From positions 1-64,000 of the forward strand of contig MEEF01000005.1 of assembly GCA_001724355.1 (NCBI GenBank): a stretch of 64,000 nt of DNA. Direction: 5' to 3'. The position numbers and the translations under genes are program-made. This stretch comes from Mesorhizobium sp. SCN 65-20. GTDB taxonomy: Bacteria; Pseudomonadota; Alphaproteobacteria; Rhizobiales; Rhizobiaceae. Shown piece after piece: positions 1 to 64,000 of this stretch. Within the stretch, counting starts at the first letter, position 1. Each line of letters begins with the position of its first letter. Below the pieces are notes generated by a model. It worked only from the letters and a program-made list of their open reading frames with translations. It was not told the DNA's origin and made no database searches.

Positions 1-1515
1 CCCGATGCCGATCTCGTCGACCGCGTCGGACGCGCTCTCCCACCGCGCCGCACGGAACTCGAACCAGCGGGTGCGCTCCTCGCGCCCGTCCTCGTGCGTG
101 CCCGTGAAGCGGTAGCGATACCGTCCGCCCGACTGGAGCGGGGGCGTCTCGGCCTGCCATCCGCCCGCCACCGTCGCGCCTGCCTGCAACGTGACATTGG
201 CGGTGCTGCCGAGAGCCTCGATCCCGATGGCGAACTCCCCGGGGGCCGCTATGGACGTCGAGTGATCGATGGTCGTGGGCCCGCCATTGGAGAGCACCTG
301 CATGCCGCGGGATTCGACATTGCTGACCTGGATCGGCGCCGTATTGGTGACGGTCGCCGCACCATCGGTGGTGACGTGGATGCCGATATTGCCCGCCGTG
401 ATGCTGCCGCCCGTCTGCTTCACGATGACCGGCGCACTGAGTTGCGACTGGGCATCAATGCCCATATTCGTCGCGGTGATGACGGACTGGGAGTCCAGCA
501 GCACCGACGTGCCGTTTGCGGCGGAGCCGCCCAGGGCGGCAAGACCGTTCGAATTGGTCGTGGTGCCCTGGGCGTTCACGACGGTACCGGCGGCGGAGAT
601 GAGGGTGATGTTGCCCAGGCCGAGCCCCGCGTTCCAGGCGACAGCGCCAATACCGCCCTGCGTGGTGATCGTACCTGCGTTGAAATTGACCGTCGCGCTG
701 CCATTTCCCTGGGCCTGGGCAGTCAGCCCGTGGGAATCCATGTGGGTGCTATTGTTGACGATAGTGCCGCCATTCATGTTGAGCGTGGCGCTGCCGGGGC
801 CGTTGGTGCCAACGATGACCGCTGCGCTGGTTATCACGCCATTGGTGGTCAGCGTTCCGCTTTGCAAGTTGATCGTGGCGCTGCCGGTGTTGAGCGGCTC
901 GTTTAGCGTGATGCGTATCGCGCTTGCGGCAGTGCCGCCATTCGTCGTGATGTCGGCGGAGTTGGTGACGGTGGTATTGGCGGGCCCAGTGCCGAGGCCG
1001 AGACCAGGCACCCAGATGCCGGCCGCCTGGTCGCCCTGGGTGTTGATCGTCCCGGTATTGTCGATGATGACCGTTCCGCCGGTGGCTTCTGCATCGATGC
1101 CGCGCGCGTTGAAGCCGTTCGTGGAAATGGTAGCGCTGTTGTTGATCGTCGCGCCGTTGTCCGAACCAGCGAATACCCCGTAGGCGGAAACACCCTGCGT
1201 GGCGATAGTGCCGGCGGATGTCACAGCGACGCCGGCGGAATTCCCGGCATCTACACCGCGCACTCCGGGGTTCGCCATCACGTTGACGTCCGGCTGCAGG
1301 GTGATTGTGAACAGGCCAGCCACACCGGCCGGATTGTAGGCAATGCCACTGGCGTAGGGATTGCCCGCATTCGTGCAAGTCACGCTGCCGCCGACAGGTG
1401 CGCCGCAGGCCTGCGCCGAAGCGGGCTGCTGCATGATGAAGGGCGAGGGCGCCAGCACCAGGGCGGCGAGCGGCCACAGTTTCCGTCGATGCCCCAGGCC
1501 GCAAAGGTGAGACAC
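1..1515 (-). CDS. Autotransporter-like passenger protein (beta-helix NSG/NNSATI-type repeats), C-terminus beyond left edge
   Basis: Minus frame open from GTG at 1515: signal peptide (MSHLCGLGHRRKLWPLAALVLAPSPFIMQQPASAQA), then Gly/Asn/Thr-rich repeats (NNSATISTNGFNARGIDAEATGG...). Missed by the ORF track because it has no ATG start. Confidence 0.7.
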   Translation of the reverse strand, partial: MSHLCGLGHRRKLWPLAALVLAPSPFIMQQPASAQACGAPVGGSVTCTNAGNPYASGIAYNPAGVAGLFTITLQPDVNVMANPGVRGVDAGNSAGVAVTSAGTIATQGVSAYGVFAGSDNGATINNSATISTNGFNARGIDAEATGGTVIIDNTGTINTQGDQAAGIWVPGLGLGTGPANTTVTNSADITTNGGTAASAIRITLNEPLNTGSATINLQSGTLTTNGVITSAAVIVGTNGPGSATLNMNGGTIVNNSTHMDSHGLTAQAQGNGSATVNFNAGTITTQGGIGAVAWNAGLGLGNITLISAAGTVVNAQGTTTNSNGLAALGGSAANGTSVLLDSQSVITATNMGIDAQSQLSAPVIVKQTGGSITAGNIGIHVTTDGAATVTNTAPIQVSNVESRGMQVLSNGGPTTIDHSTSIAAPGEFAIGIEALGSTANVTLQAGATVAGGWQAETPPLQSGGRYRYRFTGTHEDGREERTRWFEFRAARWESASDAVDEIGIG

Positions 1516-1859
1516 CGAGCGGAGCCAGCGGATGCGATTAAGCCTGCGGTGGTCCGTTGCGGAATTTGCAGAAACGGGATGAAGAGACTTTGAGAAATAG
1601 CTGCGACCCACGACTTTTCTCCGTCGCCCCAAGGTCGCCCGCCGAGAATCATGCTCGCCGAAAGGGAGGGTCGCAAGCGCCGCTAGGTAGAACTTCAGTT
1701 ATTGCTAATTTAGTGTTGCGTCCGCGCCACAGGCGACAGTTCGCCCCATCGCGTTGAAGCGGTGCCATCGGCCATATAAGCTACTGAAATCACTGCGAAT
1801 GCGTCCCCGTTCGGGGGGCGGTTCGACGTCCGTTCGTCCAGGTGAAGGAGACATTCCAT

Positions 1860-2162
1860 ATGATGACAGGACCGCTGTGCAAGGCAGCCCGCGCGCTGGT
1901 GGAGATCGACAGGGCGAGACTCGCGGCAGCGTCGGAGGTGGATGCGGCGGTCATCGAGGCCTTCGAGCGCAAGATCTCGACGCCCTCCGACAAGGTCATC
2001 GAGACGTTGCAGGCGGCGCTCGAGAGCCTTGGGGCGACGTTCATTCCCGAGGAGGGCGCCGACGGTGCAGGCGTGCGGCTGAAGTTCAGCCGCTCGGTGA
2101 CCAGGCGGCTCTCGACGCTCGAAGGCGAGGGTGGGCCGGTCGCCAGCGACGACGTCCCTTAA
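1860..2162 (+). CDS. Small XRE-like transcriptional regulator
   Basis: CKAARALVEIDRARLAAASEVDAAVIEAFERKISTPSDKVIETLQAALESLGATFI resembles short alphaproteobacterial XRE-type regulators; RBS aaggag upstream of ATG 1860. Confidence 0.6.
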   Translation: MMTGPLCKAARALVEIDRARLAAASEVDAAVIEAFERKISTPSDKVIETLQAALESLGATFIPEEGADGAGVRLKFSRSVTRRLSTLEGEGGPVASDDVP

Positions 2163-2280
2163 GGGCGGTACGCGGCATCCGGGAGCCGACGGGCGGGGGC
2201 GTTCGTCGGCATCGAGCGAGCGGCGTGCAGGGTCGCCGATAGCTGTCGACGTTCCGGGAGGTTGAACCCGGAGGCCAGGA

Positions 2281-2724
2281 ATGCGACAAGGGGCCCGCAA
2301 CCCGGGGGCACCAGCCATCCAAACGCCGGACACGCAAGAACCGACATCCCGCGCGCGCAGTCGGGCGACCGCCCTGCTGATGCGCTCGATGCTGGCTGTG
2401 CTGGTCTGGGCGCTGCTTCTCCTGCCTGTCGGCCTCGCCCCCATCCAAGTTTATGACGGTCACGGCAAGTCGACCGTCCTCATCGACGGCGGGTCGCTGC
2501 TGGCGCTGTCCAACACCGACCGCAGCCAAAGCGCCCTGCGCAGCGCCGAATCGAAGGCGCCGTCCAAGGCTCCAGGCCACGACGGTTATGCCGCCATCGG
2601 CGGCGGTCCACGCCTGCCGGTGCCCTCTGCCGGCCGCCGGCTCCTCGCGAGGCCGGGCGATGCCGTTGCCGTCACCGCCGTCTTCTCCGCGTTTTCCGCG
2701 CGGGCCCCTCCCGCGCAAGTCTAG
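2281..2724 (+). CDS. Hypothetical protein with one hydrophobic segment
   Basis: Open frame with TM-like LLMRSMLAVLVWALLLLPVGLAPI; no recognised family. Confidence 0.3.
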   Translation: MRQGARNPGAPAIQTPDTQEPTSRARSRATALLMRSMLAVLVWALLLLPVGLAPIQVYDGHGKSTVLIDGGSLLALSNTDRSQSALRSAESKAPSKAPGHDGYAAIGGGPRLPVPSAGRRLLARPGDAVAVTAVFSAFSARAPPAQV

Positions 2725-2824
2725 GCAAACTTTCCGATCGCCGTACCACCATCGCCTCGGCCTGCGCCGAGGGGGTGGGCATGGGTGCGGCGTAGCCAGA
2801 CTTCTTGCGCGACAAGGGAAAACG

Positions 2825-2953
2825 ATGAGCAAGAACCAGACGAACCCGGCCGATGCACGCGCCGCGGGCAACAAGGACGCCCTGATGGGCTGGATCGTGA
2901 TGCTGCTCCTGGTGGGAGTGGTGCTGACCGCCGCGTATCTCTACACCCACTGA
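2825..2953 (+). CDS. Small single-TM protein (42 aa)
   Basis: MSKNQTNPADARAAGNKDALMGWIVMLLLVGVVLTAAYLYTH; polar N-terminus plus one TM helix. Confidence 0.45.
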   Translation: MSKNQTNPADARAAGNKDALMGWIVMLLLVGVVLTAAYLYTH

Positions 2954-2984
2954 CGATAGCCTTCCGGCCCCGAGCGGAATCTCT

Positions 2985-3557
2985 TCATTCGGGGCCGGCT
3001 TCGGGGGCGGAACCATCGCCGGCTGCGGGGGCGGAACTATCGCCTGCTGCGGGTTCTGGTACCTCCGCAGTCGGCAGCTTGCGGTCGAACTCGATGCCGT
3101 CGATGATCAACCGGCTGGGATCGGGAGCCCGGGCGACGCGGTCGACCATGTCGTCGCAACTGATGGCCGGCCAGCCGGCGTCGTGGCAATTGATCTCGGC
3201 GAACCAGTTGCCGAGCCCGTCTGTCAGGCTGAGATGGAAGGCGCCGTCGCGCGTGCGGCGGGCGAGCGAGCCGTTGGCCGCGGTCCATGTCCAGGGGCCG
3301 CCGAAGGGCGGGCGATCCACCAGGATGAAGGGATAGGTTCGCGGCGCCATGCCTTCGTGCTCGGCAGCGGTGCGATAGCGCATCATCGCCGTCACGTAGT
3401 TGGCCGCGATGCCCGGCCATTGCGCGTAGAGTGCTGCCATTCCGTGCTGTTGGGGGTCGCGCAGCAGGTCTTTTCCGCGCTTTTCCGCGCCTCCGGCCGC
3501 CGGCGATGCGGCGAGGATGGCAAGGGCAGTTGCGACCGTCATGGCAAGCCGTTCCAT
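2985..3557 (-). CDS. Hypothetical secreted protein
   Basis: Signal peptide MERLAMTVATALAILAASPAAGGA; Pro/Ala-rich C-terminal repeat (PAAGDSSAPAAGDGSAPEAGPE). Confidence 0.5.
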   Translation of the reverse strand: MERLAMTVATALAILAASPAAGGAEKRGKDLLRDPQQHGMAALYAQWPGIAANYVTAMMRYRTAAEHEGMAPRTYPFILVDRPPFGGPWTWTAANGSLARRTRDGAFHLSLTDGLGNWFAEINCHDAGWPAISCDDMVDRVARAPDPSRLIIDGIEFDRKLPTAEVPEPAAGDSSAPAAGDGSAPEAGPE

Positions 3558-3747
3558 CGTCCGCGACCGACCCCGCCGGTGATTCTCGATGAATGCCGGC
3601 TGCAATAGTGTGACATTCGAAGGCATGCGTAAATCCGGACGCACACCTGCGATCGGCCAATTCAGCGACCAGTATTGAGGGGGAGGTTGCGGGCTGGAGG
3701 GAAGCCGGAGGCCGGCGGCGCTCAAGGGCTGCCGCCGGCCGCCCGGA

Positions 3748-3975
3748 TCAGGCCGCGTTCCTAGCGCGGAAGCGCGGGATGCTTGCAAGCAGCAGCTCTT
3801 CGTCGCGCACGCCTGACCGGTAGAGGGAGATCAGGGTTCTGGCTATCTCGCTAGCCCAGATGGAGCTCGGGTCTTCTCCACGATCCAGGCAAATCTGGTC
3901 GAACACACGTTGGATGAGATCGAGGTCGGCGGGATAAATCGGGGAGTTAGGCCGCGTGAAAAGTACGTGCTCCAT
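3748..3975 (-). CDS. Hypothetical protein (75 aa)
   Basis: MEHVLFTRPNSPIYPADLDLIQRVFDQICLDRGEDPSSIWASEIARTLISLYRSGVRDEELL...; plausible globular composition. Confidence 0.5.
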   Translation of the reverse strand: MEHVLFTRPNSPIYPADLDLIQRVFDQICLDRGEDPSSIWASEIARTLISLYRSGVRDEELLLASIPRFRARNAA

Positions 3976-4320
3976 AGTCTTCTCCCAAAGAGTTACTTGG
4001 TTACTCGCCTTGTGCCTGCACGTCTCGACAGAAAGCGTCACCCCCGCGCGCTCGATGCGCGGCGGCGCGTCAAATCGACCAGCCGATTTTCTTCGATGAA
4101 TGGCTGAGGATCCGGGTCAGCATGGTGAAGTCGTCCGCGTTCGGGACAACGCTTCCCATAGTCGATTGCATCGACCTTGCCTCCCTAACGCGACGGTTGC
4201 ATGTTGCCGCTTTTCTATCTCCGGACGAAGCTTGCTCTACAACCGTGGTGATGTCGAGTCACCTTGGGTTGTATTGAATTGTTTGAAATCCCCGGATATG
4301 GCGGAATTCCGGGCGCGAAA

Positions 4321-4348
4321 GGCCTGCCGCAGGGGCGCGCGGCAGGCC
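4321..4348. repeat. Perfect inverted repeat GGCCTGCCGC-N8-GCGGCAGGCC in a long intergenic region
   Basis: Read directly; 10-bp arms. Confidence 0.6.
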
Positions 4349-4756
4349 CTGCGGAGCGTGGCTGAAAGGAATAAGACCACGCTCGGCTGCGCCTGATCTG
4401 AACTCTGGAGATATCCCCCTGGTTCCCCAGGGAGCGGCATTCGAGCCGCTGCGGCAGATCACGAATTGTGAATCCGGGATCGCATCGGTTTGGAACCAGG
4501 CGGGGGGAATCACGGCTTCCTTCATGAATTGTTCACCATCAAGGCTGCACCATCCCGATGCGCAGTGTATCGAGTGCGCGTCTTCGGCAACGCCCGGCGG
4601 GCAGCACAACCCTTCAGCCCGCCGGTGCGTTGCGAGACCCCTCGGCGCCCTTTTCATTCGATCCTGCATGACTTAGCGTTATCTGCTTGCGCGCCCGTGC
4701 GGCGGCGAGCGCGATCGACTGGATGTTCGAGCAGAAAGGCATGTCGCTTGGCTGAA

Positions 4757-5113
4757 ATGACGATCATCGTCGAGTTCGAGACGCTCGACGGCGCGGAGGC
4801 GCAATTCCTCGACCTGATCTCCGAGCATGCGCGCGCGACGCTGCAGGAAGAGCCTGGCTGCCTGCGGTTCGAGGTGATCAAGCCGGTCGAACGCGACGGA
4901 ACGCCCATTCCCAATTTGGTGATGGTGAACGAACTCTATGCCGACGAGGCGGCGGTGGCGGCGCACGAGCGCAACCCGCGCATGCCCGACGTACAGGCAG
5001 CGATGTCGCCCCTGCTCAAGTCGCGGCGCCTGACGCTCGCCGCTTCGCTTGCGCTCAAGGTGCCGAACGGGGGCATGCGCCCCGAGGAACTCAACGCCAC
5101 CAACGACGACTGA
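4757..5113 (+). CDS. Antibiotic-biosynthesis-monooxygenase (ABM) fold protein, putative quinol monooxygenase
   Basis: MTIIVEFETLDGAEAQFLDLISEHARATLQEEPGCLRFEVIKP...NLVMVNELYADEAAVAAHERNP typical of ABM family. Confidence 0.75.
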   Translation: MTIIVEFETLDGAEAQFLDLISEHARATLQEEPGCLRFEVIKPVERDGTPIPNLVMVNELYADEAAVAAHERNPRMPDVQAAMSPLLKSRRLTLAASLALKVPNGGMRPEELNATNDD

Positions 5114-5227
5114 CCGGCAGGCCGAAAGCGTCCGTTAAGGTTAGCCGATCGTTAATGCTTATCCGGCAATGTTCGCCGCGGCGGACTGCGGAGGGGCGGC
5201 TCGCCCTTGCGCGCAGGGCTGGACGGG

Positions 5228-8170
<2,943 letters not shown>

Positions 8171-8346
8171 GCCGGTCAGTCGAAGACTGTGGAAATGTGA
8201 CGTTTTGGCGTGGGTATAGGCCACTGCCCGGACGGTAGACGGCTTGCATTCGTTGCCTGTGTGTAGTTTGCCTCGCGCCGGCAAACGAGCGGCCTCGCGG
8301 TCGCTTAACCGTCATGCACAGCGTCCGTAACAGGGGTGACACGAAA

Positions 8347-8364
8347 CTGTCATCTAACTGTAAT
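8347..8364 (+). promoter_or_regulatory. Pho box (PhoB site) upstream of pstS
   Basis: CTGTCAT-ctaa-CTGTAAT: two 7-bp direct repeats with 11-bp period; one mismatch to CTGTCATN4CTGTCAT. Confidence 0.85.
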
Positions 8365-8436
8365 AGAGCGGGGCTATTGGCTCACCGGGCGCCGAGGAAA
8401 GGCGTCGAACGAGATACTCCCACAGGAGCAGGCCCC

Positions 8437-9474
8437 ATGAAAAAAGCTCTTCTCACCGCGTCGGCCGCTGCCGTCGCGTTTGCCGCCTCGGTAGGCTATG
8501 CAGCCGCGCGCGACCAGGTCCAGGTTGCCGGTTCGTCGACCGTTCTGCCCTACGCCAAGATCGTTGCCGAGCAGTTCGGTGAAACCTTCACCAACTTCAA
8601 GACCCCGGTGGTCGAGTCCGGTGGTTCGGGCGCCGGCATCAAGGAATTCTGCAAGGGCGTCGGCGAGAACACCATCGACATCGCCAACTCCTCGCGTCCG
8701 ATGAAGAAGGACGAGATCCAGTCCTGCGTCGACGCCGGCGTCAAGGACATCCAGGAAGTGAAGATCGGCTATGACGGCATCGTCTTCGCAACCGACGTGA
8801 ACGGTCCGGACTGGGCCCTCACCTCCGAAGACGTCTACAAGGCGCTGGCCGCCAAGATCGTCGTCGACGGCAAGCTGGTCGACAATCCGAACACCAAGTG
8901 GAGCCAGGTCAACCCGAACCTGCCCGACTGGGACATCGCCGCCTACATCTCGGGCGAAAAGCACGGCACCCGCGAAGTCTTCGAAGAGAAGCTCCTGATC
9001 GCCGGCTGCAAGGCGCTCGGCGGCGTCGACGCGGCCAAGGCCGCAGGCCTCGATGACAAGGCTGCCGACGCTTCGTGCAAGGCAGTGCGCAAGGACGGCA
9101 AGGCTGTCGACATCGACGGCGACTACTCCGAGACGCTGGCCCGCATCGACTCGAACAAGACCGGCGTCGGCGTGTTCGGCCTCGCCTTCTACGAGAACAA
9201 CGCCGACAAGCTGAAGGTCGCGACCGTGGGCGGCGTGACGCCGTCGGTCGAGACCATCGCCAAGGGCGAGTATCCGGTGTCGCGTCCGCTCTACTTCTAC
9301 GTCAAGAAGGCGCATCTCGGCGTCATCCCCGGCCTGAAGGAATATGTCGAGTTCTTCCTGGACGACCAGATGGTCGGCCCGGAGAGCCCGCTCGCCGACT
9401 ACGGCCTGGTCGCTGCTCCGGACGCAGAGCGCGCTGCCCAGCGCGAGGCCTTCTCGGCCGGCAAGACCATGTAA
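8437..9474 (+). CDS. pstS: Phosphate ABC transporter substrate-binding protein PstS
   Basis: Signal peptide; VAGSSTVLPYAKIVAEQFGETF...VVESGGSGAGIKEFCKGVG; operon context. Confidence 0.95.
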   Translation: MKKALLTASAAAVAFAASVGYAAARDQVQVAGSSTVLPYAKIVAEQFGETFTNFKTPVVESGGSGAGIKEFCKGVGENTIDIANSSRPMKKDEIQSCVDAGVKDIQEVKIGYDGIVFATDVNGPDWALTSEDVYKALAAKIVVDGKLVDNPNTKWSQVNPNLPDWDIAAYISGEKHGTREVFEEKLLIAGCKALGGVDAAKAAGLDDKAADASCKAVRKDGKAVDIDGDYSETLARIDSNKTGVGVFGLAFYENNADKLKVATVGGVTPSVETIAKGEYPVSRPLYFYVKKAHLGVIPGLKEYVEFFLDDQMVGPESPLADYGLVAAPDAERAAQREAFSAGKTM

Positions 9475-9484
9475 TTTCGAAACC

Positions 9485-9518
9485 CCACGGGGCGGCGGAA
9501 AAATCCGTCGCCCCGTGG
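9485..9518 (+). terminator. Hairpin between pstS and pstC (attenuator or mRNA stabiliser)
   Basis: ccacggggcggcgg...ccgtcgccccgtgg inverted repeat, no clear T-tract. Confidence 0.6.
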
Positions 9519-9575
9519 AATATTCCGCCGGCTGTCCCGTTCGGCACAAAGAACTGAATTCACCGAGGCTGGCCC

Positions 9576-11038
<1,463 letters not shown>

Positions 11039-11042
<4 letters not shown>

Positions 11043-12355
11043 CCGATATTTCGCTCGATACACTCGCCCAGCAGCCGGCACGTCCGCGCCGCGACATCGG
11101 CCTCAAGAAGCGCTATGCCGCCGAACGCCGCTTCCGCCTCTACGGCGTGCTGGCGATCGCCATCGGCCTGGTGTTCCTGGCCATAATGCTGACCTCCATC
11201 ATCTCCAAGGGCTATACGGCCTTCTGGCAGACGACGGTGACGGTGCCGATCACCTTCGACGAGAAGGTGATCGATCCCAGCAACAAGCGGGCGACCGACC
11301 CGAACGTGCTGATCACGGCGAACTATCCGAAGCTCGCCGAGAACGCTCTGATCGAGAAGCTCGGCATCGACCCCAAGGACCGCGCGACGGTGCGCAAGCT
11401 CAAGGGCTTCCTGTCGGAGGGCTCGCGCGTGCAGTTGCGTGCGATCGTCCTGGCGGACCCCTCTGTGATCGGAACCACGCGCGACGTGGACATTCTCGCG
11501 GCCGCAAACATCGATTCCGCCTACAAGGGCCAGATCGACCTCAGCGTGCCGGAGAGCCGCCGCAAGGTTTCTGACCAGCAGGTCGAGTGGATGAACAAGC
11601 TCAAGGCCGAAGGGGCCATGGTCGAGCACTTCAATACCGGCCTGTTCACCTTCGGCGCCTCCAGCCGTCCCGAAACCTCGGGCGTGGGCGTCGCTATCAT
11701 CGGCTCGTTCTACATGATGGCGATCGTGCTGATGCTGGCGCTGCCGATCGGCGTTGCCGCCTCGATCTACCTCGAGGAGTTCGCCAAGAAGAGCCGCTTC
11801 ACCGACCTGATCGAGGTGAACATCAACAACCTGGCCGCCGTGCCCTCGATCGTGTTCGGCCTGCTCGGCCTCGCAGTGTTCATCAACTTCCTCGGCCTGC
11901 CGCGCTCGGCGTCCTTCGTGGGCGGTCTGGTACTGACGCTGATGACGCTGCCCACCATCATCATCGCGACGCGCGCTGCCCTTGCCGCCGTGCCGCCGTC
12001 GATCCGCTCGGCAGCACTTGGCCTCGGCGCCTCGAAGATGCAGATGGTGTTCCAGCACATCCTGCCGCTGGCCGCGCCCGGCATCCTGACCGGCACGATC
12101 ATCGGGCTCGCGCGTGCGCTCGGCGAAACCGCGCCGCTGCTGCTCATCGGCATGGTCGCCTTCGTGGCCGACTATCCCAAGACCCCCTTCGACCCGGCCA
12201 CGGCGCTGCCGGTACAGATCTACATGTGGGCGAACGAGGCCGAGCGCGCCTTCGTCGAACGCATGTCCGGCGCCATCATCATCCTACTGATCTTCCTCAT
12301 GGCCATGAACATCGTCGCCATCGTTCTCAGGCGGCGTTTCGAGCGGCGCTGGTAG
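11039..12355 (+). CDS. pstA: Phosphate ABC transporter permease PstA
   Basis: ATGA overlap with pst[52 protein letters not shown]. Confidence 0.95.
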
Positions 12356-12378
12356 ACGTGGACAAGGAGCACCCAGCT

Positions 12379-13200
12379 ATGAACATCATGAGCGAGAAAA
12401 CCCTCGAGAACGCGGTAAACGCCGAGATGAACAGACCGAACGAAATCATCAAGATGCGCGGCGACAAGGTGACCGTGCACTACGGCGACAAGCAGGCGCT
12501 GTTCGGCGTCGACCTCGACGTCCGGCAGAACCAGGTGACCGCGCTGATCGGCCCGTCGGGTTGCGGCAAGTCGACCTTCCTGCGCTGCCTCAACCGCATG
12601 AACGACACCATCGACAGCGCCCGGGTGGGTGGCAAGATCACGCTCGACAACGAGGACATCTACGATCCCAAGATCGACGTCGTCGAGTTGCGCGCACGCG
12701 TCGGCATGGTGTTCCAGAAGCCGAACCCGTTCCCCAAGTCGATCTACGAGAACGTCGCCTACGGCCCGCGCATCCACGGTCTCGCCCGGAACAAGGCCCA
12801 GCTCGACGAGATCGTCGAGAAGAGCCTGCAGAAGGCGGCGCTGTGGAACGAGGCCAAGGACCGCCTGCACGAACCCGGCACCGGGCTCTCGGGCGGCCAG
12901 CAGCAGCGCCTGTGCATCGCCCGCGCGATCGCGGTTTCGCCCGAGGTGATCCTGATGGACGAGCCCTGCTCGGCGCTCGACCCGATCGCCACTGCCAAGG
13001 TCGAGGAACTGATCGACGAACTGCGCGAGAATTACACCATCGTCATCGTCACGCACTCGATGCAGCAGGCAGCGCGCGTCTCGCAGCGCACGGCGATGTT
13101 CCATCTCGGCTATCTCGTCGAGGAGGGGCCGACGGACAAGATGTTCACCAACCCCGACGACAAGCGGACGCAGGACTACATCACCGGCCGCTTCGGCTGA
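12379..13200 (+). CDS. pstB: Phosphate ABC transporter ATP-binding protein PstB
   Basis: Walker [37 protein letters not shown]. Confidence 0.97.
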
Positions 13201-13237
13201 GTGAAGCCACGATCACGCAGCATACGAGGAAACGATC

Positions 13238-13942
13238 ATGGGCGAGCACACAGTCCGCTCCTTCGACGAAGAGCTCCAGCACATCGACCAACTCATCCGC
13301 GACATGGCCGACCTGGCCGGCTCGATGGTCGCCGGCGCGATCCGCGCGTTGCTTTCGTCCGACCAGGCGATGGCGCAGAGCGTCGTCGCCGACGATGTCG
13401 TGATGGATGCCAAGCAGCGCGAGCTCGACAATTCCGCGATCACGCTGATCGCCAAGCGCCAGCCCATGGCACAGGACCTGCGCGCGGTGGTGGGGGCGAT
13501 CCGCATGGCGGGCGACCTGGAGCGCATCGGCGACCTCGCCAAGAACATCGCCAAGCGCGTCGGCGCCGTCGGCCAGTCGGCGATGCCGCGCAACCTCTCG
13601 CACTCGATCGACGCCATGGCGCAGCTTGTGCTCGACCAGGTGCGCGGCGTGGTCGACCTCTATGTGGCGCGCGACGCCGAAGGGCTGAAGGGCCTGCGCA
13701 TCGACGACCAGAAGATCGACGTCCAGTACAACGCCGTGTTCCGCGAACTCCTGACCTACATGATGGAGGACCCGCGCAACATCACCGCCTGCACGCATCT
13801 GCTCTTCTGCGCCAAGAACCTCGAGCGTATCGGCGACCACGTGACCAACATTGCCGAGAACGCCTATTTCGTGGTGACCGGCGAGCAGTTGCCGCTCAAC
13901 CGGCCCAAGGTCGACGAAACGACGTCGGCCGTCTCGGCCTAG
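13238..13942 (+). CDS. phoU: Phosphate signalling protein PhoU
   Basis: PhoU helical repeats (RDMADLAGSMVAGAIRALL...DLERIGDLAKNIAKR...NLERIGDHVTNIAENAYF). Confidence 0.96.
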   Translation: MGEHTVRSFDEELQHIDQLIRDMADLAGSMVAGAIRALLSSDQAMAQSVVADDVVMDAKQRELDNSAITLIAKRQPMAQDLRAVVGAIRMAGDLERIGDLAKNIAKRVGAVGQSAMPRNLSHSIDAMAQLVLDQVRGVVDLYVARDAEGLKGLRIDDQKIDVQYNAVFRELLTYMMEDPRNITACTHLLFCAKNLERIGDHVTNIAENAYFVVTGEQLPLNRPKVDETTSAVSA

Positions 13943-14043
13943 TGCATGACCCCGAAAATCGGAATCGATTTTCGGAAAGGACCATGCACGAATTCAAGGT
14001 GCTACAGCGTCCTTTGCGCGTCCAAGTGGACGCGGCGCTGTAG
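13942..14043. repeat. Composite palindromic intergenic repeat between phoU and phoB
   Basis: GTGCATGaCCCCGAAAATCGgaatCGATTTTCGGaaaggaCCATGCAC followed by CTACAGCGtcc...ggacgcggCGCTGTAG; matches a dispersed Rhizobiales intergenic palindrome type. Confidence 0.75.
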
Positions 14044-14140
14044 GGATTTCCGAACCGCATGCGTTTGGCGCGGGGGCGCTGCATAGGTTAAACCAGCGCA
14101 TGGTCCTGAAGGGGGCGTGCGCAAGGACAAGGTACAGGCG

Positions 14141-14830
14141 ATGATCGCTCCGAAGGTCATGGTCGTAGAAGACGAAGAGCCGCTGGGCGTGCTGCTTCGC
14201 TACAACCTCGAATCCGAAGGCTACCAGGTCGAGGTGGTCACCCGAGGCGACGAGGCCGAGATACGGCTCCAGGAAAACGTTCCCGACCTGCTCGTGCTCG
14301 ACTGGATGGTGCCCGCACTTTCCGGCATCGAGCTTTGCCGCAGGCTCAGGATGCGCCCCGAGACCGAACGCCTGCCGATCATCATGCTGACGGCGCGCGG
14401 CGAAGAGAGCGACAGGGTGCGCGGGCTTTCGACGGGTGCGGACGACTATCTGGTGAAGCCGTTCTCGACACCTGAATTCATGGCGCGGGTGAAGGCGCTG
14501 CTGCGCCGGGCCAAGCCTGAGGTGCTGTCGTCGGTGCTCAAGGTCGGCGACATCATGCTCGACCGCGAGTCGCACCGGGTCTACCGCAAGAAGAGCGAGA
14601 TCAAGCTCGGACCGACCGAGTTCCGCCTGCTCGAATTCATGATGCGCCATCCGGGCCGAGTGTTCTCGCGCAGCCAGCTGCTGGACAATGTCTGGGGCGA
14701 GACGATCTACATCGATGAGCGCACCGTGGACGTGCATGTCGGGCGCCTGCGCAAGGCTGTCAACAATGGCCGCATGCCTGACGTTATCCGCACCATCCGC
14801 GGCGCCGGCTACGCCATCCGGGAAGACTGA
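14141..14830 (+). CDS. phoB: Phosphate regulon response regulator PhoB
   Basis: MIAPKVMVVEDEEPLGVLLRYNLESEGYQVE... OmpR-type receiver and winged helix next to phoU. Confidence 0.93.
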   Translation: MIAPKVMVVEDEEPLGVLLRYNLESEGYQVEVVTRGDEAEIRLQENVPDLLVLDWMVPALSGIELCRRLRMRPETERLPIIMLTARGEESDRVRGLSTGADDYLVKPFSTPEFMARVKALLRRAKPEVLSSVLKVGDIMLDRESHRVYRKKSEIKLGPTEFRLLEFMMRHPGRVFSRSQLLDNVWGETIYIDERTVDVHVGRLRKAVNNGRMPDVIRTIRGAGYAIRED

Positions 14831-14836
14831 GAATCA

Positions 14837-14886
14837 AACTTGTTGCCCCGGGAACAAGTTGAGAGGCAGGCCGACGGGTCGGCCTT
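14837..14886 (+). terminator. Two consecutive hairpins downstream of phoB
   Basis: AACTTGTT-N8-AACAAGTT then aggccgacgggtcggcctt. Confidence 0.5.
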
Positions 14887-15024
14887 CCTTACCTCGCTGT
14901 TCCGGCGTTGCTCTGTGTGCCATCCGCGGCTTCTAGTGGCTGGAAGCTTTCTTGAAGACATTGCGCCACATGTTGACCCGTTTCTGCTGCTGAGACTGCC
15001 GAATCGGTTCAAGATGACGTTTTA

Positions 15025-15426
15025 TTGATTGCGTCTATACTAAAAATTGCCTTTTTTCATGATAGCTGGGCTCCCGTGCGTAGCTTGATCTTGGCAATCT
15101 TCTTGGTGCTGATCACCATTTTCAACGGACTGACCGTCGAACGGGCAGGGGCCGCAGGCATGGGCATTTCAGCCGAGCAGCAAGTCGAGACCGTGGCGGA
15201 AATCACCACAGTGTCCGACGAGTGCCTGCCGTCGCTGGGCGGCTGCGCCGGCGAGTACTTCTCCGAGCGCCTGGACGACGTGCATTGCGCGGGCGAGTGC
15301 CCTGCCTGGCTGGCCCGTACCGGATCCCTCACCACTGATCGCGCCGCGGTCGTGATGTACTTCCCGCACCCCCTGCTGCGTGTCGCTTCGACCGCATTGG
15401 ACCTTCGCCCTCCGATCTCGGCCTGA
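15025..15426 (+). CDS. Hypothetical secreted/membrane-anchored Cys-containing protein
   Basis: N-terminal hydrophobic segment SLILAIFLVLITIFNGLTVERAGAAG, several Cys (ECLPSLGGCAG, HCAGECPAW); real start uncertain. Confidence 0.4.
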   Translation: MIASILKIAFFHDSWAPVRSLILAIFLVLITIFNGLTVERAGAAGMGISAEQQVETVAEITTVSDECLPSLGGCAGEYFSERLDDVHCAGECPAWLARTGSLTTDRAAVVMYFPHPLLRVASTALDLRPPISA

Positions 15427-15733
15427 TCTCCGATCGAACGGCCTGCGGTTCACGCCACTGGCCGTCTCGAAGGGGAAATGATGGTCCTCCGAAGGTGCCG
15501 TGCGCCCGGGCCTGACCCGGTTTCGTCGAACACATCCAAGCGACCTGCCCCTTCGTCGTCAGCCGTTTCTCGCGGTAGCCGCGAGAGTTGTGTGCCGGAT
15601 TCCACCCGCGACTGGGCCGCAATCGATCAGGGATCGGGGCGGACGGTTGCATCCACATGATCGCGACCGGGGCGTCGACCTCCCTGGCCTCGCGTCGCCC
15701 CTGAACAAAGGAAATGATTCCAGGAGACTGCCA

Positions 15734-16525
15734 ATGAAAACAGACATACTCGAAACGAAGGCCGTGGTGCCAATGCGGGAGGGTGGCCCGGCATTGAGCC
15801 GCCGCGGTTTCCTCGCCGGTGCGGCGAGCCTGGGGACGCTTGTCGTGTCCGGCTGCGTCAGCACCAAGGAAGCGGTCGCGCCGGTCGAAAAGCCGCCGGT
15901 CGTCGATCCCAGTGCGGTCGCCATGTACGGCCCGCTCCCGAACGAGCGGTTCCCCATCCCCGCAATCGACCTGACCAAGGTACCAAGCAAGTTCTACCGG
16001 CAGCAGGTCGACTATGCGACCGAGGAGCCGGTCGGAACGCTCGTGGTCGATACGGACAATTACTACCTCTATCTCGTCCAGCCGGAGGGCAAGGCCATGC
16101 GCTACGGCGTCGGGCTTGGCCGCGCCGGATTCACCTGGGCGGGAAGGGGCCGCATCGGCTGGAAGCAGGAATGGCCGAAGTGGACGCCTCCGGACGAGAT
16201 GATCGCGCGTCAGCCAAACCTCGCCCAATGGGGCGCCGACCGCGGCGGCATGCCGCCCGGCCTCAACAATCCGCTGGGATCGCGGGCGCTCTACGTGTTC
16301 CAGGGCAAGGTCGACACGCTCTATCGCGTCCACGGAACGCCGGAATACTGGACCATCGGCAAGGCGGTTTCGAGCGGCTGCGTCCGACTCATGAACCAGG
16401 ACATCATCGACCTGTACGACCGGGTGCCCAGCCAGTCTCCCATCCTCGTGCTGGGCGATCCGACCCAACCCCATACGCATGAGGTCGCTACCGGCAACAG
16501 CGTGCCTGCACCGCAGGCGGGTTGA
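15734..16525 (+). CDS. L,D-transpeptidase (YkuD family), lipoprotein-like export signal
   Basis: SRRGFLAGAASLGTLVVSGC; catalytic YRVHGTPEYWTIGKAVSSGCVRLMNQD. Confidence 0.93.
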   Translation: MKTDILETKAVVPMREGGPALSRRGFLAGAASLGTLVVSGCVSTKEAVAPVEKPPVVDPSAVAMYGPLPNERFPIPAIDLTKVPSKFYRQQVDYATEEPVGTLVVDTDNYYLYLVQPEGKAMRYGVGLGRAGFTWAGRGRIGWKQEWPKWTPPDEMIARQPNLAQWGADRGGMPPGLNNPLGSRALYVFQGKVDTLYRVHGTPEYWTIGKAVSSGCVRLMNQDIIDLYDRVPSQSPILVLGDPTQPHTHEVATGNSVPAPQAG

Positions 16526-16543
16526 TACGACGAACAGGTCCTC

Positions 16544-16571
16544 GCCGGACGGCGGCGCATCGCCGTCCGGC
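16544..16571 (+). terminator. Hairpin after L,D-transpeptidase gene
   Basis: GCCGGACGGCG-gcgcat-CGCCGTCCGGC, perfect 11-bp arms; no strong T-tract. Confidence 0.5.
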
Positions 16572-16591
16572 CAACATGGAGCAGGTTCGAC

Positions 16592-16744
16592 ATGAACGCG
16601 CGTATGATGCACCTGGCGCAGATTGGCCGCATGAGCGGCAACTCGCCCGGCTTTCAGTTCCTTCCCGAACACGGACAGGTCGTGTTCCCACCCGCAGTCG
16701 TCGTCGGCGGAAACAGGACGCCGCTGGCTACCATGGTCCTGTGA
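16592..16744 (+). CDS. Small hypothetical protein (50 aa)
   Basis: MNARMMHLAQIGRMSGNSPGFQFLPEHGQVVFPPAVVVGGNRTPLATMVL; ends just before next gene. Confidence 0.35.
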   Translation: MNARMMHLAQIGRMSGNSPGFQFLPEHGQVVFPPAVVVGGNRTPLATMVL

Positions 16745-16756
16745 GAGGTCGAGCCG

Positions 16757-17230
16757 ATGCAAGTTGACGCAATTTTCGGTCTTCGCGGAATAGCCATCGG
16801 CTGGCATGGCCGCGCTATCCTGAAGGGAGTGGCTGCGGCCGTGTTGGCGTTCGCGTCGCTCGGAACCGTTTCGGCGCTCTGGGACAATCCGCTTTTCACC
16901 CGCATGACCCCGGTCGGGGCCTGGGAATTGCCCGCCCTGGTCGTGCTGTCGGTGCTCTCGGGGCTCTACATCGCCGTGCGGCGTCCTGTCTGTTCAGTTC
17001 GCCGCGCGGGCATCGGAGGCGTGGCGGGCTTCATCGGCATCGCCTGCCCGACCTGCAACAAGATCCTCATGATTCTGTTCGGGGGCGAGTTCCTGATGAT
17101 GTGGTTCGACCCGATCCGCCCCTTTATTTCGGCGCTCGGCATAGCGCTCCTCGCCGTTGCCTCATGGCACGAAATACGCGCTCGCCGAGTGGATGCAGCA
17201 AACCAAACGCAACTGGAGTATCCGAAGTGA
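16757..17230 (+). CDS. Membrane protein with intramembrane CPTC motif
   Basis: Four hydrophobic segments and GVAGFIGIACPTCNKILMILFGGEFLMMWF; 4-bp overlap with next gene. Confidence 0.6.
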   Translation: MQVDAIFGLRGIAIGWHGRAILKGVAAAVLAFASLGTVSALWDNPLFTRMTPVGAWELPALVVLSVLSGLYIAVRRPVCSVRRAGIGGVAGFIGIACPTCNKILMILFGGEFLMMWFDPIRPFISALGIALLAVASWHEIRARRVDAANQTQLEYPK

Positions 17231-17943
17231 CCGACATATCCGCCGGGCGCGTCCGCGCCGGCCAGCCAGTTCCTCATTTGTGGCGCCGCACGCTGCTTCG
17301 CCATCTTGTGGTCGTCGGCCTCTCGGCCGCGCTGGTCTACGCCTTCGGCGCCATTCACGGGCAGTGGAGCCCGATGCACCGGTGGAACCGCGCATTCGCG
17401 GACGCATCGCTGGCGCTTCTGGTGATCACAATGTCGATCGGGCCGTTGACGCGCCTATGGCCCGGCTCGATGCGGATCGTGGCCTACCGGCGCGAAACCG
17501 GCATCTATGCGACCTTGCTGGCGGCCGTGCATACGGTGGTCATACTCGCCGGCTGGGTCGAGTGGGATTTCGCGCGGCTGTTCGGCTACGAGGTCATCCC
17601 GCAGACGGGCGAGTATGTGATGTTCCAGCAGGGCTTCGGGCTGGCAAACGTGATCGGCATCGCCGCCCTGGCCTATGCGCTCCTGCTCATGTCCACCTCG
17701 AACGACTGGTCGATCCGCGTGCTGGGGTCCTCGGTGTGGAAGTTCCTGCAGAACGGCGCGACGGTGCTGTGGGGCCTTGCCTTGCTGCACACCGCCTATT
17801 TCCTGTTCCTGCACTTCCTGAGCTTCCATCGCCCGACGCCCGAGCCGAGCCCGCTGCAGTGGCCGTTCGTGGCGGCGATACTCTCGGTGCTCCTGCTGCG
17901 CGTCGCGGCCACTCTTTCGACCTGGGGCAAGAAGAGGAAATAG
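17227..17943 (+). CDS. Ferric-reductase-like transmembrane protein (MsrQ/YedZ-like heme membrane protein)
   Basis: GTG start overlapping upstream stop; TM helices with conserved His (AAVHTVVILAGWVEWDF, LALLHTAYFLFLHFL) and YRRETGIYATLLA. Confidence 0.75.
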   Translation: MTDISAGRVRAGQPVPHLWRRTLLRHLVVVGLSAALVYAFGAIHGQWSPMHRWNRAFADASLALLVITMSIGPLTRLWPGSMRIVAYRRETGIYATLLAAVHTVVILAGWVEWDFARLFGYEVIPQTGEYVMFQQGFGLANVIGIAALAYALLLMSTSNDWSIRVLGSSVWKFLQNGATVLWGLALLHTAYFLFLHFLSFHRPTPEPSPLQWPFVAAILSVLLLRVAATLSTWGKKRK

Positions 17944-18178
17944 TTTCAGGTAACGCGCCCATGCGGGCATTGGCGGTCTGGCGCCGCAGACGGTGCCAGA
18001 CCCTGTCGCGATCACTTCCACTTGATGCAGACAGCCGGGCCTCGGTGCCAACCGCATTTGCAAGCTCGTCGGGACATGACATGCCCTCGCCCTGCCCGAA
18101 AGAGGTAGGGCAGGGGCGATTGCCGGCCGCTGGGGACTGCTCCTAACCTGTGCCGTCTCTAAGCGGTCACGGCTGGCG

Positions 18179-18511
18179 ATGCGCCTCGTTGTTGTGCTGT
18201 TACTCGGGCTGGCAATGCTCATGACCCCAATCGGGGCCATGGCGTCGACGGCTGCGCCGCAGCATGAGGCGACCAACCTCTATGGCGGCCATGCCGCGAC
18301 GGGTCACGTCGACTGTGGAAAGGCAGCCGGCCAGACGCAGCACGACTGCCACGTGACGAGCCATTCGCATCATCCGCTCGGCAAGGCCGCATTCGTCTCG
18401 CTCGTGCTCGCTGCGTCCGCCAACTGCTGGCCGAACCGAGCCTCCCTCGCGACCAGGGCCGATCTTTTCGGCGCCATCGACCACCCTCCGCGAGCCTCCA
18501 TCCCCGCGTGA
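18179..18511 (+). CDS. Hypothetical His-rich exported protein
   Basis: Signal peptide MRLVVVLLLGLAMLMTPIGAMA; HVDCGKAAGQTQHDCHVTSHSHH. Confidence 0.5.
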   Translation: MRLVVVLLLGLAMLMTPIGAMASTAAPQHEATNLYGGHAATGHVDCGKAAGQTQHDCHVTSHSHHPLGKAAFVSLVLAASANCWPNRASLATRADLFGAIDHPPRASIPA

Positions 18512-18681
18512 TGGACATGCGCCGAGCAAGCTCGGCGCGGAGTGCAACTCCAGTGTCCGCCAGGGGAATGGTCGTGGGCGCAATCCTGCCATCCGGAAGC
18601 CATGGCGCAACAGCTGTGCGCAACCCGATGTCGGGAACCGAACGCGCATTCCTCCCGCGGCACCGCCGGAGGATTTCGGTC

Positions 18682-19569
18682 ATGGATCAGTTTTCGAAAC
18701 TTCGCAGTTCTTCCCAAGGTCAGCCAGCACACCATCCAGGCAAGCCGGCATCGAACCAATGGAACGAGGAGCGGGTCACACGTCATTTCGACCACGCCAC
18801 CGACCGTTCCGAGGACGTCTATCTCCGGCAGGAAACGCCCGGAGGGTTCTTCTATCGCAGGCGGCAGGCCATAGTCATGCGCTGCCTGCATTCCAGGCAG
18901 GGCGACGTGGTGGCGGACCTCGGTTGCGGTCCGGGTGCCTATGCGGTCAAAGTCGCCGAGCGCGGCAGCAAGTACATCGGGTTCGACCTGTCGCCGCGAA
19001 TGATAGCGCACGCGCGCAGGCGCCATGCCCATCTCACGGACGCGGAGTTCATGGTGGGCGATGTCGGCAACCTGCCGCTCGCCTCGAACAGCGTCGACGC
19101 CCTGTTGTGCCTGGGCATGCTCGAGTATGTCCCCAAGGACGATGAGGTCGCCTATCTGGCCGAGATGGCCAGGGTTTTGAAACCGGGAGGCCGGGCAGTC
19201 TTCTCATTCCTGAACGCGGCGAGTCCCTACTGGATCTGGGTAGAGCGTTGCTATCCGCTTGCAAAATTCGTCGTCAGGAACAGCCGGGCGGTCTTTGGGG
19301 GCGCCAAGCACGTGCGGTTCGACGAATGCGCAGGGGAGGCCCTGCCAACCCGCAGGTTCAGGCTGAGGGAGCGCTGCGCATTGCTCGGCAGCATGGGACT
19401 CGAGGTGACCGAGGAAAGCTATTTCTCGATCAACGTCCTGCCGATGCCGCTCGACCAACGCCTTTCCGGGCTGTCGCTTCGCCTCAACCGCAAGCTCGAG
19501 CCCTTGCTCGAGTGGCCGTTCCTGGAGCGGCTCGGCATGGGTTTCGTGATCTCGGCCAGGAAGGCGTGA
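18682..19569 (+). CDS. Class I SAM-dependent methyltransferase
   Basis: VVADLGCGPGAYAVKVAERGSKYIGFDLSPRMIAHARRR...LPLASNSVDALLCLGMLEYV...MARVLKPGGRAVFSF. Confidence 0.9.
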   Translation: MDQFSKLRSSSQGQPAHHPGKPASNQWNEERVTRHFDHATDRSEDVYLRQETPGGFFYRRRQAIVMRCLHSRQGDVVADLGCGPGAYAVKVAERGSKYIGFDLSPRMIAHARRRHAHLTDAEFMVGDVGNLPLASNSVDALLCLGMLEYVPKDDEVAYLAEMARVLKPGGRAVFSFLNAASPYWIWVERCYPLAKFVVRNSRAVFGGAKHVRFDECAGEALPTRRFRLRERCALLGSMGLEVTEESYFSINVLPMPLDQRLSGLSLRLNRKLEPLLEWPFLERLGMGFVISARKA

Positions 19570-19581
19570 CCGGGAGAGATC

Positions 19582-20817
19582 TCAGGCGACGCCGACCTGC
19601 GCACGGCGGGCCGGCGTGCCCGGAGCGAAGACCTCGTCGTCGACATAGAGCAGGGCGCGCATCATGCAGCCCTCGCGGATGAGCGGCACCTCGTTGGGCT
19701 CGGTGTCGAAGGAGATCGCCTTGGAATGCAGTCCGCCCGCGGTCTTGGCGATCGCGGCGCGGACATGCGGTTCCATCAGGTCGAAGGCGGTGGCGCCGAC
19801 GCCGACGAAGGCGAGCGGCGCTGGGTCGAACAGCGCGAACATGGAGCCGAGGCCGAAGCCGATGGCTTCGCCCGCCTTGCGGAAGGCCTCGCGCTCAGGA
19901 CCGTCGTGGTCGCGGGCGGCGTCCGCGAGTGCGCGGATGTCACCGTCAGAGAGGTCCGCGAGGGGCTCCGCGTTCTCGTCGCCCTGCCTGGCGTTGCGCC
20001 AGATGGCGTAGTTGCCGGCATAGGCCTCGATGCAGCCGCGCCGGCCGCAGCGGCACAGCGCGCCGTCGGGGCGATGGATCATGTGGCCGAATTCGCCGCC
20101 CGACGATTGCGTGCCGGTGAAGAGTTCGCCCTTGGTCACCAGTCCCATGCCGATGCCGTGCGAGAGCAGGATGGCAATGAAGTCGTCGCGGTAGCGGGAA
20201 GGATCCCGCCAGCGCAGCGCCTCGGCGATCATGTTGCAGTCGTTCTCGACGGTCACCGGCACGCCGAACTCCTGCTCGAGCTTGTCGGCGAATGGAATGT
20301 CGTCATGCGGGGTGATCGGCGACCACAGAAGCGTGCGCGAGCCGGAATCGGTGACCCCCTGGATGGCGACGGCGATGCGCAGTACCGCGCCCTTGTTGCC
20401 GGCCTCGATCAGGCGGCGGACGATGCCGATGCATTCGTCCACGAGGGTATCGGCTTCCATGCGTTGGGTAACGAGCCTGCGGCTCTCCTCTGCGATGGTG
20501 TTGCCGGCATAGTCGATGAGCGCGGCCGACAGGCTGTTGAGTGAAAGCACCACGGCGACGACCGCGGCGGCGTCGGGGTCGAGCGCGAGCCCAACCTGGG
20601 GCCTGCCGCGCTTCATGAGCGCCGGTTCGCCGCCCTTGGATTCGGCAAGGATGCCTTCGCCGATCAAATCGGAGGAGATCGTTGAGATCGTCGAGTGGCT
20701 GAGGCCGGTGGTTGCCGCGATTTCGGTGCGCGACGGCTGGCCGGCACGGCGCACCGCGGAAATGACCATGGCGCGATTGCGCTTCCTGAGATCGTCGTGA
20801 CGAATGCCGACCGACAT
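19582..20817 (-). CDS. ROK family transcriptional regulator (XylR-like)
   Basis: N-terminal HTH ([30 protein letters not shown]), ROK kinase-like domain, [12 protein letters not shown]; divergent from xylF. Confidence 0.88.
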
Positions 20818-20915
20818 GAATTCGCTTTCCTCCGGGGCGAAGAGCTGCTCTGTTCGCCGGAGGCAGGCAGACTCTCACGCAATATTGATTGTGACAGATG
20901 CCACTCCAAATGTCT

Positions 20916-20944
20916 TTATTTATTTCGGTCTCCGAAAAAAATAA
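20916..20944. promoter_or_regulatory. Candidate ROK operator 1
   Basis: TTATTTATTTCGG-tct-CCGAAAAAAATAA, 13-bp arms with one mismatch. Confidence 0.6.
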
Positions 20945-20991
20945 GAATGCCGCGCGAAAGGCGGTTGACAGCGGACAGCCATTACTCCAGT

Positions 20992-21015
20992 CTTTTTTCG
21001 AGGCTCGAAAAAAAG
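20992..21015. promoter_or_regulatory. Candidate ROK operator 2
   Basis: CTTTTTTCGAG-g-CTCGAAAAAAAG, near-perfect inverted repeat upstream of xylF. Confidence 0.6.
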
Positions 21016-21069
21016 AGCTTCTCCAAGGGCTATCGCCAGATAAGCGCGCCCGTGGGGCGCAGGGAGGAA

Positions 21070-22113
21070 ATGATGAAGAGATTTACGACCGCCATATTGG
21101 CGGGTGTCGCCATGACTCTTGCTCTCTCGGCGGTCGCCGAAGCTAAGGGCAAGGTCATCGGCGTTTCTTGGTCGAACTTCCAGGAAGAGCGCTGGAAAAC
21201 TGACGAAGCAGCGATGAAGGCCGCGATCGAGGCCGCTGGCGACAAGTATATTTCGGCTGACGCACAGTCCTCCGCCGCCAAGCAGCTGACCGACGTCGAA
21301 AGCCTGATCAGCCAGGGCGCCAATGCGCTTATCATCCTGTCGCAGGACGCTTCCGCCATCGGCCCCGCCGTCGAAAAGGCGCTCGCCGAGGGTATCCCGG
21401 TCGTGGGCTATGACCGCCTGATCGAGAACAAGGACGTCTTCTACCTGACCTTCGACAACAAGGAAGTGGGCCGCATGCAGGCCGCCGAGGTGTTCAAGGT
21501 CAAGCCCGAGGGTAACTACGTCTTCATCAAGGGTTCGTCCGCCGACCCGAACGCCGACTTCCTGTTCTCCGGACAGATGGAAGTGCTGAAGGAGGCCGTT
21601 GACGCCGGCAAGATCAAGAGCGTCGGCGAGGCCTACACCGACGGCTGGCTGCCCGCCAACGCCCAGAAGAACATGGAGCAGTTCCTGACCACCAACGACA
21701 ACAAGGTCGATGCGGTGGTCGCTTCCAACGACGGCACGGCCGGCGGCGCGATTGCCGCGCTCCAGGCGCAGGGTCTCGCCGGTTCGGTGCCGGTTTCCGG
21801 CCAGGACGGTGACCATGCCGCCCTCAACCGCGTCGCGCTCGGCACCCAGACCGTTTCGGTGTGGAAGGACGCGCGCGAACTCGGCAAGAACGCGGCGGAG
21901 ATCGCCTCGCAGCTCGCCGACGGCAAGAAGATGGAAGAGATCCCGAACGTCCAGAAGTTCACGACCCCGGGCGGCAACGAGACGAACTCGGTGTTCCTGA
22001 AGCCGGTTCCGATCACCAAGGACAACCTCAACGTGGTCATCGACGCGGGCTGGGTTTCGAAGGACGTCGTCTGCCAGGGCGTCGCCGCCGGCTCCGTGGC
22101 CGCCTGCAACTGA
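21070..22113 (+). CDS. xylF: D-xylose ABC transporter substrate-binding protein
   Basis: [65 protein letters not shown] strongly XylF-like. Confidence 0.9.
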
Positions 22114-22303
22114 CGTCGGCCGGTATCGGCAAGACAAGCGCTGCGGTCCACCGGGCCGCGGCGCATCCGGAAGCCGCCGCACCGCGTCGGCAACGAACGG
22201 CAGATGCGCACTGTGCCTGCTCCAGTTCCATCCGACTGTCCTTTGACCTAACATGAGCGCTCCGGCCGTACGCCCGCAGACGGTGGCCGGACGGGAGGAT
22301 ACG

Positions 22304-23620
22304 ATGACCGATACGACCTCTGGCGCGCCGGTCGACCGCGCGCGGGCCTCCGAACTTTCAGCGGTTGGCCGCTTCCTCAAGGCAACAGAACTCGACACCC
22401 GCATGCTCGGCATGGTGGGCGCGCTGCTGATCATCTGGATCGGCCTGCACCTGCTTTCGGGCGGCCTGTTCCTGACACCGCGCAATCTCTGGAACCTGTC
22501 GGTCCAGTCGTCCTCGGTCGCCGTGATGGCGACCGGCATGGTGCTGGTCATCGTCACGCGCAACATCGACCTGTCCGTCGGCTCGATCCTCGGCTTCGTC
22601 GGCATGGTGATGGGCGTGACCCAGGCCGAGTTCCTGCCCCGGGTGATCGGCCTGCCGCTTGGCGATCCGTGGATCTGGGTGATCGCCCTTGCCGCAGGCC
22701 TCGTGGTGGGTGCCGCAATCGGTGCGCTGCACGGGTTCCTCATCGCCTATCTCAGCATACCTGCTTTCATCGTCACTCTCGGTGGTCTGCTGGTCTGGCG
22801 CGGCGCGGCCTGGTGGATGACCAGTGGCCGGACCGTGGCGCCCATGGACGCGACCTTCCGGCTGATGGGCGGAGGCCCCGACGGTTCCATAGGCTCGACA
22901 TGGAGCTGGGTGATCGGCCTTGTCGCCTGCGCGGCGGTGGTGCTGATGCTGCTCAACGGCAGGCGGCAGCGCAAGCGCTTCAAGTTCCCGCTCAGGCCCG
23001 TCTGGGCCGAGGTCTTTCTCGGCACGGTGACCTGCGCGGCCATCCTGGCCGCCGTTTGGGTCGCCAACTCCTATCCGTGGCCGGTGAACATCGTCCGCCG
23101 CTACGCCGAGGCCAACGGCATCGCCATTCCGGAGGGCGGCCTGTTCATCGCCCACGGCATCGCAATTCCGGTGCTGATCGCGATCGCGGTCGGTGTGGTC
23201 ATGACCTTCATCACCACCCGCACGCGCTTCGGCCGCTACGTCTTCGCCATCGGCGGCAACCCCGAGGCCGCCGAACTCGCCGGCATCAACACGCGCTGGG
23301 TGGTGCTCAAGATCTTCATGCTGATGGGGCTGCTCGCGGCGATAGCTTCCGCCATCTCCACCGCCCGCCTCAACGCAGCCACCAACGCGCAGGGCACGCT
23401 CGACGAACTGCTGACGATCGCCGCGGCCGTCATTGGCGGCACCTCGCTCGCCGGCGGTGCGGGCACGATTGCCGGAGCGATGCTCGGCGCACTGCTGATG
23501 CAATCGCTGCAGTCGGGCATGGTGCTGCTCGGCATCGACACGCCGCTGCAGAACATCGTCGTCGGCCTGGTGCTCGTCATCGCCGTCTGGCTCGACACCA
23601 TCTACCGCAAGCGCATCTAG
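22304..23620 (+). CDS. xylH: Xylose/sugar ABC transporter permease
   Basis: RbsC/XylH family TM protein (VIVTRNIDLSVGSILGFVGMVMGV...AAELAGINTRWVVLKIFMLMG...GGTSLAGGAGTIAGAMLGALLM). Confidence 0.88.
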   Translation: MTDTTSGAPVDRARASELSAVGRFLKATELDTRMLGMVGALLIIWIGLHLLSGGLFLTPRNLWNLSVQSSSVAVMATGMVLVIVTRNIDLSVGSILGFVGMVMGVTQAEFLPRVIGLPLGDPWIWVIALAAGLVVGAAIGALHGFLIAYLSIPAFIVTLGGLLVWRGAAWWMTSGRTVAPMDATFRLMGGGPDGSIGSTWSWVIGLVACAAVVLMLLNGRRQRKRFKFPLRPVWAEVFLGTVTCAAILAAVWVANSYPWPVNIVRRYAEANGIAIPEGGLFIAHGIAIPVLIAIAVGVVMTFITTRTRFGRYVFAIGGNPEAAELAGINTRWVVLKIFMLMGLLAAIASAISTARLNAATNAQGTLDELLTIAAAVIGGTSLAGGAGTIAGAMLGALLMQSLQSGMVLLGIDTPLQNIVVGLVLVIAVWLDTIYRKRI

Positions 23621-23635
23621 CCGGGAGCCAGGATC

Positions 23636-24424
<789 letters not shown>

Positions 24425-24487
24425 CTGTATTCCGCTACTCGCGGAACGTGCTTTAATGGAGCAGGGGATACCGCGAGCCAGCCGGAT

Positions 24488-26095
24488 TTGAAGAGATACT
24501 TCCCGAGCCTCATCTTCGTGGCCGTCACGCTGGTCAGCCTGACGATGGCCGGCCTCGTCTATTTCGCGACGGTGGAAGCCGCCCGCATCAAGTTCCAGGC
24601 GGTGGCCGACGACGCTCTCAACCGCATCGAAGGGCGGGTGGAGTTCGACCTGTCGCTGCTGCGCACGACGCAGGCAATGTTCTCGGCCCGACAAGGCGCG
24701 ATCTCGCGCGACCAGTTCCGAACGTTCTTTGCGGCGCTGGATGTTCCCAGGAACTTCTCCGGATTGCGCGGAATCGGTTTCCTGCGGCTCGTCAGACGCG
24801 GCGAGGAAGCTGCGATCGTGCGCGAGCTCAAGGAAGGATACGGCATCGACCGCCAACCCTTCCCGCCGTCCGACCAGATCTGGCGCACACCGATCATCCT
24901 GTTCGAGCCGATGGACAAAGCGGGCCTCGACGCCATGGGCTACGATATGTTCACCGACGAAGGCCGCCGGGCCGCGATCGAAGCCGCCATGGCCGCAGAT
25001 GGAGAGCCGCGCGCGACGGGCCGCGTGCTGTTCGGCGCCGCGACCGCCAGTCCCAATCGCCAGCCCGGCATGCTCGTCTTCTCGCGGCTGGACGGGCCGG
25101 CAGGAGTCGACGCGCCGCCAGCGGGGTTCGTCTACGTCGCGTTCCGCACCGCCGAGCTGTTCCAGGCGGCCCTGGGAAGGGGGGCACTCCTGCCCATCAG
25201 CGCGGAGGTGTTCGATGGCCAGCCTGACGCTGAAGCACTGCTGTTCCGAACGGAGACGCCGCCCGATCCGTCGCTCGGCGACGACTTCGTGGTGCGCCGC
25301 GAGACCAAGGTGGCAGGCCGGACCTGGACGATCCTGTTCAGGCCCAGCAGCGCCTTCGAGCCGCCGTCGCCGCGCGCAGCACCGCTGATGCTCGGCCTGT
25401 TTGGGCTGATGCTGGCCGGAGCGATTGCGCTTGTCGCCCGCTACCAGCAGCGCGCCTACGAGGCGGCCTTGAAGCTGCACGAAGCGACTGAGAAAAGCCT
25501 GCTCGAGAAGGACCTGATGCTTCAGGAGATGAAGCACCGCATCAAGAATTCGATAGCGCGCGTGCTGGCCATGGCCCGCCAGACGGCGGCTGGCTCCAGG
25601 GATGTCGAGGAGTTCTCCTCGTCGTTCTCGGCGCGCCTCCAGGCCATGGCGGCGTCGCAGGACATGCTGACCCGCTCGCGCTGGCAAAGGGCGGACCTCG
25701 GCGAATTGCTACGCATCGAACTGGGCCAGGTCTTCGGCAAGGACCTGCCGTCCGAAATGGTGTCCGGGCCACCCGTCGAACTCGACGAGACGACGACGCA
25801 AGCGCTCGGCCTCACCTTCCACGAACTCGCCACCAACGCTCTCAAATACGGCGAATCGGACATCACCGGCGGCTGTTTGCGGGTCGACTGGCGACTGCGG
25901 GGAACCGGCAGGACGAAGCGGCTCGTCCTCAACTGGTCGGAGCGCAACGGCAAGGGGCTCGCAGCACCCCAGAAGACCGGCTTCGGCACCAAGCTCATCG
26001 ACATGAACATCACGCGCGAGCTGGGCGGGCGGATCGAGCGCAGCTACGCCGAAGACGGGCTGCGCGTGGAGATAGACATTCCCTACGCCGTTTAA
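24488..26095 (+). CDS. CHASE-domain sensor histidine kinase, HWE/HisKA_2 type
   Basis: N-terminal TM, CHASE-like region (FSGLRGIGFLRLV), second TM, MLQEMKHRIKNSIARVLAMARQTA phosphoacceptor, HATPase; TTG start. Confidence 0.85.
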   Translation: MKRYFPSLIFVAVTLVSLTMAGLVYFATVEAARIKFQAVADDALNRIEGRVEFDLSLLRTTQAMFSARQGAISRDQFRTFFAALDVPRNFSGLRGIGFLRLVRRGEEAAIVRELKEGYGIDRQPFPPSDQIWRTPIILFEPMDKAGLDAMGYDMFTDEGRRAAIEAAMAADGEPRATGRVLFGAATASPNRQPGMLVFSRLDGPAGVDAPPAGFVYVAFRTAELFQAALGRGALLPISAEVFDGQPDAEALLFRTETPPDPSLGDDFVVRRETKVAGRTWTILFRPSSAFEPPSPRAAPLMLGLFGLMLAGAIALVARYQQRAYEAALKLHEATEKSLLEKDLMLQEMKHRIKNSIARVLAMARQTAAGSRDVEEFSSSFSARLQAMAASQDMLTRSRWQRADLGELLRIELGQVFGKDLPSEMVSGPPVELDETTTQALGLTFHELATNALKYGESDITGGCLRVDWRLRGTGRTKRLVLNWSERNGKGLAAPQKTGFGTKLIDMNITRELGGRIERSYAEDGLRVEIDIPYAV

Positions 26096-26113
26096 CGAGC
26101 AGTAGCGGGCGCA

Positions 26114-26144
26114 CAAAAAAAACGGCCGGCAAATGCCGGCCGCT
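26114..26144 (-). terminator. Rho-independent terminator for the minus-strand lipoprotein gene
   Basis: Minus strand GCGGCCGGCATTTGCCGGCCGTTTTTTTT. Confidence 0.85.
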
Positions 26145-26166
26145 TTCGATCTGGCGATTTCGCAGA

Positions 26167-26412
26167 TTAGTTGCAGCGCGCGGTGTAGATGCGGCCGCGG
26201 CTGTCGCGGTACTCGCAATAGCCGTTGCGCAGGTTGCGCACGAGCAGGCCGGAGGCCGCGCCGACGGCGGAACCAATCAACGCTCCCCTGCCGCCGTCGA
26301 TCAGGCCACCGGCTACTGCACCGACGCCCGCGCCAGTAACGACGTCGCGTTCGGTGGTGGTGCATCCTGCCAGTGCTACGACTGCAATGAGCGCAAGAAT
26401 TGCTGACTTCAT
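26167..26412 (-). CDS. Glycine-zipper outer-membrane lipoprotein
   Basis: Lipobox LIAVVALAGC; VVTGAGVGAVAGGLIDGGRGALIGSAVGAASGLL. Confidence 0.8.
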   Translation of the reverse strand: MKSAILALIAVVALAGCTTTERDVVTGAGVGAVAGGLIDGGRGALIGSAVGAASGLLVRNLRNGYCEYRDSRGRIYTARCN

Positions 26413-26565
26413 TTGTGTGGTCCTCTCACTTTAACATCGTCCCCGTCGATACTTAGCGCATCGATGGGCAATCCGAAATCGATTTTCGGAAGGTACAGGG
26501 CCCGCGTTCAGTCGGTCGGACCTTCAGTTTGATACGCGGCCAGCGCGACCGACCAGGCGGCCGAA

Positions 26566-26886
26566 TCAATGCTCGTGAACATAGTCCTTTTCTGGGCGCA
26601 CAGATGCCGAGACCACGTTCGTGACCCTGAGTTCGGCCTGAAGCGTGCCGTCGGGCTGCACGTTCCAGGCAAGCTCGTTGTAGTCGTCCTCGAGAGCGGG
26701 GTCGACCTCAAGGCATTTGGCAAACAGGCGCGGATACTTCGGAGCGAACTCCCCGATGGCCTTGGGCAGTTCCGCCTGGCAATCTTCATAGACCTCGAAC
26801 ACTGCAACACGGGGTTCGACCTCGCGGCAGCCGGAAAGGTCTTGCGAACAGGATACGAGTAAGAGAAGCGCAGCTATATGTTCCAT
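26566..26886 (-). CDS. Hypothetical exported protein
   Basis: Short signal-like N-terminus MEHIAALLLLVSCSQDLSGC; preceded by an EcfG-type promoter. Confidence 0.5.
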   Translation of the reverse strand: MEHIAALLLLVSCSQDLSGCREVEPRVAVFEVYEDCQAELPKAIGEFAPKYPRLFAKCLEVDPALEDDYNELAWNVQPDGTLQAELRVTNVVSASVRPEKDYVHEH

Positions 26887-26907
26887 GGCCGATCACCTGA
26901 GCCAAGA

Positions 26908-26932
26908 AACGGTCGACCGGCTTAGAAGTTCC
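26908..26932 (-). promoter_or_regulatory. EcfG-type (general stress) promoter for the 26566-26886 gene
   Basis: Minus strand GGAAC-N16-CGTT (GGAACttctaagccggtcgacCGTT). Confidence 0.75.
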
Positions 26933-26987
26933 GCAGCAGCCCTACTTCAATCGGTTGTATGAGGATAAGGCGTTTAGGCGAGACCTG

Positions 26988-27983
26988 TTACTCCAGTTCG
27001 AAGTTCGCCCTGGGCATGGTGAGGCGATATTCGAGCCTGTCCGTGCCGATGTCGAGCGCGGCGCTGCCGCTCAATGCCGTGGGCACGACGCGTTCGAGGG
27101 CCACGCTGCCGAAACGCTTCTGGCGCACCTTGGCGTCGGTGCCGACGTCGATGATCTCGACCCACTTCAGCGTCATCTGCTCGTTTCCGTCTGGCGCCTG
27201 GGAGAGATCGGCCTCGACCTCGACATAACCGTCGGCATGCGACAAGGCCCCGTAGCTGACCGAATTGACCGCGAGCTCGTGCATGGCGAGGCCGACGTGC
27301 AAGGCAGCATTGGGATTGAGATAGGGGTCGGTGCCGGCGAACCGCACGGTATGCTCCGTGTCCATGCTGTAGCGGCCCAACTGGCCGACGACGAGTTCAC
27401 GAAAGCTGGCACCGCGCCAGTTGGACGAGGTCACGAGATCCTGCGACGCGGCGATGGACTGCAGCCGTCCCCGGAAGCTCACGAGAAAGCCGTCGATGGT
27501 GCCGGAATAGTGGCCGGTTTGGCTGGCGATGCTCTGGATGATGGCGAGAAGGTTCTTGGATCGGTGACTGACTTCGCGCAGCAGTGCCTTCAAAGTCTGT
27601 TCACGCCGCTTCTGCTCGGAAATGTCGAGCACGGTGACGATCACGCCCTTGATCTTGCCCGCCGGCGTCCGGTCGGCATCGATCCATATCTCGAACCAGC
27701 GCATGCCCATTCCGTCGTCCGCGACACTGATTTCCAGCACGTCGGCATTGCCGGTGGCGAGAACGTTCTTCTTGGCAGCGTCCAGCCGGTCGGCCTGTTG
27801 CGACGGCAAAGCGCCGTTGCCTTCGTGGCTGGATTCAAGCCAGGGCGGGTTCAGATTGTGCGACCAAACGGTTCGGAGGCGGCGGTCTTGATAGAGCACG
27901 GCAATGCCGGCGTTGCGCGATGCGTGCAACAGTGCGGTGTCCACGCGCGTGTCCGGGTCGATGTGGGAAGGAGGATCGGCCAT
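26988..27983 (-). CDS. PAS-domain HWE/HisKA_2 sensor histidine kinase (soluble)
   Basis: PAS followed by LKALLREVSHRSKNLLAIIQSIASQTGHYSG; HATPase N box MHELAVNSVSYGAL. Confidence 0.88.
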   Translation of the reverse strand: MADPPSHIDPDTRVDTALLHASRNAGIAVLYQDRRLRTVWSHNLNPPWLESSHEGNGALPSQQADRLDAAKKNVLATGNADVLEISVADDGMGMRWFEIWIDADRTPAGKIKGVIVTVLDISEQKRREQTLKALLREVSHRSKNLLAIIQSIASQTGHYSGTIDGFLVSFRGRLQSIAASQDLVTSSNWRGASFRELVVGQLGRYSMDTEHTVRFAGTDPYLNPNAALHVGLAMHELAVNSVSYGALSHADGYVEVEADLSQAPDGNEQMTLKWVEIIDVGTDAKVRQKRFGSVALERVVPTALSGSAALDIGTDRLEYRLTMPRANFELE

Positions 27984-28186
27984 GCGATCGGGTTCGCCTT
28001 GCTCCGTTCTATGACGCGAAAGGCAGGGCGAGCGGTTGGGAATCCGGTACCGTCAGCCTACTGATCGCAGTGCCCAAAAAAGGTTCCGCCGGATAGTGCG
28101 CCCTTGCGGGAGCGCTACCCGGCGGCGCTGGAAACCGGTTGAGGGGAACGGTCTCCAGTTTTGGTCCATTCTGCATTTTGCCGGCG

Positions 28187-28357
28187 TCATCCCGCGCGCC
28201 TGAACAGGCCCGCGATCAGGGAAATGACCAGGAACGCCAGGAAGATGAAGAACAGTATCTGTGCGATACCGGCGGAGGTTCCGGCAATGCCGCCGAAGCC
28301 GAGCGCGCCGGCGATAATCGCCACCACAAGGAATACAAGCGCCCAGTAAAGCATCAT
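28187..28357 (-). CDS. DUF1328 small membrane protein (56 aa)
   Basis: [56 protein letters not shown]; below ORF-track cutoff. Confidence 0.88.
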
Positions 28358-28383
28358 CTATCTCCTTCAAATGATGTCTAAAA

Positions 28384-28409
28384 AACGTGTCGCCCCTGGG
28401 TTTGGTTCC
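28384..28409 (-). promoter_or_regulatory. EcfG-type promoter for the DUF1328 gene
   Basis: Minus strand GGAAC-N17-CGTT (GGAACcaaacccaggggcgacaCGTT). Confidence 0.75.
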
Positions 28410-28418
28410 CCAGGGGCG
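28391..28418 (-). terminator. Hairpin downstream of phyR overlapping the DUF1328 promoter
   Basis: CGCCCCTGG...CCAGGGGCG; minus strand followed by acacgTTTTTT. Confidence 0.55.
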
Positions 28419-28431
28419 GTGCTAAAAATGC

Positions 28432-29226
28432 CTATGCAGCAGCTTTGGCTTGTCTGTCAAAGAATAGCGCCTGACTGATCAGCGCCTTGACCATATCCGG
28501 GTTGAAAGGCTTGGTGACGAGGAAGGCCGGTTCCGGCCGCTCGCCGGTGAGAAGGCGCTCGGGGAAGGCGGTGATGAAGATCACCGGCAGCGACCGCGAC
28601 GACAGTATCTCGTTGACCGCGTCGATGCCCGAGCTGCCGTCGGCGAGCTGGATGTCGGCCAGCACCATCTTCGGGTGCGTCTTGGCAAACAGCGCAGTCG
28701 CCTCGGCGCGCGTGCGGGCGGTGCCCACGACACGGTGGCCCAGGCTCTCCACCATTTCCTCGATGTCCATGGCGATGAGCGGCTCGTCCTCGATGATGAG
28801 GATGTCGGTCGCCACCTGGCGCGAGATTTCGCTGCTGGCTTCCTGTAGCAACTCCGAGAACTGGTTTTCGTCTACATCGAGCACTTCGGCCGCCTCAGGC
28901 TCGGTAAAGCCCTCGACCGCCACCAGCAGGAAGGCTTGGCGGGGGCGGGGGGCGATGGCCGAAAGGTTGGCTGCGGCGCGCTGCTCCCAGGCGAGCGGCG
29001 GCGTTTCCTGCGGTACCTTGATCGAGACCGAGGTGAACAGCTTGGCGAACATGCGGTAGAGCGCGATGCGGTCGCTCGATGCGCGCGGGAAGATGTCGAT
29101 GTCGGCGATGATTGCCTCCAGCATCGCCGCCACCAGCGCGTCGCCGCTTTCCTGCGAGCCGGAAACCGCTCGCGAGAAACGGCGGAGATAGGGCAGATGC
29201 GGTGCAATTCGGGTAGAAAGGGTCAT
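28432..29226 (-). CDS. phyR: General stress response regulator PhyR (sigma-like domain plus receiver)
   Basis: N-terminal sigma-like domain (ALVAAMLEAIIADIDIF...PRQAFLLVAVEGFTEPEAAEVLDV) plus REC (ILIIEDEPLIAMDIEEMVESLGHRVVGTA). Confidence 0.96.
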   Translation of the reverse strand: MTLSTRIAPHLPYLRRFSRAVSGSQESGDALVAAMLEAIIADIDIFPRASSDRIALYRMFAKLFTSVSIKVPQETPPLAWEQRAAANLSAIAPRPRQAFLLVAVEGFTEPEAAEVLDVDENQFSELLQEASSEISRQVATDILIIEDEPLIAMDIEEMVESLGHRVVGTARTRAEATALFAKTHPKMVLADIQLADGSSGIDAVNEILSSRSLPVIFITAFPERLLTGERPEPAFLVTKPFNPDMVKALISQALFFDRQAKAAA

Positions 29227-29275
29227 TAGTGGACGTCTCCCTCATATGACGTTGTTGACCTTGAAGAGAGCCTTC

Positions 29276-29300
29276 AACGTTTTGTCGCTGTGAAAGTTCC
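29276..29300 (-). promoter_or_regulatory. EcfG-type promoter for phyR
   Basis: Minus strand GGAAC-tttcacagcgacaaaa-CGTT, 16-bp spacer. Confidence 0.85.
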
Positions 29301-29307
29301 TTGTCAT

Positions 29308-29332
29308 GGAACCTATCCGGTGCTGACGAGTT
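29308..29332 (+). promoter_or_regulatory. Degenerate EcfG-type promoter candidate for nepR-ecfG
   Basis: GGAAC-N16-AGTT (one mismatch in -10), divergent from the phyR promoter. Confidence 0.45.
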
Positions 29333-29418
29333 TGATGCAGAATTCGGGCGACCGGACAAGGGTGATACGCGCCCTGGCACTGGGGGACAGCCTGACGATA
29401 CAAAGGGCGAAGCATTTT

Positions 29419-29616
29419 ATGACAAGGCAGACAAGTGGCGTAGCCAACGCCGGGCCGAACCGCCGCACTGACGGCGACCTTCTGGGAACCAACTCCGAAA
29501 TCGGCCGAAAGCTCAAGCAATATTACGACGAACTCGTGTCCGATGAGGTGCCGGATCGTTTCGCCCAGCTGCTGAGCCAGCTGGAAGAAGTCGAACCCGC
29601 GCAGCAGAAGGACTGA
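29419..29616 (+). CDS. nepR: NepR anti-sigma factor
   Basis: LGTNSEIGRKLKQYYDELVSDEVPDRFAQLLSQLEE, located between phyR and ecfG. Confidence 0.92.
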   Translation: MTRQTSGVANAGPNRRTDGDLLGTNSEIGRKLKQYYDELVSDEVPDRFAQLLSQLEEVEPAQQKD

Positions 29617-29622
29617 CATCGC

Positions 29623-30168
29623 ATGGCAGCAAATCCCGGTTTCAAGGGCGACCTTCTCGCCGCGATCCCCGGCCTGCGCGCATTCGCGATGTCTTTGTCG
29701 CAGAACGCAGACAGGGCCGACGATCTTGTCCAGGAAACCCTGGTCAAGGCATGGGACAAGCAGGCGAGTTTCCAGCCAGGCACCAACCTGAAGGCATGGC
29801 TGTTCACCATCCTGCGCAACGAATTCTACTCGCAGATGCGCAAGCGCGGACGCGAGGTCCAGGACAGCGATGGGATCATGACCGGACGGCTGGCGGTACA
29901 CCCCGCCCAGCCCGGGCGTCTCGACCTCGAGGATTTCCGCAAGGCCCTGGAGCAGTTGCCCGAGGACCAGCGCGAGGCGATCATCCTGATCGGCGCTTCC
30001 GGCTTTTCCTACGAGGAGGCGGCCGACATCTGCGGATGCGCCGTTGGCACGATCAAGAGCCGTGTCAGCCGCGCGCGCAATCGGCTGCAGGAGATACTCG
30101 ACATCTCCGGCGAAGCCGACTACGGCCCCGACTCGATCGCAGCCCAGGTCATGGGATCTAACGGCTAG
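29623..30168 (+). CDS. ecfG: EcfG-type ECF sigma factor
   Basis: LRAFAMSLSQNADRADDLVQETLVKAWDKQASFQPGTNLKAWLFTILRNEFYSQMRKR...sigma4 GFSYEEAADICGCAVGTIKSRVSRAR. Confidence 0.95.
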   Translation: MAANPGFKGDLLAAIPGLRAFAMSLSQNADRADDLVQETLVKAWDKQASFQPGTNLKAWLFTILRNEFYSQMRKRGREVQDSDGIMTGRLAVHPAQPGRLDLEDFRKALEQLPEDQREAIILIGASGFSYEEAADICGCAVGTIKSRVSRARNRLQEILDISGEADYGPDSIAAQVMGSNG

Positions 30169-30595
30169 CTGAGCCGGGAAGGCCGAGGCTCGAGGCGATA
30201 GCGTCCACGAGATCGATGCCCGAGTAGGGTTTGCTCACGAGGGTGATGCCCGGGAAACTCGCGAAGATCTCGTCCTGCCGGTCGTATCCGGAGGCGAAGA
30301 CGAAGGGAATTCCGTTCGCCTGGAGCCCGCGCGCGAAATCGAGCGTGGGCTCTCCGCCGAGCATGACGTCGATGATGGCGGCATCGTACGGGAGCGAAAC
30401 CGACTCCGCGTCCTGCAGGTTGCCGGCGACGATGATGTCGACAGCGCCGCTGTCGCGGCACAGCTGTTCGACGTCCATGGCAATCAGCGCTTCGTCTTCG
30501 AGCAGCAGGATACGCAGACCGGAAAGCTGGGTGGGCACGTCGCGGCAACTCCATCTTGGGAGTCCGAGGATGGTGCCAGACGGGGCCGCTGTCAT
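30158..30595 (-). CDS. Single-domain response regulator
   Basis: ILLLEDEALIAMDVEQLCRDSG...DAAIIDVMLGGEP...LVSKPYS; no output domain. Confidence 0.85.
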   Translation of the reverse strand: MTAAPSGTILGLPRWSCRDVPTQLSGLRILLLEDEALIAMDVEQLCRDSGAVDIIVAGNLQDAESVSLPYDAAIIDVMLGGEPTLDFARGLQANGIPFVFASGYDRQDEIFASFPGITLVSKPYSGIDLVDAIASSLGLPGSASR

Positions 30596-30690
30596 TAAAA
30601 AAAGACATCCAGCCCGATCTTCTGGAAGCCTGCGCGCGGCCGGACGGAAGACGCGCTGCCGGTCCGATGGAATGGAGGCGAAGGCAAGGC

Positions 30691-31452
30691 ATGAGAAGTC
30701 AGGACCCTGCTCGCGCAGCGCCGCGCCAGATCCGGTGTCAGGACTGCCCGCTGAGAAGCCTGGCGGCGTTCCGGCCGTTCGAGAAGAGTGAGCTCGATTT
30801 CATCAGCCGCTTCAAGCGGGGTGAACTCGTGGCCGATCGCGGCGCCACGATCCTGGCCGAAGGCGCCAGCAAGGCCCCGCTGTTCACCGTGCTCAAGGGA
30901 TGGGGCTTCCGCTACAAGCTGCTCGAGGACGGGCGCAGGCAGATACTCAACTACGTATTGCCGGGCGATCTGATCGGGCTCCAGGGAACGCTGATGGGCG
31001 AGATGCAGCATTCGGTCGAGGCCCTGTCACCGATGCTTCTGTGCGTCTTCGATCGTGACAAGCTGACTGAGCTCTACCGCGACCATCCCGGGCTCGCCTA
31101 CGACATCACATGGATCGCGGCGCGGGAGGAGCGCATGCTCGACGAGAACCTCCTCAGCGTCGGACGCCGCTCGGCGATCGAGCGCGCGGCTTACCTCATC
31201 GCCTTCATCGCGAGCCGTGCGAGAAAGGTGGGCATGGACGGCCCGACCAAGGTGGAAATCCCCATCACCCAACAGCACGTCGCCGACACGCTCGGGCTGT
31301 CGCTCGTCCACACCAACAAGACCATCCGCAAGCTGATCCAGCTGAAGCTCGTGCAGTGGCGAGACGGCGGCTGCAGGGTGCTGGATCTCGACCGGCTGAC
31401 GGAGCTGGCAGGCTGGCAGGGGCTCGACGAAGGCGCGCGGCCGCTGCTTTAG
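30691..31452 (+). CDS. Crp/Fnr family transcriptional regulator
   Basis: Cyclic-nucleotide-binding-like domain and HTH (ITQQHVADTLGLSLVHTNKTIRKL); N-terminal CQDCPLR. Confidence 0.88.
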   Translation: MRSQDPARAAPRQIRCQDCPLRSLAAFRPFEKSELDFISRFKRGELVADRGATILAEGASKAPLFTVLKGWGFRYKLLEDGRRQILNYVLPGDLIGLQGTLMGEMQHSVEALSPMLLCVFDRDKLTELYRDHPGLAYDITWIAAREERMLDENLLSVGRRSAIERAAYLIAFIASRARKVGMDGPTKVEIPITQQHVADTLGLSLVHTNKTIRKLIQLKLVQWRDGGCRVLDLDRLTELAGWQGLDEGARPLL

Positions 31453-31556
31453 ATCGACGATCACTGCTGCTGGAACGACTGGCGATCGGAGCCTTCTTTT
31501 CCGGCTGGATCGGACTGGAAAAATGCGCGCCGGTCGGCGATGGTTCCGGCCGGGAG

Positions 31557-31581
31557 GGAACCGAGCCGTGCATCGGGCGTT
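31557..31581 (+). promoter_or_regulatory. EcfG-type promoter for the DUF883/holin-like genes
   Basis: GGAAC-cgagccgtgcatcggg-CGTT, 16-bp spacer. Confidence 0.78.
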
Positions 31582-31613
31582 TCGACCCCGACCACGGAAA
31601 AGGAGCATGCGAC

Positions 31614-31940
31614 ATGGCCACTGCCACCGGAAAAGCCGGAAACGGAACCAAGACGACGCCGGATCTCGAAGCGGACATCAAGCAATTGAAGGCCGATATC
31701 GAGGCTCTCGCCAAGCAGTTGGCCATGACGAGCGAACACGGCTACGGGACGGCGCGCCGTGCCGCGGCGCAGGGCGCCGAGCAATTGCGCAGCCAGGGCG
31801 AGGCGGCGGTCGAAGCGCTTCGCGCCAACGCCAGCGACATCGAGGAGCGGCTGATGGCCAGCGTCCGGGAGAAACCCGTCACGTCCCTCGCCATTGCCGC
31901 GGGCGTCGGTTTTCTCGTAGCGCTGCTTGCCCGGCGCTAG
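31614..31940 (+). CDS. DUF883 (ElaB/YqjD-like) membrane-anchored protein
   Basis: Helical DLEADIKQLKADIEALAKQL...VREKPVTSLAIAAGVGFLVALLARR. Confidence 0.85.
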   Translation: MATATGKAGNGTKTTPDLEADIKQLKADIEALAKQLAMTSEHGYGTARRAAAQGAEQLRSQGEAAVEALRANASDIEERLMASVREKPVTSLAIAAGVGFLVALLARR

Positions 31941-31958
31941 GCCGGTACCGGGGGTCAC

Positions 31959-32411
31959 ATGCTGACATCGCTGATTGCGGGATTTGCCTCGGGCGAAACG
32001 GCGTTTGCCCTGCGGCGGGCGAAGCGCGCGGGCATTGCCTATGTTGCCGCGGGCATTGCCGGTCTTTGCGGGTTGGGTTTCCTGGTTGGTGCGGCCTATG
32101 TCTGGGCAGCGCGCAACTGGGGCGAGATCGAGGCGGCGGTCGGCTTCGGACTGGGCTTTCTCGCTCTCGCCGGCATCATCCTCGCCGTCCATTCCATTGC
32201 GGCGCGGTCCAGAGCGCGGGAAGACAAGCAACGTCGGTCATCGGAGCTTGCGGCTCTGGGCATGACGGCGGCCGCAGCAATCGTGCCGACCTTGCTGCGC
32301 AGCAAGGGTGGAATAGGCGCCTTGCTCGGGCCGCTCGTCGCCCTCGTCGCCTATGCGATCTATCGCGAGAACAGCGGGCCGGGGAACGGCGACGACGTGT
32401 CGGGCGACTAG
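31959..32411 (+). CDS. Holin-superfamily-like membrane protein downstream of DUF883 gene
   Basis: Two to three TM helices with VAAGIAGLCGLGFLVGAAYVWA; typical DUF883 partner position. Confidence 0.6.
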   Translation: MLTSLIAGFASGETAFALRRAKRAGIAYVAAGIAGLCGLGFLVGAAYVWAARNWGEIEAAVGFGLGFLALAGIILAVHSIAARSRAREDKQRRSSELAALGMTAAAAIVPTLLRSKGGIGALLGPLVALVAYAIYRENSGPGNGDDVSGD

Positions 32412-33871
32412 GCCTGGTCTGACTTCTCTTCGGTTTCCCCAAGCGGCATGGAAATGCGCGCTTCCACGCCGCCGGGCAGGTACTCGTGGCGCACTTCGCT
32501 CGAGAGCACCTTGGCCAGGCTGCGGCGGATGAGGATGGAACCGAAGCCGTGATGGGCCGGCGGCGTCACTGGCGGCCCGCCGCTTTCTATCCATTCCAAG
32601 GACAGCCGCCTGTTTCCCTTGACGCCTTGGACGGTCCAGGAGACCGCGACCTTCCCGGCCGGCGCTGACAGGGCTCCGTGCTTCAGCGCGTTGCTTGCCA
32701 GTTCATGCAGGATCAGGGCCAAGCCGAGCGTCTGGTCGGGATCGAGCAGCACGTCCTGGCCGGTGATCGAGATGCGTGGAGCCTCGGCATCGTCGAAGGC
32801 GCTTAGCTCGAGCCGGGCCAGTTCGCGTATGCCTATGCCGCGCCATTCGTGATCGGACAACAGGCTGTGAGCCAGCCCCAGCGCCCGCAGGCGCTGGCTG
32901 AAGGCATCGAGGAATTCGCGCGGCTCGCGTGCGTGCCGGACGGTCTGGCTCGCCAGCGCCTGCACCGTTGCGAGCGTGTTCTTGACCCGGTGGTTGATCT
33001 CGCGCAGCAGGAAGCGTTGCCGCTCCTCCGCAAGGCGCCGCTCGGTAACGTCGAAATTCACGCCGAACACAAGCGTCGGCCTGGCTGCGGCGTCGCGCCC
33101 CACGACCTTGCCGCGCGCGGCCAGCCAACGCGGTGGTTCCACGCCCCGCACCCGATATTCGCCGGAATAGTCGTCGCTGCCGGCGAGCGCCTCCCTGAAC
33201 AGCTTCCGCGTCCTGCCAATGTCGCGGCGGTCGATGGAAACCAGGATGTCGCGCGCCCGCATCCGCGTGGCGGCCGGGCGGTTGAACAGCTTGGGCAGCA
33301 ATGCGTCGCATTCGACCACGCCGGTGCGCGGATCCCAGACCCAACTGGCCAGGTCCGCCGCTTCCAGGGCGATGGCGCGGCGAGTCTCGGCCTGCACCAG
33401 CGCGGCCTCGGCGCGGGCGACCGCCTGCGAACGGTCGCGCAATGTGAGCAAGCTGGAGCCAAGGGCCGCGATCGATTCGAGGTGCTCGATGCTGTCGCGA
33501 TCGGGTGCGGAATGGGCGACGCGGTCCAGGACAAGCAGGCGACCCACTGCCCGGCCCGAGACCGTCAGGGGTACGGACATGCCGAACGGGAACGAGGCTT
33601 CGGGGATTCCATCGGAACGGCCGGCCCAGGCCAGGACGGAAGCCTCGCCGGCCGACAGGCCAAAGCGCGAAGCGACGGTGGAATGCCCACCATCCACGAG
33701 CAGCAACAAGGCCATCGGCACGTTCATGACAGCCGCGGCCAGGGCGGTCAGCTTGTCGAAATCCGGATCTGAAGGCACCGCAGATGCGTCCGCGGCAGGC
33801 AAGGCGCCTGCCTCGCCGGCAACGTCTCCTGCCGTCCCTGCGACGGTTGTTCCGTTGTCCTGTGCCGCCAT
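32408..33871 (-). CDS. GAF/PAS HWE-type sensor histidine kinase
   Basis: RFLLREINHRVKNTLATVQALASQTVRHAREPREFLDAFSQRLRALGLAHSLL; HATPase LILHELASNALKHGALS. Confidence 0.9.
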   Translation of the reverse strand: MAAQDNGTTVAGTAGDVAGEAGALPAADASAVPSDPDFDKLTALAAAVMNVPMALLLLVDGGHSTVASRFGLSAGEASVLAWAGRSDGIPEASFPFGMSVPLTVSGRAVGRLLVLDRVAHSAPDRDSIEHLESIAALGSSLLTLRDRSQAVARAEAALVQAETRRAIALEAADLASWVWDPRTGVVECDALLPKLFNRPAATRMRARDILVSIDRRDIGRTRKLFREALAGSDDYSGEYRVRGVEPPRWLAARGKVVGRDAAARPTLVFGVNFDVTERRLAEERQRFLLREINHRVKNTLATVQALASQTVRHAREPREFLDAFSQRLRALGLAHSLLSDHEWRGIGIRELARLELSAFDDAEAPRISITGQDVLLDPDQTLGLALILHELASNALKHGALSAPAGKVAVSWTVQGVKGNRRLSLEWIESGGPPVTPPAHHGFGSILIRRSLAKVLSSEVRHEYLPGGVEARISMPLGETEEKSDQA

Positions 33872-34089
33872 CCCTGTGCCTCGCCAGGAAAACCTAGCCG
33901 CGAGAAGCAGGAATGGAAAGCCTCAACCGGATCGGAAGGCGAGCCAAGGCGCCCAGACCGCCACTTGCCGCTGGCCGCGCACTACGGCCACGTCGTCGGG
34001 CAAGACGCGGTCCGGCAACACCCTGCTAAGTGGAGCATCGAAAAGCGTTTTCCGGTCGGATCGGGAACAAACCAAACACACGCCGGGTC

Positions 34090-34114
34090 GGAACCATGCA
34101 AGGTCCCCGGCGTT
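34090..34114 (+). promoter_or_regulatory. EcfG-type promoter for the PRC-barrel gene
   Basis: GGAAC-catgcaaggtccccgg-CGTT, 16-bp spacer. Confidence 0.8.
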
Positions 34115-34206
34115 GTGAAACCGTAAAGGGGCCGCGCCGGACCTTTCCCGCAAAAGACCGGTCGAGGCGCGGCATGCATGGAACCCACGCACTAGGAGAA
34201 TTTAAC

Positions 34207-35106
34207 ATGATCCATAAACTCTTGGCTACGACGGCAGTTGTTGCGTTGCTTGGCGGCGCTGCGTTCGCGCAGGAAACAACTGCGCCCGCGCCGGCGGCCC
34301 CGGCACCTGCCGCGACCGAGGCTGCTCCGGCAGCCACCGAGATGGTGCCGCGTGCCGACGGGTTGCTTGCCACCAACATCATCGGCGAGACCGTCTACAA
34401 CGGCACCGCTGATGATGCCGAAAACATCGGCGATGTGAACGACGTGGTTATGACGCCCGACGGCAAGGCCGATCAGCTGGTCATCGGGGTCGGCGGCTTC
34501 CTCGGCATCGGCGAGAAGAATGTCGCGATCGCCTTCGACCAGTTCGACTGGGCCGAGAAGAACGGCGATCGCTGGCTCGTCGTGCCGATGACCAAGGAGC
34601 AACTACAGGCGCTGCCTGACTTCGATCGCCGTGTCTACGATCCGGCAGCGGCGCCGACCGCGTCGACAGAACCGGTGACGCCTTCGACGGACCAGACGGC
34701 CCAGGCGCCGGCGACGCCTGACGCCTCGGCGACCGACCAGACCGAGACGGCCGCCATCGACAAGTCGACGCTGAAGGAAATGCCGAGCGCCGACATGCGC
34801 GCCGAAGAGTTTGTCGGGACCACCGTCTACGGTGCCGATGACGCCAATATCGGCGAGATCGGCGATATCCTGATGACCGCGGACGGCAAGATCGACGCCT
34901 ATGTCATCGATGTCGGCGGCTTCCTCGGCATGGGCGAGAAGAAAGTTGCCGTCGGCAGCGACAACCTGGCCTTCATGGTCGACCAGGACGGCAAGAAGTA
35001 TCTCTACACGACCTTCACGAAGGATCAGCTCGACAAGCAGCCGGCCTATGACGAGAGCAGTTGGGCCGAGAAGCGCGACGAGCAGCGCCTGATCATGACC
35101 CAGTAG
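34207..35106 (+). CDS. Exported protein with two PRC-barrel domains
   Basis: Signal peptide; repeated IGETVYNG...IGDVNDVVMTPDGKADQLVIGVGGFLGIGEKNVAI / VGTTVYGA...IGEIGDILMTADGKIDAYVIDVGGFLGMGEKKVAV. Confidence 0.9.
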   Translation: MIHKLLATTAVVALLGGAAFAQETTAPAPAAPAPAATEAAPAATEMVPRADGLLATNIIGETVYNGTADDAENIGDVNDVVMTPDGKADQLVIGVGGFLGIGEKNVAIAFDQFDWAEKNGDRWLVVPMTKEQLQALPDFDRRVYDPAAAPTASTEPVTPSTDQTAQAPATPDASATDQTETAAIDKSTLKEMPSADMRAEEFVGTTVYGADDANIGEIGDILMTADGKIDAYVIDVGGFLGMGEKKVAVGSDNLAFMVDQDGKKYLYTTFTKDQLDKQPAYDESSWAEKRDEQRLIMTQ

Positions 35107-35129
35107 ATGCGGCGGCATCCGGGCGACGA

Positions 35130-35153
35130 GGGCCTGCGCAAATGCGCGGGCCC
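35130..35153 (+). terminator. Terminator after the PRC-barrel gene
   Basis: GGGCCtGCGCaaatGCGCgGGCCC followed by ttcgtttt. Confidence 0.75.
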
Positions 35154-35167
35154 TTCGTTTTGCCTCG

Positions 35168-36793
35168 TCAGGGCAGCCGCGCGAAATGACCGACGGCGCC
35201 ATCGTCGGTCAGTTCCGACAGGGCGAGCGACTGGTCGAGATGCTGTGCCCTCAAGGCGAGCAGGCGCTCGGCGAACTCCAGGCGGACCGGCAGCCAGGCC
35301 GGGTCGTCGGCGAGGTTCCGGGTTTCGGCGGGGTCGTCGACGAGGTCATAGAGCAGCGGCGACAAGCCGCCGGCGAAATGCACGTATTTGACCTTGTCCG
35401 TGCGGATCACCGCGAGGTTGAGGGCACGCGAGCCGAGCCCGAAATAGGCTTCGGTGGAGCCTTCGGCGATCGAGCGGAAATCGTAGGCCCAATGCGCTGC
35501 GTCGCGCCATGTCTGTGGCGCCCAGCCGTCGAGGAACGGTACGAGCGAACTGCCGTCGAGATGAGGCAAGGCGGACGCGCCAACGAGTTCGAGCAGCGTT
35601 GGCATGATGTCGACGGATTCGGTGAAACGATCCACATGGGTGCCGGCGGCGCCCGCCCGGCGCGGGTCGCGGATGACGAGCGGAATGTGATAGCTGCCGT
35701 CGAACCAGCCGCCCTTGCCGAGCATGAAATGGTCACCCATCATCTCGGCATGGTCGGAGGTCAGGATGACGATGGTGTCGTCCCAGGCACCGGCGGCCTT
35801 GATGCCCTGCCAGATCCGGCCGAGCTGCGAATCGACCTCGGAAATCATGCCGTAGTAGAGCGCGCGGATCCTGCGGAACTCCTCTTCGCTCCAGTCGCGC
35901 ACTTTGCCGGGCGCACCGGGGATGAAGCTCGACTTCTTCTGATGATGCTCGAGGTGGTAGGCGAGGAAGGGATGGCTCGCGGCTTCCGCCTGCCAGTCGT
36001 CCATGCGGGAGAAGGCCGGACCCTCCGAGGGATCATACATCGTGTTGAAGGGCTCGGGCACGATGAAGGGCGGGTGCGGGCTGAGGAAGGACACGTGGGC
36101 GAACCAGGGCTCGCCCCCGTCCTGCTCGCCGAGCCAGCGCAGGAACTCTCCCGCAAGGAACGCCGTCGGCGTCTCTTCCTTCGAGTAGACGGGGACGGCC
36201 GAGCTCACTTCGGGGGCGGTCGTATCCGCCGGCCGGTGGATGTCGGGGAAGCCTGCGCTGGAATCTATCCCGCGCGCGGCGAGCCACGACAGCCACGCCT
36301 TCTGGTGTTCGGGCAGGAGAAGCCTGGTGGTGAAGCCCGGCAACACGCCCTCATAGGTGCGCAGGAACGGATCGCCGGGCGCGCGACCGCGCGGATCGGG
36401 CGACACGTCGGTATAGCCAAACAGCGTGGGGTCGTAGCCGACACGTCGCGCGGCGCGCGCGATGTTGTCGTGCCGGTCGTCCATGGGCGTGCCGTTGCGG
36501 CAGACGCGATTGTTCATCTGTTGCAGGCCGGTATAGAGGCAGGCCCGCGCCGGAGAGCACGGCGCAGCGCCGGCATAGTGACGCCGGAAGAGCACGCCCT
36601 CGGCGGCGAGCGCGTCGGCATTCGGCGTCTTCACCACCGGGTGGCCCACCGCCGACAGGCTGTCTCCGCGCCACTGGTCGCAGGTGATGAGCAGGATGTT
36701 CGGTCGTTTGCGGTTGGCTGCCAACTTCGCCCCCAGAGTAAAAATCGCGGCCAAGGAAGCCGGTTTCGACCAGGGGCGCAAGCGCCTTTCCAT
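35168..36793 (-). CDS. Sulfatase / alkaline-phosphatase superfamily hydrolase (arylsulfatase or phosphonate-monoester-hydrolase type)
   Basis: NILLITCDQWRGDSLS...GAAPCSPARACLYTG (formylglycine CxPxR), ILTSDHAEMMGDHFMLGKGGWFDGSYHIPLVIRDP. Confidence 0.9.
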   Translation of the reverse strand: MERRLRPWSKPASLAAIFTLGAKLAANRKRPNILLITCDQWRGDSLSAVGHPVVKTPNADALAAEGVLFRRHYAGAAPCSPARACLYTGLQQMNNRVCRNGTPMDDRHDNIARAARRVGYDPTLFGYTDVSPDPRGRAPGDPFLRTYEGVLPGFTTRLLLPEHQKAWLSWLAARGIDSSAGFPDIHRPADTTAPEVSSAVPVYSKEETPTAFLAGEFLRWLGEQDGGEPWFAHVSFLSPHPPFIVPEPFNTMYDPSEGPAFSRMDDWQAEAASHPFLAYHLEHHQKKSSFIPGAPGKVRDWSEEEFRRIRALYYGMISEVDSQLGRIWQGIKAAGAWDDTIVILTSDHAEMMGDHFMLGKGGWFDGSYHIPLVIRDPRRAGAAGTHVDRFTESVDIMPTLLELVGASALPHLDGSSLVPFLDGWAPQTWRDAAHWAYDFRSIAEGSTEAYFGLGSRALNLAVIRTDKVKYVHFAGGLSPLLYDLVDDPAETRNLADDPAWLPVRLEFAERLLALRAQHLDQSLALSELTDDGAVGHFARLP

Positions 36794-36950
36794 CCAGCCA
36801 GCGTAGACCAGGAACTGTGAACGTGCAGTGGCTGATTGTTCACAGTTTGAGCACGGACCATCCTGCGACCGATCACTATGCCGCGACAGTGGATGCGCCC
36901 ATATTCCACCCAACAGCGGCAGGGGCCGCAGCGAGGAAAGGAGCAAGACG

Positions 36951-37883
36951 ATGCTCGATCAGATCAAGGGCCTGCACCACGTCACGTCGATGGCCGGGGA
37001 TGCGGCCGAGAACAACCGGTTCTTCACGCACAAGCTCGGGCTTCGGCGGGTCAAGAAGACGGTCAACTTCGATGCGCCCGATGTCTATCATCTCTACTAC
37101 GCCGACGAGTTCGGTACGCCGGGATCGGTGATGACTTATTTCCCGTTCCCGAACATCGGCAAGGGGCGGCCGGGCGTCGGCGAGGTTGGCACGACCGTCT
37201 TTTCGGTGCCTGAAGGCACGCTGCCCTTCTGGGAGCAGCGCTTTGCCGATCAGGGTGTGACCGGGCTTACGCGGGACGAGAAGTTCGGCGAAAGGCGCTT
37301 GGGCTTCGCGGGCCCGGACGGCGACGGCTTTGCGCTGGTCGAAGCCAAGGGCGACGAACGCGCGCCGTGGTCCAAGGGCGGCGTGGCGGCCGACGAGGCG
37401 ATCCGCGGCTTCCACTCCGCCTCGCTCAGGCTGCGCGACGGCGGAGCCACGGAGGAGCTGCTGAAGTTCATGGGCTATGAGGAGGTCGATACTTCCGGCG
37501 ACACCAAGCGGCTCGCGGTCAAGGGCGGCAATGGCGCCGACTTCATCGACATCGAGACGTTGCCGGGCGTACCCTTCGCAGGCCTCGGCGCGGGCTCGGT
37601 GCACCATATCGCGTTCGCGGTCGAGGACAGGGCCAAGCAACTCGAGGTGCGCAAGGCGCTGATGGACACGGGCTACCAGGTCACACCGGCGATCGACCGG
37701 GATTATTTCTGGGCGATCTATTTCCGGACGCCCGGTGGCGTTCTGTTCGAGGTGGCGACCAACGAGCCGGGCTTCGACCGCGACGAGGATACGGCGCATC
37801 TCGGGGAAGCACTGAAGCTGCCAAAGCAGCATGCGCATCTGCGCGACTATCTCGAAAAGCACTTGCAGCCGCTGGGCGACTGA
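36951..37883 (+). CDS. VOC-family ring-cleaving dioxygenase
   Basis: IKGLHHVTSMAGDAAENNRFFTHKLGLRRVKKTVNFD...VHHIAFAVED...FEVATNEPGFDRDE. Confidence 0.88.
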   Translation: MLDQIKGLHHVTSMAGDAAENNRFFTHKLGLRRVKKTVNFDAPDVYHLYYADEFGTPGSVMTYFPFPNIGKGRPGVGEVGTTVFSVPEGTLPFWEQRFADQGVTGLTRDEKFGERRLGFAGPDGDGFALVEAKGDERAPWSKGGVAADEAIRGFHSASLRLRDGGATEELLKFMGYEEVDTSGDTKRLAVKGGNGADFIDIETLPGVPFAGLGAGSVHHIAFAVEDRAKQLEVRKALMDTGYQVTPAIDRDYFWAIYFRTPGGVLFEVATNEPGFDRDEDTAHLGEALKLPKQHAHLRDYLEKHLQPLGD

Positions 37884-37892
37884 GGAGGACCG

Positions 37893-38519
37893 ATGAGCAA
37901 GGACGCCTATATTCACAAGCTGCTGCCCGGGGAGTCGGGCAGCCCGTTGGTCTTCGCCCTCCATGGCACCGGCGGCGACGAGAACCAGTTGGTGGGCTTT
38001 GCCCGCGAACTGGTGCCGGGAGCGACGGTGGTGTCGCCCCGCGGCGACGTGTCCGAGATGGGCGCGGCGCGGTTCTTCCGGCGCACAGGGGAGGGCGTCT
38101 ATGACATGCCCGACCTCATGCGTGCCACCACGAAGATGGCAGGGTTCATGAAGGCCCATGTCGAGGCAGCCAAGCCGTCGCGGGTGTTTGCGCTCGGCTA
38201 CTCGAACGGGGCCAACATCCTGGCCACGACGCTGTTTGCGGAGCCGGGGCTGTTCGATGCGGTTGCACTGATGCACCCGTTGATCCCGTTCGCTCCGGAG
38301 GCGACCGCCAGCCTGCAGGACAGGCACGTGCTCATCACCGCCGGCAGGCGGGATCCGATCTGCCCGCCGGAGCTGACGAGCCGTCTCGACTCCTATTTGC
38401 GCGCCGAAGGGGCCGATGTGAGACTGGAATGGCACGAGGGCGGGCACGAAGTCCGGCCGAACGAAATCGAAGCGGCGAAGCGGTTCTTCGCCGAAGTGTC
38501 GAAGGAACTGAGCAAATGA
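37893..38519 (+). CDS. Alpha/beta hydrolase (phospholipase/carboxylesterase family)
   Basis: FALHGTGGDENQLVGFARELVPGATVVSPRGDV; FALGYSNGANILAT; typical partner of the upstream dioxygenase. Confidence 0.88.
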   Translation: MSKDAYIHKLLPGESGSPLVFALHGTGGDENQLVGFARELVPGATVVSPRGDVSEMGAARFFRRTGEGVYDMPDLMRATTKMAGFMKAHVEAAKPSRVFALGYSNGANILATTLFAEPGLFDAVALMHPLIPFAPEATASLQDRHVLITAGRRDPICPPELTSRLDSYLRAEGADVRLEWHEGGHEVRPNEIEAAKRFFAEVSKELSK

Positions 38520-38815
38520 CCGAACAACTGGCAGCCATCGAACTCGAGGAGCGCGGCTCCAAGGGACGCTACGTCATCCGCGCACCCAATGGCGACGAGG
38601 CCGAGATGACCTTCACCCGGATCGGCGAACATCAGTTGATCATCGACCACACCGAGGTCCCCGATTCCTTCCGCGGGCAGGGTGCGGGGTTGCGACTGGT
38701 GACCCGCGCGGTCGAGGACGCCCGGGCCGCCGGCAAGAAGATCATTCCGCTTTGCCCCTTCGCGGCAGCGCAGTTCCGCCGCCATCCGGAATGGGCCGAC
38801 GTGCTGAAGAGCTGA
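38516..38815 (+). CDS. GNAT-like N-acetyltransferase (YjdJ/Gcn5-related small type)
   Basis: IIDHTEVPDSFRGQGAGLRLVTRAVEDARAAGKKIIPLCPFAAAQFRRHPEW; 4-bp overlap with upstream gene. Confidence 0.85.
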   Translation: MTEQLAAIELEERGSKGRYVIRAPNGDEAEMTFTRIGEHQLIIDHTEVPDSFRGQGAGLRLVTRAVEDARAAGKKIIPLCPFAAAQFRRHPEWADVLKS

Positions 38816-38851
38816 CGCTCTCGACGCGGCCAAGGCCTTAGCCCAGACATC

Positions 38852-38890
38852 GAGCCGACGCGGGAAACCGCGTCGGCTCTTTCGTTTCGT
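38852..38890 (+). terminator. Rho-independent terminator after dioxygenase-hydrolase-GNAT operon
   Basis: GAGCCGACGCG-ggaaac-CGCGTCGGCTC then tttcgtttcg. Confidence 0.8.
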
Positions 38891-39128
38891 TCGTATTTTT
38901 CATTGGCTGTTACCGAAACCTTGAAACGGGCTCTCTCGGGGCGGAACGTTCATCAGTCCGAAATGACTGAATTTACGACCGATTATGACCGGTTTGACAG
39001 AAATGTTGACCGAATGTGTCGTTTCTCGATTGTTGCATTAGTTGTTTCTGAAAGGCATCCCTTCGTTACAGAGCGCGGATAGGTTCATTTCAACAGGGGA
39101 ATGAAATTTACCGAAAAAGGCCGCACCA

Positions 39129-39536
39129 ATGTCCGGTTCCAAGCAGATTTCCGAGTTCGACAGTCGCTTCCAGCCGCGTTCGCGCGTGTACCGCCGCCCG
39201 AGGATCGCCGTTCGCCAGCGGGCGAACGAGCATCCGATGGCGATGTTCGCGATCTTCGTGTTTGCCTCGCTGTCATCGATGGCGCTGGCGCCGACGACCG
39301 GCCCGGCCTTCGCTTCGATGGGATCGCAGGCACGGCCGGTTGACGTTGTGCGGACGACCGAAAAGGGCGACCGCCTGCCGCTTTCGGAAACCGAGATTGC
39401 CTGCCACGGCCAGGCCTGGGGCAGCGAAAGCGCAGATTGCCTGGTGGCGATCGACAAGGATGGCAAGCGCGAGCCGCGCAAGGTCCGGATGATCGCCAGC
39501 GCCGAACCGGTGCACACCATGCCGAACGTGTTCTAG
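39129..39536 (+). CDS. Hypothetical exported protein
   Basis: TM-like MFAIFVFASLSSMALAPTTGPAFA; followed by a strong terminator. Confidence 0.5.
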   Translation: MSGSKQISEFDSRFQPRSRVYRRPRIAVRQRANEHPMAMFAIFVFASLSSMALAPTTGPAFASMGSQARPVDVVRTTEKGDRLPLSETEIACHGQAWGSESADCLVAIDKDGKREPRKVRMIASAEPVHTMPNVF

Positions 39537-39594
39537 AGGCCGCCCACCGCGAAACCTCTTCCCCGCCGCGCACGAATTCCTCCAGCGCGTACCT

Positions 39595-39626
39595 CCCTCG
39601 CAGCTTCGGCTGCGGGGGCTTTTTTT
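39595..39626 (+). terminator. Rho-independent terminator with TTCG tetraloop
   Basis: CCCTCGCAGCTTCGGCTGCGGGGGCTTTTTTT. Confidence 0.88.
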
Positions 39627-39669
39627 GTCCGAAGGTGAGGCATCGCGGCGTTGGCCTGGCCCGGCCTGG

Positions 39670-41757
39670 TCAGTCCTGCAGAGTCACCTGCTCGGTGACC
39701 GCGGTCAGCGCGCTCCGCACGTCAAAGGTGCTGAACGGCTTTTCCAGAATGTGCGGCTTGAGATCGGGCGGCAGCTGCTCGATCTCGGCCTTGGCGCCGA
39801 TCAAGTCGCCGGTGACCAGCACGAAGCGCTGCACCATCTCAGGCCGCTCGGCGACGATCTCGCGAAAGATCGTGATGCCGCTGCGGGCAGGCATGCGCAG
39901 GTCGGAGAAGACGATGTCGACCTGGCCGTGACCGAGCGCGTCGGCGACCGACTTCCAGGTCTGCACGATGCGGGTCTTGACGCCCATCAGTTCGAGTATG
40001 TCGGCGAGCGAGGCGGCGACATCGGGCTCGTCGTCGATGATCACGGCGTGGCGCAGTCCGCTCGACTTCGGCGCGGCTTCCGCCACGACGTCCAGCCCGC
40101 CGCCGATGCAAGGCAGCTCGACGACGAAGCGCGCGCCGGTCGGTTCGGCCGGTTCGAACCAGATGCGGCCATTGTGGCGGTCTACGATCGACTTCGAGAT
40201 CGACAGCCCAATACCGGTCCCGACGCCGATCGGCTTGGTGGTGAAGTAGGATTCGAAGATGCGGTCGCGGATCGCTTCGGCGATGCCGGGACCTGTGTCC
40301 TCCACCGAGAATCCCGCGCCTCCGCCGGCGGTCCGGAAGGTGCGCACCTTGATGATGCGGTCCCCGTTGGCGCTGGCGAGCGCGTGCTGACTATTGACCA
40401 GGAAGTTTGCGGCGACCTGGGTCATGTGGTCCGTATCCGCCATGACCATGAGCGGGGCGGCGGCGAACTCCGTATCGATGCCGATGCCGCTCGACCGGGC
40501 GCCGTAGGCGGTGACTTCGAGCGCTGCGCGGACGACCTGGTTCAGGTCTGTCTCCGCCCGCGTGGTGGGGTGCAGGCGCACCATGCCGAGGAAGCTCTTG
40601 ACGATGCGGCCGCAGCGTTCGGCCGCCGCGCGGACCTTTTCGGCGCGCATCTTGGTCTGGGTGTCGGTCGCGAATTCGTGCAGCAGGGTCGACTGTGCCA
40701 CCACGACGGCGAGCGGGTTGTTCAGTTCGTGCGACACACCGGCAAGCAGCGAGCCCATCGCCGCCATCTTTTCGTTCTGGTGGAGCCTCTCGCGCTGGCG
40801 GTTGATCTCTTCCTCCGCCCGCTGCTTCTCGCGCAAATCGCGGATCGAACCGAAGATCAGCCGGCGATCGGCGAGCCGCATCTCGTTGGCGGTGAGCTCT
40901 ATGGGGATGATCTCGCCGGCGGCGTTTTGCGTGACGGTTTCGAGCCGCTGGCCGACCATCGGCGACCCGCGTCCGGCCATGTATTCGGCGCCGTTGGCGA
41001 ACCCCTTGCGGTAGTAGGAAGGGATGACCGTGTCGAGCAGGTCCTTGCCGAGGATCTCATCGCGGGTCCAGCCGTACATCTTCTCGGCGGCGGGGTTGAA
41101 CTCGATGATCGAGCCGGTCTCGTCGACAACCATGATGGCGTCGAGCGAGGACTGCAGCATGGTGCGCCGAATGATCTCGCTGACATGGTATTCCGACAGC
41201 GACCTCTCGATGGCGTCGCCGAGGGCTGCGGCGATGACCTCCAGCGCCGCGACCTCGTCATCTGTCCAGTCGCGCTCCGTGACGCAGTCGTTGACCGCAA
41301 GCGTCCCCCACAGGTGGCCGTGAGCCGAGACGGCCACAGAGAGGAAGGACCTGATGTGCTGCTTCTCGAAATCGTTGCGAAGGAAGCCGGACAGGTCGCT
41401 GGTGAGGCCGGCGAACATCTTGCCCTGGCGGCCTTCCTCGGCGAGCCGTTCCAGCAGCGGATCGGAATCGACGATGGCCTGGTTGATCGTCGTCGGCGGA
41501 GCGGCGATCTCATCGATCTCCGGATCGACCCAAAAGGCCGCGATGGACTGTGCGAAACCCTGTCCAGGCAGCTCGCGCAGCCTGAACAGGATGGTTCGAT
41601 GACCGCCAAAGGCGCGGGCCAAGCACGCCAGGATGTGGTCGATCTCCAGTTGCCAGTCCTGCGCCTGGCGCAGCCGGCGCACGATCTGGGCCGCCGCCAC
41701 GGTCGGGCTGGGCGTGCCGGACTGGTTCTCGGTCCGTGAGACGGTCAACAGTGCCAT
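39670..41757 (-). CDS. GAF/PAS hybrid sensor histidine kinase with C-terminal receiver
   Basis: MGSLLAGVSHELNNPLAVVVAQSTLL; DTGPGIAEAIRDRIFESYFTTKPIGVGTGIGLSISKSI; REC AVIIDDEPDVAASLADIL...DIVFSDLRMPARSG. Confidence 0.92.
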   Translation of the reverse strand: MALLTVSRTENQSGTPSPTVAAAQIVRRLRQAQDWQLEIDHILACLARAFGGHRTILFRLRELPGQGFAQSIAAFWVDPEIDEIAAPPTTINQAIVDSDPLLERLAEEGRQGKMFAGLTSDLSGFLRNDFEKQHIRSFLSVAVSAHGHLWGTLAVNDCVTERDWTDDEVAALEVIAAALGDAIERSLSEYHVSEIIRRTMLQSSLDAIMVVDETGSIIEFNPAAEKMYGWTRDEILGKDLLDTVIPSYYRKGFANGAEYMAGRGSPMVGQRLETVTQNAAGEIIPIELTANEMRLADRRLIFGSIRDLREKQRAEEEINRQRERLHQNEKMAAMGSLLAGVSHELNNPLAVVVAQSTLLHEFATDTQTKMRAEKVRAAAERCGRIVKSFLGMVRLHPTTRAETDLNQVVRAALEVTAYGARSSGIGIDTEFAAAPLMVMADTDHMTQVAANFLVNSQHALASANGDRIIKVRTFRTAGGGAGFSVEDTGPGIAEAIRDRIFESYFTTKPIGVGTGIGLSISKSIVDRHNGRIWFEPAEPTGARFVVELPCIGGGLDVVAEAAPKSSGLRHAVIIDDEPDVAASLADILELMGVKTRIVQTWKSVADALGHGQVDIVFSDLRMPARSGITIFREIVAERPEMVQRFVLVTGDLIGAKAEIEQLPPDLKPHILEKPFSTFDVRSALTAVTEQVTLQD

Positions 41758-41769
41758 GGCAACCGGGCG

Positions 41770-42549
41770 TCAATAACCTTCGCTGCCGGGAAGGGAGAAG
41801 ATATAGCCTTCTCCACGAACGGTGCGAAGATATTTGGGGTTTGCCGGATCGTCTTCGATCTTCTTCCTCAGGCGCATGATGCGGATGTCGACCGCGCGCG
41901 ACGATTCCGGATCCTCGGCGAAGCCGATCGCCTCGGAGATGGTGGCGCGGCTGAGCAGACGGTTGGGCCGCGTCAGGAACACCTCCAGCATGTCGAACTC
42001 GCTTTTCGCCATCTCGATGACGGCACCGCCCGAACCGGTGACGAGGCGGCCGTCGAGGTCTGCCTGGAAGGGACCGAAGGCGATGGTGCGTCGGGGTGGC
42101 TGGGCTGCGAGAGCAGCCTGGCGGAAGCTCTCCGGCTGCGGAACGCGCCTCAGCACGCTGCGGACGCGGGCGAGTAGTTCACGCAGTTCGTAGGGCTTGA
42201 CCATGTAATCGTCGGCGCCGATCTCGAGGCCGACGATGCGATCGAGCGCGGTGCCTGCGGCGGTCGCATAGATGATGCCGATGGGCATCCTGGAACGCAG
42301 CCAGCGGCCGAGCGACAGTCCGTCTTCTCCGGGCATGGCGATATCGAGTATCGCGAGCTGAAACGTCTCCGTGTCGACAAGAGCGCGCAGGGCAGCGGCA
42401 CTCTCGAGCGCGGTCACGTCGAAGCCGTTCGCGCCGAGATATTCGGCGACGGCGTCCCTGAGGTCGGGTTCGTCCTCGACTATGACTATCCGGGCGCGCA
42501 GTTTCGTCTCGCCTCCGCTACCGGCGGAAAGTAGATTGGGTATAAACAT
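41770..42549 (-). CDS. OmpR-family response regulator
   Basis: IVIVEDEPDLRDAVAEYLGANGFDV...LAILDIAMPGEDGLSL...MVKPYELRELLARV plus winged helix RIMRLRKKIEDDPANPKYLRTVRGEGYIF. Confidence 0.93.
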   Translation of the reverse strand: MFIPNLLSAGSGGETKLRARIVIVEDEPDLRDAVAEYLGANGFDVTALESAAALRALVDTETFQLAILDIAMPGEDGLSLGRWLRSRMPIGIIYATAAGTALDRIVGLEIGADDYMVKPYELRELLARVRSVLRRVPQPESFRQAALAAQPPRRTIAFGPFQADLDGRLVTGSGGAVIEMAKSEFDMLEVFLTRPNRLLSRATISEAIGFAEDPESSRAVDIRIMRLRKKIEDDPANPKYLRTVRGEGYIFSLPGSEGY

Positions 42550-42748
42550 GATGTCCAGTGATCATTTGGCGTGGGCAGTTGTTGTCGGTTTTCGCACCAA
42601 TCCGGGCGAATGAAGTCATCGGGGAGTGCAGACTGGGGATCCATCCCCGGCCTATCGCGTCCCGCGGCATCTTCTTGCCCCGGCACGCGCCGATGCGGCC
42701 GCTGCGACAGGCGATGATCGCGATGGAGTTCATCTTGCGGAAGAAGAT

Positions 42749-43471
42749 ATGGCTGGAAGAGCGGTCGTAGCACTCATTGCCATTGCGGAGGTCGTCGCCT
42801 CCGACCTTGCCGATCACCTCGAGCGGCGAGGCCATGACGTTCGCACCGCGCGCCGGCGCTGGGAGGCGGAGTCGCTGCTCTCGGCCAAGGGGATCGATGT
42901 CGCCGTGATCGGCGACGGGATGACGCCGGCGGAAGGACGCGACCTGCTGCGCATCTTCGGTGGGGAATCCGGGCCGACCTTCATTCTCATCTGCCGGCCG
43001 ACCGAACTGGTGGACAAGGTGCTCGGACTGGAACTGGGGGCCGCCGATGTCGTGGAGAGCCCCCTGAACGTCAGGGAGCTCGCCGCGCGCATCGGCGGCC
43101 TTCTCGCGCGCCGGGGACGCGGCACGCAGGAGTTGGTGGTCCTCGAGAACTCGACGGTGGACCTGCGCTCGGCGCTGGTCATGCACCGTTCCGGCGAGGA
43201 GGAGCAGCTGTCGCCGGGACAGATCGCGCTGCTCAAGCTGTTTCTGGCGCAACCACGCAGGGTGCTGACGCGCGACGACATTATGGCGGCGGCACCGGCC
43301 GAGAGCGCCGACGCCTTCGACCGCTCTATCGACTCGCGCATCGTCAGGCTGCGGCGCAAGCTCGACACCGAGAGCATCATCACCATCAGGGGCGCAGGCT
43401 ACCGGTTCGACCCGCCGACCAAGCCTGCCGGGCAGGAGGCCGATGCGGGACCGGCAGAGAGCCGGGATTGA
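42749..43471 (+). CDS. Atypical OmpR-type regulator with degenerate receiver domain
   Basis: C-terminal winged helix (SRIVRLRRKLDTESIITIRGAGYRF) is canonical; receiver lacks acidic pocket, phosphoacceptor Asp and conserved Lys. Confidence 0.8.
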   Translation: MAGRAVVALIAIAEVVASDLADHLERRGHDVRTARRRWEAESLLSAKGIDVAVIGDGMTPAEGRDLLRIFGGESGPTFILICRPTELVDKVLGLELGAADVVESPLNVRELAARIGGLLARRGRGTQELVVLENSTVDLRSALVMHRSGEEEQLSPGQIALLKLFLAQPRRVLTRDDIMAAAPAESADAFDRSIDSRIVRLRRKLDTESIITIRGAGYRFDPPTKPAGQEADAGPAESRD

Positions 43472-43493
43472 AGCGCGCCTGACCTTCAAGATG

Positions 43494-43652
43494 TCAACGC
43501 AGGGCGGCGGTGGTCGCCGGAGCGATCGTCTCGACGGTGGGCTCGGCATGCGCCCTGTCGCGAAGGAGAACGCCGGCAACGCCTGCGAACCCCAACAGGG
43601 CCTGGGCATAGAGCAGTGCTGAAAGCACCGATGCTGCGCGTTTGTTGTTCAT
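43494..43652 (-). CDS. Small exported peptide (52 aa)
   Basis: MNNKRAASVLSALLYAQALLGFAGVAGVLLRDRAHAEPTVETIAPATTAALR; signal-peptide-like, AxA site. Confidence 0.45.
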   Translation of the reverse strand: MNNKRAASVLSALLYAQALLGFAGVAGVLLRDRAHAEPTVETIAPATTAALR

Positions 43653-43852
43653 TGTTCCGGTCCCGTTTTCCGGCGTGGGGATCAAACATCGTTTTCTGTT
43701 TGCCGAGACCCGCGCCGCCTGACCTGCCTTAGACGGCGCGGGTGCCCGGTCCTCGCTACGCTTTGAACGTGCGAGGCTCTGCGTACCGCTGCCGGCACGA
43801 GACCGGACCGCCCACGCCCATGGACCCGGCGGAAACGCAGTTAGACGAACAT

Positions 43853-44020
43853 CTACATCGCGTCGGGGAAAGCTGCGGTCGCCGGGGCCATGTCCTGCCT
43901 CGCCGAGATTTCCGCCGCCGTGGCGCTGCCCGGGCTTGCGAGAACACCGATCCCCGTCAGAATCGCCGTAGCGACGCCCACCCGCAGGAACCAGATCGCA
44001 AACAACCGTTTCGCGCCCAT
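43853..44020 (-). CDS. Small exported peptide (55 aa)
   Basis: MGAKRLFAIWFLRVGVATAILTGIGVLASPGSATAAEISARQDMAPATAAFPDAM; signal-peptide-like; below ORF-track cutoff. Confidence 0.45.
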   Translation of the reverse strand: MGAKRLFAIWFLRVGVATAILTGIGVLASPGSATAAEISARQDMAPATAAFPDAM

Positions 44021-44366
44021 CCAGCCTTCGCAACATTCGTTTCGCAGGAAGCAATTTGTGCTGCGGCTGTATCAGGAAGATGCCGCCGAGTGACGGCGAG
44101 CTGTTCCCAATGTTTCAAAGTTGTTTCTGCAAGCTGCATGACCCCGCGGAACTGCTGGAGAAAAGCTGTCGCCGCTCCGATGCGGTTTGCATGCCCAGCT
44201 GGACGCGCCACATGAGAAATGGCTGATATGAAGATCCGTAAGCGAATTTAGAAACACATAAGAAACAATACGAACTGATAAGCGAAATTTTTCCGAAACA
44301 TGCGGCTGACAAAAGCCCCTCATTACCAAACACATTTGGCCGGCCAGACCGGCCCAGGGGGCTGCC

Positions 44367-44828
44367 ATGAAAATCCAGTTCAAGCGAAAGTTCATCAACA
44401 TCGCGGCGATAGCCGCAACCGGTGCAGTGTTGCTGCTGGCCAGCGGAGAGGGCACAGCACAGGCCGCAAGCCAGATCGTCGCCCGCGTCTCGATCAGTCA
44501 GCAGAGGATGCAGGTGCTGGTCGATGGTCGCCCGACCTTTCTTTGGAAGGTGTCGACCGCCGGCCGGGGCTACGTGACGCCGACCGGATCGTTCAAGCCG
44601 ACGCGCATGCACGAGATGTGGTATTCGCGCAAATACGACAACGCGCCGATGCCGCACTCCATCTTCTTCAACGGCGGCTATGCGGTGCACGCCACCAACC
44701 ACATCAGCCGCCTCGGCCGGCCGGCATCCCATGGCTGCGTGCGCCTGCACCCGGACGACGCCGCGGACTTCTACCAACTGGTCGAGTCGTTCGGGCCGTC
44801 GAACACCAGCATCGTCATCATGAAGTAG
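44367..44828 (+). CDS. L,D-transpeptidase (YkuD family), exported
   Basis: Signal peptide; SQQRMQVLVDGRPTFLWKVSTAGRGYVTPTGSFKP...YAVHATNHISRLGRPASHGCVRLHPDDA. Confidence 0.93.
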   Translation: MKIQFKRKFINIAAIAATGAVLLLASGEGTAQAASQIVARVSISQQRMQVLVDGRPTFLWKVSTAGRGYVTPTGSFKPTRMHEMWYSRKYDNAPMPHSIFFNGGYAVHATNHISRLGRPASHGCVRLHPDDAADFYQLVESFGPSNTSIVIMK

Positions 44829-44922
44829 GCGGCCGCGGCCTTCGGGCTGGGTGGCGAGTGCCCGTCCGGAGCTTGACCGCTCCTGGCGGGCTCTTTGTTC
44901 TGGCGGTTTCGAGCTGTGCGTG

Positions 44923-44938
44923 CTGCATTGCCGTGCAG
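44923..44938. promoter_or_regulatory. Weak LacI-type operator candidate
   Basis: CTGCAT-TGCC-GTGCAG, same 6-4-6 geometry as the stronger sites. Confidence 0.35.
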
Positions 44939-44949
44939 GTTTTTGATGT

Positions 44950-44965
44950 TGCACGGCAGTGCACA
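44950..44965. promoter_or_regulatory. LacI-type operator candidate (one degenerate half-site)
   Basis: TTGCAC-GGCA-GTGCAC, exactly 100 bp upstream of the perfect-arm site at 45050. Confidence 0.5.
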
Positions 44966-45049
44966 ATTCTATCGATCGATGTTCGCGGTTGTGGCGTGAG
45001 AGCCAACGGATGGCCGAAAATATAGCGTTTTCAAACAATTCCTAATGGA

Positions 45050-45065
45050 TTGCACGCCTGTGCAA
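45050..45065. promoter_or_regulatory. LacI-type operator upstream of ABC transporter operon
   Basis: TTGCAC-GCCT-GTGCAA, perfect 6-bp arms. Confidence 0.7.
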
Positions 45066-45220
45066 AAATTTGCCGAATCCCGATTGACACAAGCGTATCG
45101 GGAATGGAATGAATATGCCGTAGGCAGGCAATCTGCCGGCCGCCCGGAGGAGGGGCGGCAGCGACCGGAACCGGCGGATCTTTCGAGGCTCGCGACAGGT
45201 GGCGGCGCAATGGAGGAGGG

Positions 45221-45322
45221 ATGATGTTCGTGCCATCACTTGATTGGCGAGGCGCCTGCCAGCATTCGGCCGGCAGCTATGCCGCTCAGGCTTCCCGCCC
45301 GGCCAGAGGCAGCGCCTCGTGA
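45221..45322 (+). CDS. Leader/upstream ORF (33 aa) coupled to the permease gene
   Basis: ggaggaggg RBS, then MMFVPSLDWRGACQHSAGSYAAQASRPARGSAS; TGA overlaps the permease GTG (GTGA). Confidence 0.5.
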   Translation: MMFVPSLDWRGACQHSAGSYAAQASRPARGSAS

Positions 45323-47169
45323 GCAGCACTTCCCAGACTTCGGGCGCGATGGCCCGTCGGCAGGCAATGGCGGCTCCCAGCCGGGCGCAGCGCCTGCGCT
45401 ACCGGCTCAAGATCGCGCTTAGGGAACCGACTACCACCATCGGCATCCTCGCGGCGGCGCTGTTTGCCTATCTCATCGTCGTGCCGATCATTTCGATGCT
45501 GTCGGACGCCATGCGCGTCCAGTTCGGCGACGAGCGCCGCATCAAGCAGGACGTCGGCGACCTGACATGGTACTACATCGAGCGCGTCTTCGCCTCGCGC
45601 GTGTCCTACGATCTGTTCTGGGGGCCGCTGGTCAACACGCTGAGTGTCGCGGTCGGGGCGATAGCGCTGTCGATGCTGGTCGGCGGCACGCTTGCCTGGC
45701 TGCTCAGCCGCACCGACATGTTCGGCCGCCGCTGGTTCGCAACCGCGCTGATCGTGCCCTACATGCTGCCGGCCTGGACCTTCGCGCTGGCCTGGACGAC
45801 CCTGTTCAAGAACCGCACGGTGGGCGGCCAGCCCGGCTGGCTGGAATCGCTCGGCTTCACCCCGCCGGACTGGCTGGCCTATGGCCAGGTGCCGGTCACC
45901 ATCATCCTGGCGCTGCACTATTCGCCCTTCGTGATCCTGCTCTTCGGCAACGCGCTGCGTCGCTTCGATTCTCAGCTCGAAGACTCGGCACGCATCCTGG
46001 GCGCCAGCCGCCTGACGGTCGCCCGCAAGATCATCATGCCGCTGATGCGCCCGTCGCTGATGTCGGCGATGGTGCTGATCTTCGCCAAGTGCCTCGGCGA
46101 GTTCGGCGTGCCCTACGTGCTCGGCCTGCCTGTCAACTTCGACGTGCTGGCGACCTCGCTCTACCAGAACATCGCCTCGCGGCAGGTCGGCGTGGGCGCC
46201 GTGCTCGCCGGCTCGATCATGCTGATCGGCATCATCACCATCACCATCGACGCCCGCCTGATGAGGGAGGCACGCCGCTTCGTGACGATCGGCTCCAAGG
46301 GGTCGATGAACCGGCTGAGCCCACTCGGGGCGATGCGCATCCCCGCGACCGCCTTCGCGGCGCTGATGTTCCTGCTGAGCGTCGGGCTGCCGCTGATGAC
46401 GCTCATGCTATCGACGGTGATGCGGGTGCCGGCGCAGTTCACGCTGGACAATTTCACGCTCGACTACTGGTTCGGGACCGACCTCAACACCGTCGCCCTG
46501 CAGACAGGCATCCTGCTCAGCCCCGATCTGTGGAACGCGGCCTGGAACAGCCTGAGGATCGTCGGCATCGCGTCGCTGACCTCCGGGCTGCTCGGCCTTC
46601 TCGTCGGCTATGTTGTCGCGCGCACCCCGGTCAAGCCGCTGGGCACCTTCCTGCGCCAGGTGACGTTCCTGCCTTACCTGGTGCCGGGTATTGCCTTCGC
46701 AGCAGCCTATCTCTCGCTGTTTGCCGTGCCACGCGGACCGATACCCGCACTCTACGGCACCACCCTGATCCTGATGCTGGCGCTCATCGCCGACCAGATG
46801 CCCTATGCCTCGCGCGCCGGCATCGCCGCTATGACGCAACTCGGCAAGGAACCCGAGGAGGCCGCCCAGATCGCCGGCGCGGGCTGGTTCCGCCGCATGA
46901 CCTCGATCGTCATCCCGATCCAGAAGGGGGCGCTGACGACCGGCGTGCTCTTGCCCTTCATCTCCGGCATCAAGGGTCTCAGCCTGTTCGTCGTGCTCGC
47001 GGTGCCGTCCACGGACGTGCTGACCACCTATTCTTTGAGGCTGGTCGACTACAACTACACGCAGGCGGCCAACGCCGTCGTGCTCATTATCGCCGGCCTC
47101 GCCTATTTCGGCGCGCTGCTCGGCCAGAAGCTGACTAAGACCAATCTCGCCCAAGGACTGGGGACCTGA
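45319..47169 (+). CDS. AfuB/FbpB-like two-module ABC transporter permease
   Basis: Two BPD modules (LEDSARILGASRLTVARKIIMPLMRPSL and EPEEAAQIAGAGWFRRMTSIVIPIQKGAL). Confidence 0.9.
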   Translation: MSSTSQTSGAMARRQAMAAPSRAQRLRYRLKIALREPTTTIGILAAALFAYLIVVPIISMLSDAMRVQFGDERRIKQDVGDLTWYYIERVFASRVSYDLFWGPLVNTLSVAVGAIALSMLVGGTLAWLLSRTDMFGRRWFATALIVPYMLPAWTFALAWTTLFKNRTVGGQPGWLESLGFTPPDWLAYGQVPVTIILALHYSPFVILLFGNALRRFDSQLEDSARILGASRLTVARKIIMPLMRPSLMSAMVLIFAKCLGEFGVPYVLGLPVNFDVLATSLYQNIASRQVGVGAVLAGSIMLIGIITITIDARLMREARRFVTIGSKGSMNRLSPLGAMRIPATAFAALMFLLSVGLPLMTLMLSTVMRVPAQFTLDNFTLDYWFGTDLNTVALQTGILLSPDLWNAAWNSLRIVGIASLTSGLLGLLVGYVVARTPVKPLGTFLRQVTFLPYLVPGIAFAAAYLSLFAVPRGPIPALYGTTLILMLALIADQMPYASRAGIAAMTQLGKEPEEAAQIAGAGWFRRMTSIVIPIQKGALTTGVLLPFISGIKGLSLFVVLAVPSTDVLTTYSLRLVDYNYTQAANAVVLIIAGLAYFGALLGQKLTKTNLAQGLGT

Positions 47170-47170
47170 C

Positions 47171-48301
47171 ATGCCGAAGATCAACCTGCGCGGCGTCGAG
47201 AAGAACTACGGGGCGAACGCCGCCAACGCGGTGGCCGACCTCGATCTCGACATAGGCGACGGCGAATTCATGTGCCTGCTTGGGCCGTCGGGCTGCGGAA
47301 AGACGACGACGCTGCGCATGATCGCCGGGCTCGAACATCTGACCGCGGGCGAGATCAGGGTCGGGGCGCGGGTGGTCGACTCGGTGACCGAAGGTGTCTT
47401 CGTGCCGCCGGAGAAGCGCGACATGGGGCTGGTGTTCCAGAGCTATGCACTGTGGCCGCATCTCACCATCGAACGCAACACGGACTTCGGCCTGCGCCTG
47501 CGCAAGATGCCCAAGGCCGAGCGCGAGGCGCGCGTCGACCAGGTGATGAAGACGCTCGGCATCGAGAAGTACCGCGAGCGCTATCCGTCCCAGCTTTCGG
47601 GCGGCCAGCAGCAGCGCGTGGCATTGGCCCGCATGCTGGCGGTCAACCCGGAGGTGCTGTTGCTCGACGAGCCGCTGTCCAACCTCGACGCGGCGCTCCG
47701 TCTCGAGATGCGCGCCGAACTCAAGCGGCTGCACCGCGAGTTCAAGACGACGATCGTGTTCGTCACTCACGACCAGTGGGAAGCGATGACGCTCGCCACC
47801 ACGATCGCAGTGATGAGCGAGGGGCAACTGCAGCAGGTAGGCACCCCCAACGACATCTACGACCGCCCCGCCAACCGCTTCGTGGCGCAGTTCGTCGGCA
47901 ATCCGCCGATCAACATCGTCGAACTCGGCAACGGAAAATCCGAGGTATCGCGGCTGGCAAGGCAGTACCTCGGCGAGCGCTACGCCGAACTCGGTGACGC
48001 CGGCTCGATCGGCATCCGGCCGGAGTCTTTGAGGCTTGCCGACGCCGAACGCGGCGTTGCGGAGGGTGCGTTCTCCGGCCAGGCGGAGGTGACCGGCATC
48101 CTGCCTACCGGCGGCAGCTGGATCATCGAGCTCACCGCCGCCGGCGAGAAGCTGTTCATGACCACTCACCAGTCGCCTGAGGTGGAGGTGGGCGACGCGG
48201 TGACCTTCTGGGTCAAGCCCAAGGCGCTGCATGTGTTCGATGCCGAGGGCAACCGTTCGGAGGCGGCGGACCGGCTGTTCAGGCCGGTGAAGGTTCACTG
48301 A
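47171..48301 (+). CDS. AfuC/FbpC-like ABC transporter ATP-binding protein
   Basis: [51 protein letters not shown]-like C-terminus. Confidence 0.93.
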   Translation: MPKINLRGVEKNYGANAANAVADLDLDIGDGEFMCLLGPSGCGKTTTLRMIAGLEHLTAGEIRVGARVVDSVTEGVFVPPEKRDMGLVFQSYALWPHLTIERNTDFGLRLRKMPKAEREARVDQVMKTLGIEKYRERYPSQLSGGQQQRVALARMLAVNPEVLLLDEPLSNLDAALRLEMRAELKRLHREFKTTIVFVTHDQWEAMTLATTIAVMSEGQLQQVGTPNDIYDRPANRFVAQFVGNPPINIVELGNGKSEVSRLARQYLGERYAELGDAGSIGIRPESLRLADAERGVAEGAFSGQAEVTGILPTGGSWIIELTAAGEKLFMTTHQSPEVEVGDAVTFWVKPKALHVFDAEGNRSEAADRLFRPVKVH

Positions 48302-48392
48302 GGGAGACGCGGCGAGGCAACGCGCGCGCAAGGCATAAGACGACGGGAAACCAGGATCGCCTTGCCGGGCGGTCCGACACAGGGAGGAGAGC

Positions 48393-49529
48393 ATGACTGG
48401 ACTGTTCGACAAGAGGGTAGCGAAGGGGATGGCGGCTTCTGCGCTGGCGGTCGCTGCCGTGCTGTACGCCGGCGTGGCCGGCGCGCAGGAGAAGTTCGAC
48501 CTCGATGCGCTGATCGAGGCGGCCAAGAAGGAGCCGCCGATCAGCGTCTATTCGAGCACCGGCAAGATCGTGAAGCAGGCCGAGAACTTCACCAAGAAGT
48601 ACGGCGTGCAGGCAACCGGCACCAAGGCGAACGCCGCGGCACAGCTCGAGATGGTGATCCGCGAGGGCCAGGCCAAGAACGTGCAGGGCGACGTGATCCA
48701 GATCAGCGACGTGCCGGCCGGCGTGGCGCAGCTTGTGCCGCAGGGCTTCGTCGAGAGCTGGCTGCCACCGGATCTCGCTGACAAGATCCCGGCCAAGTAC
48801 CAGAACCCGCTGACCATCTCTAACGAGGCCAACGTCTTCGCCTACAACACACAGCTCAACGAGAGTTGCCCGGTGAAGAATATCTGGGAGCTGACCGAGG
48901 CCAAGTGGAAGGGCAAGGTCGCGATGCAGGACCCGCTCAACAAGGCGTCCTATGTCGACTGGTTCAACCAGATGGCGACGAACGCCGACGACAAGGTGGC
49001 AGCCGCCTACAAGGAGCACTATGGCAAGGACCTGGTGACCGACGAGGAGGGCGCAACGGCTGCCTGGGTGAAGGCGCTCGCCGCCAACGGGCCGCTGCTC
49101 ACCGACGCCGATGAGGGAGCTGCTCAGGCCGTGGGCGCACCGGACCAGAAGGAGCAGTTCATCGGCCTGATGAGCTCGGCCAAGTTCCGCAACAACAAGG
49201 ACGTCGGCAGCAAGCTCGGCCTTTGCGCCGGGCTCCAGCCCTTCGCCGGGTGGATGTATCCGAGCCTCGGCTTCATCGCCAAGGGCACCGACAGCCCCAA
49301 CGCGGCGAAGCTCTTCATCCACTACCTGCTGACGGAGGAGGGCATCGCCCCGCAGGCGGACGACGGCAAGATGTCGACCAACGCCGACGCGAAGCTGCCG
49401 GAAGACGAACCGTCCGGCATCGGCAAGGTCCTCGACCAGATCTTCCCCTACGACTCGGCGACCGCCCAGAGCGACTGGGATGCGCGCCAGGATTGGCAGG
49501 ATCTCTGGCGGGTCAATTACCAGAAATAG
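48393..49529 (+). CDS. AfuA/FbpA-like extracellular solute-binding protein (copy 1)
   Basis: Signal peptide; ISVYSSTGKIVKQAENFTKKYGVQATGTK... family 1/6 solute-binding fold. Confidence 0.9.
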   Translation: MTGLFDKRVAKGMAASALAVAAVLYAGVAGAQEKFDLDALIEAAKKEPPISVYSSTGKIVKQAENFTKKYGVQATGTKANAAAQLEMVIREGQAKNVQGDVIQISDVPAGVAQLVPQGFVESWLPPDLADKIPAKYQNPLTISNEANVFAYNTQLNESCPVKNIWELTEAKWKGKVAMQDPLNKASYVDWFNQMATNADDKVAAAYKEHYGKDLVTDEEGATAAWVKALAANGPLLTDADEGAAQAVGAPDQKEQFIGLMSSAKFRNNKDVGSKLGLCAGLQPFAGWMYPSLGFIAKGTDSPNAAKLFIHYLLTEEGIAPQADDGKMSTNADAKLPEDEPSGIGKVLDQIFPYDSATAQSDWDARQDWQDLWRVNYQK

Positions 49530-49541
49530 CGCTTGCACTGC

Positions 49542-49567
49542 CGCGCCCGGCAGGCCTGCCGGGCGCG
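49542..49567 (+). terminator. Perfect 26-bp palindrome between the tandem solute-binding genes
   Basis: CGCGCCCGGCAGGCCTGCCGGGCGCG then ttt. Confidence 0.6.
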
Positions 49568-49596
49568 TTTCAGCCGGAACCTGACGGGAGGAAGCG

Positions 49597-50739
49597 ATGA
49601 AACCGGCGTTTGGAACAAGCAGGAAAATAGCATTGGCGACGACGGCGCTGGCGAGCCTGATGGCCGGCGCCGTTCTGGCAGCGGCTCCGGCGCGTGCCCA
49701 GGCATTCGATCTCAACGCGCTGGTCGATGCGGCGAAGAAGGAAGCGCCGATCAACATCTACGACAGCACCGGCAAGATCGTCGAAATGGCCGAGAACTTC
49801 ACCAAGAAGTACGGCGTGCAGGCGACGGGCATCAAGGTTTCGGCGAGCGCGCAGCTCGAGATGATTGTGCGCGAGGGCCAGGCCAAGAACGTCAAGGGCG
49901 ACGTGGTGCTGATCACCGACGCGCCGGCCGGACTGGCGCAACTTCTGCCGCAGAAATTCGTCGAGAGCTATCTGCCGCCTGATATGGCCGACAAGATCCC
50001 GGCCAAGTTCCAGGATCCGCTGGCGATCACCACCAACGCTGCCATCTGGGCCTACAACACCGAGGTCTATGACAGCTGCCCGGTGAAGAACATCTGGGAA
50101 CTGACCGACCCGAAGTGGAAGGGCAGGGTGGCTTTCTATGACCCACTGTCGAAGGGCACCTATCCGGACTGGTTCAACCAGACCGCGACGCATGCAGACG
50201 ACAAGATGAAGGACGCCTACAAGGCGCATTTCGGCAAGGATATCGACGTCGGCGAAGACAGCGCAACGGCCGCCTGGGTAAAGGCCTTCGCCGGCAATGC
50301 GCCGCTGCTTGCGGACGCCGACGACGCGATCTCGGAAGCGGTCGGCGCGCCCGGCCAGAAGGAGCCGTTCTTCGGGCTGATGAGTTCGGCCAAGTTCCGC
50401 GACAATGCCGACAAGGGCTACAAGCTCGGCCTCTGCGAAGGGCTCGAGCCGTGGCCGGGCTGGACCTACGTCAAGCTCGGACTGATCGCGACCGGCACCA
50501 AGAGCCCGAACGCGGCCAAGCTGTTCATCCACTATATCCTGACCGAAGAAGGCATCGCGCCGCAGGTGAAGGACGGCAAGCTGCCGACCAATCCCGACAT
50601 CGGTCTGCCGGCGGACGAGCCCTCGGGTATCGGCAAGGTGCTGGACAAGCTGCAGCAATACGACGCCTCGACCGCGCTCGAGGACTGGGACGCGCGCCAG
50701 GATTGGCAGGACCTCTGGCGCGTCTCCTACAAGAAATAG
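49597..50739 (+). CDS. AfuA/FbpA-like extracellular solute-binding protein (copy 2)
   Basis: Close paralogue of copy 1 (INIYDSTGKIVEMAENFTKKYGVQATGIKVSASAQLEMIVREGQAKNVKGDV). Confidence 0.9.
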   Translation: MKPAFGTSRKIALATTALASLMAGAVLAAAPARAQAFDLNALVDAAKKEAPINIYDSTGKIVEMAENFTKKYGVQATGIKVSASAQLEMIVREGQAKNVKGDVVLITDAPAGLAQLLPQKFVESYLPPDMADKIPAKFQDPLAITTNAAIWAYNTEVYDSCPVKNIWELTDPKWKGRVAFYDPLSKGTYPDWFNQTATHADDKMKDAYKAHFGKDIDVGEDSATAAWVKAFAGNAPLLADADDAISEAVGAPGQKEPFFGLMSSAKFRDNADKGYKLGLCEGLEPWPGWTYVKLGLIATGTKSPNAAKLFIHYILTEEGIAPQVKDGKLPTNPDIGLPADEPSGIGKVLDKLQQYDASTALEDWDARQDWQDLWRVSYKK

Positions 50740-50754
50740 CTTCCCGGTGGGCTA

Positions 50755-50794
50755 GGGACGGAGCCCTTCTCCTTCGGCTCCGTCCCACTTTTTT
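50755..50794 (+). terminator. Rho-independent terminator after second solute-binding gene
   Basis: GGGACGGAGCC-N9-GGCTCCGTCCC-acTTTTTT. Confidence 0.85.
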
Positions 50795-50820
50795 CGCCGG
50801 GACGAAATGGAGACTTGAAG

Positions 50821-51627
50821 ATGTCGAAAAGCTCGGGGCGCAAGCTCGTGCCACCCAGGGCGCTGCTGCTGGATTTCGGCGGCGTGATCGTGGCGACCAC
50901 GCATGTGCCGGGATGGCGCGAGCGGCTGGCCTCGCATGTGCATAGCCTGCTCGATCAGGCCGGGGTGAAGGCGCCCGAGCTTTCGGTCGAGCAGATCGCT
51001 GATGACATCAAGGCGGGCGGCGTGGCCGACTCGCACTGGAAGGATGCGATGTCGCGGCCATTCTCGCCGCGCGAACTGCGCCATGAGGAATTCTGGGGCG
51101 ATTTCGTTGCGGGCGATTGGCCCAGGCCGGCCCGGGACGTGGTGGTGGCCGAGGCCTATGACCTCTGCCGCAAGATGGGCACCTGGAAGAGCGAGCGCGT
51201 CGTGCGTAAGGGCATGCTGGATCTTCTCGATGCAGCCGATGCGGCGGGCGTGCCGGTGGGCATCGTCAGCAACGCGCTCTGCGGGCAGGTTCATGTCGAC
51301 TTCCTCGAAACGCATGGGCTGACCGGGCGCTTCGCCGTCGTCATCCACAGCGACGAGGTGAAGGTGCGCAAGCCAAATCCGGAGATGATCTGGCTCGCCA
51401 CGCGCGCGCTTGGCATCGAGGCGGGCGATGCCTGGTATGTCGGCGACAATTTCGACCGCGACGTGCTGTGCGGCCAGCGTGCCGGAGTTGGGGGGAATAT
51501 CCTGATGGAGGCCAAGGGCACCTACGACCTGCCTTACGAACTCAAGCTCAAGCCGGATGCGATCGTGGCCGATCCGGTCGGGTTGCTCGCCCTGTTCACC
51601 GAGGCGACGCGGGGGATCGCAGCATGA
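50821..51627 (+). CDS. HAD-superfamily hydrolase (HAD-IA type)
   Basis: ALLLDFGGVIVATT; VGIVSNALCG; HSDEVKVRKPNPEMI; WYVGDNFDRDVLCGQRAG. Confidence 0.88.
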   Translation: MSKSSGRKLVPPRALLLDFGGVIVATTHVPGWRERLASHVHSLLDQAGVKAPELSVEQIADDIKAGGVADSHWKDAMSRPFSPRELRHEEFWGDFVAGDWPRPARDVVVAEAYDLCRKMGTWKSERVVRKGMLDLLDAADAAGVPVGIVSNALCGQVHVDFLETHGLTGRFAVVIHSDEVKVRKPNPEMIWLATRALGIEAGDAWYVGDNFDRDVLCGQRAGVGGNILMEAKGTYDLPYELKLKPDAIVADPVGLLALFTEATRGIAA

Positions 51628-52496
51628 TCGGCATCGACGAAGCCAGGCATTTGCGCGACGTCGCCGAGCGCGCGTCCAAGCTGATGCGCGAACCGCTGCT
51701 GGCGGCATTCCGTTCGCACATTTCGGTCGACTACAAGGTCGACCTGCACGACGTGGTCACCAGGTACGACAAGGAATCGGAAATAGCGATCCGCGCCTTC
51801 ATCCTGGGTGAAGTTCCGGACTCAGCCGTGCTCGGCGAGGAGGAGGGAGCGAGCGGCGAGGGCCGGGTGCAATGGTATGTCGACCCCATCGACGGCACCG
51901 CCAATTTCGCCCGCGGGCTTGCCTTCTGGTGCGTTTCCGTCGGCGCCGTCATCGACGGTGAGATCGTCGCGGGAGCCGTCTACGATCCGGTGGCCGACCT
52001 GTTGTTCTCGGCCGATCTTTCCGGCGCCTGGCTGAATGGCGAGCGGCTCAAATCCCGCTCGGTGCCCGACGAACGGCATGCAGCGCTGATCACGGGCTAT
52101 CCGGTGGAGCGCGATCTCAGGCTCGACGGCCGCGATCGGGCGCTCGCCAATTTCAGCGAACTGGTCGAGACGTTCTCGGCATTGCGGCGGCCGGGGAGCG
52201 CTGCGCTCAGCATTTGCCACGTCGCCGCCGGCTGGACGGACGCCGCAGCCGGCTTCGGCGTGAATGCCTGGGACGTGGCGGCGTCGATCCTGATCCTGCG
52301 CCAGGCCGGGGGCAGCTATCGGTCCCTGACCCTCGGCAAGGTCGATGCGGGCGCCCGGGATTTCATGTGCCCCGGCTATGTCGCGCTCGGCGAGGGCGCC
52401 GACTATCCGACGCTGATGCGGGTGGCGCGCGATATCTCGGACAGGCGCGACGCCGCTGGCCGGCCGAAGCTCTCGGTCGCCGGAGGCGGGGCATGA
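51624..52496 (+). CDS. Inositol monophosphatase family protein (1)
   Basis: LGEEEGASGEGRVQWYVDPIDGTANFARGLAFWCVSVGAV; NAWDVAASILILRQAGG. Confidence 0.93.
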   Translation: MIGIDEARHLRDVAERASKLMREPLLAAFRSHISVDYKVDLHDVVTRYDKESEIAIRAFILGEVPDSAVLGEEEGASGEGRVQWYVDPIDGTANFARGLAFWCVSVGAVIDGEIVAGAVYDPVADLLFSADLSGAWLNGERLKSRSVPDERHAALITGYPVERDLRLDGRDRALANFSELVETFSALRRPGSAALSICHVAAGWTDAAAGFGVNAWDVAASILILRQAGGSYRSLTLGKVDAGARDFMCPGYVALGEGADYPTLMRVARDISDRRDAAGRPKLSVAGGGA

Positions 52497-52594
52497 CGGC
52501 GGTGGAGACGCCCCGTGCACTAGTTTGCACAAATCTTGCCATTTCGGCACAGAATGATGCAAAGGAAATTATCAATTGCATGGTGTTGACGAAC

Positions 52595-52610
52595 TTGCAC
52601 GCGTGTGCAA
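52595..52610. promoter_or_regulatory. LacI-type operator upstream of second inositol monophosphatase gene
   Basis: TTGCAC-GCGT-GTGCAA, perfect 6-bp arms, directly after a TTGACG -35-like element. Confidence 0.75.
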
Positions 52611-52630
52611 CTTGACCTTAGGAACTACGC

Positions 52631-53464
52631 ATGAGCATTGACATGACCGTTCACGCCACAGCCCCGCAGACCCGCGTCGATACCGAGCTCGACCGGCGTT
52701 CCGCCTTCTGCCGCGAGATCGCCCGATCCGCGGGCGCGGTCGCCATGGACGGCTTCAAGAACCGTGTGCCGGGCTTCGGTATGAAAGGGCCTCAGGACTT
52801 CCTCACGGAAACCGATGCGGCCGTTGAAAGGCACCTCAAGGCACGGATCGCCGAGGCGTTTCCCGAGGACGGTTTCCTCGGCGAGGAGACGGGCGGAGCG
52901 ATCAAGCCGGAGATCTGGGTCGTCGACCCCATCGACGGCACCGCAAACTTCGCCCGCGACATTCCGCATTTCTGCATCGCCATCGCCTTCGTCAGCAACG
53001 GGCAGACCGAGATCGGCGCGATCTACAATCCCGCCCTCGACGAACTCTATTTCGCCCGGCGCGGCGAGGGGGCGACGCGCAACGGCAAGCCGATCTCGGT
53101 TGCGAAGACCGGCGACTTCGACGCGGCTTGCGTCGAGTTCGGCTGGTCGAACCGCAAGTCGAATGCGCGCTACATCGAGGTGCTCTCCAACATCCTCGAC
53201 CAGGGCGCCAATGTGCGCCGCGGCGCTTCTGGCGCACTCGGCCTCGCCTATGTCGCCGACGGGCGCTCCGACGCCTACGCCGAACTGCACATGCATCCCT
53301 GGGACTGTCTAGCGGGCCTGCTGATGGTGAAGGAAGCGGGCGGTGTCGTCGGGCCATATCTCGCGGTCGGGGGGCTGGCCGATGGTGGCGCGGTGCTTGC
53401 GGCAGCGCCCGGCGTTGCGGCAGGCATGAGCACTGCAACCGGCATTCCGCTCGAAGCGCGCTGA
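52631..53464 (+). CDS. Inositol monophosphatase family protein (2)
   Basis: FLGEETGGAIKPEIWVVDPIDGTANFARDIPHFCIAIAFV; HPWDCLAGLLMVKEAGG. Confidence 0.94.
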   Translation: MSIDMTVHATAPQTRVDTELDRRSAFCREIARSAGAVAMDGFKNRVPGFGMKGPQDFLTETDAAVERHLKARIAEAFPEDGFLGEETGGAIKPEIWVVDPIDGTANFARDIPHFCIAIAFVSNGQTEIGAIYNPALDELYFARRGEGATRNGKPISVAKTGDFDAACVEFGWSNRKSNARYIEVLSNILDQGANVRRGASGALGLAYVADGRSDAYAELHMHPWDCLAGLLMVKEAGGVVGPYLAVGGLADGGAVLAAAPGVAAGMSTATGIPLEAR

Positions 53465-53476
53465 GGCAAGGACGTC

Positions 53477-54109
53477 ATGGACATGAACAGCCCGCGTTAC
53501 GAGCGACCGGTGCTCAGTCTGATCGAGCGCGACGTCGCCGGCTACGGCGTCGATGTCTATATCGGCGGCATGGAGGGGGCCGGCGACCTGGACCTGCTCA
53601 GGGAAAAGAACATCACCACGGTGGTGAACTGCGCGGTCAATCTCGACTTCAACTATGCGACGGAGCCGTTCGGCGAAGGCGAGGCGGCGGATGTCATCTA
53701 CGGCGTGGGCGCCGTCCGCTACTACAAGCTCGGGCTGATCGACGGCCACGGCAACCCCGAGACCATGATGCTGTCGGGGTTTTATCTGCTGCGCGGCGCC
53801 CTGAGTCAGGTGCTGCCTGAAAAAGCCACCTATCGGCGGCGCGAGAAGGGCAACGTTCTCATCAACTGCCGAGGCGGCCGCAGTCGCTCGGTGTCGCTGG
53901 TGGCACTCTTCCTGCATGTCGAGATGCCCGAGAAATTCCCGACACTCGACGATGCGCTCGACCATGTGCGTACCCGCCGCGAGTTGCGCCGCGACGAATG
54001 GCACGAGGCGCCAAAGCCGATGTTGGTCGAGGCCGCTCGCAAGGCGGCCCAGTGGATTGCGATGATCGAAAACGGATTGCCGGCCCCCGTCTTGGCCGCA
54101 CGAGACTGA
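53477..54109 (+). CDS. Dual-specificity-phosphatase-like protein
   Basis: VDVYIGGMEGAGDLDLLREKNITTVVNCAVN...VLINCRGGRSRSVSLVALFLH (CX5R). Confidence 0.85.
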   Translation: MDMNSPRYERPVLSLIERDVAGYGVDVYIGGMEGAGDLDLLREKNITTVVNCAVNLDFNYATEPFGEGEAADVIYGVGAVRYYKLGLIDGHGNPETMMLSGFYLLRGALSQVLPEKATYRRREKGNVLINCRGGRSRSVSLVALFLHVEMPEKFPTLDDALDHVRTRRELRRDEWHEAPKPMLVEAARKAAQWIAMIENGLPAPVLAARD

Positions 54110-54138
54110 CGGCCGCCCGCCTGCGCAGCGAGAATGAA

Positions 54139-55866
54139 ATGAAGATTGCCGTCATCGCAGACCCGCACTTCCACGACATCGACAACCGCCAGGGTGTGGC
54201 GCGAGGCGACCGGGTGGCGATCCGGACCCTGGCCGACACCAACGCCTCGACGCGCGTATTCAACGAGAGCTTCCATGCCACGCGTGCCCTGCTCGACGAC
54301 ATTGTCCGGCGCGGCATCTCGCTGGTCGTCGTTGCCGGCGACCTGACCGACGACGGCCAGCAGTCGACCATGGCGGCGGCGACGGCGCTGTTCGCCGACT
54401 ATTCCCGGCGCTTCGGCCTGCGCTTCGTGGGGACGCCGGGCAACCACGACCTTTACGCCATACACGGGAGGCACCAGAGCAAGCGCTTCCTCAACCCCGA
54501 CGGCTTGCCCACGCTGGTGACCAGCGATCCGGACATGGGGCGCGGAAATTCGGTCGAGCGCATCGTTTCGGCCGAGATGTATTGCGGCGGCTACGGCAGC
54601 GCGATCCCGGCGATGGAAACGTTCGGCTTCTTCCGCAGCAAGGGCGACGTGCACTGGGAGTGCCCGTTCGGACAGGACGACGCGCTTGAGGCGCGGAGCT
54701 TCGAGATCGTCTCGGCCGATGGGCAGACGCGCCGGCGCATGGTCGACGCATCGTTTCTGGTCGAGCCGGTCGAGGGGCTGTGGCTGCTCTCCATCGACGC
54801 CAATGTGTTCGAACCGAAGAACGGCGATCTCGATCCGGCGCTGGAAAAGAGCTATCACGACAGCACGGACGCCGGCTGGAACTCGATGCCGCGCAACAAG
54901 GGCTTCGTGCTCGACTGGATGCGGGATGTGGCCACGCGGGCGAAGGCCTCGGGCAAGCAGTTGATCGCGTTCTCCCACTACCCGATCATCGACCCTCTCA
55001 ACGGCACATCGGCGGACGAGGCGAGGCTGCTCAACGACACGAGCTTCCTGCGCCGCACGCCGCGGCCGGAGGTGTCGCAGGTGGCTGCCGCGACCGGCAT
55101 CAAGGTGCATTTCAGCGGCCACCTTCACATCAACGACACGGCCGTGTTCCGCGACGGCGACGACTGGCTGGTCAACATCGCAGTGCCGTCGATGGTTGGC
55201 TTCCCTCCGGCCTACAAGATCGTCGAGATCGAGGAGGGCAGGATGGACATCGAGACGGTCACGGTTGCCGACGTGCCGGGGTATGACGCCGCGTTTCCGC
55301 TCTATCGTGTGGAGGCAGCGTGGGAAGGCACCTCGGCCGCAGTCACCGAGGCCGCGAACCACGCCGATTTCCTGAGCCGCCATCTCGCCGAGATGGTGCG
55401 GCACCGCTACCTGCCCAAGGAGTGGCCCCAGGATCTCGCTGGGCTGGTTCCGCAACTCACGCTCGGAGATCTCGACCGTCTGGCGGGATGCAATGCGCCG
55501 CTGACGGCAAGCGATACCTTGCCGTTTCTCGCGTCGATTGACGAAGGGGACAGGGATGGCTGGCGCGCGCTGCCCTTCTTCGAAATGGTCGTCGACTGGT
55601 ACAGGCTGCGCAAGGGCCGCGAGATCGGGCTCGACTTCATCGCGCCCGAGCGGATCGCTGCCTATCGCCACCTGGCCGGGTGCTTCAAGGCGGGAGCCAG
55701 GCCCGACGGCAGCCTGCAAGACCGTCTGTCGGCGTTCATGCGGATGATGGTCGATTGGCTGGAGAGCGCGCCGTCACGCGACTTCTCGGTCGATCTTTCG
55801 ACCGGCGAGGTGACCGCTCGGGATCACTTGGGCCGAACGGTGCGCCGCCACACCGGGGCAGCGTGA
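54139..55866 (+). CDS. Calcineurin-like metallophosphoesterase with long C-terminal extension
   Basis: IAVIADPHFHDID; VVAGDLTDDG; GTPGNHD; FSHYPI; HFSGHLHIND; about 200 aa beyond the phosphoesterase core. Confidence 0.88.
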   Translation: MKIAVIADPHFHDIDNRQGVARGDRVAIRTLADTNASTRVFNESFHATRALLDDIVRRGISLVVVAGDLTDDGQQSTMAAATALFADYSRRFGLRFVGTPGNHDLYAIHGRHQSKRFLNPDGLPTLVTSDPDMGRGNSVERIVSAEMYCGGYGSAIPAMETFGFFRSKGDVHWECPFGQDDALEARSFEIVSADGQTRRRMVDASFLVEPVEGLWLLSIDANVFEPKNGDLDPALEKSYHDSTDAGWNSMPRNKGFVLDWMRDVATRAKASGKQLIAFSHYPIIDPLNGTSADEARLLNDTSFLRRTPRPEVSQVAAATGIKVHFSGHLHINDTAVFRDGDDWLVNIAVPSMVGFPPAYKIVEIEEGRMDIETVTVADVPGYDAAFPLYRVEAAWEGTSAAVTEAANHADFLSRHLAEMVRHRYLPKEWPQDLAGLVPQLTLGDLDRLAGCNAPLTASDTLPFLASIDEGDRDGWRALPFFEMVVDWYRLRKGREIGLDFIAPERIAAYRHLAGCFKAGARPDGSLQDRLSAFMRMMVDWLESAPSRDFSVDLSTGEVTARDHLGRTVRRHTGAA

Positions 55867-56843
55867 AAGCAGGCGCGGCTTCCGGTTGCAGGCCCGATCT
55901 CTTCCCTTTCGAGCAACGCCGAGATGTGGTCGGCGATCTGGTCGATCGGCTGGCGAAAGGTGGTGAGCTGGTAGGAGGCCCAGCCTGCCTGCTCGATGTC
56001 GTCGAAGCCGACGACGCACAGCTCGGACGGCACGTCCATGCCGAACTCGACGCGCGCCGCGTCCATGAAGCCGCAGGCCAGCAGATCGGTGACGCAGAAG
56101 GCGGCGTCTGGGCGGTCGGAGCCGCTGAGCAGCAGGCGGCCCGCCTCGAAGCCGGCGCCGTAGCCCGTGGGGCCGGCCCGGGCGATGGTGACCGCAAGCC
56201 CCGCCTCGCGTGCGGCTTCCTCGAAGCCCTGCTCGCGGGCGACGAGGCTGGGTGTGCCGGCATTCGACGAGACGACCGCGATGCGCCGGCAGCCGGCGCG
56301 GTGCAGCATGTGGAATGCCTCACGGGCGGCGGCTGTGTTGTCGACGGTGATGCTCTCGGGCCCGGCGAGGTGGTCGTCGCGGTTGATCAGGATGACGTGC
56401 TGGCCGCTGTTGATGCAGGTGTTGATCAGTGATGCCGGCGGCGTGCCTGACAGTACGATCGTGGCGTTGGCGCGGTAGTTGAGCGTCTGCCGCAGTGCCG
56501 CCTCTACGCTGGCGCTGTCGCCCGAGGTGTTGATCACCATGGCGACGCGGCTGATCGCCTGGAGGCGACGGGTGATCGCGTCGATCAGGCGCGAATGGTA
56601 GGGCGTGTTGATGTCGGCGCCGATGAGGCAGACGATGCCGCTGTCTTCATGGATGAGGCTGCGGGCCAAGTGGTTGACGTGGTATCCGAGCTTATCCGCT
56701 GCCTCGAGGACCTTTTTGCGGGTCGTCTCGGAAACGCTGGCGCCGTCGGTGAAGGTGCGGGATACCGCTGATCGCGAAACCCCGGCCAACTCGGCCACCT
56801 GCTGTGCGCTCACGAAGGATCTGCCCGGCTTCAATTCGGACAT
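55824..56843 (-). CDS. LacI-family transcriptional regulator
   Basis: SAQQVAELAGVSRSAVSRTFTDGASVSETTRKKVLEAADKLGYHVNHLARSL plus periplasmic-binding-like domain; 43-bp convergent overlap with metallophosphoesterase gene. Confidence 0.93.
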   Translation of the reverse strand: MSELKPGRSFVSAQQVAELAGVSRSAVSRTFTDGASVSETTRKKVLEAADKLGYHVNHLARSLIHEDSGIVCLIGADINTPYHSRLIDAITRRLQAISRVAMVINTSGDSASVEAALRQTLNYRANATIVLSGTPPASLINTCINSGQHVILINRDDHLAGPESITVDNTAAAREAFHMLHRAGCRRIAVVSSNAGTPSLVAREQGFEEAAREAGLAVTIARAGPTGYGAGFEAGRLLLSGSDRPDAAFCVTDLLACGFMDAARVEFGMDVPSELCVVGFDDIEQAGWASYQLTTFRQPIDQIADHISALLEREEIGPATGSRACFHAAPVWRRTVRPK

Positions 56844-56886
56844 TCACAGCTCCAGTTTGGCCACCCTGGGGACGGACCCGCAGGCG

Positions 56887-56902
56887 TTGCACAAATGTGC
56901 AA
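56887..56902. promoter_or_regulatory. LacI-type operator upstream of the lacI-family gene (autoregulation candidate)
   Basis: TTGCAC-AAAT-GTGCAA, perfect 6-bp arms. Confidence 0.75.
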
Positions 56903-56930
56903 TCGTCTCTCCTGATACAATCGGATTCCG

Positions 56931-56966
56931 AGCGCTGCAATCCTGCTGCTGTAATCTTGCAGCGCT
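56931..56966. repeat. Inverted repeat between NUDIX and lacI-family genes
   Basis: AGCGCTGCAA-N16-TTGCAGCGCT, perfect 10-bp arms. Confidence 0.65.
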
Positions 56967-56980
56967 CGCGCCGTCGGCCG

Positions 56981-57469
56981 TCAGGCCGGCGTGGCCGCCA
57001 TCTCTTCCGGCTGCGCCACGTCGGCCGCAGTCAGGTTGCGGATCAGCGTCGCAAGTTCCGGCTCGTCGATGAGGATCGCGGCGTCGGCGGGTGTCAGCCA
57101 GGCGCGCTGCCGGGCACCAGCCTCCTGCCAGGCGGTGAGTTCCTCTATCACCTCGACGAGGTACGCCGTAACCTCGACATGGACGAAGCTGGTCGAAAGG
57201 CGCTTCCAGTAGCAATAGCTGCCAGCGGGCCTTTTCAATACCTTGCCCTTTACGCCGGCTTCCTCGCGAGCCTCGATCATTGCCGCCTGGCGCGCGCTCT
57301 TGCCCTTCATCGGCCAGCCCTTCGGCACAATGAAGCGCCGCGTCCCACGCGAGGTGACGAGCATGACTTCAAGCTTGCCGCCGCCATCTACCCTGAACGG
57401 AATGGCAGCGACCTGGACGATGCGCTCGCCCTTGTTCGCCTTGCGAATGGTCTTCTTGTCCTTAGGCAT
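56981..57469 (-). CDS. NUDIX hydrolase
   Basis: RRFIVPKGWPMKGKSARQAAMIEAREEAGVKGKV (Nudix box). Confidence 0.92.
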   Translation of the reverse strand: MPKDKKTIRKANKGERIVQVAAIPFRVDGGGKLEVMLVTSRGTRRFIVPKGWPMKGKSARQAAMIEAREEAGVKGKVLKRPAGSYCYWKRLSTSFVHVEVTAYLVEVIEELTAWQEAGARQRAWLTPADAAILIDEPELATLIRNLTAADVAQPEEMAATPA

Positions 57470-57664
57470 TTGCGCCCGGCACTTCCTTTCTCATGCAGGA
57501 GACCGCTGCTCGCTGCATTTGTAGCAGGCCGCCGGCTCCGGTTCATCACACGTTAGATAGTACGATGAACACGATTGCAAAATGCGCAAAAACCACTCAC
57601 TCTGCAACAGACCAAAACGGCAAAAGATCGTTAGACGGCGAAATATAGTGGAGGGAACCAAAAC

Positions 57665-58690
57665 ATGAAGACTGCCTATTTGTGTTCGGCCGCGCTGGCG
57701 GCGCTTGTCGTTGCGGGAGCAGGATCGGCGAATGCGGCGAGCCTGACGCTCTATTGCAGCGCGGACGAGGCCTGGTGCCAGCAGATCAAGACCGGTTTCG
57801 AGGAAAAGACCGGCATCACCGTGGACATGACGCGCAAGAGTTCCGGCGAGACCTACGCCCAGGTCCGCGCCGAAGCGGGCAACCCGAAGGGCGACGTCTG
57901 GTGGGGCGGGACCGGCGACCCGCATCTGCAGGCTGCCGAGGAAGGACTGACCGAGGAGTACATCTCGCCGATGCGCGGCGAGTTGCACGACTGGGCCATC
58001 AAGCAGGCTGAGGCCGCCGGAAACAAGACGATCGGCGTCTATTCGGGCGCACTCGGCTTCGGCTACAACAAGGATCTTCTTGCCAAGAACAACCTGCCCG
58101 AGCCCAAGTGCTGGGCCGACCTGACCAAGCCCGAATTCAAGGGTCACATCCAGATCGCCAACCCGAACTCGTCGGGTACCGCCTACACCACACTCGCGAC
58201 GATGGTGCAGCTGATGGGCGAGGACAAGGGCTTCGAGTTCATGAAGGCCCTGCACAAGAACGTCAACCAGTACACCAAGTCCGGCTCGGCGCCGATCAAG
58301 GCGGCAGGCCTGGGAGAAACCACGGTCGGCATCGTCTTCATGCACGACGCGGTGTCGCAGACGGCCGCAGGCTTCCCGATCGTCACGGTGGCTCCATGCG
58401 AAGGCACCGGCTACGAGATCGGCTCGATGTCGATCATCAAAGGCTCCCGCAACATCGACGAAGCGAAGCAGTTCTATGACTGGGCGCTCTCGGCCGAAAT
58501 GCAGGGCAAGGCGAAGGACGTGAAGTCGTTCCAACTGCCGTCGAACAAGGCTGCGGCGGTTTCGGAGCTGACGCCGGACCTGTCGACAATCAAGCTCATC
58601 GACTACGATTTCAAGAAGTATGGATCGAGCGAGGAGCGCAAGCGGCTCCTGTCGAAATGGGACGAGGAAGTCGCGACCCTGCCACAATAG
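57665..58690 (+). CDS. AfuA/FbpA-like extracellular solute-binding protein (second system)
   Basis: Signal peptide; LTLYCSADEAWCQQIKTGFEEKTGITVDMTRKSSGETYAQVRAEAGNPKGDVWWGGTGDPH. Confidence 0.92.
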   Translation: MKTAYLCSAALAALVVAGAGSANAASLTLYCSADEAWCQQIKTGFEEKTGITVDMTRKSSGETYAQVRAEAGNPKGDVWWGGTGDPHLQAAEEGLTEEYISPMRGELHDWAIKQAEAAGNKTIGVYSGALGFGYNKDLLAKNNLPEPKCWADLTKPEFKGHIQIANPNSSGTAYTTLATMVQLMGEDKGFEFMKALHKNVNQYTKSGSAPIKAAGLGETTVGIVFMHDAVSQTAAGFPIVTVAPCEGTGYEIGSMSIIKGSRNIDEAKQFYDWALSAEMQGKAKDVKSFQLPSNKAAAVSELTPDLSTIKLIDYDFKKYGSSEERKRLLSKWDEEVATLPQ

Positions 58691-58693
58691 TCC

Positions 58694-60949
58694 ATGCGCT
58701 CGCGTGACCTTAGCGGCGGCCTGCATCCGGCCGTCATCCTCTGGATGGCGGTCGGGTGGCTCGGCTTTGCCGTGCTCCCCTGGTATGGCGTCGAAGACGG
58801 GTTCTTCGGCTTTTCCTGGCTGTTCGAGGGCTATCCCCTCGACAGCGAACTTGCGCCTGCGCTGATCCTCAATCTCAAGGCGGAGAAGCTGTGGCTGGCG
58901 CCGCTCGGGCTTCTGCTTGCAGCTCCGCTGTTGCTGTGGGGACGAAAGAAGTCCGACCCGCTGTTCGGCAAGCTGCTCGTCGCCGTGGGTGCTGCGGGCT
59001 TCGCGTGGCTGGTGTTCCAGGGCTTCGCCATCGGTCTCCGCGGCTGGCAGTTCGGCTGGCTCGAGGCGCTGTTCGGCGAACTGGGTGACCGCCAGTTCGG
59101 CATGGGCTACGGCGCACTGCTCGTCGGTCTCGCCTTCCTCTTCCTGTTCTCGCTCGGGCTGGCAGCACGCGGTGCTGTTGGCGGCGACGTCTTCGTGGTG
59201 TCGACCATAGCCTTCGTTGTGGCCTCGGTCGGCCTGTTCATCTTCATGCCCATCCTGCAGATGCTGGCCAACGCGCTCATCACCGACGAGGGCAGCTATT
59301 CGTTGGCGACCTTCCTCGCCAAGCTGTTCAGCGCGCGGCTGTGGAGCCTCGATTGCCTGATGGGCGGCAGCCGCTGCGGCGTCGCCTGGAACTCCCTGTT
59401 CCTTGCGGTCCTCGTCGGCGTGCTGACGACCGTGCTGGGACTGATCTTCGCGCTGGTGATGACGCGCACGGGCTTTCGATATGGCAAGCTCTTGCGCGCG
59501 CTGACGGTGCTGCCGATCATCACGCCGCCCTTCGTCATCGGCCTCGCCATCATCCTGCTCTTCGGCCTGTCGGGCGCGGTCACGCAGACATTCTCGGAGT
59601 TGTTTGGCATCCAGCCGACGCGCTGGATTTACGGGCTGCCGGGGTTGCTGATCGCCCAGCTTCTCGCCTTCACGCCGATCGCCTTCCTGGTGCTGATCGG
59701 CGTGGTCGAAGGCGTCAGCCCGTCGATGGAGGAGGCGGCGCAGACGCTGCGCGCCAACCGCTGGCAGACCTTCTGGACGGTGACGCTGCCCTTGATGCGG
59801 CCGGGCCTCGCCAACGCCTTCCTGCTTGGCTTCATCGAGAGCATGGCCGACTTCGGCAATCCGCTCGTGCTCGGCGGTAATTTCGACGTGCTGTCGACGG
59901 AAATCTTCTTCGCCATCGTCGGCGCGCAAAACGACGAAGCGCAGGCGGCGGTGCTGGCCATCGTACTGCTCGCCTTCACGCTGCTCGCCTTCTATGCCCA
60001 GCGCTTCTGGCTCGGCAAGAAGTCCTACACGACGATGTCGGGCAAGGGCGATGCCGGCGTGCATCCGCAGCTGCCCACCGGCCTCAAGCGGGCCGTCTAC
60101 GGCGTCGCCGGCTTCTGGGTCGCCTTCACCATCTTTGTCTACGCGACCATCTTCTACGGCAGCTTCGTCAAGCTCTGGGGCGTCGACCACAGCCTGACCC
60201 TTGCTCACTACATCAAGGCGTTCGCCGTGGGCTGGAACGAGTTCGGCATCCACTGGAAGGGCTCGGCCTGGAGTTCGTTCTGGACGACGCTGAAGATCGC
60301 GCTGATCTCGTCGCCGCTGACGGCGGCAATCGGCCTGCTCACCGCCTATCTGCTCGTGCGGCAGAACTTCGCCGGCAAGAACGCCTTCGAGTTCGGCACC
60401 ATGCTGTCCTTCGCCATTCCCGGCACGGTGATCGGCGTGAGTTACGTGATCGCCTTCAACGTGCCGCCGATCGAGCTCACCGGCACCGGCATCATCCTGG
60501 TGCTGTCCTTCATCTTCCGCAACATGCCGGTGGGCGTGCGGGCGGGCGTGGCGTCGATGTCGCAGATCGACAAGAGCCTGGACGAGTCGTCGCTGACCCT
60601 GGGTGCCAACTCCTGGCAGACCTTCCGCAAGGTGGTGCTGCCACTGCTCCGGCCGGCGATCGTGGCCGCACTCGTCTATTCCTTCGTACGCGCCATGACG
60701 GCGATCAGCGCCATCATTTTCTTGGTCAGCGCGCGCTACGACATGTCGACGAGCTACATCGTCGGTCGCGTCGAAAACAACGAATACGGCATCGCGATCG
60801 CCTATTCGGCAGTGCTGATCGGCGTCATGCTGGCGGTGGTGGGGCTGATGCAGTTGCTCGTCGGCCGACGCAATATCGGCCGACGCGGGCATGAACTGTC
60901 GCAATCGCGCACCAATGTGAGCCAGTCGGCATTTTCGGGAGGCGGCTGA
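58694..60949 (+). CDS. AfuB-like two-module ABC transporter permease (second system)
   Basis: 751 aa; SMEEAAQTLRANRWQTFWTVTLPLMRPGLANAFLLGFIESMADFGNP and SLDESSLTLGANSWQTFRKVVLPLLRPAIVAALVYSFVRAM. Confidence 0.92.
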   Translation: MRSRDLSGGLHPAVILWMAVGWLGFAVLPWYGVEDGFFGFSWLFEGYPLDSELAPALILNLKAEKLWLAPLGLLLAAPLLLWGRKKSDPLFGKLLVAVGAAGFAWLVFQGFAIGLRGWQFGWLEALFGELGDRQFGMGYGALLVGLAFLFLFSLGLAARGAVGGDVFVVSTIAFVVASVGLFIFMPILQMLANALITDEGSYSLATFLAKLFSARLWSLDCLMGGSRCGVAWNSLFLAVLVGVLTTVLGLIFALVMTRTGFRYGKLLRALTVLPIITPPFVIGLAIILLFGLSGAVTQTFSELFGIQPTRWIYGLPGLLIAQLLAFTPIAFLVLIGVVEGVSPSMEEAAQTLRANRWQTFWTVTLPLMRPGLANAFLLGFIESMADFGNPLVLGGNFDVLSTEIFFAIVGAQNDEAQAAVLAIVLLAFTLLAFYAQRFWLGKKSYTTMSGKGDAGVHPQLPTGLKRAVYGVAGFWVAFTIFVYATIFYGSFVKLWGVDHSLTLAHYIKAFAVGWNEFGIHWKGSAWSSFWTTLKIALISSPLTAAIGLLTAYLLVRQNFAGKNAFEFGTMLSFAIPGTVIGVSYVIAFNVPPIELTGTGIILVLSFIFRNMPVGVRAGVASMSQIDKSLDESSLTLGANSWQTFRKVVLPLLRPAIVAALVYSFVRAMTAISAIIFLVSARYDMSTSYIVGRVENNEYGIAIAYSAVLIGVMLAVVGLMQLLVGRRNIGRRGHELSQSRTNVSQSAFSGGG

Positions 60950-60984
60950 TGGGGGGCTTCCTGATACAGATCGGGGGCTTGATA

Positions 60985-61124
60985 CCCCCACCCCTGACCC
61001 CTCCCCACAAGGGGGAGGGGGATTCCCGCACCCCGGCTTCAGGGATCTGCGTTACCTGCCGATCGGCCGAGGCTGTGCGCCGGCAGTCCCCCTCCCCCTT
61101 GTGGGGAGGGGCCAGGGGTGGGGG
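60985..61124. repeat. MITE-like inverted-repeat element inside the ABC transporter operon
   Basis: Arms 60985-61022 and 61087-61124: 37 of 38 bp complementary (CCCCCACCCCTGACCCCTCCCCACAAGGGGGAGGGGGA / reverse complement), 64-bp centre. Confidence 0.88.
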
Positions 61125-61160
61125 TGCTGCCAGAGGCAGACAGAAATCGAGGAAACTCTG

Positions 61161-62237
61161 ATGGCCGAGATCAAGAGCAACGCCGCTTCGGTGGAGTTCC
61201 GCGAGGTCACCAAGATCTATGGCAAGAGCACCGTGCCGGCGGTCAACGATGTGTCGCTGTTCGTCGAGGCGGGCAAGCTGGTGACGCTGCTTGGGCCCTC
61301 CGGCTGCGGCAAGACAACGACGTTGCGCATGATCGCCGGCCTGGAGATGGCGACGCGCGGCAGGATCCTGATCGGCGGGGCGGATGTCACGCACCTGCCG
61401 GCGACCGACCGCGACGTGTCGATGGTGTTCCAGTCCTATGCGCTGTTCCCGCATATGACGGTCAACGAGAACGTCGAATACGGGCTGAAATTCTCGGGCT
61501 TCGCCAAGAAGGAGATCGCCGACCGGGCGCGGGCCGGGCTCGATCTGGTCGGCCTCGGCGGTTACGGCAGCCGACTGCCGAGCGAACTCTCCGGCGGCCA
61601 GCAGCAGCGTGTGGCGGTGGCGCGCGCACTGGTTCTGGAGCCGCAGGTGCTCCTGTTCGACGAACCTCTGTCCAACCTCGACGCCAAGCTGAGGCGCCGG
61701 GTGCGCGAGGAAATCCGCGATATCCAGACCAAGCTCGGGCTGACCGTCGTCTATGTTACCCACGACCAGGAGGAGGCGCTGGCCGTCTCCGACCGTATCA
61801 TCGTCATGAACAATGCGGTGATCGCCCAGGACGGTACCCCGCGCGAGCTCTACGACGCGCCGGCGGATGCCTTCGTCGCCGACTTCATCGGCGAGGCCAA
61901 TATCTTCGACTGCGAGATCGCATCGGTGGAGGGAGACCTTGCCAATGTGCGGTTGGGCGGTTTCGAAACCCAGCTCGACGCGCGCGGGATGAAGCCGGGG
62001 CCAGCGAAGCTGGCGGTGCGGCCGAGCAGGATCCAGATCCGGGCGGCGGGCGCACCGAGCACCATTCCCGGCCGGCTCGACAAGGTGACCTATGTCGGCT
62101 CCGACCTGGAATTCATGGTGGGCACCGAGTTCGGCGAGGTATTCGCCGTGTCGCCCGACGTCGATGCGCCGTTCCACGCGGGGCAGGAGGTCGGTATCGG
62201 CTTCGCCGCACGCGGGCCGGTGCTTATCAGGGCCTGA
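61161..62237 (+). CDS. AfuC-like ABC transporter ATP-binding protein (second system)
   Basis: [65 protein letters not shown]. Confidence 0.94.
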   Translation: MAEIKSNAASVEFREVTKIYGKSTVPAVNDVSLFVEAGKLVTLLGPSGCGKTTTLRMIAGLEMATRGRILIGGADVTHLPATDRDVSMVFQSYALFPHMTVNENVEYGLKFSGFAKKEIADRARAGLDLVGLGGYGSRLPSELSGGQQQRVAVARALVLEPQVLLFDEPLSNLDAKLRRRVREEIRDIQTKLGLTVVYVTHDQEEALAVSDRIIVMNNAVIAQDGTPRELYDAPADAFVADFIGEANIFDCEIASVEGDLANVRLGGFETQLDARGMKPGPAKLAVRPSRIQIRAAGAPSTIPGRLDKVTYVGSDLEFMVGTEFGEVFAVSPDVDAPFHAGQEVGIGFAARGPVLIRA

Positions 62238-62240
62238 CGC

Positions 62241-62678
62241 TCAGACGAAGCTCTGCGCGGCAGCCGCGACGGCTATGTAGCGGGCCAACTTGGCGAAGCC
62301 GACCAGGGCCAGGAAGCTCCACAGCGGCTCCTTCAGCATGCCCGCGACCAGCGTCAGCGGATCGCCGATGATGGGAACCCAGGACAGCAGCAGTGACCAG
62401 CGGCCGTAGCGCCTGTACCAGTTCTCCGCCCGGCCAAGTGCGGCCGGGCTGGCCGGAAACCAGCGCCTGTCCCTGAAGCGCTCGACCTGGCGGCCGATCA
62501 GCCAGTTGACCAAGGATCCTAGCACGTTGCCAACGGTCGCGACGAGCAGCAGCAGCGCGATGGAATACTCGCCCTGCATCGCCAGCCCGGCCAGCACCGC
62601 CTCCGACTGGGCCGGAAACAGCGTCGCGGCCAGAAAGGCCGCGACGAATAGGCCGCCGTAAGCGGCGAGGCTGGTCAT
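62241..62678 (-). CDS. YqaA/DedA-like membrane protein
   Basis: AAYGGLFVAAFLAATLFPAQSEAVLAGL...LLVATVGNVLGSLVNWLIGR...WVPIIGDPLTLVAGML. Confidence 0.85.
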   Translation of the reverse strand: MTSLAAYGGLFVAAFLAATLFPAQSEAVLAGLAMQGEYSIALLLLVATVGNVLGSLVNWLIGRQVERFRDRRWFPASPAALGRAENWYRRYGRWSLLLSWVPIIGDPLTLVAGMLKEPLWSFLALVGFAKLARYIAVAAAAQSFV

Positions 62679-62690
62679 GCGCCGGTCGGA

Positions 62691-63092
62691 CTACTGGGTG
62701 ACGTGGGCGCGGCCCGACAGGCCGTCGATGATCGGGCAATCCGGGCGATTGTCGCCATGGCAGTTGTGCACCAGATGGCGAAGCGTGTCGCGCAGTTCGG
62801 TCAGTTCCGAGAGCTTGCGGTCGATCTCCACCAGCTTGGTCTCGGCAATAGCCTTCACGTCGGCGCTCTCACGCCGCGTGTCGCCATAGAGCGACAGCAA
62901 CTGGCGGCATTCCTCGACGGAAAATCCGAGGCTGCGCGAGCGCTGCAGGAACCGCAGGCGATGCACGTCCGACATGGAGTAGTCGCGATAGCCGTTACCG
63001 GCGCGGTCCGGGCGCAGCAGCCCAATGTCTTCATAATAGCGGATGGTCTTGGCCGGCAGGCCGGACTTTTCCGAAGCAGCACCAATGTTCAT
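62691..63092 (-). CDS. cueR: MerR-family copper-responsive regulator (CueR/HmrR type)
   Basis: MNIGAASEKSGLPAKTIRYYEDIGLLRPDRAGNGYRDY; C-terminal NCHGDNRPDCPI metal-binding loop. Confidence 0.88.
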   Translation of the reverse strand: MNIGAASEKSGLPAKTIRYYEDIGLLRPDRAGNGYRDYSMSDVHRLRFLQRSRSLGFSVEECRQLLSLYGDTRRESADVKAIAETKLVEIDRKLSELTELRDTLRHLVHNCHGDNRPDCPIIDGLSGRAHVTQ

Positions 63093-63121
63093 AGGTCACT
63101 CCCTGAGCGATCTTCTTGGTT

Positions 63122-63152
63122 GATATAAAGGTTCCAGTAACTGGAAGTTCAA
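63122..63152 (-). promoter_or_regulatory. MerR-type promoter/operator for the cueR-like gene
   Basis: Minus strand TTGAAC-N19-TATATC, spacer contains palindrome TTCCAGTTACTGGAA (63132-63146). Confidence 0.82.
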
Positions 63153-63219
63153 GGTCACTGTCGAAAATGTGAAGAGTCGCGGGCCGACTGGCCGAGGCTG
63201 CCGGCCCGCGGATGCTCAA

Positions 63220-64000
63220 TCAGGACTCGTAGGCCAGCGAGGTCATCATGCCTGCCGCCATGTGGTAGAGATGGTGGCAGTGCAGCGCCCACTTGCCGGC
63301 GTTGTCGGCGTCGAAGGCGATGGTCACCATTCCCATGTTGGACGGCACCAGCACCGTGTCGCGCATTGCGCCCGAGATACGCTTGCCGTTGACCGCGACC
63401 ACCTGGAAGCTGTGCCCGTGCAGGTGCATCGGATGCGACATGGTGGTGTGGTTCATGAAGGTCATCTCGAACCGGTCGCCGCTCTTGAGCGGGATGGGCG
63501 TGGCCTTGCCGTCGTCCAGCGTCCAGATATAACCTGGGGCCTCCATCATCATCATGGTGTGCTGACGGGTGGCAGCCTTCTCGGCGAGCGGCTTCACAGC
63601 GCGCAGGCGCTGCTCGAGCTCGCCAGCCACTGCCGGGAAGTCGGCATCGGCCATGTCGGCGAACTTGGCCACGGTCGCGCCCTTGGCGGCAAGCACGATG
63701 CCGGTGCGCATGCGGCCGCCTTCCTGGACGGCGAAAACTGGCCAGGCCGAGGCTTCCTTGGGCAGCTCGATGACGATGTCGAGACGCTGTGCGACGGCGA
63801 ACTCGAAGCGCGAGCCGTCGATCGGCTCGACCGGCATGCCGTCGACCGCGATGAGCCGCCCCGACAGTTGGCCGAGGTCGACCCACATGTTGGTGCTGGC
63901 GGCACCGTTGATCAGCCGCAGCCTGACTCGGCCGCCCTGTTCCACCGATACGACCTCGGGGTCATCGAGGGTGCGGTCGTTGGCGAGCAGGGCATCGTAC
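63220..64000 (-). CDS. Multicopper oxidase (CopA/CueO-like), N-terminus beyond right edge
   Basis: TTMSHPMHLHGHSFQVVAVNG and WALHCHHLYHMAAGMM copper ligands; frame stays open to window end. Confidence 0.9.
   Translation of the reverse strand, partial: YDALLANDRTLDDPEVVSVEQGGRVRLRLINGAASTNMWVDLGQLSGRLIAVDGMPVEPIDGSRFEFAVAQRLDIVIELPKEASAWPVFAVQEGGRMRTGIVLAAKGATVAKFADMADADFPAVAGELEQRLRAVKPLAEKAATRQHTMMMMEAPGYIWTLDDGKATPIPLKSGDRFEMTFMNHTTMSHPMHLHGHSFQVVAVNGKRISGAMRDTVLVPSNMGMVTIAFDADNAGKWALHCHHLYHMAAGMMTSLAYES

Follow-up and report, generated by a model that had tools for sequence, protein, structure and literature searches.

The locus lies at 45.3-62.2 kb of the window, the whole 64,000-nt stretch of DNA that was analysed, from the soil bacterium Aminobacter. 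All genes named in the original prediction were found at their positions, with intact reading frames and in the families named. Their order is permease, ATPase, two solute-binding proteins (SBPs), HAD, two Inositol_P proteins, DSPc, Metallophos, LacI and NUDIX (both on the minus strand), and a second SBP/permease/ATPase set. The features are as follows.

44949..44964, no strand: auxiliary operator TTGCACGGCAGTGCAC, with one mismatch, placed 101 bp ahead of the main operator; in 8/8 Aminobacter loci
45050..45065, no strand: main LacI-type operator TTGCACGCCTGTGCAA, ahead of the importer operon
45224..45322, plus strand: short upstream ORF of 32 codons with a strong SD, conserved in 8/8 Aminobacter
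45319..47169, plus strand: PERM1, fused FbpB-type ABC permease with two BPD_transp_1 domains
47171..48301, plus strand: ATP1, ABC ATPase with TOBE_2
48393..49529, plus strand: SBP1, solute-binding protein (SBP_bac_11) without the Tyr-Tyr iron dyad
49597..50739, plus strand: SBP2, tandem paralogue of SBP1
50815..51627, plus strand: HAD-superfamily hydrolase, motif I DFGGV
51624..52496, plus strand: IMP1, inositol-monophosphatase-family phosphatase
52595..52610, no strand: operator TTGCACGCGTGTGCAA between IMP1 and IMP2
52631..53464, plus strand: IMP2, second inositol-monophosphatase-family phosphatase
53477..54109, plus strand: DUSP-like Cys phosphatase, NCRGGRSRS
54139..55866, plus strand: MPE, calcineurin-type metallophosphoesterase with a C-terminal helical domain and a phosphodiesterase-like fold
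55824..56843, minus strand: LacI-family regulator
56887..56902, no strand: operator TTGCACAAATGTGCAA, 43 bp ahead of lacI
56981..57469, minus strand: NUDIX protein, DIPP-like, with a degenerate Nudix box
57665..58690, plus strand: SBP3, predicted AfuA-like sugar-phosphate-binding protein
58694..60949, plus strand: PERM2, AfuB-like fused permease
61161..62237, plus strand: ATP2, AfuC-like ATPase

PERM1 starts at GTG 45319, not at TTG 45244. The TGA of the SD-preceded short ORF ahead of it (31-35 codons across 8/8 Aminobacter) overlaps this GTG, and translational coupling of the two is probable. PERM1 and ATP1 are separated by 1 nt, HAD and IMP1 overlap by 4 nt, and lacI and MPE overlap tail to tail at their 3' ends. 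The starts of MPE (54139) and ATP2 (61161) were corrected.

The exact palindrome TTGCAC-N4-GTGCAA was present ahead of the importer, IMP2 and lacI in 10/10 Aminobacter genomes, which is the pattern that marks a local regulon of the LacI family: a conserved palindrome before the target operons and the regulator gene. Three exact sites were observed in the 17.2 kb locus versus 0.0006 expected, and a reversed control pattern gave 0 matches, compared with three cluster sites per genome for the true pattern in all ten. The operator 43 bp before lacI predicts autoregulation. In the eight Aminobacter genomes examined, the auxiliary copy was helically phased with the main operator at a spacing of 101-102 bp, or at one locus 91 bp, that is, one helical turn less. 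The main operator lies upstream of a conserved, -35-like TTGACA hexamer, an arrangement compatible with either activation or looping repression. An exact operator on contig C14 of genome G051 had no recurring target and was taken as a chance match.

The sole exact operator elsewhere in the window's genome was located on a separate contig (G000:C72), 111 bp ahead of an unlinked gene whose product contains both Na_Pi_cotrans and PhoU domains and is of the YjbB type. In 10/10 Aminobacter genomes the orthologue is preceded by this operator, with 0-2 mismatches. In Sinorhizobium, Ensifer, order-level relatives and several genera of other families, a Na/Pi gene is physically inside the cluster; these in-cluster genes come from a diverged subgroup (35% identical). 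In five of the six other-family genomes searched, every exact site genome-wide fell inside the cluster. Because the operator is common to the importer, the phosphohydrolases and the Na/Pi gene, and the latter is in-cluster elsewhere, these results suggest a single regulon for import, intracellular dephosphorylation and phosphate release. Overproduced YjbB exports Pi, according to PMC11850910, citing Motomura 2011. By analogy, the transporter here is a probable phosphate exporter; such proteins may also act as importers.

This co-regulation bears on the idea that the locus scavenges phosphorus as part of the Pho regulon, using organic phosphoesters as a P source. Phosphatases do adjoin importers, and pstSC-phoU-phoB is also in the window, but a Pho-box search matched only at the pst gene start (8347, the positive control) and nowhere in the 45.3-62.2 kb locus. 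Moreover, the regulator is LacI-type, and a co-regulated Pi exporter would make no sense under P starvation. We therefore disfavour a Pho-regulon role as improbable.

No operator was found before the second ABC set or NUDIX in Aminobacter, so that these genes appear to be neighbours rather than regulon members there. The core of the original prediction, import and intracellular dephosphorylation under LacI, gained independent support at sequence level from the genus-wide operator, linkage across several families and the co-regulated Na/Pi transporter, whereas membership of NUDIX was not supported. LacI control of the second ABC set was likewise not supported in Aminobacter, but two family f6 genomes had AfuABC and PERM1 diverging from one operator-bearing promoter; AfuABC would therefore belong to the regulon only in some relatives, with a predicted role in hexose/heptose-6-phosphate import.

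The 14-gene block had the same arrangement in all seven further Aminobacter genomes that were mapped, and rearranged versions occur in other genera and families, indicating that the arrangement is not due to chance. The importer, IMP, DUSP and LacI recur together in Shinella, Sinorhizobium, Ensifer, Microvirga, Devosia and three genera of family f6. Since gene order is reshuffled among those genera, the linkage reflects more than synteny. Within the relevant SBP clade, the phosphatases were accordingly not independent of the transporters, a neighbourhood check that had been proposed with the prediction. Another SBP group, ~45% identical and located beside two-component genes (G078, G398, G288, G575:C30), formed a clade of its own that lacks hydrolases, and it was excluded. 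Members of the MPE family are also found away from importer loci, in regions rich in glycosyltransferase genes. The cluster is also carried on the S. meliloti megaplasmid pSymB; literature searches by locus-tag prefix or gene families found nothing on that locus, and the available main text of a LacI regulon survey (PMC4052901) gave no match for this regulon.

The second transporter is related to AfuABC: its binding protein, SBP3, shares 50% identity with AfuA and retains the sugar-coordinating H205, D206 and E229 and the phosphate-coordinating S37 and T150 (AfuA numbering). All five ligands are also kept in SBP3 relatives from Shinella and family f6, and a sugar-phosphate importer is predicted. 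SBP1 and SBP2, 65% identical to each other, represent a family separate and distant from AfuA. A profile search of the two against PDB gave weak, partial matches to AfuA and iron SBPs, so that ligand residues are not transferable to them, and an AlphaFold model of SBP2 based on 16 close homologues had a pLDDT of 32, too low for use.

The idea that the locus encodes a ferric iron importer (FbpABC) flanked by unrelated genes would agree with the database names of the permease and SBP families and with a remote resemblance between SBP1 and C. jejuni FbpA. However, the Tyr-Tyr dyad, the iron ligand of FbpABC, was sought in SBP1, SBP2 and SBP3 and was absent from all three; the YY of C. jejuni FbpA aligned to QF in SBP1. 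The AfuA-like ligands of SBP3, and the operator that links the importer with phosphatases and the Na/Pi transporter, also argue against iron. We consider iron import, which the prediction had already rejected, to be disfavoured and very improbable.

The top NCBIfam names of both permeases and SBP3 were of the PhnU2/phnS2 type, as would be expected of an importer for 2-aminoethylphosphonate or another phosphonate (AepXVW/PhnSTUV type). AepXVW (PMC8316502) shares the broad transporter superfamily with this locus, but all NCBIfam scores were under the curated cut-offs (SBP3 222/393, PERM1 141/593, PERM2 271/593, ATP1 337/458 and ATP2 365/458 bits). Phosphonate genes, that is, a phosphonatase or C-P lyase, were absent from the locus, and phosphoester hydrolases do not cleave C-P bonds. 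The AepX-type import raised in the prediction is thus disfavoured, with only a slight chance of being correct.

The putative hydrolases were examined for catalytic motifs. The metal-binding motifs DPIDGTxNF and GEE of IMP1 and IMP2, the C-x5-R motif of DUSP and the D-x-H/GD/GNHD/H/GHLH motifs of MPE were intact, whereas HAD has DFGGV where DxD is expected. The two IMPase-family proteins scored 105 and 155 bits, below the 332-bit NCBIfam cut-off of the inositol-1-monophosphatase equivalog NF008027. The MPE model (pLDDT 73.5) matched the folds of Lmo2642, GpdQ, SMPDL3 and Rv0805. Because the IMP, HAD, DUSP and MPE families are promiscuous, the substrate is not readable from the enzyme families.

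Sugar or polyol phosphates (or diesters) are the likeliest substrate, and inositol phosphates are a serious alternative. In the latter case, the substrate would be inositol (poly)phosphates or glycerophosphoinositol, and both IMPase-family enzymes, together with DUSP and MPE, would convert the imported lower inositol phosphates to inositol. The MPE model resembles the glycerophosphodiesterase GpdQ, consistent with this route, and two IMPase-family genes are present; such proteins accept many phosphates, however. In G126 and G026, the importer plus DUSP come after genes for a porin and for a periplasmic histidine acid phosphatase related to AppA phytase/Agp, on the same strand, but this lineage carries only the importer and DUSP of the set. 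The adjacent NUDIX is closest to diphosphoinositol polyphosphate phosphohydrolases; its Nudix box lacks the first E and the R, it is not conserved in mapped clusters outside Aminobacter, and it is probably a bystander. No mapped cluster contained an inositol catabolic gene, and the AfuA ligands in SBP3 favour hexose/heptose phosphates. A specifically inositol-based substrate is therefore, in our estimate, unlikely.

We conclude that the locus is the likely core of a regulon, governed by a LacI-family regulator, through which phosphorylated organic compounds are used as carbon by import, dephosphorylation and Pi export. SBP1/SBP2-PERM1-ATP1 would take in the phosphoester whole, the cytoplasmic HAD, IMP1, IMP2, DUSP and phosphodiesterase-like MPE would strip the phosphate(s), and the freed sugar or polyol would enter catabolism. 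Spare phosphate would leave via the YjbB-type Na/Pi transporter, encoded by an unlinked gene in Aminobacter and in-cluster in other genera. LacI presumably represses at the TTGCAC-N4-GTGCAA sites until its ligand is bound, at the importer promoter probably by looping, and the adjacent AfuABC may contribute hexose/heptose-6-phosphate uptake. More tentatively, with slightly less than an even chance, this is a distinct, widespread alphaproteobacterial pathway: organophosphate esters, possibly diesters, would enter via a specialised multi-SBP ABC family that has no close relative among solved binding proteins and be hydrolysed stepwise inside, and the LacI-co-regulated Na/Pi transporter would actively export Pi, so that phosphoester catabolism for carbon releases Pi to the surroundings, such as the rhizosphere.

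If true, root-associated bacteria could use organophosphates for carbon while releasing phosphate. Phosphorylated metabolites may be the cargo of many ABC systems that are labelled as importers of iron. As an operator-defined regulon in which an importer is linked with phosphatases and a probable exporter of phosphate, and also present on S. meliloti pSymB, the locus makes this annotation question directly testable in a model symbiont. S. meliloti was reported to grow on glucose-6-phosphate as a carbon source (PMC4207669, Table 2).

Among known systems, AfuABC of Actinobacillus and Citrobacter (PMC4546632) has the same gene order as the second ABC set; phosphohydrolases, LacI control and a Pi exporter, present at this locus or regulon, are not described with it in the available text of that paper. 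The Na/Pi transporter shares the domain architecture of YjbB-type transporters (PF02690 with a PhoU domain) but differs in that its gene is under a LacI operator and genetically linked to phosphoester catabolism. The agrocinopine acc operon encodes sugar phosphodiester import, a phosphodiesterase and an IMPase-family phosphatase, a comparable succession of diester import, diesterase and monoesterase, with an SBP of the peptide type. UhpT and GlpT (PMC4546632, PMC11850910) are organophosphate:Pi antiporters, which likewise bring in the intact phosphoester and balance it by Pi release; in this regulon, the two jobs would be divided between an ABC importer acting with intracellular phosphatases and a distinct Na/Pi transporter.

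All genes named in the original prediction, which proposed LacI-controlled import and dephosphorylation of a phosphorylated organic compound, were present, in the following layout.

45319-47169, plus strand: PERM1, permease gene of the first ABC importer and first of the plus-strand run
45319-55866, plus strand: PERM1, ATP1 (ATPase), SBP1 and SBP2 (solute-binding proteins), HAD, IMP1 and IMP2 (inositol-monophosphatase family), DUSP, and MPE (calcineurin-type metallophosphoesterase), in that order
55824-56843, minus strand: LacI-family regulator
56981-57469, minus strand: NUDIX
57665-62237, plus strand: SBP3, PERM2, and ATP2, the second, AfuABC-like set

Spacing from PERM1 through MPE is short (1, 91, 67, 75, -4, 134, 12, and 29 nt, in gene order). 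The catalytic motifs of IMP1, IMP2, DUSP, and MPE are all intact, HAD has DFGGV where DxD is expected, and the NUDIX box is degenerate. Because seven named Aminobacter genomes have an identical 14-gene block, the host was assigned to Aminobacter. In 8/8 Aminobacter, a short ORF with a strong SD (45224-45322) precedes the permease gene, its TGA overlapping the permease GTG; its length is kept, with poor sequence conservation past the first few residues and the final Ser. Between PERM2 and ATP2 lies a palindromic element (60984-61125; 45-nt arms, 93% complementary, 52-nt spacer) with about 60 related matches genome-wide, counting both strands. PERM2 and ATP2 are nearly adjacent in three compared loci (L077, L079, L081), and hence the element looks like a mobile intergenic repeat.

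Exact copies of the operator assigned to LacI, TTGCAC-N4-GTGCAA, were located at 45050 (ahead of the importer), 52595 (ahead of IMP2), and 56887 (ahead of lacI), with a one-mismatch copy at 44949. Composition predicts 0.0006 exact sites in this region and 0.13 in the genome, where four were observed. All 10 Aminobacter genomes have the three exact cluster sites, and none has the reversed control pattern. Seven of the eight compared genomes space the 44949/45050 pair by 101-102 bp and the eighth by 91 bp; the shorter spacing lacks one helical turn, as DNA looping between two bound LacI molecules would predict, and may reflect looping here. Downstream of the 45050 operator, all eight have a TTGACA hexamer. 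Predicted operators precede the importer, IMP2, and lacI; in Aminobacter the SBP3 promoter region has none. NUDIX, found in Aminobacter clusters only and lacking its own operator, is regarded as a bystander.

The fourth exact operator lies on another contig, C72; 111 bp downstream of it begins a YjbB-type gene, whose product combines Na_Pi_cotrans with PhoU domains. Its orthologue has an upstream operator in 10/10 Aminobacter genomes (0 mismatches in three, 1 in four, 2 in three), compared with about 2% of random 200-bp stretches at <=2 mismatches, a figure that overstates chance since the stretches came from loci including these clusters. Several order-level relatives, as well as Sinorhizobium and Ensifer, carry an Na/Pi gene within the cluster itself; it belongs to a subgroup that has diverged, sharing 35% identity with the Aminobacter protein. 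By two different routes, operator and physical linkage, a phosphate transporter is thus tied to the LacI/importer/hydrolase unit. The characterised relative YjbB is reported to export Pi when overproduced (PMC11850910), and by analogy we infer that this protein exports phosphate. A cell taking up phosphoesters for carbon would need such an exporter, and the released phosphate would leave through it.

Outside Aminobacter, the same parts recur in shuffled order in Sinorhizobium (on pSymB: IMP2-DUSP-MPE-NaPi, LacI reversed, then PERM1-ATP1-SBP1-SBP2-IMP1-DUSP), Shinella (AfuABC-IMP in front of the cluster), Microvirga, Devosia, and five genomes of family f6 (G403, which also has HAD, G261, G443, G542, and G575). 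Both exact operators of the entire genome are inside the cluster in G403, G261, G443, G542, and G284; G575 has one inside and one outside. Among more distant relatives, an IMP-family gene accompanies this type of importer in G460 and G074, joined in G460 by HAD and a ROK regulator. In Sinorhizobium sp. B11 (L040 257-2018), a CofD/YvcK-family gene and an unknown gene lie directly upstream of IMP2-DUSP-MPE-NaPi, and Sinorhizobium/Ensifer versions include short RpiR-type HTH proteins of about 96-122 aa (L093 29889-30257, L094 6147-6437).

In a tree of 27 SBPs, SBP2 clusters with SBP2 of Sinorhizobium and Microvirga, which indicates that the SBP1/SBP2 duplication is old. The relatives linked to two-component genes, which have no hydrolases, fall together in a single clade with full support, separate from the hydrolase-linked SBPs. 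Hydrolase loss accompanies SBP divergence, which argues for a functional tie and runs against phosphatases independent of the transporters, an outcome the original prediction had named as contrary to it.

SBP3 shares 50% identity with AfuA of A. pleuropneumoniae and retains S37, T150, H205, D206, and E229, whose mutation is reported to lower or abolish glucose-6-phosphate binding (PMC4546632). The five residues are also kept, where covered, in the Shinella, G443, and G542 proteins; a 36% relative is without H205/D206. In G443 and G542, AfuABC and PERM1 are transcribed away from each other, and the stretch separating them holds two to three copies of the operator, whereas the Aminobacter SBP3 promoter region has a different block (57568-57610; ATGAACACGATTGCAAAATGCG...CACTCACTCTGCAA), highly conserved in all Aminobacter, where another regulator of AfuABC probably binds. 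Judged from these layouts, AfuABC is a recurrent partner of the cluster whose LacI control would be lineage-dependent.

The AfuA-type residues of SBP3 point to hexose or heptose phosphates, and sugar/polyol phosphates in general are the favoured substrate. The main rival is inositol phosphates, suggested by the IMP genes and, in G126 and G026, by a phytase-like histidine acid phosphatase and porin upstream of the importer. At L065 15041-18064 and L066 14354-17378, a histidine acid phosphatase of the AppA/Agp type and a Porin_2 gene precede an importer-DUSP set on the same strand, possibly a phytate or glucose-1-phosphate variant. The MPE model (mean pLDDT 73.5) is closest to Lmo2642, with phosphodiesterases (GpdQ, SMPDL3, and Rv0805 among them) next; since identity is 10-14% and TM-scores are modest, a diester step is no more than a possibility. 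The MPE family also occurs, without importer, beside glycosyltransferases, a large ABC ATPase, and a cyclic-nucleotide-binding protein (L037, L039, L051, L053, and similar loci).

Iron import was rejected, as anticipated, since no SBP has the Tyr-Tyr dyad, and 2-AEP import because every match fell under curated cut-offs. A Pho box search that detected the box of the pst genes elsewhere in the window found none in the region, which argues against a Pho regulon; pstS-like, pstC, phoU, and phoB genes occupy 8314-14827, and the Pho box there, at 8347, is a good one.

Sugar-phosphate import by AfuABC or UhpT and intracellular phosphatases are each of a known kind. A LacI-defined set that joins a multi-SBP importer to four to five phosphohydrolases and a phosphate transporter appears new within the literature searched.
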